Below are positions 1-40,737 of a stretch of DNA of 40,737 nucleotides, in pieces. The stretch lies in the IMG/VR virus record IMGVR_UViG_3300048582_000265, positions 1 through 40,737 of that record, one strand, 5' to 3'. The position numbers were made by a program, and so were the translations under genes. Within the stretch, counting starts at the first letter, position 1, and each line of letters starts with the position of its first letter. The notes below the pieces were generated by a model, which was not told the origin of the DNA, made no database searches, and was given only the letters and a program-made list of their open reading frames with translations. Source of the stretch: a virus.

Positions 1-123
1 AAGGCTTTGCGCTACTTTTGTACAGTTTTTGTCCAAAAATTAAGTATTTAAAAATCAATTAATTATAGTTTTGTTGGCACGTTGGCACAAAAATTCACCG
101 AAAAGCATAAAAGGTAAAAAAAC
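1..123. repeat. Direct terminal repeat, left copy
   Basis: Bases 1-123 are identical to 40615-40737. This is the usual signature of a circular or circularly permuted phage genome assembled as a linear contig, so the repeat is most likely an assembly overlap and not a biological long terminal repeat. It carries two origin iterons (GTTGGCA at 73-79 and 81-87), so the putative origin is cut by the contig ends. Confidence 0.95.
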
Positions 124-263
124 GCCCATTTTTTTACAAAAAAATATTTTTTTTTGAATTCCATTTTTTACAAATCAGAAAATAAAAATTTTCAAAATAC
201 TTTATTCTTGAAAACTTAAACCAATTTTTGACACTAAAAACTATCATTGTGTATTTTTTTTAT

Positions 264-271
264 TACATTTG
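264..271 (+). promoter_or_regulatory. -7 promoter element (TACATTTG) for the first gene
   Basis: TACATTTG matches the Bacteroidota -7 consensus TAnnTTTG and ends five bases before the ATG at 276. That is the same distance at which the TTTTG of the late promoters ends before its ATG, so this transcript too may be leaderless. No well-placed -33 TTTG is visible: a TTG at 247-249 is too close (14 bases) and a TTTG at 227-230 too far. Confidence 0.35.
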
Positions 272-275
272 TTTC

Positions 276-599
276 ATGTCAATAAAGAAAATCATCATTT
301 CAAATGCCACGGCATTTCATTTTTGCGGTCACGTAGGTTTGATTTCGAAATACAAATCAGGAGTTTTAAAAGCATCCATGTTTCCAATTCCTGTTCTTAT
401 ACATGATCCCGAAACAAATTTAGAATATGAAGCCAATTTGGTTTCTGTTGTTGCATTTGATCATCATGTTATTCCTGAATCATTCTCCAGAATTTTTGAA
501 GGCAAAACGCCAGAAGAAGCTGCACCCGAAATCATGGCACGATGCCAGGTGAAAAATATAAACGAATTAGGATTCTATTTGTATGCATATAACCGTTGA
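276..599 (+). CDS. Hypothetical protein, 107 aa
   Basis: I do not recognise this protein. The frame is open from 228, but the upstream part codes for a run of aromatic and hydrophobic residues (IIVYFFYYICF) from AT-rich leader DNA. I place the start at ATG 276 (MSIKKIII), directly after a TACATTTG element. The protein is a compact mix of beta-strand-like and charged segments with no transmembrane helix. The stop overlaps the next gene by 17 bases, so the two are probably translationally coupled. It is the first gene after the putative origin. Confidence 0.6.
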   Translation: MSIKKIIISNATAFHFCGHVGLISKYKSGVLKASMFPIPVLIHDPETNLEYEANLVSVVAFDHHVIPESFSRIFEGKTPEEAAPEIMARCQVKNINELGFYLYAYNR

Positions 600-1110
600 A
601 ATTCCGATTAAAGGCTATCTAAAAAAATTCATAGCCAAAGACCATGAAGTTGAACCATTCAAAATCAGTTTGGGCAAATGTCACTTCTCATCCATTATCC
701 TTGATCCAATCAAAAGAGATTATTCCAAATTTCATTTGTTGGAAAAAGAAGGTAAATATGAAATGATGAAGATTTTAGTTCCATTTCCTGAAAAGAAGTT
801 CACCGTGGACCAAGAAACCGTTTTGCGCATCAACCAGCGTTTGAAAGAAATGTTTGATCAGCAACTGAGCCACATGGTAACAATGTGCAACGAACGTAAA
901 GGCGATATCTACAACCAAGTGCAACGCTTTGTTGATTTTTATGGCATTACGGATGATGATTTAGATTTCTATACAGTTGTTAAAATGTATTATCGCCGCC
1001 GCCATCCATCAGAATCCAAGCGCATGATAAAAGAAGAAATGGAACGATATCAGCAATTGGCTTTATTCGATGCTCCAACTGGTTCGGTTCGGAGTGTTCC
1101 TGGTTATTGA
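583..1110 (+). CDS. Hypothetical protein, 175 aa
   Basis: Unknown function. It starts at an ATG inside the previous gene. The N-terminal half is beta-rich (ITVEIPIKGYLKKFI). The C-terminal half is helical and charged, with a basic cluster (KMYYRRRHPSESKRMIKEE, about residues 130-150) that could contact nucleic acid; that is inference only. The position beside the origin and away from the late promoters makes a replication or regulatory role conceivable. The stop lies just before the 52-base hairpin repeat at 1114. Confidence 0.7.
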   Translation: MHITVEIPIKGYLKKFIAKDHEVEPFKISLGKCHFSSIILDPIKRDYSKFHLLEKEGKYEMMKILVPFPEKKFTVDQETVLRINQRLKEMFDQQLSHMVTMCNERKGDIYNQVQRFVDFYGITDDDLDFYTVVKMYYRRRHPSESKRMIKEEMERYQQLALFDAPTGSVRSVPGY

Positions 1111-1113
1111 CTT

Positions 1114-1165
1114 ATAACTGCCTAAATAAGCGTCTGCGAAGTTGCGCTTATTTTAAGTTATAAGT
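1114..1165. repeat. 52-base hairpin repeat, copy 1 (attC-like)
   Basis: These 52 bases are identical to 10011-10062. The element folds into two nested stems: outer ACTTATAACT/AGTTATAAGT (10 bp, starting at 1110 in this copy) and inner AAATAAGCG/CGCTTATTT (9 bp) around the loop TCTGCGAAGTTG. Unpaired bases (GCCT and TA) separate the stems. AAC/GTT-bounded outer arms, an unpaired spacer and an inner stem are the layout of integron attC sites, although the outer boxes do not match the classical RYYYAAC/GTTRRRY exactly. Confidence 0.75.
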
Positions 1166-1320
1166 TTTTGCGCAAAAAAATATTATACAAGGGAGCAGAT
1201 GAAGCATAAAAAGAAATAATTGACTACTATTTTTTTTATGTGGATGCTAGACAGATTGACGAAATATGATTTAGTCACAAAAATAGTCAATAGGTGATTT
1301 GGCCGAAATCAAATCGAAAA

Positions 1321-1351
1321 GCGGAACCAAAGATGTTCCGCTTTTTTTTTT
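1321..1351 (+). terminator. Rho-independent terminator before late unit 1
   Basis: The stem GCGGAAC/GTTCCGC (1321-1327 and 1335-1341) with a 7-base loop is followed by a run of ten T. It insulates late promoter 1 from upstream transcription and may also end a small RNA made from the structured region 1218-1320. Confidence 0.85.
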
Positions 1352-1439
1352 ACAAAAAATTGAAAACTTAAAAATTAAATATTACTCAGAAGTACAAATA
1401 TAAAATATAACTGAAAGTCTTTACAGGACTGAAAATACT

Positions 1440-1478
1440 GTCCTTTAGCGCGCGCATAAAGTTTAGGAATTTTGCTCC
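1440..1478 (+). promoter_or_regulatory. Late promoter 1 (GTCCTTT / GC-rich / TTTTG motif)
   Basis: One of four near-identical 39-base elements (also 12487, 26512 and 30654), each directly abutting an ATG. Parts in order: GTCCTTT, then GCGCGCGC, then a TAnA-like stretch, then AATTTTGC. TTTTG fits the -7 box, and TTTA at the start sits at -33 spacing. G of TTTTG is five bases before the ATG, so transcription should start at or near the A of the start codon. The GC-rich block is alien to the AT-rich surroundings and is probably an activator site. Confidence 0.8.
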
Positions 1479-2300
1479 ATGAATTTGATGCGTGAAATAT
1501 TAAATGGCGTTTGGATGCTTCCTGAAAATGAAGCCCAAAATATGTTTCCATTGATCAATCGTTTTTTGCAAGGCGAAACAATTGATTTCAAACAAATGGT
1601 TCATTCAGAATCGCCTTATGGATATTCAAATCCAAATGAAGCAATCAGCGGAAACCGTGTGGTTGTTTTGCCAATTAAAGGCACAATTCTAAAATACGAT
1701 TATTGTGGTGATATGGGAATGATTTCCCTGGATCATCATCTAAAAGAAATTATTTCTGATAATTCAGTTGGTGCTGTTGTTTTGGATATGGATTCGGGTG
1801 GTGGTGAAGCTTCATACATGCACAATGTTGCTGAAACTTTACAGAAACTAAGAGCCGAAAAACCAATTCTTGGATATTATTCAGGCTTATGCGCATCTGC
1901 ATGTTATTACATCGCATCCCAATGCACCAAATTATATGCTTCATCTCCTGTTGATCGTGTTGGTTCAATCGGTACGATGATCACAGTGATGCGTGACAAT
2001 CCAGAATTCAAAGATTTTAAATACATCGTTGAAAATGTATATGCTTCCAAATCAACTGAAAAAAACATTGAATTTGAAGAAGCAATGGATGGCAAATTCG
2101 ATGCAATCAGAACTCGTTTGCTTGATCCAATCAATGAACAGTTTATCCAAGATGTAAATGCTGGAAGAAGTTCAATAGATCAGTCAGTTTTTACAGGTAA
2201 AATCATGATGTCGGATGAAGCAATCAAACTAAATGTAATTGATGGCGTGAAATCATTGGAAGATGTGATTCAAGAAGCATTCTCACTCATAAATAACTAA
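1479..2300 (+). CDS. Prohead (head maturation) protease, S49/SppA family
   Basis: A 273-aa serine peptidase of the S49 (ClpP/SppA fold) family. SGGGE at about 106-110 forms the oxyanion-hole loop. GLCASACYYIAS places the nucleophile at about Ser140, and Lys191 (in ASKSTEKN) lies at the spacing expected for the S49 Ser/Lys dyad. These phage enzymes cleave scaffold and capsid precursors inside the prohead. The scaffold-like protein and major capsid follow directly, and the capsid has an unusual hydrophobic N-terminus that this enzyme may remove. It is the first gene of late unit 1; the ATG directly abuts the promoter. Confidence 0.85.
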   Translation: MNLMREILNGVWMLPENEAQNMFPLINRFLQGETIDFKQMVHSESPYGYSNPNEAISGNRVVVLPIKGTILKYDYCGDMGMISLDHHLKEIISDNSVGAVVLDMDSGGGEASYMHNVAETLQKLRAEKPILGYYSGLCASACYYIASQCTKLYASSPVDRVGSIGTMITVMRDNPEFKDFKYIVENVYASKSTEKNIEFEEAMDGKFDAIRTRLLDPINEQFIQDVNAGRSSIDQSVFTGKIMMSDEAIKLNVIDGVKSLEDVIQEAFSLINN

Positions 2301-2303
2301 GCC

Positions 2304-2798
2304 ATGAAAACAAATTTCTTAAAGTCATTGACTTTCAATCCTTTTAAATTAAAAACCCAAATATCTATGAAAGATGCAAAGTTATCTGCAATCCTTGGTA
2401 GAGATGTTGAAGCGGGTTATGTGCCAACAGCTCAAGAAATGTCAATCATTTTAGCTGCTTTGCCAAACCCAGCACCAACAACTCATGAGAATGCAGCAGC
2501 AACTCCAGCAGTTGCAACAACCGATGCGCCAGCTAAACCAGTTGCTGAAGCACCTGAATCAACAAGTCAAGAAGTTGATATTCAGAAAACAGTTACTGCG
2601 GCGGTTACAGCGGCGATGACTCCAATTTCTACACAATTAACTGATTTATCAAATCGATTAGCAGTTGTTGAAGGTAGCGCAGGAGCAGAAAAAACCACGA
2701 CACCTAAAGCTTCTGGAGAAGGTGCGCCAGTTAAATCTTGGTTGAATCCAGAAAACCCAATTAATGCCCAAATCGCTAAGGATTTAGGTGAGTGTTAA
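2304..2798 (+). CDS. Putative scaffolding protein
   Basis: 164 aa. It has a basic N-terminal segment, an Ala/Pro/Thr-rich low-complexity middle (about 55-90), and a predicted helix or coiled coil (DIQKTVTAAVTAAMTPIST, about 92-110, then QLTDLSNRLAVVE). Position between prohead protease and major capsid, short length and helical low-complexity make-up suit a scaffold. There is no sequence motif to prove it. An internal ATG (MKDAKLSAILG) is an alternative start. It begins three bases after the protease stop. Confidence 0.5.
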   Translation: MKTNFLKSLTFNPFKLKTQISMKDAKLSAILGRDVEAGYVPTAQEMSIILAALPNPAPTTHENAAATPAVATTDAPAKPVAEAPESTSQEVDIQKTVTAAVTAAMTPISTQLTDLSNRLAVVEGSAGAEKTTTPKASGEGAPVKSWLNPENPINAQIAKDLGEC

Positions 2799-2821
2799 AT
2801 CATTTGTAATAATTATTCAAA

Positions 2822-3946
2822 ATGAAAAAGTTTATTAATTTATTGGCTATTGTCTTTTTCTCTGCAATTACATTGCTTGGAGTATCGGCAATCGCTATTG
2901 AAGCTGGTTTCGATGTAAAACCAACCATTGCAACGGTATTAGTTGCATCAGCATTATTTGCTATTGCTAAAAAGAAATTCCAATTCGGAGTGGGAGCTAC
3001 TGGTTTGGATGTTTCTCAATTAGCAGTTGTTTTAGGTGATTACATTCAGGCTGAAACAGCAAATATTTGGAAAAAAATATATCAAGGTTTAGAGTTTGAA
3101 GCCTACATGCGTAAATTAGGCGGTAAAAGAGGAAAGTTCTCTACTTTTAAATCTAGTCAATCAGATGTATTGCAAGCTTTTCAACCGGGCTTTACTAAAA
3201 AAGGAGAAACAACATTTACTCCTTACATCAATGAAGTTTACAGAACAAAAGTTGATTTCTTGTTAGATGATATCGATGAAATCTATTCAGGTTATTTAGG
3301 CTTCATGGCTGATGAAACAATCAACCGTGCTGATTGGCCAATCACAAAATACATCATCAATGAGCATTTGATACCAAAAATCATTGAAGAATTGAACATT
3401 GCTTCAGCAAGAGGTTCATATTTGGCTCCTACTCCTGGAACAGCAGGAAACTCAATCAACATTTGCAATGGTATCTTAACTATCGTTGCTAATGAAATCA
3501 CTGCAACAAACATCACTCCAATCACTACTGGTGCAATCACAGCAGTAAATGCTTTGGATAAAATGGAAACATTCTTGGATGATATCGCTGCAATTGATCC
3601 ATTCGTTTTGGAAAAAGGTGCAATCGTTCACTGTTCAAAATCTCAAGAGCGTTTTTACAAAAAAGCATATAGAGATGCATTTGGTTCTACAAATGATCAA
3701 GCTGCTAAAAACCAAACAATGTTTGACCATTACAATGTAAAATTGGTTGGTTTAAATGCTTTTGGAAATTCAGAAAGATTATTGTTAACTGAAAAAGATA
3801 ACATCATCGTTGGTTACGATAAAATCTATACTCCTAATTCTTTCAAAGTTGAAGAGCATAGACGTGAAGTTGCAATCATGACTGACTTCCATAGAGGTTA
3901 TGGTTTCGGAACATTAGACACTGTTTTCGTTAACGACAGATCATAA
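2822..3946 (+). CDS. Major capsid protein with hydrophobic N-terminal leader
   Basis: 374 aa. Size, position after protease and scaffold, and the body (residues 55-374: mixed alpha/beta, ending in the beta-rich YGFGTLDTVFVNDRS) fit an HK97-fold major capsid protein of Bacteroidota phages. Residues 5-27 and about 33-50 are strongly hydrophobic and look like two membrane helices followed by KKKFQ. A finished capsid subunit would not keep these, so I infer removal by the S49 protease, perhaps after membrane-associated assembly. The assignment rests on context and resemblance, not on a catalytic motif. Confidence 0.75.
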   Translation: MKKFINLLAIVFFSAITLLGVSAIAIEAGFDVKPTIATVLVASALFAIAKKKFQFGVGATGLDVSQLAVVLGDYIQAETANIWKKIYQGLEFEAYMRKLGGKRGKFSTFKSSQSDVLQAFQPGFTKKGETTFTPYINEVYRTKVDFLLDDIDEIYSGYLGFMADETINRADWPITKYIINEHLIPKIIEELNIASARGSYLAPTPGTAGNSINICNGILTIVANEITATNITPITTGAITAVNALDKMETFLDDIAAIDPFVLEKGAIVHCSKSQERFYKKAYRDAFGSTNDQAAKNQTMFDHYNVKLVGLNAFGNSERLLLTEKDNIIVGYDKIYTPNSFKVEEHRREVAIMTDFHRGYGFGTLDTVFVNDRS

Positions 3947-3997
3947 ATTTTTAAGGGAGCCTTAAAACTCCCTTTCACCTTTTTTAATAAAGCAAAA

Positions 3998-4438
3998 ATG
4001 GCAAAAAAAACTATTGCAGATTTAGAGAAAGAAATCGAACTCTTAACTGCTGAAAACGCAAAATTGAAAGATCAACCTGAAACTTTAAAAGAAGTTTTGG
4101 AATCTGAAAAAGTAAAAGCACTTGAGGCTGAAATAGCAACCTTGAAAGCAACTCCAGTAGTTGACAACAAAGCTTTAGAAGCAAAGGATAAAGAAATCGC
4201 TGATTTGACTAAGAAATTAAACAAATTGACAAAAGATTTATCCACTTCAACAGGAATTGTTGATGGTTCTTTTACAGCTGAAGATGGCAAAACATATTCA
4301 TTCGACAAAGGAGTTGTGAAGTTCCATTTTAAAGGTGAAATGCACGAAAGTGTTGAAGCCTTGAAAAATAAGGAATTGATGCAAGAATTGGTTGAGATGA
4401 AAGTTGGCTACTTAACCGAAGTTAAACCTTCTAAATAA
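3998..4438 (+). CDS. Coiled-coil virion-associated protein
   Basis: 146 aa. Residues 1-80 are a heptad-rich, Lys/Glu/Leu coiled coil (IADLEKEIELLTAENAKL onward). Residues 85-146 form a small globular part with beta strands (SFTAEDGKTYSFDKGVVKF). It lies directly downstream of the capsid gene, preceded by a small possible hairpin at 3953-3977 (AGGGAGCC...AACTCCCTT). A head decoration or minor head role is plausible from position only. Confidence 0.6.
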   Translation: MAKKTIADLEKEIELLTAENAKLKDQPETLKEVLESEKVKALEAEIATLKATPVVDNKALEAKDKEIADLTKKLNKLTKDLSTSTGIVDGSFTAEDGKTYSFDKGVVKFHFKGEMHESVEALKNKELMQELVEMKVGYLTEVKPSK

Positions 4439-4446
4439 TTACCAAA

Positions 4447-4971
4447 ATGGAAGTAAAAGGATATAGCCGTAATTGCGGCACAAGAAACAATCCAGGGACT
4501 AAAAACTTCATGTATTTAGTTTGCCCTGAAGATATCGATGTATTTCCAGCAATGAAAACAACTACTGGAACTGGTGATTCAATCACGGTTGATGGTAACA
4601 TTGTTTTGAAAGCTGGAAAAGCTTGGGCGAAAGTCGAAATCATCCCAAACACAGGAAGAATCAAACATGATGGCGTTGGTGTGATCACCTCAAAAGCGTT
4701 CAACAACATGTATGAATTCAAGTTGCCAACTGATATCGCATCAGATGAATGGGCTGAACAACATCAAAATGCTTGTTTAGTTGCAGCAGTTCCACAAAAA
4801 AATGGACGTTTCAGATTACTTGGTAATATTGAAATTCCTGCATCAATCGAATCGGCAACAGCTGATCGTGGAGCATCTAATGCAGATGAAAGTTCTTGGG
4901 CGTTCCAAATCATGGATGAAGTTGGTGCTGTTGCTCCTTACTACGATGGAACATTTGACTTAACTGTTTAA
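4447..4971 (+). CDS. Structural protein, tail-tube or decoration candidate (paralogue A)
   Basis: 174 aa and all beta-like. It is clearly related to the protein at 38137-38706. Shared blocks, in order, are FPA-x-KTTT, DGNIVLKAGK, NTGRIKH-x-GVG and DIASDEW. The C-terminal pattern (GRFRLLGN, then PASIES, then ADESSW, then an aromatic-Gly-T-x-D ending) reminds me of tail-tube-like proteins of Bacteroidota phages. Placement in the capsid unit would equally allow a head decoration protein. Which paralogue forms the tube cannot be settled from sequence alone. Confidence 0.5.
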   Translation: MEVKGYSRNCGTRNNPGTKNFMYLVCPEDIDVFPAMKTTTGTGDSITVDGNIVLKAGKAWAKVEIIPNTGRIKHDGVGVITSKAFNNMYEFKLPTDIASDEWAEQHQNACLVAAVPQKNGRFRLLGNIEIPASIESATADRGASNADESSWAFQIMDEVGAVAPYYDGTFDLTV

Positions 4972-4982
4972 TTGTTTCAATC

Positions 4983-5201
4983 ATGGGAGTTGTTAAGTAT
5001 CTAACTGAGAAAGAATTCAACGCTGTTTTGCCAAAAGAGGTTGCAGAAAAATTCGAAATCAAAAAAATGGAGAAAAGAACTTCAACGAAGTTTCATCATC
5101 CAAAATTTGGTTTAGTTGATTTGAGCAAACTATCAATTGCAAAAGCAGAATATTTAGTTAGCCAAAAGGCAGACTTCATCGAGTTGAAAAAGAAAGCCTA
5201 A
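4983..5201 (+). CDS. Small conserved-looking virion operon protein, 72 aa
   Basis: A basic 72-aa protein (MGVVKYLTEKEFNAVLPKE) with a predicted beta hairpin in the centre and a helical Lys-rich C-terminus. It has no recognised domain. It sits 11 bases after the tube or decoration candidate and 4 bases before the next start, so it is part of late unit 1. Its small size and place between structural and packaging genes would fit an assembly chaperone or connector, but nothing proves it. Confidence 0.6.
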   Translation: MGVVKYLTEKEFNAVLPKEVAEKFEIKKMEKRTSTKFHHPKFGLVDLSKLSIAKAEYLVSQKADFIELKKKA

Positions 5202-5205
5202 CGTT

Positions 5206-5904
5206 TTGATTGAAAAATTAAAATTGTTTTTAAATGGAGCATTGTCTTTTGAAGAGGCAAGCTCCATTTTTTTGATTGTATGCAAAAACAAAACTTTGGC
5301 CAACAACATTATGCGTGGCGAAGTAAACGATTTTAAGATTGAAAAACTCAAATACGAAATTGGCAAAATTGTAAATCAACATCCTGCTGCCTTAAAAATC
5401 AATACCGATATTTTATCCAAAATTGAAATTGTTCCGGCACAATCAAAACCAACAGTTGAATATGTGATTTCATCAGAGCAAAACGATGAAGCACCAGCAG
5501 AACCAAAAACACACATTTACCTTCCAAGCGAAAAACCAAATCAAACGGTTTTAGGCAGAATTGAATCCGAACGAAAAGAATTGTATCAATTGCGAGGCCA
5601 TTTGCATGGAAGATTGCACCAAATTGATGATGTAACTGAGTCTTATGAAGTTGCCAAACAAATCATCGAAATACAACCCAAAATTGATGTTCTGAATGAA
5701 GAGCTTACAATTTTAAAAAATGGCGGTATGCCAAGCAGATTTTTAAAGAAAACAGTTTCAGCACAGGAATTTGTTACTGCAAAAAATCTCAAACAATACA
5801 TTGCAAGAGATAAAAAGAAAATGGAGCAGGCAACTTCTCCAGCAGAAAAAAAACGTTACCATGATCTAGTTGCTAAACACGAAACTAAACTTAAATCTTT
5901 ATGA
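5206..5904 (+). CDS. Hypothetical helical protein upstream of terminase, 232 aa
   Basis: The best start is TTG at 5206 (MIEKLKLFLNGALSFEEAS), four bases after the preceding stop; the first in-frame ATG is about 35 codons later and would cut off a well-formed helix. The protein is charged and mostly helical. Residues about 110-165 (RIESERKELYQLRGHL onward) and the C-terminal 35 residues look like coiled coil. It overlaps the small terminase gene by 4 bases. Function unknown; a packaging accessory is possible. Confidence 0.65.
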   Translation: MIEKLKLFLNGALSFEEASSIFLIVCKNKTLANNIMRGEVNDFKIEKLKYEIGKIVNQHPAALKINTDILSKIEIVPAQSKPTVEYVISSEQNDEAPAEPKTHIYLPSEKPNQTVLGRIESERKELYQLRGHLHGRLHQIDDVTESYEVAKQIIEIQPKIDVLNEELTILKNGGMPSRFLKKTVSAQEFVTAKNLKQYIARDKKKMEQATSPAEKKRYHDLVAKHETKLKSL

Positions 5905-6488
5905 GTGAAGAATTAGAAAAAAGAGAAGTTTTATTCGATAAAATTCAACGATATTACAACGAAAGTGGAAGCCTCACACCATCAGAAGAGGAAATCTGCG
6001 AACGTTGGATATTGGCATTTTCTTTACTTAAACAACATAAATCTAAGCCAAATGCAATAAAACGCTATTTGGAAATTCACAAAGTATCATTAAATACTGC
6101 ATATCAAGATTTCAGAAATGCCGAACTTATTTTTGTTCCATTAGATAAGATTTCAAAGGATTTGCAACGTTTAATCATGATTGAACAAATCGACACCGAA
6201 ATTGCCAAATTGCAGGAAAAACAACAACAAGAAAATATTTCTGAAAGTTTGTACACCAATTTGCAACACGAAATAGGCCGACTATTGGCCACAAGAGTAA
6301 AAGCAACAGGAATTGAACACACGGACCCAAATCTTCCTGATTTCTCTAAAATTCAACCACCACGTTTCGAAATCAATTTGCCACCTGGTCAAATCCAATT
6401 GTTGAAATTATTTGTCAAATCAGGGGTTGTTGATATATCCGATTTCAGAAACAATATTGATGATGCTCAAATTGTAGACAATGACTAA
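5901..6488 (+). CDS. terS: Terminase small subunit (putative)
   Basis: 195 aa. The N-terminal half contains a helix-turn-helix-like stretch (KPNAIKRYLEIHKVSLNTAY, about 52-72), followed by a long helical region (DTEIAKLQEKQQQ, about 98-130) suited to oligomerisation and a Pro-rich tail. It precedes and overlaps the large terminase by 8 bases, the standard arrangement. Small subunits recognise the packaging site and regulate the large subunit. The call rests mainly on context and domain make-up. Confidence 0.65.
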   Translation: MSEELEKREVLFDKIQRYYNESGSLTPSEEEICERWILAFSLLKQHKSKPNAIKRYLEIHKVSLNTAYQDFRNAELIFVPLDKISKDLQRLIMIEQIDTEIAKLQEKQQQENISESLYTNLQHEIGRLLATRVKATGIEHTDPNLPDFSKIQPPRFEINLPPGQIQLLKLFVKSGVVDISDFRNNIDDAQIVDND

Positions 6489-7986
6489 CGAGCAAATACT
6501 CAGAATCAAGTACAATTTGCCACAGTTGTGTGTTTACCTATCAACGGCAAAAGTTATCATCCTTGAATGGGGACGTGGTACAGGAAAATCTTTCATCTTA
6601 GCCAAAAGAATGATTGATTGTGTGCATCAATTGCCACGGTCAACAGGTTTTCTGTACGGTGAATCATACCAACAAATCAAAACAAGAACGCTTCCTTCAA
6701 CCATTAAAGGATTGGAAGAACATGGCTACAAATTAGGTCAACACTTCTTTGTTGGCACACCACCACCCAAAGATTGGCATTGGCCACTACCTTATGAAAA
6801 GATATTAGACTACAAAAACGTGATGATTTGGTACACGGGTGCAGTAGTCAAATTCATATCACAAGATGGAAACGCATCTTCAGGGCGTGGAGGAAATGGC
6901 GATTGGTTGTTGGGTGATGAAGCATTGTTGTTTAATGGCGAAAAGTTTATGACAGATGCATCAGCAACAATTCGTGGTGGCTTAACAAACATTGCTTATT
7001 ATCCTGATGGCACATGGAAATACTTTAAAGATTGCCATTTGCACCATTCTATAATGTTGGCATCTTCCACTCCACTGAGTGTTGAAGGTCAATGGTTCTT
7101 GAAATATGAAGAGGCAGCACGCAAATTAGATTCAACAACGCTATTCCTTAGAGCATCATCCATTGATAACATTGAGAACCTTGGAGCCGATTGGATTGAA
7201 AAGCAACGTGAAGTAATGACTGACTTCCTTTTTGATGCTGAGATTCTAAACATTAGAGTATCAACAGTCAAGGATGGATTTTATCCTAAGCTAATGGCAA
7301 AGCTTCATGAGTATAGTATCTATCGTGATGGTGATCTAAAAGATTGTAGCTTAGATACTGATTTAGCATCAGGTCAACCATTGATATGTGGTGTAGACTG
7401 GGGTGCAAACATCAACTGCTTAGTTGCATCACAACGCCAAGGCAATGAGTTAAAGGTATTGAAGAATCTATTTGTTAAATCACCAAAGATACTGGATGAC
7501 TTAGCACAGGAGTTCATCGACTACTATGAACCACACAAAGCAACGTGCAATGTTGTGAAGATTTGGTATGATCCATCGGGTAACGTATCAACAGCCAATA
7601 GTCGATTGACCTATGCCAAACAGTTTGAAACAATTTTGCGCACAAATGGATGGAACGTTGAACTCATGACACGTGGCACACAGAACCACAGCCATGAAGA
7701 TAAGTACAACTTATGCAACATTCTGTTTTCTGAAACAGATACCAGGTACCCACACATCAGATTCAACAAACATAATTGCAAAGAGTTGTTGATCTCTATG
7801 AAGAATGCACCAGCCAAACGCGGTACCGTTTCAAGCATACAGAAAGTGAAAGCCAGTGAGAAGAATCGTTCCATGTTGCAAGAGCATGCCACGCACTTCA
7901 GTGATACATTTGATTTGATTGCAGTGGGTATGTTTATTCATATTTACAAATCGATTGGCTTGATACCGATGAATCAGGTTCGATGA
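6481..7986 (+). CDS. terL: Terminase large subunit
   Basis: 501 aa: an ATPase plus an RNase H-like nuclease, the DNA packaging motor. Walker A is GRGTGKS at 31-37 after the strand VIILEW. Walker B is WLLGDE at about 142-147. A coupling motif ASSTPL lies at about 195-200. The nuclease domain shows the first acidic residue in CGVDWGA (Asp306), a second in IWYDPSG (Asp364) and a C-terminal acidic pair in HFSDTFDLIAVGMF (Asp475/478). Length is normal for the family. It is the last gene of late unit 1; the portal lies 4.8 kb away, not next to it. Confidence 0.92.
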   Translation: MTNEQILRIKYNLPQLCVYLSTAKVIILEWGRGTGKSFILAKRMIDCVHQLPRSTGFLYGESYQQIKTRTLPSTIKGLEEHGYKLGQHFFVGTPPPKDWHWPLPYEKILDYKNVMIWYTGAVVKFISQDGNASSGRGGNGDWLLGDEALLFNGEKFMTDASATIRGGLTNIAYYPDGTWKYFKDCHLHHSIMLASSTPLSVEGQWFLKYEEAARKLDSTTLFLRASSIDNIENLGADWIEKQREVMTDFLFDAEILNIRVSTVKDGFYPKLMAKLHEYSIYRDGDLKDCSLDTDLASGQPLICGVDWGANINCLVASQRQGNELKVLKNLFVKSPKILDDLAQEFIDYYEPHKATCNVVKIWYDPSGNVSTANSRLTYAKQFETILRTNGWNVELMTRGTQNHSHEDKYNLCNILFSETDTRYPHIRFNKHNCKELLISMKNAPAKRGTVSSIQKVKASEKNRSMLQEHATHFSDTFDLIAVGMFIHIYKSIGLIPMNQVR

Positions 7987-8204
7987 TGCCCTTGCGCACA
8001 TATCCCTAAATTTTTGCTAATTGTTGCAACAATTTAGAACACCCATCGCCGAGGTTACTCTCCGTATTTGTCTTTTCGTGCTAAATTTTTACTTATAATT
8101 TTCAGAATATCAACAAATTAATGTCTTTTTGCAAGTATTTCCTTTCATCGTGTTAGTTTTATATTACATTTTTAGTATATTTGCAAAACAACAATTGCAA
8201 CAAG
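7987..8204. other. Intergenic region with palindrome and promoter
   Basis: These 218 bases hold an inverted repeat CTAAATT/AATTTAG (8006-8012 and 8031-8037) that contains a perfect 12-base palindrome TTGTTGCAACAA (8021-8032), then AT-rich DNA and a promoter at 8153-8183. There is no T-run after the hairpin, so it is not a classical terminator. It might instead be a protein-binding site or a weak processing site at the end of late unit 1. Confidence 0.5.
8153..8183 (+). promoter_or_regulatory. Bacteroidota-type promoter for the 8205 gene
   Basis: TATATTTG (8176-8183) is a perfect -7 TAnnTTTG. TTAG (8153-8156) sits 19 bases upstream, where -33 TTTG is expected. The predicted start of transcription is near 8189, giving a leader of about 16 bases. 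This is the normal host-type promoter, without the GC-rich block of the late promoters. Confidence 0.65.
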
Positions 8205-9071
8205 TTGAAAAAAATTACTATCGATTCAAAAAATTACAAGCTGATTTCTTCTTATGCTGAGATGAATCAAAAAACCTTTTTTAAGGTTTGCCAAATTCGT
8301 TCGCAGTTTTTATTTGAGAATTCTCAGCCAGAAGGATATCATGCTGTAAAAATGGAAGTGTTTTCTGCGCTTTCAAACATTCCGTATCGAAAAATTTTAA
8401 AAATAAACGCTTTGCAATGGGCTGATTTGTTGCCTCACATTGATTTTGTGTTTACGGATGCACCCGATTTGGAAAAGAATTTCCTAGCAACGATTAAAAT
8501 TGGTGGTTTATTTGGCAGAAGATTCTATACTTCTGAAGGTTTTATTGATAAATCTAATTTGCTGGAGTTTTGCGATGCAGATACTGCCTTCATCAATGCA
8601 GGATTGGAGGAAAGTATGGAACCAATTTACAAGTTGTGTGCAATCATTTACCGACCAAAGCGCAAAGATTTAGCAGAATTTAAACGCTCCAATAAATGGA
8701 ACGGTGACATTCGCGAAGAATATAATCAGGTTAAAGCTGTTGATCGCTCAAAATTGTTTAGGAAAGCACCAGTTTATAAGCTTGTTGCAATATTCCTATA
8801 TTATTGGAGCTACCGACAAAAAGAGTTGATTAACAGCCCTGATTTAAAAATATTGTTTGAAGGTGAAAGCAAAGTGAAAGGTTTGGAAATTGGTTGGTTG
8901 GGAACGATGTTCAATATTTCAGGCAAAAACCATGGAACTTTTGAACAAGCCGTGCAACAAAATTGGCAATTGATTTTGTATGATATCGCCAATTCTATTG
9001 TGTTGGCAAAAAGCCAAGAGCAGGCACGAATTGACGAAACATTGTTTAACGAATTAAGAAATAGATCATGA
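8205..9071 (+). CDS. Hypothetical protein, 288 aa
   Basis: The best start is TTG 8205 (read MKKITIDSKNYKLIS), just after the TATATTTG promoter. An in-frame TTG at 8181 lies inside the promoter and cannot be transcribed from it; the first ATG (8262) would lose the N-terminal strand. The protein is mostly helical with a basic middle (YRPKRKDLAEFKRSNKW). No domain recognised. It leads a three-gene unit with two small membrane proteins and overlaps the next by 4 bases. Confidence 0.65.
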   Translation: MKKITIDSKNYKLISSYAEMNQKTFFKVCQIRSQFLFENSQPEGYHAVKMEVFSALSNIPYRKILKINALQWADLLPHIDFVFTDAPDLEKNFLATIKIGGLFGRRFYTSEGFIDKSNLLEFCDADTAFINAGLEESMEPIYKLCAIIYRPKRKDLAEFKRSNKWNGDIREEYNQVKAVDRSKLFRKAPVYKLVAIFLYYWSYRQKELINSPDLKILFEGESKVKGLEIGWLGTMFNISGKNHGTFEQAVQQNWQLILYDIANSIVLAKSQEQARIDETLFNELRNRS

Positions 9072-9265
9072 TAACAATTGCTAGAATTTTATTGCTTTTG
9101 ATAGTAGGCTTGTTTGTGGGCTTGCTGATTGTTTCTACTTGCAGAAGTTGCGAAAGTAAAAAACCAATTTTTGCCAAAATTAGATCAGTGCAAGTTCCTG
9201 AATCTATTTGCGAGGCAAAAGAAAATGAAGTTTCACTTAAAAACGAATATTATGTGGAGAATTAA
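9068..9265 (+). CDS. Small membrane protein, 65 aa
   Basis: One transmembrane helix at residues 4-24 (ARILLLLIVGLFVGLLIV), then Cys-rich STCRSC and a hydrophilic tail of about 35 residues. The Cys at about 25 is not in a canonical lipobox, so this is more likely a single-pass inner-membrane protein than a lipoprotein. It overlaps both neighbours and is probably translated in coupling with them. Function unknown. Confidence 0.6.
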   Translation: MITIARILLLLIVGLFVGLLIVSTCRSCESKKPIFAKIRSVQVPESICEAKENEVSLKNEYYVEN

Positions 9266-9437
9266 ACGAATTATTAGAAACCTTCTTTTCCTTATTGGAT
9301 TGGGTTCTTTGGTGACATTTATAGTATATTCTTTTTCAACAAAAGGTTGGCTGTTTATGGTTTTACTAATGCTGATTTCAGTTTGGTATATGGTTAAAAA
9401 TGCAGAAGAAGTTGATTCTAATTTGGAGGATTTTTGA
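9252..9437 (+). CDS. Small membrane protein, 61 aa
   Basis: I place the start at ATG 9252 (MWRIKRIIRN), inside the end of the previous gene; the frame is open further upstream but only as a shadow of that gene. There are two predicted transmembrane helices (about 10-27 and 32-48) with a basic N-terminus and an acidic C-terminus (EEVDSNLEDF). Function unknown. With the preceding gene it could form a membrane pair involved in host takeover or exclusion; that is speculation from context. Confidence 0.55.
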   Translation: MWRIKRIIRNLLFLIGLGSLVTFIVYSFSTKGWLFMVLLMLISVWYMVKNAEEVDSNLEDF

Positions 9438-9440
9438 GTT

Positions 9441-9490
9441 ATAACGTACGATGATAAAAGCCGTTTCAATGGCATTTTATCATGTGTTAT
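9441..9490. repeat. attC-like imperfect hairpin
   Basis: The outer arms ATAAC/GTTAT (9441-9445 and 9486-9490) enclose unpaired bases. An inner stem ATGATAAAAGCC (9451-9462) pairs with GGCATTTTATCAT (9471-9483), leaving one extra T unpaired; the loop is GTTTCAAT. AAC/GTT core triplets, an unpaired spacer and an extrahelical base are features of integron attC sites. It lies just before the 9554 gene, and another attC-like element follows that gene. Confidence 0.6.
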
Positions 9491-9553
9491 GTACAGTATG
9501 GCGAGTTTAAAGATAAACTAAAATAGAATATAAATTTAAAAAAGAAAAGAGCG

Positions 9554-9943
9554 ATGGAAAAATTAGAAGTAAAACATTTAGCACCATATTTACCTTATGG
9601 GTTGAAAATGTACACAAAGGCAGGTGTTTGGGATTTGGTTGTTTACAAGGCACAAGCGGAATATAAGTATGGTGTAATGATTGGAGAAGCTATGAATTGT
9701 GGTGTAAAACCAATACTTAGACCTTTATCAGAATTAAAATTTAGCAAAGATTTTATTTTAAAATTTGGTGGAGATAATCCAAATAATCTAAAAATGTGTA
9801 AATTAGATATTGATGATTTAGTTAATAACGGATTGGAATTTGAAACATATTACGGTTACTATGAATGGTTACTTGAAAATCATTTTGATGTGTTTGGATT
9901 AATAGATAAAGGATTAGCAATTGGCCATAATTTAGTAGAATAA
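9554..9943 (+). CDS. Conserved phage hypothetical protein, 129 aa
   Basis: 129 aa starting MEKLEVKHLAPYLPYGLKM. Proteins opening with KHLAPYLPYGLK are, from memory, frequent in Bacteroidota phages and prophages, without known function. No membrane segment or catalytic motif is seen. The gene is isolated: attC-like hairpins lie upstream (9441-9490) and downstream (10011-10062), so it has the outline of a one-gene cassette. No promoter of its own is obvious. Confidence 0.7.
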   Translation: MEKLEVKHLAPYLPYGLKMYTKAGVWDLVVYKAQAEYKYGVMIGEAMNCGVKPILRPLSELKFSKDFILKFGGDNPNNLKMCKLDIDDLVNNGLEFETYYGYYEWLLENHFDVFGLIDKGLAIGHNLVE

Positions 9944-9948
9944 GTGCG

Positions 9949-10002
9949 TTGGCTTTTCTTTTTCCTTACGATGAATATTAATCGAAGCGAGAAGTTAAGC
10001 CA
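9949..10002. repeat. Imperfect inverted repeat TGGCTT/AAGCCA
   Basis: TGGCTT (9949-9954) pairs with AAGCCA (9997-10002), with partial pairing between (CGAT at 9969-9972, ATCG near 9981-9984). It immediately precedes the second 52-base hairpin repeat. It may be a degenerate second attC-like site or a weak terminator without a T-run; it is too imperfect to decide. Confidence 0.3.
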
Positions 10003-10010
10003 TATTGTAC

Positions 10011-10062
10011 ATAACTGCCTAAATAAGCGTCTGCGAAGTTGCGCTTATTTTAAGTTATAAGT
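10011..10062. repeat. 52-base hairpin repeat, copy 2 (attC-like)
   Basis: Exact copy of 1114-1165, 8.9 kb away. The inner stem AAATAAGCG/CGCTTATTT is intact. The outer stem is shorter here (ATAACT/AGTTAT), because the bases before 10011 differ from copy 1. Exact identity over 52 non-coding bases in an otherwise diverged genome points to recent duplication, recombination or selection on the element. Confidence 0.75.
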
Positions 10063-10083
10063 CTTACAACAAAAATAAAGTAT

Positions 10084-10572
10084 ATGAAAGATAAAGTTTT
10101 ACCAACAACATCAGATTTCCAGCATAATGGATGTTGTCACTCGCTTGTTGCAAATTTTAAAGGAATTGCATGCGATAAGCCAATAGAACCACCAACTTCT
10201 TATTTAATTATTCCAGCCGAAATGGATTTTAATAAAAATGAAGTTATTGAAGCAATTAAAGAAATAAGGAAAGAACGTGGCCAGAACCAAAGAATTATTG
10301 TTGTAGGTTCAAATCATGCGATTGTTGAAGAGGTTTTTAAATTATATGAAGATTTAAAAAATGAAGATGCAATATTGGCAACAAGAGGTTGTGGAAAGCA
10401 CCATAGTGCTGAAAAATTAGCAAATCAAATGTTGAAGTTTTCCGCTACTTGCAATGAAGCTAGTAGAAGCATTAAAATTTTATCAAATCACATAGATAAT
10501 TTAGGCAAAGTTGCGGTGATTTCTAAACCAGAACATCCTTTCCAAAAATTTATTGGTAAGAAAAAATATTAG
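10084..10572 (+). CDS. Hypothetical protein, 162 aa
   Basis: 162 aa with a Rossmann-like run (NQRIIVVGSNHAIVEEVFK, about 77-96). Several Cys/His residues lie in the N-terminal part (NGCCHS, GIACDK) and at RGCGKHH (about 112-118), which might bind metal. No named family recognised. Two bases separate it from the next gene, so it is in an operon with the membrane peptide and the SSB-tailed protein. Confidence 0.65.
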   Translation: MKDKVLPTTSDFQHNGCCHSLVANFKGIACDKPIEPPTSYLIIPAEMDFNKNEVIEAIKEIRKERGQNQRIIVVGSNHAIVEEVFKLYEDLKNEDAILATRGCGKHHSAEKLANQMLKFSATCNEASRSIKILSNHIDNLGKVAVISKPEHPFQKFIGKKKY

Positions 10573-10574
10573 TT

Positions 10575-10763
10575 ATGAATATACAATTAATCTTACATGT
10601 AGTTGCTGGATGCTTCATTTACAACATCATCATCAAAGCAATAGGCAATATGATTTTTAAGAGAATATTTGGCAAAGATGAAGATGAATTTACATCGGTA
10701 ATTAGAAAAACTTTTGATGAACGATTAAAAGAAAAACAGGAACAAAAAGCAAACCATGAATAA
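10575..10763 (+). CDS. Small membrane protein, 62 aa
   Basis: One hydrophobic segment (about 4-30, ILHVVAGCFIYNIIIKAI) followed by a strongly charged helix (DERLKEKQEQKANHE). It overlaps the SSB-tailed protein gene by 8 bases. Function unknown. Confidence 0.55.
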   Translation: MNIQLILHVVAGCFIYNIIIKAIGNMIFKRIFGKDEDEFTSVIRKTFDERLKEKQEQKANHE

Positions 10764-11121
10764 CATCAGTACAAACTTAAATCTTTCAGCACTCAAGCAT
10801 GCTAGAAAAAAAATGAAACTTCAAAACGGAAATGAAGTTGAATGTTTAGTTATACCAATCGAATTGAACCACCTTTTTCAAGGAAAAGAAGGAGCAGTTT
10901 ATTTAAACACAATTGGTTTTCCGATGAAGGAGCGAAAGGAACACGAAACGCACATCATCAAGCAATCTTTCAAAAAAGAGTTTTTGGATACACTAACAGA
11001 AGAAGAGCGCAAATCTTTGCCAATTTTTGGCAACCATTCTGTTTATGATGGTCCAACTGCTCAGGTGAATAATGTTTCCATGGAAAGTGGTGGCGAAAAA
11101 GACGATGATTTGCCATTCTAA
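10756..11121 (+). CDS. Putative single-strand DNA binding or SSB-mimic protein
   Basis: 121 aa of predicted beta-rich fold (NGNEVECLVIPIELNHLF, then GAVYLNTIGF) ending in GEKDDDLPF. Bacterial SSB proteins end in an acidic tip such as DDDIPF that recruits replication and repair proteins. The tip, the length and a possible OB-like body suggest an SSB or SSB-like replication partner. The primase-helicase at 19886 ends in DEDLPF as well, so two replication proteins may dock on the same host site. Bacteroidota phages carry similar short proteins of unproven function. Last gene before the terminator at 11209. Confidence 0.5.
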   Translation: MNNISTNLNLSALKHARKKMKLQNGNEVECLVIPIELNHLFQGKEGAVYLNTIGFPMKERKEHETHIIKQSFKKEFLDTLTEEERKSLPIFGNHSVYDGPTAQVNNVSMESGGEKDDDLPF

Positions 11122-11144
11122 CTACCGTCTGAGCAAACGGTGGT
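11121..11144 (+). other. Hairpin at the end of the SSB-like gene
   Basis: ACTACCGT (11121-11128) pairs with ACGGTGGT (11137-11144), with one G-T wobble and an 8-base loop. It overlaps the stop codon of the SSB-like gene and is followed by TTATAAAAAAAC, a poor T-run. It may stabilise the 3' end or act as a weak terminator backed up by the stronger one at 11209. Confidence 0.4.
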
Positions 11145-11208
11145 TTATAAAAAAACTATCTGCATTTTTTTGGCTTCATATCCCTATTTTTTGTGCAGAT
11201 ACAAAAGG

Positions 11209-11234
11209 CTCTCTCTTAACCGAGAGAGTTTTTT
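11209..11234 (+). terminator. Rho-independent terminator
   Basis: CTCTCTC (11209-11215) and GAGAGAG (11222-11228) form a 7-bp stem with loop TTAACC, followed by TTTTTT. It ends the 10084-11121 operon just before the promoter of the structured leader. Confidence 0.85.
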
Positions 11235-11246
11235 CTAAAAAAGTTC

Positions 11247-11276
11247 TTTGATTTTTAATTTTTATGCGTATGTTTG
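11247..11276 (+). promoter_or_regulatory. Promoter of the structured RNA / 11432 gene
   Basis: TTTG (11247-11250), 18 bases, then TATGTTTG (11269-11276): both boxes match the Bacteroidota consensus. Transcription should start near 11281, exactly at the first base pairs of the long stem of the structured RNA. This coincidence supports both calls. Confidence 0.7.
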
Positions 11277-11279
11277 TCG

Positions 11280-11411
11280 TGACCCAATAATTTAGATAAC
11301 GATCTGAATATTTTATTATTAACGATAAACCGCTTCCATCTGTGGTAGCAATGTCCGAAAGGCTTGTAACTCTAATTCTCTGAATTATTGGGTCAACCCT
11401 TTTGGAAGCGG
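11280..11411 (+). ncRNA. Candidate pseudoknotted RNA (leader or small RNA)
   Basis: Stem P1 pairs 11280-11296 with 11379-11395: 17 bp, all Watson-Crick except one G-U. Inside its loop CCGCTTCCA (11330-11338) is a perfect complement of TGGAAGCGG (11403-11411), which lies outside P1, so the order is A-B-A'-B', an H-type pseudoknot. A GAAA-capped hairpin with CC/GG (around 11355-11362) lies within P1. The promoter at 11247 would start the RNA at P1. The 3' strand of the pseudoknot covers a possible TTG start (11402) of the next gene, so translation control is one option; a free small RNA is another. No known RNA family recognised. Confidence 0.6.
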
Positions 11412-11431
11412 CGTATAAAAACTTTTTTGAG

Positions 11432-11701
11432 ATGACCCGAAAAAAAGAAAAAGCGCAACAATTACAGCTGGTACTTGAGCGCATCGAAAAACGAGGAATT
11501 GATATTCTTCCATTACTAAATTTTGTGAATGATGAAATTGGAATTGAACTGCTATTTCAGTATCTTCCAAAGCTTCACGACAACTACTTAAATTTATTTC
11601 TACTCAATGAAGATGATTTTATTGATAAAAAAGAAGTAAGAACTCATTTGCTTATGCTTTCAGGAATGAAAGAAGCAATTTACACAGGAATAGCTAATTA
11701 A
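11432..11701 (+). CDS. Hypothetical helical protein downstream of the structured RNA
   Basis: 89 aa from ATG 11432 (MTRKKEKAQQLQLVLERIEKR). An in-frame TTG at 11402 would add ten residues and would place the start codon inside the pseudoknot. The protein is almost wholly helical with a basic start and acidic end; no family recognised. It appears to be controlled by the leader RNA at 11280-11411 and forms a one-gene unit between that RNA and the outer-membrane protein gene. Confidence 0.6.
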   Translation: MTRKKEKAQQLQLVLERIEKRGIDILPLLNFVNDEIGIELLFQYLPKLHDNYLNLFLLNEDDFIDKKEVRTHLLMLSGMKEAIYTGIAN

Positions 11702-11711
11702 AAATATTTAT

Positions 11712-11719
11712 TAACTTTG
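11712..11719 (+). promoter_or_regulatory. -7 promoter element for the outer-membrane protein gene
   Basis: TAACTTTG matches TAnnTTTG and lies 14 bases before the ATG. No good TTTG is visible 19-20 bases upstream, so the -33 part is weak. With the terminator at 12454 it would make the 11734 gene an independent transcription unit, able to be expressed from a prophage. Confidence 0.45.
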
Positions 11720-11733
11720 ATAAAAAAAACGAT

Positions 11734-12426
11734 ATGAAAAAAATATTTTTTATAGCATTGATGATTGTTTCATTTGGAGCAAATACACAAGTAAATTTTG
11801 GAATAGGTATTTTTCAAAACTTTGGAAATGTTTATGCCGACAATGGAACTTATTCTGCTGAAAAATTCAATATGAATCCATCCAGTACAGGAATAAGTAT
11901 ATTTTTCGGTAAAGAATTAAGAACAGAAGGTTGGTATTCTGAATTCAAAGCAGATATTTCAATTTTAGGAGATACTTCAATTTTAGTGAATTCGGATGCT
12001 TATTCTCCTATTTTAGCTGAAATAGATGATTCATACACTACTGATATAATTGAAAAAACGTATGACTATAATATTGCAGCTTACAAAACAAGCCATCAAT
12101 TGGTGCAATTTATTTTGAATAGAAAAGTTTCAAAATATTTTTCTTTGGGTGGTGGCATTGCAATGGATATCAGAAAATCAAATTATGATGATTTAAACGG
12201 AATTGTTCGCTACCAATGGAATACAAATTCAAGTACCTATCTTTATGCTTCAGATAATAATTTAAGTGTAAATTCTTATTCTAAAAATTCAGTTAATTTG
12301 ATGATTCCAATAAATTTCAGATTTCATTTACCAGTTAAGAAAATGGAGTTTATTTTTTCTAATTCATTTATGTTAGCAAATAACAATCATTCTTATTTTC
12401 AATCAAACCTGATGTTTCAATTTTAA
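11734..12426 (+). CDS. Phage-encoded outer-membrane beta-barrel protein (moron)
   Basis: 230 aa. The N-terminus (MKKIFFIALMIVSFGANTQ) is a typical Sec signal peptide with cleavage near residue 18-19. The remainder alternates polar and hydrophobic residues in strand-length blocks (VNFGIGIFQNFG, YFSLGGGIAMDIR, VNLMIPINFRFHL) and ends in SNLMFQF, the C-terminal aromatic signature of outer-membrane barrels. The gene has its own -7 element and terminator and sits between accessory genes and late unit 2. Likely roles for such a moron are receptor masking, superinfection exclusion or host surface change in the lysogen; these are inferences. Confidence 0.75.
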   Translation: MKKIFFIALMIVSFGANTQVNFGIGIFQNFGNVYADNGTYSAEKFNMNPSSTGISIFFGKELRTEGWYSEFKADISILGDTSILVNSDAYSPILAEIDDSYTTDIIEKTYDYNIAAYKTSHQLVQFILNRKVSKYFSLGGGIAMDIRKSNYDDLNGIVRYQWNTNSSTYLYASDNNLSVNSYSKNSVNLMIPINFRFHLPVKKMEFIFSNSFMLANNNHSYFQSNLMFQF

Positions 12427-12453
12427 ATTATTGTTTCATTCTTAATTTACATG

Positions 12454-12484
12454 AAGCTCATTCTTAATCGAATGGGCTTTTTTT
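12454..12484 (+). terminator. Rho-independent terminator after the moron
   Basis: AAGCTCATTC pairs with GAATGGGCTT (one T-G wobble) around loop TTAATC, followed by seven T. It ends the outer-membrane protein unit and isolates late promoter 2, which starts three bases further on. Confidence 0.9.
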
Positions 12485-12486
12485 GT

Positions 12487-12525
12487 GTCCTTTCGCGCGC
12501 GCACGTATATCCGCAATTTTGCACT
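12487..12525 (+). promoter_or_regulatory. Late promoter 2
   Basis: GTCCTTT, CGCGCGCGC, ACGTATAT and AATTTTGC occur in the same order and spacing as in the other three late promoters, with GTCC exactly 39 bases before the ATG at 12526. Bases 12494-12510 alternate pyrimidine and purine without a break. It drives portal, adaptor and lysis genes. Confidence 0.85.
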
Positions 12526-12825
12526 ATGAACATTGCGCAGGCATTAGAAATAATTGAATCGGGCAAAGTGTTTAGTTTGCTTTATGTGCCGTTTGATAAA
12601 AAGAAAAAATCAGGCGGTGGTAAAAAGTTTAGAGATGAATTGATGATTACGGTTCCAAAACAAGAACGTGATCCAATCAAAGCCAAAAACTTTGTGCCAC
12701 AAAACCACAAAGCAAATGCAACACGAAATTTGTACAAGTGTATTGGCGGTGAACCAACTGCTGCTATCGTTACGATTCACATTTTTCTGATTCTTGAAGT
12801 CAATGGCGAAAAAGTGATGTTATGA
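12526..12825 (+). CDS. Small protein preceding the portal, 99 aa
   Basis: The start is ATG 12526 (MNIAQALEIIESGKVFSLL), abutting late promoter 2; an in-frame ATG at 12451 lies upstream of the promoter, inside the terminator. It has a basic, glycine-rich centre (KKKKSGGGKKFRDE) and a beta-rich end. It overlaps the portal gene by 4 bases. Unknown function; the constant place before the portal suggests a head assembly role. Confidence 0.65.
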   Translation: MNIAQALEIIESGKVFSLLYVPFDKKKKSGGGKKFRDELMITVPKQERDPIKAKNFVPQNHKANATRNLYKCIGGEPTAAIVTIHIFLILEVNGEKVML

Positions 12826-14162
12826 GTGATAAAATTGATTTGTATGCAATAAACGTTCAAGGTGCTGTTCATCGAACTGGTGTTTTGGAACGTACAGGAG
12901 CAATTGTTTCTTTGTTGCCACCCGATGCAGGGAGCCGACCAGTAAGTGAAGGTTTCTCTGATATTTCTACACAAGATTACCAACCTTGGGGAGAATCAAA
13001 CAATTTGCCAACCGAATGGCGTTTGAAAGCCGAAAAATCAACCAAAGCTTATCCTTTAATCGCCAAATCTGTTGGAATGATTTATGGACGTGGCTTAACT
13101 TATTGGATAGAAACCACCAATGCAGACGGCTCGCTGAACAAAGATTTCACCAAAAATCCAGAAATTGATTTGTTTTTAAGAAACAACTTCTGCAACTTCC
13201 TGATGCAACAGCGTGCAATGGATTTGTTTCTTCCTGGTAACATGTTTTGTGAGTTTATTTTGAGCAAAGGTTTAAACAAAATTGTTGGTTTATCGCATAA
13301 AGAAGCAGAATTTACACGTTTTGGAAAAATCCGTGAAGATAAATCGGGCTTTGATTTTGTGAGATACACAGGAGATTGGTCAAAACCTAGTGAAGCAACT
13401 CCAATTCCATTTTTGAACCGTGAAGAGTTTGATCCAGAATTCATCAAAAAAGAATTTAAAGCACAAAAGAAATTTGTTTGGCATTCTCATTTGCCATCAC
13501 CAGGACGCACAATTTATGCTTGGCCACCACATGGCGGTTTGTATCGTAAAGACGGTTGGTTGGATTTTGCCAACTCAGTTCCTGAATTAATGAATAACAT
13601 CAACAAAAACGCTGCAAACATTCGTTATCATATCAAAATCCCGTACATGTATTGGGAACAGGCAGTTGAAAACTGGAAAGGTTTGGAGAAAAAGAACCAA
13701 GATGCAATCATCAACGAAAAATTAACCGAATTAGATACTTTCCTTTCAGGTTCTGACAATGTTGGCAAAAGTTTCTATTCTCATTTTGCCACTGATACTA
13801 TTACAGGGAAACCGATAAACGGTTGGGATATTATTGAACTGAATGATCCAATCAAAGCAGATAAATATTTAACTTCTGTTGAACAGGCTGATATTCAAAC
13901 AGCATCTGCATATAGCATTGATTCATCGCTTTCAGGAGTTCAAATTTCGGGCGCAATGTCTGGAGCAGGTTCTGGTTCTGACAAAAGAGTTGGTTTTGAA
14001 AATTCTGTCAACACATCTTATTGGTACAGCGAAGCCATCACAGAACCTTTGAACTTGGTTGCATGGTTTAATGGATGGGACCAGAATTTGAAGTTTGGTT
14101 TTATCCATGATATTCCAACTTCATTAAACGAAAATAAATCAGGAACTAAAACTCAAGTATAA
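12822..14162 (+). CDS. Portal protein
   Basis: 446 aa. The length is right for a compact portal. The N-terminal part contains QPWGESNNLPTEW, and the centre contains long helical stem-like regions (LMNNINKNAANIRYHIKIP) typical of portals from Bacteroidota phages. The C-terminal region has a Ser/Gly-rich tract (SGAMSGAGSGSDKR) and ends flexible. The portal forms the dodecameric ring for DNA entry and tail attachment. It is separated from terminase by 4.8 kb of accessory genes, unlike the common order, but shares the late promoter type. Assigned by resemblance and position; there is no catalytic motif. Confidence 0.75.
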   Translation: MSDKIDLYAINVQGAVHRTGVLERTGAIVSLLPPDAGSRPVSEGFSDISTQDYQPWGESNNLPTEWRLKAEKSTKAYPLIAKSVGMIYGRGLTYWIETTNADGSLNKDFTKNPEIDLFLRNNFCNFLMQQRAMDLFLPGNMFCEFILSKGLNKIVGLSHKEAEFTRFGKIREDKSGFDFVRYTGDWSKPSEATPIPFLNREEFDPEFIKKEFKAQKKFVWHSHLPSPGRTIYAWPPHGGLYRKDGWLDFANSVPELMNNINKNAANIRYHIKIPYMYWEQAVENWKGLEKKNQDAIINEKLTELDTFLSGSDNVGKSFYSHFATDTITGKPINGWDIIELNDPIKADKYLTSVEQADIQTASAYSIDSSLSGVQISGAMSGAGSGSDKRVGFENSVNTSYWYSEAITEPLNLVAWFNGWDQNLKFGFIHDIPTSLNENKSGTKTQV

Positions 14163-15088
14163 TGTTTTTAGCAACACTCGAAGATTTAAAGAAATATGTA
14201 ATTGTTTCAAATCAGTTCACAATGCCAAATATTGAAGTTGTGAAAAAAGATATCATTTCGGTTTATTTCGAAAAATGGATTCCAAAATCTTTAATCACAG
14301 CAATTGAAGGTTACAAAGCTGATGCAAACGCCATCAAACAAGAAAGTTTTGTTTTGTTTGAAAATGCCTTAGCGAAATTGTGTATTAATCAATATTTGGT
14401 TTCTGGTCAAATTTCAATTTCAGATGGTGCAATAACTAGAACCGAATCAGAACATGAAAAAACAGCCTACAAAAATCAAATCAATGAAAATAGAGATCAG
14501 TATTTAGACAATGGTTTAAATGCAATTGAAGATTTATTTAATTTGATGGATGCTAACACATCATTATTTGCAGGATGGTCCACATCTGTAATGAAAGTGC
14601 GCTCACAAAAATTGTTGATTCAATCGGCAACTGAATTTGATTTGATTGAAATGCTTTTCAGAAAAAACGCAACCTATTTCCAATTGCTTTCATCTCAAGA
14701 AACATGTATTGATTTGTATTTGCGTGCAAGGTTTTCAACAACTTTAATTGATGAGATTGTTGCAAATGCTTCATTAATCCCTGAGAAAAAACAATTCAGA
14801 ATATATCTACAAAAAGCCTTGGCAAATTTCACCTTAATGAGTGCCATCAAAGATAAAATTGGAACGCTAACACCTTCAGGTTTCAAGATTTTTGAGCAGG
14901 ATAAAGACACAGCTTCAACATTAGAAACTTCTGCCTCGAATGAAGCGTTTTCTGCTGCCATTCGTGCGCGTGAAGATGTAGCAAAAAGATACATGAATTT
15001 GGCAAATTCGTATATGTATTCCAATAAATCAGCGTTTGGACTTACGGATGATGAAACGCCACTTACAAAAACAGCAAACTGGATGTAA
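14162..15088 (+). CDS. Head-tail adaptor-like protein (DUF6712-like)
   Basis: 308 aa, nearly all helical. It follows the portal with a one-base stop/start overlap (TAATG). Size, helical make-up and location resemble DUF6712-type proteins found beside Bacteroidota phage portals. I recall that family but cannot run a profile. A connector or neck role would fit. It overlaps the holin candidate by one base. Confidence 0.5.
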   Translation: MFLATLEDLKKYVIVSNQFTMPNIEVVKKDIISVYFEKWIPKSLITAIEGYKADANAIKQESFVLFENALAKLCINQYLVSGQISISDGAITRTESEHEKTAYKNQINENRDQYLDNGLNAIEDLFNLMDANTSLFAGWSTSVMKVRSQKLLIQSATEFDLIEMLFRKNATYFQLLSSQETCIDLYLRARFSTTLIDEIVANASLIPEKKQFRIYLQKALANFTLMSAIKDKIGTLTPSGFKIFEQDKDTASTLETSASNEAFSAAIRAREDVAKRYMNLANSYMYSNKSAFGLTDDETPLTKTANWM

Positions 15089-15393
15089 TGAAAGAAAATA
15101 TTGATATCATGGCAGGAGCAGCAGGAATGGTTGGCGCATTGCTAAAATCCTTGAAGAAAAAATTTAGCAATAGAGAAATCATAATCAACATGATTGTTGG
15201 CGGTGTGATTAGTTTTGGAATTGTGGCATTTCTCACCATCTTCCTTCCAAAATATGTGCATGATTCTAGGATCATTGTTTTTGTGACTTTTTTCGCTGGA
15301 TGGATTTGCAATGATTTTACTGATAGGCTCGAAAAATCAGTTGGTGAAGCAATCGATATTCTATTTTCGTACTTTAAACGCAAAACAAAATGA
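15088..15393 (+). CDS. Putative holin
   Basis: 101 aa with two clear transmembrane helices (about 33-54 and 64-80) and a basic, charged C-terminus ending KRKTK. An amphipathic basic N-terminal part precedes them. Holins are short membrane proteins that permeabilise the inner membrane at the end of the cycle. Adjacency to a spanin and another small membrane protein supports a lysis module. Which of the two small membrane proteins is the holin and which an antiholin or partner is open. Confidence 0.55.
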   Translation: MKENIDIMAGAAGMVGALLKSLKKKFSNREIIINMIVGGVISFGIVAFLTIFLPKYVHDSRIIVFVTFFAGWICNDFTDRLEKSVGEAIDILFSYFKRKTK

Positions 15394-15578
15394 AAAAAAT
15401 TAGCACTTTAAAAATAATCATGCTTTTTGTAAAAGGCTTGACTGGAGTTCTTGGAGCTTCTATGGTTTTATCACAACAAAATCCAATTTTAACCGTGTGT
15501 GTGTTGGCTGTTGGTGCTGGAACAGTTGAAGTTTTAAATTATATTGATTCTAATACACCAAAAAATGAAAAAGCTTAA
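15390..15578 (+). CDS. Second small membrane protein, holin or antiholin candidate
   Basis: 62 aa with a basic start (MKKISTLK) and two hydrophobic segments (about 9-27 and 31-49) separated by SQQNP. It overlaps the holin candidate by 4 bases and the spanin by 14. Dual small membrane proteins are common in lysis cassettes. No family recognised. Confidence 0.5.
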   Translation: MKKISTLKIIMLFVKGLTGVLGASMVLSQQNPILTVCVLAVGAGTVEVLNYIDSNTPKNEKA

Positions 15579-16083
15579 TATTTTAATCATTGCAACCATT
15601 TTCCTGATGTCGGGAAGTTGCTCCAGTTCCTGGCATTTGAATCGTGCCATCAAAAAGAATCCAAGCATCATCACAAATACAGTTGACACTTTAAATGTGA
15701 TTATACCAGGAGAAAGTAAATTGATTTTTGCGAAAGATTCACTTATTGTAAATGAACCGGGCGTTTACATCAAAGTGAAAGCTTCAGGAGATTCTTTGCA
15801 GTTGTTTTATGAATTTTTGCCTGATACGATTATCAGAATTCAAACAAAAACTGTTTTCAATGCTCCAAAAACAAGGCAGGAAGTAAGATTTAAAGCCAAA
15901 GAAGAGCGTTTGATAATCAAAAACAACTCAAAATTAAACAGGATTGAAGCAAGGCAGGAAGGCAGAACCGAACGTACTGAAATAAAAGCTGAAGCAAATC
16001 ACAACTTAAAATGGTATTTCCTTATAATTGGAATTTTGATTGGTTTGATTCTAGGTGTTTTGATGAAGCCTGCTAAAACTTAG
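15565..16083 (+). CDS. Putative one-piece spanin (u-spanin)
   Basis: The start is ATG 15565 (MKKLNILIIATIFLMSGSC). The signal peptide ends in a lipobox, with Cys19 as the lipidated residue, predicting an outer-membrane lipoprotein. The C-terminus carries a transmembrane helix (WYFLIIGILIGLILGVLM), predicting an inner-membrane anchor. Between them lie about 130 residues of periplasmic beta-rich then basic helical sequence. A lipoprotein N-terminus with a C-terminal anchor in one chain is the u-spanin architecture known from phage T1; such proteins fuse the two membranes at lysis. It sits next to two holin-like genes. Its 3' end overlaps the convergent integrase gene by 11 bases. Confidence 0.65.
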   Translation: MKKLNILIIATIFLMSGSCSSSWHLNRAIKKNPSIITNTVDTLNVIIPGESKLIFAKDSLIVNEPGVYIKVKASGDSLQLFYEFLPDTIIRIQTKTVFNAPKTRQEVRFKAKEERLIIKNNSKLNRIEARQEGRTERTEIKAEANHNLKWYFLIIGILIGLILGVLMKPAKT

Positions 16084-17206
16084 AACTTTTTCGTTTGATT
16101 TGTTCACTTCCTGTTGGATTGGCAAACTTCACGTAAATTGTTGTGATTTCCAATGATGAGTGGTCTGCTTGTTTCATCACTTCTTCAGGTGAAATGCCAT
16201 CTCTTAATTTTTGGATGATTCCTGAATCTCTGAGTGAATAAAGTTTCATTTTTTCATCTAAATTCAATTCTTTACGCAAATATTCCCATTTTCGTGAGAA
16301 TGCTCTTGGATCACATTGCTTTTTTCCTGGTACCAACTTTTCACTAAATATATAATCGTTTGGATTTGCTTTATTGAAATCCCAATTTTCTAAATAAGTC
16401 ATTAGAATATCTGGAATCGTACTCACACGATCATGTTTATTTTTGGAAACATGTGAAGGAATGTTTATCACTTGATTTTTAAGGTCAAAATTGGAAGGTT
16501 TTAATCCTGCAATTTCCTTTGGCCGAATCAATGAGTGGAAAATCAAGAAACATACAATCAAAAAATTATAATCTTCTGCTTCCAAGTGGTTTTTGATTTT
16601 TTCACGCACTTCTGATTCAATCACAACACGAATTTTGTTGCTATATGTTTTTTTGGCTAATTTTTCAAAGTGGTTTTGGCTCACATACTGGTGCGATTTC
16701 ATCCAGTTCCAAAAACTGATATAAAAAATTCGATAATTGTTGTATGTTGTGGATGAAAGCTTTCTGAAATTGTAAGCCCATTCCATGAATTCCACAGCAT
16801 CTATTTTACTAAAAAATTCGCAGTTGATATTTTCCTTATTACTGATTTTTAGCCATTCGTTTAGAATGGTTTCAAATGAACGGTAACTTCTCAAAGATTC
16901 TGGTCTGAGTTCGCGTTCTTTTGAAGCAATGAAAATTTTGAAAACTTCACTCATTTTTATATATCCACGTGGATTCATTTCTTCAATGAATGGATTCCAA
17001 TTGTTATATAATTTCTGATTGATTTCCTTCCTGAGTAGATCTGCATATTTTTTTCGTTCCGGAATAGATTTTATCCAGTTCAATTTGATTTTTTTGCGAT
17101 GCAATTTTCCTGTTGCTGGATTGATTACATAGTAATGGATGAACCATTCTTTTCCCTTGCTAAGCTCAGCAAGTTTAAAACTAAGAAGATTTTGAATTTT
17201 TGACAT
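16073..17206 (-). CDS. int: Tyrosine recombinase (phage integrase)
   Basis: 377 aa from ATG at 17206 (MSKIQNLLSFKLAEL); an upstream in-frame ATG at 17239 is less likely. Residues about 80-185 form a SAM-like core-binding domain. Catalytic residues are visible: Arg228 (LIRPKEIAGL), Lys257 (VSKNKHD), Arg326 (LYSLRDSG), His349 (ADHSS) and Tyr358 (TTIYVKF). The first box-II position, usually His in HxxR, is Tyr here, a tolerated variation in some relatives. It integrates and excises the phage. Neighbours are the repressor unit upstream and a possible attP in the gap before the next gene. Confidence 0.9.
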   Translation of the reverse strand: MSKIQNLLSFKLAELSKGKEWFIHYYVINPATGKLHRKKIKLNWIKSIPERKKYADLLRKEINQKLYNNWNPFIEEMNPRGYIKMSEVFKIFIASKERELRPESLRSYRSFETILNEWLKISNKENINCEFFSKIDAVEFMEWAYNFRKLSSTTYNNYRIFYISFWNWMKSHQYVSQNHFEKLAKKTYSNKIRVVIESEVREKIKNHLEAEDYNFLIVCFLIFHSLIRPKEIAGLKPSNFDLKNQVINIPSHVSKNKHDRVSTIPDILMTYLENWDFNKANPNDYIFSEKLVPGKKQCDPRAFSRKWEYLRKELNLDEKMKLYSLRDSGIIQKLRDGISPEEVMKQADHSSLEITTIYVKFANPTGSEQIKRKSSKF

Positions 17207-17393
17207 TTTTTTTTTGGATGAAGCTAAAAGCCCATTCAAAATGTTATTGTCCTACTTTTGTCCCGATTGTTTTTTGTAAAATTAGCGAAAACCTTTTAAA
17301 TATTAGGTTTCCGCTAATTTTAGTGGGGAATACTGGGTTTCCTAGTCAACACATTTCAAAGCCTTCAGCTATTACTATTCTATTACATTTACG
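17207..17393. other. Integrase upstream region, possible attP
   Basis: This 187-base gap has a strong inverted repeat: 17278-17293 against 17306-17321, 15 of 16 bases paired, with an AT loop (TTTTAAATATTA). The 11-mer TTTTGTCCCGA occurs at 17256-17266 and again at 17398-17408, with a further GTCCCGA nearby (17413). GGTTTCC occurs at 17306 and 17336. Core-like inverted arms with outer direct repeats beside the integrase would suit attP. On the minus strand the hairpin could instead terminate the repressor unit. Confidence 0.45.
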
Positions 17394-17702
17394 TTAGTTT
17401 TGTCCCGAATCAGTCCCGACAATTGGTGCTGAAATGGCTGAATTTATTGCGTTTATCAGATTTTCGTATTTAGATTTTAGCAGAAAATATTCTTTTTTAT
17501 AGTCGAAATTTTCTTCTTCATGAAGTTCGCCGATCAGTATCAAAATTGGTTTCACTTTTGCTTCAGGAAGGGTTTCGTTTTGGAGCAGGCGATAAAGTTT
17601 CATGTAGTTCCAACCAAGTTTTTCGGCCACTGCCTCTACTTTTAGGCCAGACTTCTTGATGAGTTGATTTAATTCGGCTCCTGAATAGTTATTTTTTTCC
17701 AT
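17394..17702 (-). CDS. Xre-type helix-turn-helix protein
   Basis: 102 aa. Residues about 8-55 form an HTH (ELNQLIKKSGLKVEAVAEKL, then GWNYMKLYRLLQNE), followed by an acidic linker and a helical tail (YFLLKSKYENLINAI) that probably dimerises. It overlaps the repressor gene by 14 bases and is co-transcribed with it. Possible roles are a second regulator or an excisionase-like accessory protein; the HTH is the only evidence. Confidence 0.7.
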   Translation of the reverse strand: MEKNNYSGAELNQLIKKSGLKVEAVAEKLGWNYMKLYRLLQNETLPEAKVKPILILIGELHEEENFDYKKEYFLLKSKYENLINAINSAISAPIVGTDSGQN

Positions 17703-18396
17703 TGATAGTGTTTATTTGGTTTCTGCGTACGTTACCAACGGCGATGCTGATTGAAATAATATCATCAAAGCAAATTTCAAAAGGTTCGTGGAGCATTTTG
17801 CCTGCTAGTTCGCCTTTTTCGTAAACATCATCATTGAGACTACACGCCAAAATGTGATTTTCTTTGCTTGATTTGCGAATCGTTTTCAAAACACGGTATT
17901 CAGATGTTTCGATGATGTAATCAAAGCCCGGAACAATCAACATTTTATTTTTGAGTTTGCGTATTGGAACAAAACTGCCTGATTGATAACCTGCTCCCAT
18001 GCTATCGCCATAAACACGAATCAAGGCATCAGCATCACGAAACAAATCACCAGGATCAATAAATTCGGATGGATGATCTGTTACTGCTCCATATTCTTCT
18101 CCAGCAGTGGCGTAAATATCAAAAATCGGAACTAAATTTTTATTGCCGTAGGATTCTTGTGGTTCTGAAACAATATTTAATGAAGATGTTTCTTTTTGAA
18201 TCATTTCGCCTTGATCGAGTAATAACCAGTTCGGGTTCAAGTCGTGATATTTATCTAATATAATACGAGTATTTTCCAGACTAAAACTCTTTCCACTATC
18301 TAAAAACCCATTTGAAAGGCCAGTTTGTGTATAAAATTTATACTTACTTATTCCTTTGTAATCCAAATATTTAGAAATTTTTTCTTTATCATTCAT
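17689..18396 (-). CDS. CI-like phage repressor with S24 (LexA-type) peptidase domain
   Basis: 235 aa. The N-terminal HTH (residues about 4-60, KISKYLDYKGISKYKFYTQT) binds DNA. The C-terminal domain is LexA-like: cleavage site Ala98-Gly99 (YATAGEEYG), catalytic Ser132 (GDSMGAGY) and Lys171 (YRVLKTIRK). The self-cleavage machinery predicts SOS-linked induction. Divergent transcription from the early operon and three AGAT-ATCT operators between them mark it as the lysogeny switch. Operator 1 touches its start codon, so autoregulation is likely. Confidence 0.9.
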   Translation of the reverse strand: MNDKEKISKYLDYKGISKYKFYTQTGLSNGFLDSGKSFSLENTRIILDKYHDLNPNWLLLDQGEMIQKETSSLNIVSEPQESYGNKNLVPIFDIYATAGEEYGAVTDHPSEFIDPGDLFRDADALIRVYGDSMGAGYQSGSFVPIRKLKNKMLIVPGFDYIIETSEYRVLKTIRKSSKENHILACSLNDDVYEKGELAGKMLHEPFEICFDDIISISIAVGNVRRNQINTINGKK

Positions 18397-18408
18397 AGAT
18401 TTTTATCT
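18397..18408. promoter_or_regulatory. Repressor operator 1
   Basis: AGATTTTTATCT lies immediately upstream of the repressor ATG (18394-18396 on the minus strand). It is the same 12-mer as operator 2. The dyad arms are AGAT and ATCT around TTTT. Binding here would repress the repressor gene itself. Confidence 0.6.
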
Positions 18409-18415
18409 TAAAAAG

Positions 18416-18447
18416 TTTGGTTTAATAGATTTTTATCTATATGTTTG
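18416..18447 (+). promoter_or_regulatory. Early promoter (PR-like)
   Basis: TTTG (18416-18419), 20 bases, TATGTTTG (18440-18447): a full Bacteroidota promoter. Operator 2 lies between the two boxes and operator 3 just downstream of the expected start (near 18453), so repressor binding would block it. It drives the early operon from 18519. Confidence 0.75.
18425..18440. promoter_or_regulatory. Repressor operator 2 (between -33 and -7)
   Basis: ATAGATTTTTATCTAT has the best dyad symmetry of the three: six-base arms ATAGAT/ATCTAT around TTTT. It occupies the spacer of the early promoter. Confidence 0.65.
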
Positions 18448-18463
18448 CAAACAGTTACAAAAT

Positions 18464-18477
18464 AGATATAAAAATCT
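18464..18477. promoter_or_regulatory. Repressor operator 3
   Basis: AGATATAAAAATCT, read on the other strand, shares AGATTTTTAT with operators 1 and 2, but the arms are two bases further apart. It lies just downstream of the expected early transcription start. The altered spacing would predict weaker binding. Confidence 0.5.
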
Positions 18478-18518
18478 TACAACATTGTAACGTTTAACTT
18501 ACAAAAATATAACAAAAA

Positions 18519-18845
18519 ATGAACAAAAACAAAAAAAGCCCCAAGGAAATTGATGAGATTGTCGAAAAGATTGATTCTGCGGCTCTAAAAGCAATCAAAG
18601 AAACCATTGGTTATGGTTATGTGAAGAAGTTACAAGCCTTCATTAAAAAGCGAGAAAAAAAATCTTTGAATGAGACTTATATCCGCATTCAGATGAGTTT
18701 GGAATCCAAATCAACCAACAGAATTTTGTATTACGCTTTGTTGCTAGCCTCAGAATTGCAACCAGACAAAACAGAAGATTTGAACCAAGCAGAAATGTTC
18801 CTAAAAAATCACAACGCAAAATACATTGAACATGGCGAAAAATAG
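18519..18845 (+). CDS. First early gene, hypothetical, 108 aa
   Basis: 108 aa, basic and helical (MNKNKKSPKEIDEIVEKID; IKKREKKSLNE), no domain recognised. It is the first gene behind the repressor-controlled promoter, with a leader of about 66 bases that includes operator 3. It overlaps the next gene by 14 bases. Early position suggests host takeover or regulation, such as an anti-repressor, but nothing in the sequence shows this. Confidence 0.65.
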   Translation: MNKNKKSPKEIDEIVEKIDSAALKAIKETIGYGYVKKLQAFIKKREKKSLNETYIRIQMSLESKSTNRILYYALLLASELQPDKTEDLNQAEMFLKNHNAKYIEHGEK

Positions 18846-19029
18846 AAAGAAAAAATTGAAAGCTGGATTGAAAGTTTCTCCAGCGTTCTCACAAAAAATG
18901 TTGCGCCAAGATGAATTGACACGATTGATGTACACTTTGAGAAGCAACGAAACGCTTTATTATGAATTTACGCATCGAAAAGAAACTTTAATGGGAATGC
19001 TCATAGTTTCAAATGCAGAAAATATCTAA
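18832..19029 (+). CDS. Small basic early protein, 65 aa
   Basis: 65 aa from ATG 18832 (MAKNRKKKLKAGLKVSP), overlapping the first early gene. It has a strongly basic N-terminus and a helical C-terminus (QDELTRLMYTLRSNETLYYEF). It might bind nucleic acid; no family recognised. Confidence 0.55.
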   Translation: MAKNRKKKLKAGLKVSPAFSQKMLRQDELTRLMYTLRSNETLYYEFTHRKETLMGMLIVSNAENI

Positions 19030-19035
19030 CTACTT

Positions 19036-19302
19036 ATGAAATCTCACTACCAACGATTAGTTACTTCCATTTTGGCACAAAGAAAACGATTGATTGCTAT
19101 GCAAATTGGAGGTAAAAACAAAGCAACTTGTTTGCAGTACATCCAAGAACTTTCAATTCAAGTTGAAGCCTATAAAAACAAATGGAATGATGAAGGTTGG
19201 AGAAATTTCATCAAGCGAAACCTAAACAAATTAGAGTATTTAATTCCTGAGAACAAAGCAGGAGAAACAATAAAATCAAAACTATGGGCAACACAGAAAT
19301 AA
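19036..19302 (+). CDS. Hypothetical early protein, 88 aa
   Basis: 88 aa, basic and helical (QRLVTSILAQRKRLIAMQIG). It begins 6 bases after the previous stop and overlaps the next gene by 19 bases. No domain recognised. Confidence 0.6.
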   Translation: MKSHYQRLVTSILAQRKRLIAMQIGGKNKATCLQYIQELSIQVEAYKNKWNDEGWRNFIKRNLNKLEYLIPENKAGETIKSKLWATQK

Positions 19303-19619
19303 AAATCAAAAAGCACGAAAATTTTCGAGGTTATAAAGGTGTGAAAAAAGTGGGCTACATCTTAGATGATGCAAGTCCAGATAATACAAGAATCACAAAC
19401 TTTTTAGTCAAAAATAAAGAAATTAGACATGATAACCGTATTCAATTAACGCTTTTCAACGGAATTGCAACAGTTGATATCATTTTTCCAAGTTTCTTTT
19501 TTGATGAAACTTTCAATCGCTTTGACTTTGAAAACTTTGCTGCAAATTTTGGCGGTTTCTTTTTCTACGGAACTAAACACGATTTCAAACTTTTTAAAGA
19601 ATTTGTATATGAACTATAA
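19284..19619 (+). CDS. Hypothetical early protein, 111 aa, aromatic-rich
   Basis: 111 aa with predicted beta strands and a remarkable number of Phe residues in the C-terminal half (PSFFFDETFNRFDFENFAAN and GGFFFYG). No transmembrane helix: the Phe are mixed with acidic and polar residues. It overlaps both neighbours. Unknown function. Confidence 0.6.
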   Translation: MGNTEIKIKKHENFRGYKGVKKVGYILDDASPDNTRITNFLVKNKEIRHDNRIQLTLFNGIATVDIIFPSFFFDETFNRFDFENFAANFGGFFFYGTKHDFKLFKEFVYEL

Positions 19620-19908
19620 TAATATACTACTGGTGGCTTCTGCTGATGATTTGCAGACACTAGATTTATCCAAATTTTTGCACGAATCGTTTACTGGAGT
19701 TGAAACAACAGAAATTGTTTACCAAAATGAAGATAGACAATTGAAAAACATGGTGCGCAAAGCTTCACGTTGTGAGTTGTTGATCACTGTTGGCGATTGG
19801 GCTGAAAATCCAACTCTAAAAAAATTGATTGATGTTGCACGCATCATGAACATTCAAATTATTCACGAAACAAATTTCAAAAAGTATGTTGAGCAGTATA
19901 ACGGTTGA
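19609..19908 (+). CDS. Hypothetical protein, 99 aa (possible DUF4406-like fold)
   Basis: The start is ATG 19609 (MNYNNILLVASADDLQTLD), 11 bases before the previous stop; the frame is open further upstream only as a shadow of the preceding gene. Beta-alpha alternation with CELLITVGDWAENPTLKKLI and NIQIIHE resembles small Rossmann-like nucleoside-deoxyribosyltransferase relatives (DUF4406-type), but no catalytic Glu can be fixed. It overlaps the primase-helicase by 23 bases. Confidence 0.5.
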   Translation: MNYNNILLVASADDLQTLDLSKFLHESFTGVETTEIVYQNEDRQLKNMVRKASRCELLITVGDWAENPTLKKLIDVARIMNIQIIHETNFKKYVEQYNG

Positions 19909-22900
19909 AGCTGTCAAAAACTTGGATATCGTTGATGTTTTTCTGAAATGTAAGATTGATATCATCCGAAAAGGCGCAAATTGGCAGTGCAAATCTCCAT
20001 TTACAGCAGAAAAAACACCATCTTTTGTGGTTTCTCCTTCCAAAAATATGTGGAAATGCTTTTCAACTGGCAAAGGTGGTTCGGGTGGCGTTTCTTTCGT
20101 GATGCAATATCAAAAAATTGAATGGATTGAAGCAATTAAAACACTTGCTGATATGTTTCATATTGCGGTTGAATACGATGATTCGCCACGTGCAAGAAAT
20201 TACGTAGTGAAACAACAAAAAATTGCAGATATTGCCAATATCAACGCTCAAGCATTGTTGTATTTTACAGCACAAGAGAATTTCGATAAACTCGAAAAAA
20301 GATTTCTGCGTGCAACTCCTGAACAAATTGAAACTTTCAACCTTGGTTTTGCTCCAAACGAATGGAACGGTTTAAAACAATTTTTGATAAAATTAGGCTA
20401 CACCGAAAACCAAATGTTGGATGCTGGCTTAATCAAACAAGGCGAAAAAGGAACGTATGATATTTTTCGCGGACGTGTGATGTTTCCAATTTATTCACCT
20501 TCAGGAAAAATAAACGGATTTTCGGGCAGAATTTCTGTTGATGTAGATCCTGATAGTAAGGTTGCAAAAGTGTTGAACTCAAAAGATACTGAAGCTTTCA
20601 AAAAAGGTGAGAATTTGCTTGGTATTTACCAATCCAAAGATGCCATTATCAAAAACAACAAATGTATTGTTGTGGAAGGAAATTACGATATCACAGCGAT
20701 GTATCGTGCAGGATTTCTAAACACTGTTGCAACACTTGGAACTGCTTTCACGGATGAGCATTGCGCCATGATTGGAAAATATACCAAAAACATTTGCTTT
20801 TTTATTGATCACGATGCAGCAGGATTCAAATCTATTGAACCACACGTGAAATTGGCTTTGCATAATGGAATGCACGTGCATTTGATGATTCCAGAAATCG
20901 AAGGCGATGATCCGTATGATTGGGTACAAGGTTTTGAACGATTCAATTCTACAGAAATTTATCCTGGTGAATTGAAAGATGCTTTTGATAAACAGGAATG
21001 GGATGCCGTGGAATGGTTAATCTATTCTTATTTTGATGGAGTTGATCCCGAAAACACAATTCAATCAGCAAAAGCAGAACAAAGAATCACTGAATTGCTT
21101 TCAACGGTTTCTGATGCCACATTGAGAAACAAATACATCAAGAAATTTGCCACAAAATTTGCATTAAACAAAGCTTTGATTGAAAAAGAAATTTCTATCA
21201 CAAAAGCACAGCAAGTTAGCGATTCAGATGGAAATCAATTTCAGATTCCAAAGCACCTCAAAAATGAAGATGATATCCAAGACTACAAAGATTTTGGTTT
21301 TTATCCTGATTACAATGAAAAGTTAGGATATTGGTTCCAAGGTCAACACGGAGTGGAGCGCGTAACAAATTGGTTGATTAGACCATTGTTTATGGTGAAA
21401 GATTCAAGGGATTCGATGAGATATATTGAACTTACAACCCAAACACGTGGGAAAATTGTAGTTGATATCCCAAATGCAAAAATTAACAGCCCACAAGCAT
21501 TTGAGACGTGTATTTCAAACAAAGGTGGTTACTATTTTCACGGTACCACAAAACAATATCAGAAACTAAAGTCAAAATTTTTGCTGCAGTTCCCAATTTG
21601 TGAAGAAATCAAAACATTGGGTTGGTTCTATGAAGGTTTCTTTTCCTTCGCAAATGGAATTATCGAAAATGGAACTTTCAAAAAAGTAGATGAACATGGA
21701 ATTGTACGTTTTGGACAGCAAGAATTTTTCCTTCCATCGTTTTCAACTGTTCACCGTGAAGCACGTGCAGACAATGATGTTTATGAAGTGGATAGAAGAT
21801 TCATTTATCGTGGTGGAGCAGTTGGTTTTGAAAAATGGGCTTACCAGTTCCATAAAGTGTACAAAGAAAAAGGAAATGGCATGTTTGGCATCCTTTATTT
21901 ATGTGCTGTTTTGTTCTCAGATTACATTTATTCTATGAATTCTGATTCGTTTCCAATTCTTTTTGGTCACGGCCAACCATCCACAGGAAAATCCACTTTT
22001 GGCAAATCATTGGCGAGTGTTTTCAGGTCAGAAACAACGCCATTCAACTTGCATTCGGGTACAGTAAACGGATTCCAAAGAGTGCTTTCACGCTCAAGAA
22101 ATGTAATTGAGCATTTGGATGAGTATCGAAATGATATTGAAGAAAAACGTTTTCAAGGTTTGAAAGGTATTTTTGATAGAACTGGTTCCATCAAGGCGGT
22201 GATGAGTATGGATAATAGAACCGTTGAAACAAAAATCAACGCATGTGCCTACATTTCTGGTCAACATTTTTGCAGTCGTGATGGAAATTCATTGGCAACA
22301 CGTTCAATCACAATTGAATTTGGCAAAGTGAAAGAAAAATTCACGAATGAAGAGGTTCAGGCGTATGATGATTTGGTGAAATGGCAGGATAAAGGTTTAT
22401 CTGATGTGATTGTGGAGATTGTGCAATACCGTTCATTGATTGAAGCCGAATACAGCAAAGCAAATTTAAAGATTTCCAACGAATATCGGGAAGAATTAGG
22501 AGTGAGCCGTGTGGCATCCAACTACCTTGTTTTGCTCACCATCTATGATGTGTTGAAAGATAGAATCAAATTTCCGTTTTCGATGCAGGAATTGATGACA
22601 GCAACTAAGAAAAATATCTTAGAACAAACAATTGTACTTGAAAACTCAAATGAATTGGCTGAATTCTTTGATTCATTGGTTTTCTTGGCGTTGGATGGCA
22701 GAATTCACAACATGGTTGATTACAAACTAGATTCAGGCAAAAACGAAATAAAAGTGGGACGTGATGGCCACAGCAAACAGTTGAATAATGCCAATATTTT
22801 GTACATCCGTTTGGCTCGAATTTATCCACTTTACAGAAAAGCAGTTCGTGACGTTGGAAATCAAGGATTGGACCAGCAAACAATAATCTCCTATTTCAAA

Positions 22901-23164
22901 AATCACAAAGCATTTATTGGAGACGTGAAAAGCACCCGTTTCAATGATGGTTCAACATCTGCATTCGCTTTTGATTACGATTTATTGGATATCAACCTGA
23001 ATGGACTTTCTTCTGATCCAATTACCAAAAAAGAAAAAACCGCAACATCCAAAAAATCTGAAAAAGATTCAGCAAGTATTGAAGACGCGCAAAACTTTAT
23101 TAAAACTCATGAAAACGGATGGCCAGATGAATTTAAAAAAGAAGACGAAGATTTACCATTTTAA
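19886..23164 (+). CDS. Primase-helicase fusion protein
   Basis: 1092 aa. N-terminal DnaG-type (CHC2) domain, residues 30-75: EKTPSFVVSP and WKCFSTGKGG are present, but the usual Cys/His ligands are replaced by Ser and Thr, so zinc binding is probably lost. Toprim domain about 258-345: VVEGNYD (Glu264) and FIDHDAAG (Asp308, Asp310). C-terminal ATPase: Walker A GHGQPSTGKST (694-704), Walker B VIEHLDE (740-746), then a helical tail and the acidic end EDEDLPF, like the SSB C-terminal tip. It would prime and unwind at the phage origin, which is the only clear replication enzyme here; the DNA polymerase must come from the host. Centre of the early operon. Confidence 0.88.
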   Translation: MLSSITVEAVKNLDIVDVFLKCKIDIIRKGANWQCKSPFTAEKTPSFVVSPSKNMWKCFSTGKGGSGGVSFVMQYQKIEWIEAIKTLADMFHIAVEYDDSPRARNYVVKQQKIADIANINAQALLYFTAQENFDKLEKRFLRATPEQIETFNLGFAPNEWNGLKQFLIKLGYTENQMLDAGLIKQGEKGTYDIFRGRVMFPIYSPSGKINGFSGRISVDVDPDSKVAKVLNSKDTEAFKKGENLLGIYQSKDAIIKNNKCIVVEGNYDITAMYRAGFLNTVATLGTAFTDEHCAMIGKYTKNICFFIDHDAAGFKSIEPHVKLALHNGMHVHLMIPEIEGDDPYDWVQGFERFNSTEIYPGELKDAFDKQEWDAVEWLIYSYFDGVDPENTIQSAKAEQRITELLSTVSDATLRNKYIKKFATKFALNKALIEKEISITKAQQVSDSDGNQFQIPKHLKNEDDIQDYKDFGFYPDYNEKLGYWFQGQHGVERVTNWLIRPLFMVKDSRDSMRYIELTTQTRGKIVVDIPNAKINSPQAFETCISNKGGYYFHGTTKQYQKLKSKFLLQFPICEEIKTLGWFYEGFFSFANGIIENGTFKKVDEHGIVRFGQQEFFLPSFSTVHREARADNDVYEVDRRFIYRGGAVGFEKWAYQFHKVYKEKGNGMFGILYLCAVLFSDYIYSMNSDSFPILFGHGQPSTGKSTFGKSLASVFRSETTPFNLHSGTVNGFQRVLSRSRNVIEHLDEYRNDIEEKRFQGLKGIFDRTGSIKAVMSMDNRTVETKINACAYISGQHFCSRDGNSLATRSITIEFGKVKEKFTNEEVQAYDDLVKWQDKGLSDVIVEIVQYRSLIEAEYSKANLKISNEYREELGVSRVASNYLVLLTIYDVLKDRIKFPFSMQELMTATKKNILEQTIVLENSNELAEFFDSLVFLALDGRIHNMVDYKLDSGKNEIKVGRDGHSKQLNNANILYIRLARIYPLYRKAVRDVGNQGLDQQTIISYFKNHKAFIGDVKSTRFNDGSTSAFAFDYDLLDINLNGLSSDPITKKEKTATSKKSEKDSASIEDAQNFIKTHENGWPDEFKKEDEDLPF

Positions 23165-23175
23165 AAATAGAACAA

Positions 23176-23649
23176 ATGAAATTAACAGAAGAAGAAAAAA
23201 ACCAATATGTGAACGAATTAGTTCGTTGCCTATGCAAAATGCAGTCAGCGGTTCACGATGTAGATAAATTGTTGCCAAACTCACCATTCTACAAAAACCA
23301 TAAGCAAAGGATTTTAAATATCGAATCATCACTTTCGACAATATTGAACGAAACCACATCTTTGTTTGGTATCAATACAGTTGATGATTATGCAGAAGCG
23401 GTGAAAATTATTGATGATGCCGGAATGGAAATCGTTTATGTGGATGTGGTTCCACAAACAGAAGAGCAGTTGTTGAAAACAAAAATCAAACAAGTTGCCA
23501 TCAAAAACAGAGGCATTGCACCTATTTACAACGATGAATATTATTGCAAAACGTGTGGAAATCAAGAAACGCACCATCCAATAACAGATTATTGCTTTGT
23601 GTGTAATGAAGAAAATTGGCAGCCTTGTAAAGCAAAAGTTGAAGCATGA
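23176..23649 (+). CDS. Hypothetical protein with C-terminal zinc-ribbon-like motif
   Basis: 157 aa. The N-terminal 100 residues are helical. Residues about 122-148 contain two Cys pairs, CKTCGN and CFVCNEENW, that look like a treble-clef or zinc ribbon. It lies 11 bases after the primase-helicase and overlaps the next gene by 4 bases. A role in replication or transcription is plausible from the zinc site and location. Confidence 0.6.
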   Translation: MKLTEEEKNQYVNELVRCLCKMQSAVHDVDKLLPNSPFYKNHKQRILNIESSLSTILNETTSLFGINTVDDYAEAVKIIDDAGMEIVYVDVVPQTEEQLLKTKIKQVAIKNRGIAPIYNDEYYCKTCGNQETHHPITDYCFVCNEENWQPCKAKVEA

Positions 23650-23876
23650 AAACCACCAAAGGAATCCAAATCATCAAGCAATTTGCCACCAATCTAAATG
23701 GCATTTTTAAGCTCACAACATGGGTGCGCATTGATGGCGTAAAAAAATGCTACGAAAAACCAATTATTCCAACATTAGATCAAAAGGTAGAAATTGAAAA
23801 ACATGGTTTTGTTGAAGTCGATGAAATATACTACTGCAACACGCCACAAAGTCTCCTTATTTGGAGCGAAGAATAG
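23646..23876 (+). CDS. Hypothetical early protein, 76 aa
   Basis: 76 aa, mainly beta (GIFKLTTWVRIDGVKKCY; GFVEVDEIYYCNTPQSLLIW). No family recognised. It is coupled to the preceding zinc-ribbon gene by an ATGA overlap. Confidence 0.55.
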   Translation: MKTTKGIQIIKQFATNLNGIFKLTTWVRIDGVKKCYEKPIIPTLDQKVEIEKHGFVEVDEIYYCNTPQSLLIWSEE

Positions 23877-23906
23877 AAAATTAGTAATCAAATAAAAATC
23901 AAGTAT

Positions 23907-24200
23907 ATGCAAGTAAATTTAGAATTAACCAAAAAATTAACTCTTAACTATATTGAAGAAAATATGGTGAGGGATGAAAAACTAATCAGTGTTTATTTAT
24001 CTTTTTCTTTTTACGGAGAAGATGGGGATGCGTATTTAATTTTAGAAAAATTAGAAGAAGAATATCCAAATTATGCAATGACTTCAATTGCATCTGATAT
24101 TTCAGATTCATTTAATGAACAATTGGAAGATGATGAAATATATGCCAAAATAAAAGCAGAAGTAAAAAAGTTTGTAACAGAATATGAATTAGAAAATTAG
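23907..24200 (+). CDS. Acidic hypothetical early protein, 97 aa
   Basis: 97 aa with a strong excess of Asp/Glu (23 acidic against 9 Lys/Arg by my count), mixed helix and strand. Short acidic early phage proteins include DNA mimics that block restriction or recombination enzymes; here acidity is the only hint. A leader AAAATCAAGTATATG without Shine-Dalgarno precedes it. Confidence 0.55.
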   Translation: MQVNLELTKKLTLNYIEENMVRDEKLISVYLSFSFYGEDGDAYLILEKLEEEYPNYAMTSIASDISDSFNEQLEDDEIYAKIKAEVKKFVTEYELEN

Positions 24201-24222
24201 TAAAAACTTAAAAATTAAATAT

Positions 24223-24783
24223 ATGTCAGCACAAGTAAGATTACACAGTGAAGAGGCTCAAGAGTTAGCCGCTTTATTTTTAAACATTTCATTTGAGGAA
24301 ATGGAAGAAAACGAAGATATAGTAGAAGAAAAACTAGCTGAAGAATATGATATTTCTTTAGAAACCTTTGAAAAAATTTCAGAATTTCTTTTAAATAAGG
24401 TTGATTTGGCAATTTCACCACTCACAAATAAAGCTTTAATTGGCTTTGGAGATGGTTCTCAATGGTTTGCTAAAATGGATTTTGATAGTAAATTCATGGG
24501 AAATTTAATTCAATGGCTTTCTGAAAACAATCCACCAAAAGCAGGAAAAGGATTTATTAAAGAAATTACTTCTGGTGGTGAATTAGAATTTATCATCACC
24601 ATTGAAAAGCCTGAAAAAGGTTCAAAAGAATCATTTTATGAAGTTTTGAAAAAAGAAGCGAAACAATTGAAAGAACAAAAAGAAAAACTTTGTTTGGCAC
24701 TTTCAAATGTATTGAATCACAGTGAAGGAACTCCAGTTGTAGATGCTTTGAGTTTATTAAAGGAAATGAATTATCCACTTTAA
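24223..24783 (+). CDS. Acidic hypothetical early protein, 186 aa
   Basis: 186 aa. The N-terminal third is acidic (EEMEENEDIVEEKLAEEYD). The middle is beta-rich (GGELEFIITIEKPEKG), and the C-terminal part helical and coiled-coil like (EAKQLKEQKEKLCLALSNVL). The leader ACTTAAAAATTAAATAT before the start also occurs at 1366-1382. No family recognised. Confidence 0.55.
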   Translation: MSAQVRLHSEEAQELAALFLNISFEEMEENEDIVEEKLAEEYDISLETFEKISEFLLNKVDLAISPLTNKALIGFGDGSQWFAKMDFDSKFMGNLIQWLSENNPPKAGKGFIKEITSGGELEFIITIEKPEKGSKESFYEVLKKEAKQLKEQKEKLCLALSNVLNHSEGTPVVDALSLLKEMNYPL

Positions 24784-24793
24784 ATTGAATGTG

Positions 24794-25411
24794 ATGTCAG
24801 AGAAAAAAGAACGCCCGATTTTATTTAGTACGCCAATGGTGCAAGCATTATTGAATGGTACTAAAACACAAACAAGGAGAGTTGTGAAAGATTCTAAAGA
24901 TTTTGAATCTGTAAAACATAAAAACATAATAGATGAAGAATTAGGGCCTTTACCAGAGTTTTATGCTTACGAAAAAGGCAACATGATAAAAATGGCCAAT
25001 TGTCCATACGGAAAAGTTGGTGATATCCTTTACGTTAAAGAAACGCATTGCATTTTTCAGAACGAAATTGTATATAAAGCTTCAAATAATTTAGCAGAAG
25101 TAAAATGGACACCTTCACTTTTAATGAAAAAAGCAGCTGCTCGCATTTTCTTAGAAATTACAGAAATAAAAGTTGAGCGTGTGAAAGATATTTCTGAAGA
25201 AGATGCAATTGCAGAAGGTATCGAACAAAAAATTGGTAAAAACGGTGCAAATGAAGATACTCTTTTTAGATTAGATTATTTGAGTAGAGGTTATATAAAA
25301 ATGTCGGCTGCCGAATCTTTTAAAACTCTTTGGTGGTCAATTAACGGTGGTGAATCATATCATGCCAACCCTTGGGTTTGGGTGGTAAAATTTAAAGTTA
25401 TCAAGCCATGA
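24794..25411 (+). CDS. ASCH-domain phage protein
   Basis: 205 aa from ATG 24794 (MSEKKERPILFSTPM); a TTG at 24785 would add three residues. RPILFSTPMVQALLNGTKTQTRRV is the signature start of ASCH-domain proteins common in phages. It continues with a GDILYVKET strand and the block ITEIKVERVKDISEEDAIAEGI. ASCH folds are PUA-like and thought to bind RNA or modified nucleotides; function in phages is unproven. It overlaps the next gene by 4 bases. Confidence 0.8.
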   Translation: MSEKKERPILFSTPMVQALLNGTKTQTRRVVKDSKDFESVKHKNIIDEELGPLPEFYAYEKGNMIKMANCPYGKVGDILYVKETHCIFQNEIVYKASNNLAEVKWTPSLLMKKAAARIFLEITEIKVERVKDISEEDAIAEGIEQKIGKNGANEDTLFRLDYLSRGYIKMSAAESFKTLWWSINGGESYHANPWVWVVKFKVIKP

Positions 25412-25674
25412 CACCAGCGCAACAATTCTACATCAAAACTCCTGCACGTGAATTTGCATTAACTTACAAAAACCATGCTCCCGATTTCGTGCAGGAGCTT
25501 AATCTCATTCATAAAATACAAATCAATCTTTTTCATCAGTATTGGTATGGCAAAAAACCAACCGATTGGTGGTTGCAAGATGGAAAAACTTTAGCCGAAA
25601 AACACTACCAAGAACTGATTGCAGAATATGAGAAGAAATACGGAAAATATGAATTAACTAAAAGTATATTTTAA
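25408..25674 (+). CDS. Hypothetical early protein, 88 aa
   Basis: 88 aa, helical, rich in aromatic residues (FHQYWYGKKPTDWWLQDG). No family recognised. Translationally coupled to the ASCH gene (ATGA overlap). Confidence 0.6.
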   Translation: MTPAQQFYIKTPAREFALTYKNHAPDFVQELNLIHKIQINLFHQYWYGKKPTDWWLQDGKTLAEKHYQELIAEYEKKYGKYELTKSIF

Positions 25675-25675
25675 G

Positions 25676-26233
25676 ATGAAAAATAAAAGATTATTTGAAA
25701 TCCTTGATGAAATGAATCAAGATGATATTAAAAACGGAACAGGATTAGTTGAGGTTGGTGGAAACTTTATTTCAGCAGACAAAGTTAAAGGCGGTGCTAA
25801 AATTTCAATGGGTATGCCCGAATCAAGTATTTACGATTTGATGCACGATAAAAAGATGGCTATACTTGTTTTGATTGACAAAAAAGAATATAAACTTAGA
25901 ACTGAAAATAATCATGGAGAATTAAAAAAAACAAACGGTTTAAATCCAACACACATGATTATTGATGATCAGTTACCAGATTGCACACAAAAAGAACCAA
26001 CTTACAGTGATGATTTACTTTGGATTTTACAATCATGTGAAGGAATATCAAGCAAAATTGGTGAAAGTACAAACATCATACTTACTTTTGAAATTAAAAA
26101 TCAACCACAATCAATATTTGAAATTAGAACTTCAGAATATAAAATTTTACAATCCGATTTATCATTTGAAATTTATAATAAAAAATTTAAATATTCAGAA
26201 TTAATCGAACTTAGAAAAAAATTAAAAGTATGA
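25676..26233 (+). CDS. Conserved Bacteroidota-phage hypothetical protein, 185 aa
   Basis: 185 aa. The opening KRLFEILDEMNQDD, then GLVEVGGNFISADKVKGGA, resembles from memory a family repeated in Bacteroidota phages with no known function. A second region has alternating strands (SIFEIRTSEYKI). It overlaps the next gene by 4 bases. Confidence 0.65.
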   Translation: MKNKRLFEILDEMNQDDIKNGTGLVEVGGNFISADKVKGGAKISMGMPESSIYDLMHDKKMAILVLIDKKEYKLRTENNHGELKKTNGLNPTHMIIDDQLPDCTQKEPTYSDDLLWILQSCEGISSKIGESTNIILTFEIKNQPQSIFEIRTSEYKILQSDLSFEIYNKKFKYSELIELRKKLKV

Positions 26234-26457
26234 ACACAAATAGATTTATCAAATATAAAGGGAGATTGATTTTTGAAAGTGATTTCCTTCCAACAGATGA
26301 AAGAAGATTGGTTTGTGATATTGAAACAAAAAAAGAATTTATGTTTACTACTGGCGGAAAAATAAATTTAATTCAAATGCCTGATAAAAGAATTTTTATT
26401 GCATCAAAAGAGTTATTAGATAAACTTGAAGATGAAATAAATCATAAAAAAAACTAA
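26230..26457 (+). CDS. Hypothetical protein, 75 aa, last early gene
   Basis: 75 aa, beta-rich with a helical, charged end (KELLDKLEDEINHKKN). No family recognised. It is followed at once by the terminator that closes the early operon. Confidence 0.55.
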   Translation: MNTNRFIKYKGRLIFESDFLPTDERRLVCDIETKKEFMFTTGGKINLIQMPDKRIFIASKELLDKLEDEINHKKN

Positions 26458-26463
26458 TCTCAC

Positions 26464-26491
26464 AGCCTTCCATTTCGGAGGGCTTTTTTTT
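26464..26491 (+). terminator. Rho-independent terminator of the early operon
   Basis: AGCCTTCC and GGAGGGCT form an 8-bp stem with one T-G wobble and loop ATTTC, followed by nine T. It separates the early operon from late promoter 3. Confidence 0.9.
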
Positions 26492-26511
26492 TGCTTTCAG
26501 CTTATAATTGA

Positions 26512-26550
26512 GTCCTTTCGCACGCGCACGCATATACCGAATTTCGTATT
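26512..26550 (+). promoter_or_regulatory. Late promoter 3
   Basis: GTCCTTT, CGCACGCGC, ACGCATATA and AATTTCG; GTCC is exactly 39 bases before ATG 26551. The -7 box differs by one base (TTTCG for TTTTG). The central part alternates pyrimidine and purine over about 19 bases. It drives the gp10-like protein and the tape measure. Confidence 0.85.
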
Positions 26551-26943
26551 ATGCAAAAAGCCTCATTCAGATATTACGACCTCGAACATGCTAGAAAACT
26601 AGCAAAGGAAATTGGTGCGCAAACTATTTCTGAAATGATGTTTAGCATCACAAAATTAGGTTTAGTAGAAAAAGGAGAATTGCTCAAATCTTTGCGTGCC
26701 ACACCTCAAAAATCAGAATTTGACGAAATAGACAGAATCAAATTCAAATACAATTTTTATGGTGTTTTCTTAGATGTTGGTACAAAAAAAATCAAAGCAA
26801 CCTATTGGCGAAATAGCATTCTCAATCCTGCGTGGATAAAAGCAAATGAAGTTTTCAACGCATACTATGCCGAATTAATTCAGAAAGAAATTGCAGAAGA
26901 TGCCGCACAAGCATTGGATGCTAACATCAAAATAAGAATGTAA
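26551..26943 (+). CDS. Tail completion (HK97 gp10-like) candidate
   Basis: 130 aa, helical at both ends with central strands (FKYNFYGVFLDVGTKK). YGVFLDVG resembles the tyrosine-rich signature around the beta-hairpin of HK97 gp10-type head-tail or tail completion proteins. It directly precedes the tape measure with a one-base overlap. Assignment is tentative, from length, motif and position. Confidence 0.4.
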   Translation: MQKASFRYYDLEHARKLAKEIGAQTISEMMFSITKLGLVEKGELLKSLRATPQKSEFDEIDRIKFKYNFYGVFLDVGTKKIKATYWRNSILNPAWIKANEVFNAYYAELIQKEIAEDAAQALDANIKIRM

Positions 26944-29900
26944 TGGCGAGTAGTACTATTAAAATTGAAGGCAAAATTGCTGGTGCCGCATTGGATGAAC
27001 TTAAAAAGAAAGTTACCGATTTAAGACGTGAAGTAAGCCAATTAGAAGTTGGTTCTGCCAAATACAATGCAAAAGTTGGTGATCTCAAAAATGCAAACCA
27101 AGCACTCACAGCCCACCGAAACGAAATCCGTGGCATCGGAGCATCATACGGTCAAGCGCAAACAGGAATCAAGGGCTTAATGATGCAATTTGCACCAATG
27201 GCTGGCGGTTTGGCAATTGCAGGCGCAGCAATCGGTGGCATCACATCGGCTGTTTCTTCCTGGTACCAAAACAACAAAGCCTTAGAAAAATCACTTTCAA
27301 GCTTGCAATCCTTAACAGGAGCATCAACAGAAGATATGAAATTCTACAAAGCTGAAGCCATTGCCATGGGTAAAACTTCAACGATGTCGGCATCTCAAAC
27401 AGTTGAAGCTTTCAAACTCATTGGTTCTGCACGTCCCGATTTATTGAAAAATAAAGAAGCATTGGCAGAAGTTACCAAAGAAACCGTTGTTTTGGCAGAA
27501 GCAGCCGAAATGGATTTGGGTTCTGCTGCCAATTCGATGGCAGGCGCAATGAACCAATTCAATTTGGGTGCTTCAGAATCGGGAAGAATTATAAACGCTT
27601 TGGCAGCAGGATCAAAAGAAGGTGCAGCCGAAATTTCAGATGTAACACTTTCAGTTGAAAAATTTGGTGCAGTTGCTTCAGCAAATAATGTAACTTTTGA
27701 AGAATCGGTTGCTTTGACTGAATTAATGGCCGAAAAGAACATCAAAGGAGCAGAAGCAGGAACGCAATTGCGAAACGTATTGTTGAATGTTGCCACAGCA
27801 TCAGCATTGCCAGATGAAGCGCAAAAAGCCATGGCAAAATATGGCGTAAATATCGAAATGGTGATGAACAAAGCCATTCCTTTAAAAGACCGTTTGCAAG
27901 AATTGGCAAAAGTGCAAAAGGATCAAACGGCATTAGTGAAAATTTTCGGAAAAGAAAACGTTGTTGCCGGGCAAACCATTTTAGGCAATATTTCAAAATT
28001 TGATTCACTCACAAAAGCAGTTACAGGCACAAATGTAGCCTACGAACAGCAACGAATTAACAATGATAATTTGGATGGTGATTTAAAGAAAATGAATTCT
28101 GCTTGGGAAGGTTTCACACTTTCAATTGGCGGTGCTGGAGAATCAATGCGTGGATTGGTTCAGGTTGGTACCGATGTGTTGAATTGGACTTCTGATTTGA
28201 TCACTGGTTTAAAAGAAGCCGATTCCATGAAATTGGAAACTGTTTTCTACAAATTTGCTGATGCCTTAACACTTGGGATTGGTCCACTTCATGATTTTTA
28301 TGAAGAAATGATTCGTATCAATGAGATATCTATGGATGTAATTGATTCCATAAAAGGTGAAGTTGAAGCAAATGTAACCTTAACAGAATCTTTGGCACGA
28401 AATAATGAAATGCTTGCATCTGGAAATTTAACTGCTGAAGAAGCTGCACGAATCAATAATGAAAATGAGCAGATAATTTCAGCCTTAACAGAAAAATATC
28501 CTGAACTCACAGCCAATTTGGATTTGCATAAACTTTCGCAAAAAGGCGCAATTGCCTTACAAAAGGAAATGAACAAAGAATTGCTAAATCAGGCATTGGC
28601 ATCGGCTCAGGCAGCAGAAGCAGAAAGATTACTTGCAAGTGTAGTTGAAAGCACTATGAAAGTTCAAATGTTGAGTGCCGAAATTAGGAAATTAGAAAAA
28701 GAAGGTGGAGTTCTCAACATGATCATGATTGGAACCAAAGCCAAAGAACTTGCAGCTGCAATGAAAGAAAGCCAAACTTCACAAAAACAATTGATGAATT
28801 TGGGAAATACAATGGCAGGAGTTAAGAAAAACTTAGAAGGAATTGATTTCACTTTTGGTTCAAAATTTAAAATTCAGTCTGATATAATTGCAGATTCTGA
28901 AAGGAAATTAGCTAATGCAAATGAACTTTTAGCAAAAACAAATGATCCTAATAAAAGAAAAGCAATTGAAAGTTTCATCAAAGGTTTAGAAGCCAGCATT
29001 AAAAACGCATCCAAAGGTCAACAATCTGCCTTGGATGATTTGTTGGCCAAAAATCAGCAAGTACTTGAATCTGATGAAAAAACTACTGCGAAACTTGGCG
29101 CAAATGGTAAAAAGAAAAATGATACTGTCAAGAAAAACGCTGAAAATCTTGCAAAAGAATTAGCCAAATTAATTGCTGATACTGAGAAATTAGCATCCAA
29201 TTTGAGTAATCAAACCATTTTAGATGCTTTCACCGATGAAAAGCAAAAAGAATTGTTTGCGCTACAAAATTCGATTGAAGAAAAATATAAAGCAGAAATC
29301 GAAATGGCCATGAAACTCATGGCACAAAAAGGAGAAATTGGCATCAAAGCAACAGAACAATACAACCGTTTGATTGCCTTGGAAGATGAAGAATATGAGA
29401 AAGGCAAAGCGGAAATTGAAGAGAAATACCGTAAAGAAAAATATGCCAAAGATTATGAGAATGAGAAAAATGCCAATCTTCAATTTTTGGCACAACAAAA
29501 TTCCTTGCAAGATGCAATCATTGATCTAAAAGTTACCAAAGCAAAAGCGGCACTTTCAGCTGTTCGTGATGGTGATTTGGCAGGATATGCTCAAGCAAAG
29601 GCAGATTTAGAAAAAGCACTCCAGGAACAAGCCGATTTGGAAAAAACACGCAAGTTGGAAGCCTTAATGGATCAGCGTGATGATGGCATTATTTCCGTTC
29701 AAGAATATAATCTTAGAAAGGAAGAATTAGAACTTCAGCATCAGCAAAATATCATTGATATCAATGCGCAATCTGCTGAGGAACTAAAAGCAATTGATAA
29801 TGACAGAGCAGAAAATGCTTTGAATAATATCAGTAAAATATTAGATATTTCTAAGCAGTTTTCTGATGCTGCATCACAACGTGAATTGAACGATTTGAAC

Positions 29901-30632
29901 CAAAGCCAAAACAGAGAGCAAAAGGCATTGGATGAAAAATTAAAAAACAAACTGATTACAGAAGATCAGTACAATGAAGAAAAAAAGAAACTTGATGCAG
30001 AAACTGCTAAAAAGAAATATGAAATTGAATTAGACCAATTCAAGAAAAACCAAGCCTTTGCAACTGCTGAAGCAATTATTCAAGGAGCATTGGCAATTGC
30101 AAAAGTTACAGCGCAAACTGGAGTTGGTGCAGCGTTTGCAGTTCCATTGGTTATTGCTTCAACTGCAGCACAATTGGCAATGATTTCGGAACAAGCACCT
30201 CCTGAAGCTCCACAATTTGCAGAAGGTGGTTATGCTGATGTTACTGGTGCAAAAGATGGTTTAAGATACAGAGCACAACGAGTTGGAAAACTGAAACCAG
30301 GATTCACGCCAAATCGTCCAATTTTGGGTTTATTTGGCGAAAAAGGAACAGAATATGTTGTGCCGGCACATTTGTTACGTAAACAGCCAGTTGCCAATTA
30401 TGTTTCTATGATTGAAGCCGAACGCCTTGGCCGTGTGCCACAATATGCAGAAGGTGGTTTCACTGGTGCGCCTCAAATGGGTGGCGGTGATATTTCTGGC
30501 TTATTGAAACAAAACAATTTACTCTATTCTGAATTGATTAGAATTTTGCCAAACCTTGGTGTTTATTTTTCTGATAAAAATATTGAAGATCTAGATAAAA
30601 ATAGATCACGTTTCAACGCAACTAAAAATTGA
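26943..30632 (+). CDS. Tail tape measure protein (TP901 type)
   Basis: 1229 aa. Residues 1-60 are coiled coil. A hydrophobic segment at about 78-100 (MAGGLAIAGAAIGGITSAV) is followed by a TP901-like core (about 120-330: MGKTSTMSASQTVEAFKLIG, ALAEVTKETVVLAEAAEMD, FEESVALTELMAEKNIKG). Long heptad-rich regions follow (about 560-1030) and a second hydrophobic stretch (about 1040-1075, GVGAAFAVPLVIASTAAQ) with Gly-rich ends (FAEGGYAD; YAEGGFTG). It sets tail length; by rule of thumb 1229 residues predict a long flexible tail (about 0.15 nm per residue). Longest gene in the genome. Confidence 0.92.
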   Translation: MASSTIKIEGKIAGAALDELKKKVTDLRREVSQLEVGSAKYNAKVGDLKNANQALTAHRNEIRGIGASYGQAQTGIKGLMMQFAPMAGGLAIAGAAIGGITSAVSSWYQNNKALEKSLSSLQSLTGASTEDMKFYKAEAIAMGKTSTMSASQTVEAFKLIGSARPDLLKNKEALAEVTKETVVLAEAAEMDLGSAANSMAGAMNQFNLGASESGRIINALAAGSKEGAAEISDVTLSVEKFGAVASANNVTFEESVALTELMAEKNIKGAEAGTQLRNVLLNVATASALPDEAQKAMAKYGVNIEMVMNKAIPLKDRLQELAKVQKDQTALVKIFGKENVVAGQTILGNISKFDSLTKAVTGTNVAYEQQRINNDNLDGDLKKMNSAWEGFTLSIGGAGESMRGLVQVGTDVLNWTSDLITGLKEADSMKLETVFYKFADALTLGIGPLHDFYEEMIRINEISMDVIDSIKGEVEANVTLTESLARNNEMLASGNLTAEEAARINNENEQIISALTEKYPELTANLDLHKLSQKGAIALQKEMNKELLNQALASAQAAEAERLLASVVESTMKVQMLSAEIRKLEKEGGVLNMIMIGTKAKELAAAMKESQTSQKQLMNLGNTMAGVKKNLEGIDFTFGSKFKIQSDIIADSERKLANANELLAKTNDPNKRKAIESFIKGLEASIKNASKGQQSALDDLLAKNQQVLESDEKTTAKLGANGKKKNDTVKKNAENLAKELAKLIADTEKLASNLSNQTILDAFTDEKQKELFALQNSIEEKYKAEIEMAMKLMAQKGEIGIKATEQYNRLIALEDEEYEKGKAEIEEKYRKEKYAKDYENEKNANLQFLAQQNSLQDAIIDLKVTKAKAALSAVRDGDLAGYAQAKADLEKALQEQADLEKTRKLEALMDQRDDGIISVQEYNLRKEELELQHQQNIIDINAQSAEELKAIDNDRAENALNNISKILDISKQFSDAASQRELNDLNQSQNREQKALDEKLKNKLITEDQYNEEKKKLDAETAKKKYEIELDQFKKNQAFATAEAIIQGALAIAKVTAQTGVGAAFAVPLVIASTAAQLAMISEQAPPEAPQFAEGGYADVTGAKDGLRYRAQRVGKLKPGFTPNRPILGLFGEKGTEYVVPAHLLRKQPVANYVSMIEAERLGRVPQYAEGGFTGAPQMGGGDISGLLKQNNLLYSELIRILPNLGVYFSDKNIEDLDKNRSRFNATKN

Positions 30633-30653
30633 TGAAAAGTTTATTGTAAATAA

Positions 30654-30692
30654 GTCCTTTCGCACGCGTATGTGTATAACGAATTTTGCAAT
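30654..30692 (+). promoter_or_regulatory. Late promoter 4
   Basis: GTCCTTT, CGCACGCGT, ATGTGTATA and AATTTTGC; GTCC is exactly 39 bases before ATG 30693. The GC-rich alternating tract is present. Unlike promoters 1-3 there is no terminator in front of it; it starts 22 bases after the tape measure stop, so read-through from unit 3 is expected. Confidence 0.85.
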
Positions 30693-31211
30693 ATGAGTTA
30701 TACAGATTGGCGAGATTATTTTAAGACACTTGCAGAAAAACACAAGCAAGTGCTTCATGTTGAAGGTTCAAAAAAGAAATTCTTTGAATCAACAATGGAA
30801 GAAGTTCTTTTCGGTATTCAACATCAGTTGCCTAGTCCCGAACAGGGTGCATTTATCATTTTTGTGCCTTACTTGGATAGAGTAAAATCGAATGAAGAAA
30901 ATCCAGAACCAATTCGTGCGCGCGAAATCATGTATTTCATCATGCAATCAGCAGGAAAATTAAATCCAAAATTGGAAACGGATGCTCGAAGTTTATGCGG
31001 AACAATCAACGATGATTTCATTCGAAGATTCAAATACGATTCTGCAAACGATTTGCCAATTTGGGAAAATAGTTTCGATTCGGCTTCTCAAGTATCAGTT
31101 TTGCCACACGAATTCAATGTCAGTGGTGTAAAATTTGTTGGTGTGCAAGTTGTTGTTTCCTTGAATTTGATTTTCGATGATTGCTATAATTCAAATGCTT
31201 GGAATCAATGA
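30693..31211 (+). CDS. Tail protein, 172 aa, function unknown
   Basis: 172 aa from ATG 30693 (MSYTDWRDYFKTLAEKHKQ), abutting late promoter 4. An in-frame start at 30672 would lie inside the promoter. N-terminal helices are followed by beta-rich blocks (GAFIIFVPYLDRV; GVKFVGVQVVVSLNLIFDD). The place after the tape measure suggests a tail tip or terminator part. It overlaps the next gene by 4 bases (ATGA). Confidence 0.6.
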   Translation: MSYTDWRDYFKTLAEKHKQVLHVEGSKKKFFESTMEEVLFGIQHQLPSPEQGAFIIFVPYLDRVKSNEENPEPIRAREIMYFIMQSAGKLNPKLETDARSLCGTINDDFIRRFKYDSANDLPIWENSFDSASQVSVLPHEFNVSGVKFVGVQVVVSLNLIFDDCYNSNAWNQ

Positions 31212-33748
31212 TATATTTATTAGAACAACCAGCTCCATGTGCATTGACTAAAAATTCAATGTTGTTTAGGGTAAAATCTTCACAGTTTTTTCCATCTGAA
31301 AAAATTTATCCTAAAATTAGGCTCGAATTTGCGCAAAGTTTTTCTGCTGGATATTTCTTTGAATTTGCTTTTGTAAATCCTGAAACATTAGGAAAAGAAT
31401 ATGTACGTTTCAGAACCTTAAATTCAGTTGCTAATGAAGGCGATGTGCAAGGATATTTGTCTCCAATTTCATTGGCAACATTTACAACTGAATTGATTGA
31501 AGCTTTAAAGGGAATCAAGAAATTGAATTCTTATTACGATGTTGTTTTGGTTGATAATGGGAAAATTGATATCGTGGCCAAAGAAGCCATAGAAGAATTG
31601 ATTCCTCAAGATGTTGACGAAAATTTGAATGAAGGTTTATTTACTTTCACTTATACGATTTCATCAAGTTTCAATGATCCATCTGAGCGTGAAGGATATC
31701 AAATGAAAGCGTTGGTTTTTTACAATGATCCTGGAAAGGATTTGGATTCGCTTTCAGAATTTGAATTGATTTCCACATTGGATATTGCTTTGGATGAAAA
31801 TGCAGAAGGATTTTTGGATGTAAGCGAATTGATTAATGGGAAAATTGAAAGTGAATGGGATGAAATTCCAATTCCACCATATAGCAATTCATTGAATCCA
31901 GATTTATGGTTTAAGTTGCCAAACTTAAGACAATACTACGTTCAATTTAAAGAATTTTGGAATAATGAACCAGTTGAAAATCAAATTGAATCATCACGAT
32001 TATTTGCACATTGGGGTGGAATTTCAACAGATGATGAAGTAACCAATGAAGGAATCAATCACATTTTGACTGCAAAACAATTTTTAACGTGGATTCCTTC
32101 AGGAAAATTCATCAATAAAGGTCAAATTGATTTCTTGTATTTCATGAATGATAATCAAGAAAAATCTTGCTATTTGAAATTAAACGTGTGGACCAATTTT
32201 GGTTTATCAACTTACATTATAACTTATATTGATTTGAAGAAATTTCAAAGTTTTGGATTTTTCTCAAACATTGAAAACTACATAAACAATCCAAATACAG
32301 AAGAATTATTTATTCTTGGTGATGGTGAAAAAGTTATAAAATATGAATTTCAAGTTTATCAATATAATTTAGAAATTGAAGATTATAACGATGAACCAGC
32401 TTGTACTTTTTTATACTACTATGAAGATTTGTGCCAAAAGAAATATATTTTGTATTTCAATTCATTTGGGGTTGCTGAATCATTCTCCACAAATGCCACT
32501 TGGAAGGAAACCATGAACGTTTCTCGCGAAGTTGCATCACGTGGATTGCTTTACAATAATTCGCATCTTAGAGCAAAGAATTTCACGTTCTCATCACAGC
32601 ACCAAAATTCAATCATTTTGGAATCTTCCATGATGAAACGTTTAGCGGCCAATCGTCTGCAATCAATGATCAATTCAACTTATGCTTTCATTTTTGAAAA
32701 TGAACGTTGGATTCCAGCAATAATCGAAACTACGAAACAAGATGTGTTTTCGCTTTCAAACTTTGTGCAAACGATTGAATTGGAATTGTTAAAAGCAAAT
32801 TCAAGTGACAGGGCATCATTTTTCCCAACATTGCCAAGCCTAGAAGTTCAAAAAAATGGTTATGGTTTAGATTTAATTTTATTACTGAATGGCTTGAATA
32901 TTTCAGCAATGGAGAATTTATTCATTTACAATCAAACTGGAGCTCAAGTAAAAGAATTAATCTTTGATGATGTGAATTTTAAGTATGCAATTCCTGCAAC
33001 TCCTTCAGATTGGGAAACTGAAATGCTGGTACCTGGTATTTATTCCTACAAAGCCAATGTAACTTTAAGTGATGGAACTCAAAAACAGATGCAAGGAGTT
33101 TTTGAATACAAATATGAACAAATGAGTTTCTTGCTTGGTGGAACTGGAACCAAAACAATCACGCTGGCATCTTACAACACAACTTACAGTGATGTACTTA
33201 TTGGCTACAATTTAGCACAAACAAATGCAAATTTAGTTACAGTTGATATTCATCCAACGGCTAATATTTCACCATCTTATGCACGAAATGGATTTAAAAG
33301 AATCTATTTTCAGGCACCAAGTTTTGAAGATGTGAACTTCTTTCAAAGTAATGGAGCATCCATAAAAGATTTGAATTTAGATGCGTTTTACAATTTGAAA
33401 AATCTGAACATTCTAAATCAATTAATTGAAGGAACTTTTTATTTGAATCGTTTGTCAAAACTAGAAAATGTAAATTTGGTTGATACTCCAATCACAGCAC
33501 TTTCAATTGGATTTTTGCCTAATATTTTGATTTTCGCAATTGATAACTTAGACCTGGATGAAATTGCCTTAGAAGATTTCATTCGTGAATTTTGGAATTT
33601 CAGAAAAATGTATGGGCATCATGTAGATATTTACCTTACAAATACGGTTATTGCAAATGCAGAAACGTTGGCCATGATTAATGGAACTGGAATTTATGCT
33701 GGTGATGGATTGGTAAATAATGATTTCACAGTAACAATCACACCATGA
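31208..33748 (+). CDS. Large tail protein with C-terminal LRR-like segment
   Basis: 846 aa from ATG 31208 (MIYLLEQPAPCALTKNSM), at an ATGA overlap. The body (to about residue 600) is beta-rich, followed by an Ig-like region (GAQVKELIFDDVNFKYAIPA). The last 170 residues have leucine-rich-repeat-like spacing (DLNLDAFYNLKNLNIL; LSKLENVNLVDTPITAL; LPNILIFAIDNLDLDEIAL). LRRs bind proteins, so this end may face a host receptor. Position after the tape measure fits a tail tip or baseplate protein. Confidence 0.6.
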   Translation: MIYLLEQPAPCALTKNSMLFRVKSSQFFPSEKIYPKIRLEFAQSFSAGYFFEFAFVNPETLGKEYVRFRTLNSVANEGDVQGYLSPISLATFTTELIEALKGIKKLNSYYDVVLVDNGKIDIVAKEAIEELIPQDVDENLNEGLFTFTYTISSSFNDPSEREGYQMKALVFYNDPGKDLDSLSEFELISTLDIALDENAEGFLDVSELINGKIESEWDEIPIPPYSNSLNPDLWFKLPNLRQYYVQFKEFWNNEPVENQIESSRLFAHWGGISTDDEVTNEGINHILTAKQFLTWIPSGKFINKGQIDFLYFMNDNQEKSCYLKLNVWTNFGLSTYIITYIDLKKFQSFGFFSNIENYINNPNTEELFILGDGEKVIKYEFQVYQYNLEIEDYNDEPACTFLYYYEDLCQKKYILYFNSFGVAESFSTNATWKETMNVSREVASRGLLYNNSHLRAKNFTFSSQHQNSIILESSMMKRLAANRLQSMINSTYAFIFENERWIPAIIETTKQDVFSLSNFVQTIELELLKANSSDRASFFPTLPSLEVQKNGYGLDLILLLNGLNISAMENLFIYNQTGAQVKELIFDDVNFKYAIPATPSDWETEMLVPGIYSYKANVTLSDGTQKQMQGVFEYKYEQMSFLLGGTGTKTITLASYNTTYSDVLIGYNLAQTNANLVTVDIHPTANISPSYARNGFKRIYFQAPSFEDVNFFQSNGASIKDLNLDAFYNLKNLNILNQLIEGTFYLNRLSKLENVNLVDTPITALSIGFLPNILIFAIDNLDLDEIALEDFIREFWNFRKMYGHHVDIYLTNTVIANAETLAMINGTGIYAGDGLVNNDFTVTITP

Positions 33749-35601
33749 TAACTGTAAAAGTCAACGGAAAATTTATTGACCTAGATCCTGAAATTAAAAT
33801 TCAGATGAAGGTGGAAAATCCTTTGTTTTCTGCGAGTTTCATAAATGAAGGTTATTCTTATTCATTTTCTTTGCCAAGAACCGAAAAAAACAAACTTCTG
33901 CTTAAAAAACAAGAAGCAACTTTTGATGTTTTTGTAAAAGGAATTTGGATGTTTCGTTCCTACATCGTTTCATTCAGTGACAATTCAGATACAATTGATG
34001 TGAATGTGATTACAGAAGGGAAATATTTCAGAAAAAAATGTGAAGAAATCAAATTTGCTGAATTGGATTTGCAAGTGGTTCAAATTTGTGATGAAACTGA
34101 TGTTCCAGCAATAAAGATTTCAAAGTGGGAAGCATATATGCAATCAACACTTTCTATTCCAAAATTAGAACAAACACATGTTTTTCCACACATTACTTCT
34201 CCATTTGGTTACGATTTGGAAGAAGATGTTGAACCTGGAGAATATAACAGTGTTTTTGAGTGGGGCGAAAAATTGTTGAATAGAAATATTTTTGGAGAAT
34301 ACAAATTAGGATATCAAACGCCATTGGCATTGGGGAATAAACAATGGATAACTTCTGTTGCTCCATGCTTGAAAGCGAATTATTTATTGAATAAAATATT
34401 AGACAAATTCGGCTTAAAAGTGCGCGTAAATGAATTAAAAAACATACCTGAATTTGTTGATCTATTTATTTTCAATAATTATGTGTTAGATAAATTAGAA
34501 GAGTTTGGACCAACGACACAATACAATGTTCATGGAACAGAAATAAACGAGCAAAATCATGTAACAAATACAAATCTATATAGTTTATTGCAACTTTTAA
34601 ATGAAGTATTTGATGCTTATTTTGTGATTGAAAAAACGCAAATTGATATTCTTATTTCAAAAAACAGAATTAAATCAAAGCCGAACAATGAAACAAAGTT
34701 TTTTTCTGATATTTACAATAAAGATAAATCAATTGTTATAAGTGGAAGCAATTTTTCTTATGAAATTGATGATACTTTAAACATATATTACAGAACATTT
34801 GATATGGATGGTGATCCTAATGTATCAGGTAATTTCATTTATCCTTATAACACCCGAAATTATCCTAATTCAAAATTGACTAATTCAGAAAATCAATTAA
34901 CTGCAACACCTATAAATACATTTTGTTTTGGTGCATTTAATGGTATGCCAAGAACAAATGCTGAATATATAGATCAAATTGGAAATACAGCAGAATTATG
35001 GAAAAATTATGCATATGGTCAGATTTTCTCCAGGGCAAATTCACCTTTTAGATATAAATCTGATTTGTATGAAAACGATGCCGAAATATTTGATAAAATA
35101 TACTTTGGTTGTTTTCGTGGGATTTATGATTCAGTTCAGCCATTTTTCAACGAAACAACTGGAATATATGAACCAGCTGGAAATGTAACTTTTGATCACC
35201 CATTTACATACAGTTTTAAAGTTGGCGGTTTTTTAGGTCAAACAGTTTCAACAGAAATTGATATCAAACATGTTTTTGGATTTTCATCGGTTTACATCAA
35301 TGAAGATGATAATTGCTTTGATTATTACAAAAAAGATAAACTAGCATTATTGTACAATTCTGAAAACAATACAAAGTTGGCTCAATTTCCATTTTTCAAA
35401 CTTCTAAAATTGTTAAAATGGGATGATATCAAACACGTAATTCAACAAAAAAACGAGTCCTTTCAAGGATTTGCAAAAAGTTATTCCTTTACATTATCAA
35501 ATCAGGGAATTTCGGCAACAGAAGTTGAATATGTTGTAAGAAATAAAGACTTGAAAGGCGAGTTTAACGATGATTTTGGAAATGATTATAATATTGAGTG
35601 A
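33745..35601 (+). CDS. Tail tip / distal tail protein, 618 aa
   Basis: 618 aa opening MITVKVNGKFIDLDPEIKI, then SFSLPRTEKNKLLLKK. Such a beginning is known to me from Bacteroidota phage tail proteins. It is beta-rich throughout, with many aromatic residues and no enzymatic motif. Genes in this place usually form the tail hub or the platform for fibres. It overlaps both neighbours (ATGA, then a one-base overlap). Confidence 0.6.
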   Translation: MITVKVNGKFIDLDPEIKIQMKVENPLFSASFINEGYSYSFSLPRTEKNKLLLKKQEATFDVFVKGIWMFRSYIVSFSDNSDTIDVNVITEGKYFRKKCEEIKFAELDLQVVQICDETDVPAIKISKWEAYMQSTLSIPKLEQTHVFPHITSPFGYDLEEDVEPGEYNSVFEWGEKLLNRNIFGEYKLGYQTPLALGNKQWITSVAPCLKANYLLNKILDKFGLKVRVNELKNIPEFVDLFIFNNYVLDKLEEFGPTTQYNVHGTEINEQNHVTNTNLYSLLQLLNEVFDAYFVIEKTQIDILISKNRIKSKPNNETKFFSDIYNKDKSIVISGSNFSYEIDDTLNIYYRTFDMDGDPNVSGNFIYPYNTRNYPNSKLTNSENQLTATPINTFCFGAFNGMPRTNAEYIDQIGNTAELWKNYAYGQIFSRANSPFRYKSDLYENDAEIFDKIYFGCFRGIYDSVQPFFNETTGIYEPAGNVTFDHPFTYSFKVGGFLGQTVSTEIDIKHVFGFSSVYINEDDNCFDYYKKDKLALLYNSENNTKLAQFPFFKLLKLLKWDDIKHVIQQKNESFQGFAKSYSFTLSNQGISATEVEYVVRNKDLKGEFNDDFGNDYNIE

Positions 35602-37184
35602 TGGCACTAAGTAGAGCAGATTTAAAAATTTTGAAAACCAAATATTTTCCTACCAATGGAAGGCAATTGGTTAATGCATCAGATGCTCGAAAGTTTTTTG
35701 ATGCAATCATTGAAAGTGCTGTTAATACCGTTGATGATGGTACAACAATTGCAAATGTAAATGCAGATTGGTTGGCAACATCAGGAGCAGCAGAAATTTT
35801 AAATAAGCCTTCAACATTTACGCCTTCATCTCATACGCATATCATTTCTGCAATTACAGGCTTACAAGATGCTTTGGATTTATTGGCTTCAATCATTTAT
35901 GTTGATGGTGAAATAGATGGACTTCAAACTCAAATTGATGGCATAACTACATTGTTGAATTCTGATAACATCAATTTAGATACTATTCAAGAAATAGTTG
36001 ATGCGATTGAAGATGTTCAAACTTGGATTGCAACTATTATTATAAATGATTTAACAACTGGTGGAACTACCAAAGCACTTTCTGCACAGCAAGGAGTTGT
36101 TTTGAAAGGTTTGATTGATACACTTACTTCAGCAGTGGACCTAAATACAACACATAGAGGTTTAACAAACAATCCCCACAGTGTTACAAAGGCTCAAGTA
36201 GGTTTGTCAAATGTTGACAATACAAGCGATGCAGATAAACCAGTTTCAACTGCTCAAGCAACTGCAATTGGTTTAAAAGAAGATGCTGCAAACAAATCAA
36301 CTTCACCTGGAGATAGTTCAAGCACAACAAAGTTTCCTGTATGGAGCGCAATTGTTTCTTACTTTTCAGCATCTCAAATTAGAAGTGTTTTAGGCATTTC
36401 AACTTTAAGTGGTTCAAATACTGGTGATGAAACAACTTCTTCCATCCAAACAAAAAGGCCTTTAAAAACTGTAAACGGAAATAGTTTAGAAGGAACAGGA
36501 GATGTTTCAATAACTGGTGGTGATACTTTGGTTTCAGAAGGTGCATTGATTAATTCTGCATCATCAAAAGCAACTCCTGTTGATGCTGATCAAGTAGGAT
36601 TGATGGATTCTGCTGCTTCAAATGTGCTCAAAAAACTTTCATGGGCAAATATTAAAGCAACTTTAAAAACATATTTTGATACTTTATATGTAGATAAAAC
36701 TTGGAAACCAGTGCAAATTCCTATTGGAGCAATGCTCACTTCAGGTGCAACTTATGCGGCCAATACTGGAGCAGGAATTTACATTTCAATGAGTGGTGGT
36801 GCTGCTGATGATTCTATATTTTTCAACATTCATTTGATGGATGGAAATGGAATTGCATACGATGGCAGTACCATAAAATTAAGAATTCATGCAAGAACTT
36901 CATCCAATGGAGTTGCAGCAGATACAGTTGGACTTTTATTGAATTATGCTTTTGTGAAACCAACAGATAATTCAATGACTAAGGTCACAAATGTAGCACA
37001 GCAAAACATAGATGTTTCAACACGTTTGCAAGATATAGAATTTGAAGTTGATTTGGCCAACATGGCTGGAACTGCTGGTGATGAAATATTGCAAGTTACC
37101 ATCATCAGAAATTCAACTGGAGCATCTGCTGATAGTTACACAGGAAATTTTAGAATTACAGGCATTGAAATCGTAAAAGTATAA
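35601..37184 (+). CDS. Tail fibre protein
   Basis: 527 aa from ATG 35601 (MALSRADLKILKTK). Fibre signatures: SHTHIISAITGLQDAL at about 77-92, DLTTGGTTKALSAQQGV at about 150-166, and PHSVTKAQVGLSNVDNTSDA then KPVSTAQATAIGLKE (about 192-230), a repeat-type motif of trimeric phage fibres. The C-terminal 170 residues form a separate beta-rich domain ending FRITGIEIVKV, probably the receptor-binding tip. No fibre-cleaving or sialidase motif is seen. Confidence 0.85.
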   Translation: MALSRADLKILKTKYFPTNGRQLVNASDARKFFDAIIESAVNTVDDGTTIANVNADWLATSGAAEILNKPSTFTPSSHTHIISAITGLQDALDLLASIIYVDGEIDGLQTQIDGITTLLNSDNINLDTIQEIVDAIEDVQTWIATIIINDLTTGGTTKALSAQQGVVLKGLIDTLTSAVDLNTTHRGLTNNPHSVTKAQVGLSNVDNTSDADKPVSTAQATAIGLKEDAANKSTSPGDSSSTTKFPVWSAIVSYFSASQIRSVLGISTLSGSNTGDETTSSIQTKRPLKTVNGNSLEGTGDVSITGGDTLVSEGALINSASSKATPVDADQVGLMDSAASNVLKKLSWANIKATLKTYFDTLYVDKTWKPVQIPIGAMLTSGATYAANTGAGIYISMSGGAADDSIFFNIHLMDGNGIAYDGSTIKLRIHARTSSNGVAADTVGLLLNYAFVKPTDNSMTKVTNVAQQNIDVSTRLQDIEFEVDLANMAGTAGDEILQVTIIRNSTGASADSYTGNFRITGIEIVKV

Positions 37185-37186
37185 TT

Positions 37187-37558
37187 ATGAATTTTTTCGC
37201 AAAAGAATATGATTTAACAACAATTGAAGGATTCAAAGAATACTTATGTTATTTATGTGATCTAAAAGTTGCAACACAAAATGCTGCAGGTTTTACTTTT
37301 GATGGAAAACAATTTTCCCTTTCAGAAAAAGCACAATTCAATTGGCTTTCATTGTTGACACTTCAATCAACACTTACATTTCCAAAACAAATTGGCACAT
37401 TGGATAATACTGGATATTCACTTTCTCAAGCGAATTTAATGCCATTCATAGGAACTGCACTTTCAGCAGTTGATGCAACATTGGAAGAATGCAGGAGCAA
37501 AAAAGCTTTAATAATGGATTGCGCAACGATGGAAGAATTAAAACAAATAACTGTTTAA
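37187..37558 (+). CDS. Putative fibre-associated protein or assembly chaperone
   Basis: 123 aa. FTFDGKQFSLSEKAQFNW resembles the Fdg-x-F/S-x-x-x-Q-x-x-W pattern in tail fibre assembly (DUF4376-like) proteins; it is followed by a helical body (ALSAVDATLEECRSKK). It sits 2 bases behind the fibre gene, as fibre chaperones do. Tentative. Confidence 0.45.
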   Translation: MNFFAKEYDLTTIEGFKEYLCYLCDLKVATQNAAGFTFDGKQFSLSEKAQFNWLSLLTLQSTLTFPKQIGTLDNTGYSLSQANLMPFIGTALSAVDATLEECRSKKALIMDCATMEELKQITV

Positions 37559-37561
37559 ATT

Positions 37562-38137
37562 ATGAATCAACTAGATAAAACAAAAGTCTACAACGTTTTG
37601 TGCAGACGTAAACTTAGCTTAAATTCTCCTAAATCTTGGGCATCATTTCTGATTAGAATTTTCAGCAAATCAGAAATTGATCATGTTGGTTTTACCTATT
37701 TCAAAGAAGAAGTAAAAGCATGGTTGCAAGCTGAAGCAACTACTGGAAAAGCAAAAATTTTAACTTTAGAAGAATGGCACAACCATGCAACAAATGCAAA
37801 GATGGAAGTTTGGATTCAAGAAGATAGAATGGCAACTGATCGCCGCGAACAAATGATTGCTTATGCTGAAGCTTCAAACGGAAAATTGAAATATGATTTC
37901 TTTGGTTTGTTGTGGATGGCCATTTACATCAAACGAAAAATTTGGTTAGGCAGAAAACGAAATCAAGATGATCGCCAATTTTGTTCAGAATTTTATTTCA
38001 ATGCCAAAGGAATTGAAGGTGCACAATACAAAACGCCTAAAGATGTTTACTTAGCAGGAAATGAAGTTATAGGAAAACTCATTGATGTTAGCCTTGGAAA
38101 ACCTTTTATTGTTGAACATTTAAGAATTCCATCCTAA
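37562..38137 (+). CDS. Permuted papain-fold (YiiX/NlpC-P60-like) hydrolase
   Basis: 191 aa. The catalytic order is permuted: His41 in EIDHVGFTYF comes before Cys141 in QFCSEFYF, as in YiiX-type members of the NlpC/P60 superfamily. These enzymes act on cell-wall peptides or lipid linkages. Located among fibre genes, it may help DNA entry by local wall cleavage rather than final lysis. It shares a one-base overlap with the following gene. Confidence 0.65.
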   Translation: MNQLDKTKVYNVLCRRKLSLNSPKSWASFLIRIFSKSEIDHVGFTYFKEEVKAWLQAEATTGKAKILTLEEWHNHATNAKMEVWIQEDRMATDRREQMIAYAEASNGKLKYDFFGLLWMAIYIKRKIWLGRKRNQDDRQFCSEFYFNAKGIEGAQYKTPKDVYLAGNEVIGKLIDVSLGKPFIVEHLRIPS

Positions 38138-38706
38138 TGACAATTAAAGGCTTAACATTCAATTGTGGTGGCAAAATCGTACCAGGAACAATTTACATCA
38201 TGTATTTTGTTGCCTCATGCGATATTGAAACTTTTCCAGCCATAAAAACAACAACTGCAATTGGCGATGGAATCACATTGGATGGCAATATTGTATTGAA
38301 AGCAGGCAAAACTTTTAAACGTGTTACCATCATCACAAACACTGGGCGCATCAAGCACGAAGGCGTTGGAACTGAAACTTCCAAATCTTACAGCAATGCC
38401 TTAGATATAAAAATGCCAAAAGATATTGCTTCAGATGAATGGTTCAATGATATGCAAAATTTTGAAGGTGTAGTATTGGTACGTGAAAAAGTTGGAAGAT
38501 ACAGAACATTTGGCAATATTGATTCTCCTGCTTTTTTTGAAGTAACAAATGGAGATACAGGAGCAGTTTTAGCAGATGAAAACGCTTGGAACGCAACTTT
38601 AAAAGATGAAGTTGGTAATGTTGCACCAATTTATACTGGAAATATTGTGACAGAAATTTTATCTGGCGGTTTCAGTAGTGGTTTTAGTAGTGGATTTAAT
38701 ATTTAA
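38137..38706 (+). CDS. Structural protein paralogous to 4447-4971 (paralogue B)
   Basis: 189 aa with the same order of blocks as the protein in late unit 1: FPAIKTTT, DGNIVLKAGK, NTGRIKHEGVG, PKDIASDEW and a GR-rich then TGN end. It has an extra C-terminal tail, GGFSSGFSSGFNI, with a repeated Ser-Gly-Phe unit absent from paralogue A. Placed with fibre genes, it may be an adsorption or tip version of the tube or decoration protein. Duplication inside one phage genome is clear; division of labour is inference. Confidence 0.6.
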   Translation: MTIKGLTFNCGGKIVPGTIYIMYFVASCDIETFPAIKTTTAIGDGITLDGNIVLKAGKTFKRVTIITNTGRIKHEGVGTETSKSYSNALDIKMPKDIASDEWFNDMQNFEGVVLVREKVGRYRTFGNIDSPAFFEVTNGDTGAVLADENAWNATLKDEVGNVAPIYTGNIVTEILSGGFSSGFSSGFNI

Positions 38707-38718
38707 AATGTAGAAATA

Positions 38719-39693
38719 ATGAATGTTCAAGAATTAATTGATGAAATAGCTTTAAAATTTCCAGACAATTCAGCTGGTGAAATTACTGAAGCAGTGATGC
38801 GTGCCTTTTTAACTGAATTAGCTAATAGAAGTGAGTTTAAATCTGAAAGTTTAAACATTGAATCCACTACAGGTCAAGTCAATTTGAAAGCTTTTACAGA
38901 GGCTTTAATTTATGGACTTGCTGTTTATATTTCAAATAGTGATGATACAAATTATATTGACTTTGGAGCGAGTGGTGGAGATATTGAAATAAATTCAGTT
39001 GAAGGAAATATAAATATATTGTCAGCTTTAATAATGGCTTTAAAGGGAAGTCAAGTCACTATTTCAAACATAAATGGCAATTCTTATTTGAGAGTTCATG
39101 AGGTAGGAAATTACGCAAAAATGGAGAGTGGCGATGGAGAGGATTTAGAACTTTCAGTAAATTGTGATTCGAATACAGGAGAATTAAATATCAAAGCAAC
39201 TGATGGAGTAAATGAATCATTAATTAAATTACTTCCAGATGGAAACATAAACTTAAATTCTCTTTTGTTTACGCTTTTAATTGGCGGTCAATTAAGTTTA
39301 ACAACTGGAGATTCTGCAACAATTGAAGCAGGAGCAGAATTAATGTTAAAATCTCTTTTAGCTAATCTAAAGATTCAATCTCCTAATGGAATTATAACAG
39401 TTGGAAGTGAATTTGCTCCATTCAATCCATTCCAGCATATAGAAATTGATTCAAATGGAGTTTCAGGAAGTGTTGCTGTAAGATCATCAGATGGTACAAA
39501 AACTTCTCAAATGAACTTAAGTAATGGTAGAATCATATTTAATGCAGAAGATAATGTTTTTGTAATAACTGGTTCAACAGGTATAGGCTTACCGATTTAT
39601 GCAAATGATGCTGCTGCTGATTCAGATACAAATTTGCCTCAAGGCGCTTTATACAAATTAACTGGAAACAGAGCAACTTTTCAAAAACCATAA
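38719..39693 (+). CDS. Second tail fibre or tip protein
   Basis: 324 aa. An N-terminal helical anchor (NVQELIDEIALKFPDNSAG) precedes a repetitive beta-helix-like body with short strands and Asn/Gly/Asp turns (GDIEINSVEGNINILSA; GNINLNSLLFTLLIGGQLSL). It ends GLPIYANDAAADSDTNLPQG and ALYKLTGNRATF, a tip I know from Bacteroidota phage fibres. It probably forms a trimer. It lies between paralogue B and the endolysin. Confidence 0.65.
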   Translation: MNVQELIDEIALKFPDNSAGEITEAVMRAFLTELANRSEFKSESLNIESTTGQVNLKAFTEALIYGLAVYISNSDDTNYIDFGASGGDIEINSVEGNINILSALIMALKGSQVTISNINGNSYLRVHEVGNYAKMESGDGEDLELSVNCDSNTGELNIKATDGVNESLIKLLPDGNINLNSLLFTLLIGGQLSLTTGDSATIEAGAELMLKSLLANLKIQSPNGIITVGSEFAPFNPFQHIEIDSNGVSGSVAVRSSDGTKTSQMNLSNGRIIFNAEDNVFVITGSTGIGLPIYANDAAADSDTNLPQGALYKLTGNRATFQKP

Positions 39694-39703
39694 TTTTTTA
39701 ATC

Positions 39704-40198
39704 ATGTCAAATTCAGAACAAATAGTTTCGATTGCCAAAACGTATATTGGCAAAAAGGAGATATCAGGAAACAAAGGATTTTTGGATAAAATCTTTGAAG
39801 CCGAAATGAAAGCAAATGGTTGGTACATGGGTGCTCCATGGTGCGCATTTTTTGTAAGAACAATTTGGAGCAAATGCAACCAAAAAGTAAAATACATTAA
39901 TGGTTCAGCAGTTAGATCATACAAAGCTTTGGATGAAAGTGCCGAATACGAAAAATCAGCAGTTCCAAAAATTGGAGCATTGGTTGTTTGGAGATCATAC
40001 AAGAATGGCAAACCATTATCAACTGGTCATGTTGGAATAGTTACTTCAGTTTCTTCAGATTCTTTTGAAACCATAGAAGGAAATACAACCGATAAAGGTG
40101 GACGTGAAGGAATAATGGTTGCAACTAGAATTCGACACTATGAATGGAACAGAGTCAACGGCCTCAGATTACTTGGTTTCATAAATCCTATTGATTAA
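39704..40198 (+). CDS. CHAP-domain endolysin
   Basis: 164 aa. CHAP/NlpC-P60 amidase motifs are visible: Cys47 (GAPWCAFFV), His109 (STGHVGIV) and Glu125/Asn127 (TIEGNTT). It has no cell-wall-binding domain and no signal peptide, so it would cross the membrane through the holin pore. It would cut peptidoglycan peptide bonds. It is the last gene of late unit 4, 24 kb from the holin-spanin cassette, so lysis genes are split over two late units. Confidence 0.85.
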   Translation: MSNSEQIVSIAKTYIGKKEISGNKGFLDKIFEAEMKANGWYMGAPWCAFFVRTIWSKCNQKVKYINGSAVRSYKALDESAEYEKSAVPKIGALVVWRSYKNGKPLSTGHVGIVTSVSSDSFETIEGNTTDKGGREGIMVATRIRHYEWNRVNGLRLLGFINPID

Positions 40199-40260
40199 GT
40201 TCAAATAGCTCTTTGACGTATTGGAAATCGTGAATCTTTATTGACGTATAGATCACCATT

Positions 40261-40294
40261 AAAAGCTCATCACTCGTTGATGGGCTTTTTTTTT
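40261..40294 (+). terminator. Rho-independent terminator of late unit 4
   Basis: AAAAGCTCATCA and TGATGGGCTTTT pair over 12 bases (one T-G wobble) around loop CTCGT and end in a T-run. It ends the structural genes before the origin. Confidence 0.92.
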
Positions 40295-40419
40295 GCCGAA
40301 AAATTACATTTTTTAGAATTACGGATACTGAGCTTGCCGAAGTATTGGAATCCTAAAACACACAAACACCAAAATAAGGCAAAAAATAAAAGACAAAAAA
40401 ATAATTTTAAAAAAAGTCC

Positions 40420-40602
40420 TGCCAACGTGCCAACGTGCCAACAAAAGTATAAAATATATGTATAAGTATATATATATCAATATATTATATATATTTTTTC
40501 TTTTATGTTTTGTTGGCAGGCTGTTGGCACAGCTTTTTTTTGTTGGCACGTGTTGGCAGGCCTGCCCACAAATTGTCCACAAATTGTTGGCACACGTTGG
40601 CA
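40420..40602. other. Putative replication origin: iterons flanking an AT-rich core
   Basis: TGCCAACG is repeated three times in tandem (40420, 40428, 40436). An AT-only stretch of about 70 bases follows (40443-40511, alternating TATATA). Then six copies of GTTGGCA in the opposite orientation (40512, 40523, 40542, 40552, 40586, 40596), plus two more across the junction (73 and 81). CCACAAATTGT is in tandem (40566-40587) and includes TTGTCCACA, one base off the DnaA box TTATCCACA. Iterons, DnaA-like box and an unwinding element make a good origin; no initiator protein other than the primase-helicase is recognised. Confidence 0.65.
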
Positions 40603-40614
40603 ACCAATAAAACA

Positions 40615-40737
40615 AAGGCTTTGCGCTACTTTTGTACAGTTTTTGTCCAAAAATTAAGTATTTAAAAATCAATTAATTATAGTTTTGTTGGCACGTTGGC
40701 ACAAAAATTCACCGAAAAGCATAAAAGGTAAAAAAAC
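40615..40737. repeat. Direct terminal repeat, right copy
   Basis: Identical to 1-123. See the left copy. The true genome, if circular, is about 40,614 bases. Confidence 0.95.

Follow-up and report, generated by a model that had tools for sequence, protein, structure and literature searches.

Four near-identical elements in the viral record IMGVR_UViG_3300048582_000265 (40,737 nt, analysed at full length and termed the window here) quite probably serve a temperate siphophage with a Bacteroidota host as late promoters. As judged from their sequences, each would carry a box occupied by a phage protein (best candidate: the ORF 583-1110 product) and would give rise to leaderless mRNAs. Comparison of related phages indicates that the elements belong to a class of late promoters found throughout this family of temperate Bacteroidota phages, and we regard this class as real. 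This reading builds on the elements and their rigid spacing, on their family-wide recurrence in front of structural genes and co-occurrence with the candidate gene, and on the finding that host chromosomes do not have them as a class.

The window has the appearance of a complete temperate siphophage genome. An exact direct repeat of 123 bp is present at its ends (1-123 and 40615-40737), and the record is therefore probably a complete circular genome. Integrase and a CI-like repressor are encoded on the minus strand, and an early block with a primase extends from 18519. Four late units are each located behind one of the four elements (P1 to P4), and hairpins before P1, P2 and P3 close the preceding unit:

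264-271, plus strand: ordinary -7 box TACATTTG, 5 nt before ATG 276 of the small operon with the candidate activator gene, no GTCC box upstream
583-1110, plus strand: candidate late activator gene (175 aa, undescribed family), just upstream of P1
1316-1346, plus strand: terminator-like hairpin downstream of the candidate activator gene, before P1
1440-1478, plus strand: putative late promoter P1 (box 1440-1446, -7 box GAATTTTG at 1467-1474, ATG 1479)
1479-7986, plus strand: late unit 1, head protease, capsid and terminase genes
12453-12480, plus strand: terminator-like hairpin, T tract adjoining P2
12487-12525, plus strand: putative late promoter P2 (box 12487-12493, -7 box CAATTTTG at 12514-12521, ATG 12526)
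12526-16083, plus strand: late unit 2, pre-portal, portal, adaptor and following genes
26464-26484, plus strand: terminator-like hairpin upstream of P3
26512-26550, plus strand: putative late promoter P3 (box 26512-26518, -7 box GAATTTCG at 26539-26546, ATG 26551)
26551-30632, plus strand: late unit 3, neck-like protein and tape measure genes
30654-30692, plus strand: putative late promoter P4 (box 30654-30660, -7 box GAATTTTG at 30681-30688, ATG 30693)
30693-40198, plus strand: late unit 4, tail genes followed by further genes, ending with that of a possible lysis protein (39704-40198, role suggested by its sequence only)

Several other features of the genome were recorded. Copies of GTTGGCAC or GTTGGCAG, about ten in all and in either orientation, are located in the non-coding region formed by 40415-40737 and 1-90, together with an AT-rich palindrome (40443-40498); these iteron-like repeats possibly mark a replication origin or a control region that precedes the operon of the candidate activator. 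Between the terminase and portal units, approximately eight ORFs (9068-12426) have no homologues in 143 related loci or genomes and look like accessory cargo; an ordinary -7 box is found upstream of this block at 8176. A 296-aa protein of unknown function (8181-9071) has homologues in all 13 near-complete relatives. Homologues in all 13 were likewise found for a protein family encoded twice in the window, once in the head unit (4447-4971) and once in the tail unit (38137-38706). GTCCCGA occurs three times in 17260-17419 near the integrase and repressor genes and five times genome-wide (0.07 expected), possibly as attachment-arm or operator repeats.

A coordinate check placed GTCCTTT at 1440, 12487, 26512 and 30654, all on the plus strand, and the distance from the G of GTCC to the ATG (1479, 12526, 26551 and 30693) is 39 nt in 4/4 elements, exactly as the sequence-only reading of this DNA had it. 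AATTTTG or AATTTCG follows with its final base 34 bases past the G of GTCC, so the TT(T/C)G ends five bases before the ATG in every case, as had also been noticed. A pattern search gave these four elements compared to 0.07 expected, and none of 100 shuffled sequences reached four. Searching both strands of the whole window for GTCCTTT-N24-TT(T/C)G-N4-ATG yielded four matches on the plus strand and none on the minus strand. The one further GTCCTTT (35457) is intragenic and lacks the rest of the element. Chance or a recent duplication as the source of the four sites is ruled out by the shuffles together with the signal across the family. Two of the ATGs, 12526 and 30693, fall within longer mechanical ORFs; the starts at +39 find support in the independently made annotation of a Porphyromonas phage, where starts agree with this distance. 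In this phage (phage019a), four elements are found at the protease, pre-portal, neck and tail positions, and two annotated starts, 19707 and that of the neck gene at 28457, are located exactly at +39.

Relatives were collected with portal and terminase searches, which led to Polaribacter phage Leef_1, Cellulophaga phage Ingeline, Flavobacterium phages laban6-1 and 6H, Bacteroides phage BT-TP2, Porphyromonas phages and Mea-Yong924, and with a terminase alignment, which added 69 GTDB genome loci and 80 loci on viral contigs. Where hosts are named, they are nearly always Bacteroidota. Word counts were made on the terminase strand of 127 non-redundant loci. Among the 267 GTCCTTT words in these loci, the final G of TT(T/C)G was located at exactly +34 in 116, with few at any other offset, and an ATG was found at +39 in 66 cases, the largest class (mean per offset approximately six). 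A second class of ATGs lies at about 49-52 from the GTCC, and approximately 42% of the family elements have their ATG at +39. Since the ATG distance falls into two classes while the spacing between GTCC box and -7 box is constant, the 34-nt box-to-box spacing is the rigid feature (33 nt in FPSV-F7). The distance to the ATG, which had been taken as the conserved property, is not invariant across the family and is a consequence of frequent leaderless starts. The conserved block GCRCGCGY, thought to replace the -33 box, did not hold up as a general trait either: only the nearest relative has something similar, and the exact GC-rich pattern had no match in the viral contigs.

A search independent of the box, in which words at a distance of 31 nt before TT(T/C)G were counted, returned GTCCTTT, GTCCTTC, GTCCTAT or GTCACAA as top word in a large share of the loci; in a number of loci, partly owing to their shortness, this search gave no repeated box. 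With a relaxed pattern containing A at +28, 227 intergenic sites before a gene starting with ATG were obtained, 153 of which had GTCCTTT, and only eight sites were intragenic. At positions not used for selection, 170 distinct elements had T at -1 in 89% and A at +28 in 91%. The latter corresponds to A-11, base two of TAnnTTTG, the -7 box of Bacteroidota; the TTTG or TTCG of this box is present in the elements by selection. T-12 is found in only 42% of the family elements and is missing from all four window promoters. The other host element, the TTTG at -33, is replaced by TTTC or TTTA after the GTCC in the window, and in the family G directly follows GTCCTTT in only 9 of 168 elements; its replacement, as first read from the window, is supported. 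The window promoters have TGTCCTTT at -40 to -33, with the variant AGTCCTTT at P3 and P4.

The elements classified in relatives precede pre-portal, terminase-side, protease and tape-measure genes, and none of them was assigned to an integrase or primase. Genome G001 harbors four elements, at the four module starts known from the window. The motif total in 14 host genomes was not above that of a reversed-pattern control, whereas the matches concentrate on prophage contigs, which have 5 of the 6 matches of one genome; in others, single contigs have 4 or 5 of them. The GTCCTTT element is not a host promoter class. The motif thus adjoins structural units in related phages and clusters in prophages rather than being scattered at random over host genomes, which supports the proposal that four structural units are transcribed from these elements as late promoters. 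A Zunongwangia prophage (G011:C18:18875-18955) has a divergent pair of late promoters, formed by two elements placed back to back on opposite strands.

In F. johnsoniae, the -7 box consists of T-12, A-11, T-8, T-7, T-6 and G-5, followed by 4-5 nt to the transcription start, and published host promoters show little -33 signal (PMC6847099). The -7 box of the window promoters is 4 nt away from the ATG, matching this spacing; the published geometry puts the start at +39, the A of the ATG, in 4/4 promoters, so that the late mRNAs should be leaderless. Leaderless late transcripts, as proposed in the sequence-only reading, are accordingly a prediction of the -7 geometry. With a start at +39, the GTCC is placed at -39 to -36 and the TTT at the usual position of the -33 TTTG. 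Leaders of more than 10 nt are predicted for 87% of the F. johnsoniae transcripts, and 5' UTRs shorter than 10 nt amount to only about 3.7% in B. thetaiotaomicron (PMC7366714). Since host mRNAs normally have such leaders, the lack of a leader in late mRNAs would be a phage trait. An excess of A at +39 was withdrawn as proof of the start site because the A bias in elements without ATG is equally high at +40 to +44; we infer the start on the ATG from the -7 geometry only.

The box differs even between phages infecting one host genus. Among Flavobacterium phages, the box varies and recurs in the genome that contains it: L190 has TGTCCTTTTT, laban and L095 have ATGTCACAA and L192 has ATATCACAA. 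In L070 (Pustulibacterium), which is related, the box is ATGTAACA. The flanking bases show greater similarity within than between phages (z approximately 4), an effect which weakens with distance from the box. Because the boxes differ among phages of one genus and the flanks are alike within a phage, the reader of the box is taken to be phage-encoded. The accompanying regulator-like gene adds to this, making the phage factor that had been suspected from the window likely.

This gene is ORF 583-1110. The ordinary -7 box before its operon, lacking a GTCC box, is as expected for a gene made before the late genes. Iterative searches recovered homologues from all 13 near-complete relatives and, as a single copy in each, from 86 of 143 loci. 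The gene mostly precedes the protease gene at a short distance; in Leef and MeaYong it does not adjoin the protease gene, and in several loci it is encoded on the minus strand, where elements are found too. The family (64 members) has no Pfam or NCBIfam name, and seven members match a PHROG of unknown function. AlphaFold models (mean pLDDT 87 and 88) predict an alpha/beta N-terminal part, a long helix and C-terminal helices, one of which is basic; R138 in this helix is present in 62/64 members. Fold and sequence searches for a known relative gave no confident PDB match, and the one match below E 0.001 in a viral library was the Leef_1 homologue of the ORF itself. The family alignment has no segment of sufficient conservation for a profile scan of viral contigs. 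DNA binding of the candidate would therefore rest on the basic C-terminal helix. Box and activator sequences co-vary between clades. In partial Mantel tests, the correlation was not significant when controlling for terminase distance (r = -0.04, p = 0.65) or portal distance, and weak when controlling for protease distance (p = 0.03). Since these tests do not separate the activator from shared ancestry, ORF 583-1110 is the likely rather than the proven reader of the late promoter box, and it may act either as an activator or through modification of sigma.

Other readings of the box were weighed against this one. That a different phage product reads the late promoters, namely a LuxR-type regulator, a small-terminase-like protein or a phage sigma factor, is unlikely, though it is the most probable of the alternatives. 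LuxR-type or response-regulator-like genes are indeed present in the early operons of Leef, Ingeline, laban and MeaYong, but LuxR-type genes occur in only 5 of the 13 near-complete genomes and not in the window, and a LuxR-type regulator was rejected as common activator for this lack of universality. The other genes as widespread as ORF 583-1110 resemble virion or packaging genes (head-, packaging-, portal- and neck-like) and are located mostly inside the late units, and retention of the host -7 box argues against a new sigma factor. Reading of the box by a host factor, or as a variant -33 element for the host sigma with no need for a phage factor, is improbable: the -7 box is that of the host and the TTT of the -33 TTTG is partly kept, yet matches cluster on prophage contigs without enrichment across host genomes, boxes vary among phages of one host genus, and the -33 signal of published host promoters is small.

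Of similarly low probability is a bound factor which loads on the polymerase and antiterminates like lambda Q instead of activating initiation. Its position at the promoter, near the polymerase, would permit this, but the hairpins upstream of P1-P3 end the prior unit and are not situated just downstream of the start, and the Pfam scan of the 64 members gave no match to a Q family. Least probable, and very much so, is the box as an operator at which a repressor silences the late genes in the prophage. The phage is temperate and encodes a CI-like repressor; repressors of this family are, however, found in only 5 of the 13 near-complete relatives, and a box replacing the -33 element fits activation better.

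Under the preferred reading, in which start site, DNA binding, activation and timing are all predictions, host RNA polymerase with its primary sigma factor (sigma-ABfr type) would read the -7 box. With the -33 TTTG missing, the box at -40 to -33 would have to be occupied by the phage DNA-binding protein before the polymerase can start. The product of ORF 583-1110 would be made earlier from its ordinary promoter and would then switch on the four late units together, and transcription starting on the ATG would result in leaderless late mRNAs.

A comparable arrangement exists in phage Mu, where promoter PI precedes the protease gene. Mu activator C switches the late promoters Plys, PI, PP and Pmom (PMC4461284). 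Both systems would have a single phage activator, here a candidate, for a small set of separate late promoters; they differ in sigma class and box and in the leaderless starts predicted here. No Mor/C family domain was matched in the 64 candidate-activator members with Pfam or PHROGs. The late promoter class probably resembles the Mu C regulon in its mode of action, although its candidate activator is unrelated. ArpU, RinA and Ltr are small proteins of Gram-positive phages, encoded near packaging genes, which activate late transcription. The candidate is likewise a small phage protein near packaging genes, in another host phylum; none of the 64 members matched these families in Pfam, NCBIfam or PHROGs, a result of sequence matching which leaves room for remote kinship. 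An Ogr/Delta zinc-finger domain was not matched by Pfam in the 64 members. Compared to sigma-ABfr promoters (-33 TTTG, -7 TAnnTTTG), the elements share A-11, T-8, T-7, T/C-6 and G-5 of the -7 box and its predicted distance to the start, while the -33 TTTG is exchanged for TGTCCTTT, T-12 is weak or missing and the mRNAs are predicted to be leaderless (PMC6847099, PMC7366714). A published description of the motif or of late gene control in these Bacteroidota phages was not found in the literature consulted, the coverage of which is incomplete. We give even chances to the broader proposal that ORF 583-1110 is the first member of an undescribed late activator family distinct from Mor, Ogr and ArpU/RinA. 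In this proposal, such proteins would take over the host primary sigma at promoters that lack a -33 box, and temperate phages across the Bacteroidota would make leaderless late mRNAs in this way, with a matched box in each lineage.

Phages and prophages of this kind are common in gut and marine bacteria. The outcome for them is a searchable promoter signature and a candidate activator in each phage, together with the prediction of leaderless late mRNA in hosts whose mRNAs mostly have leaders. Late units and prophages could be annotated from sequence alone, and the elements are a possible source of phage-controlled promoters for Bacteroides and Flavobacterium.
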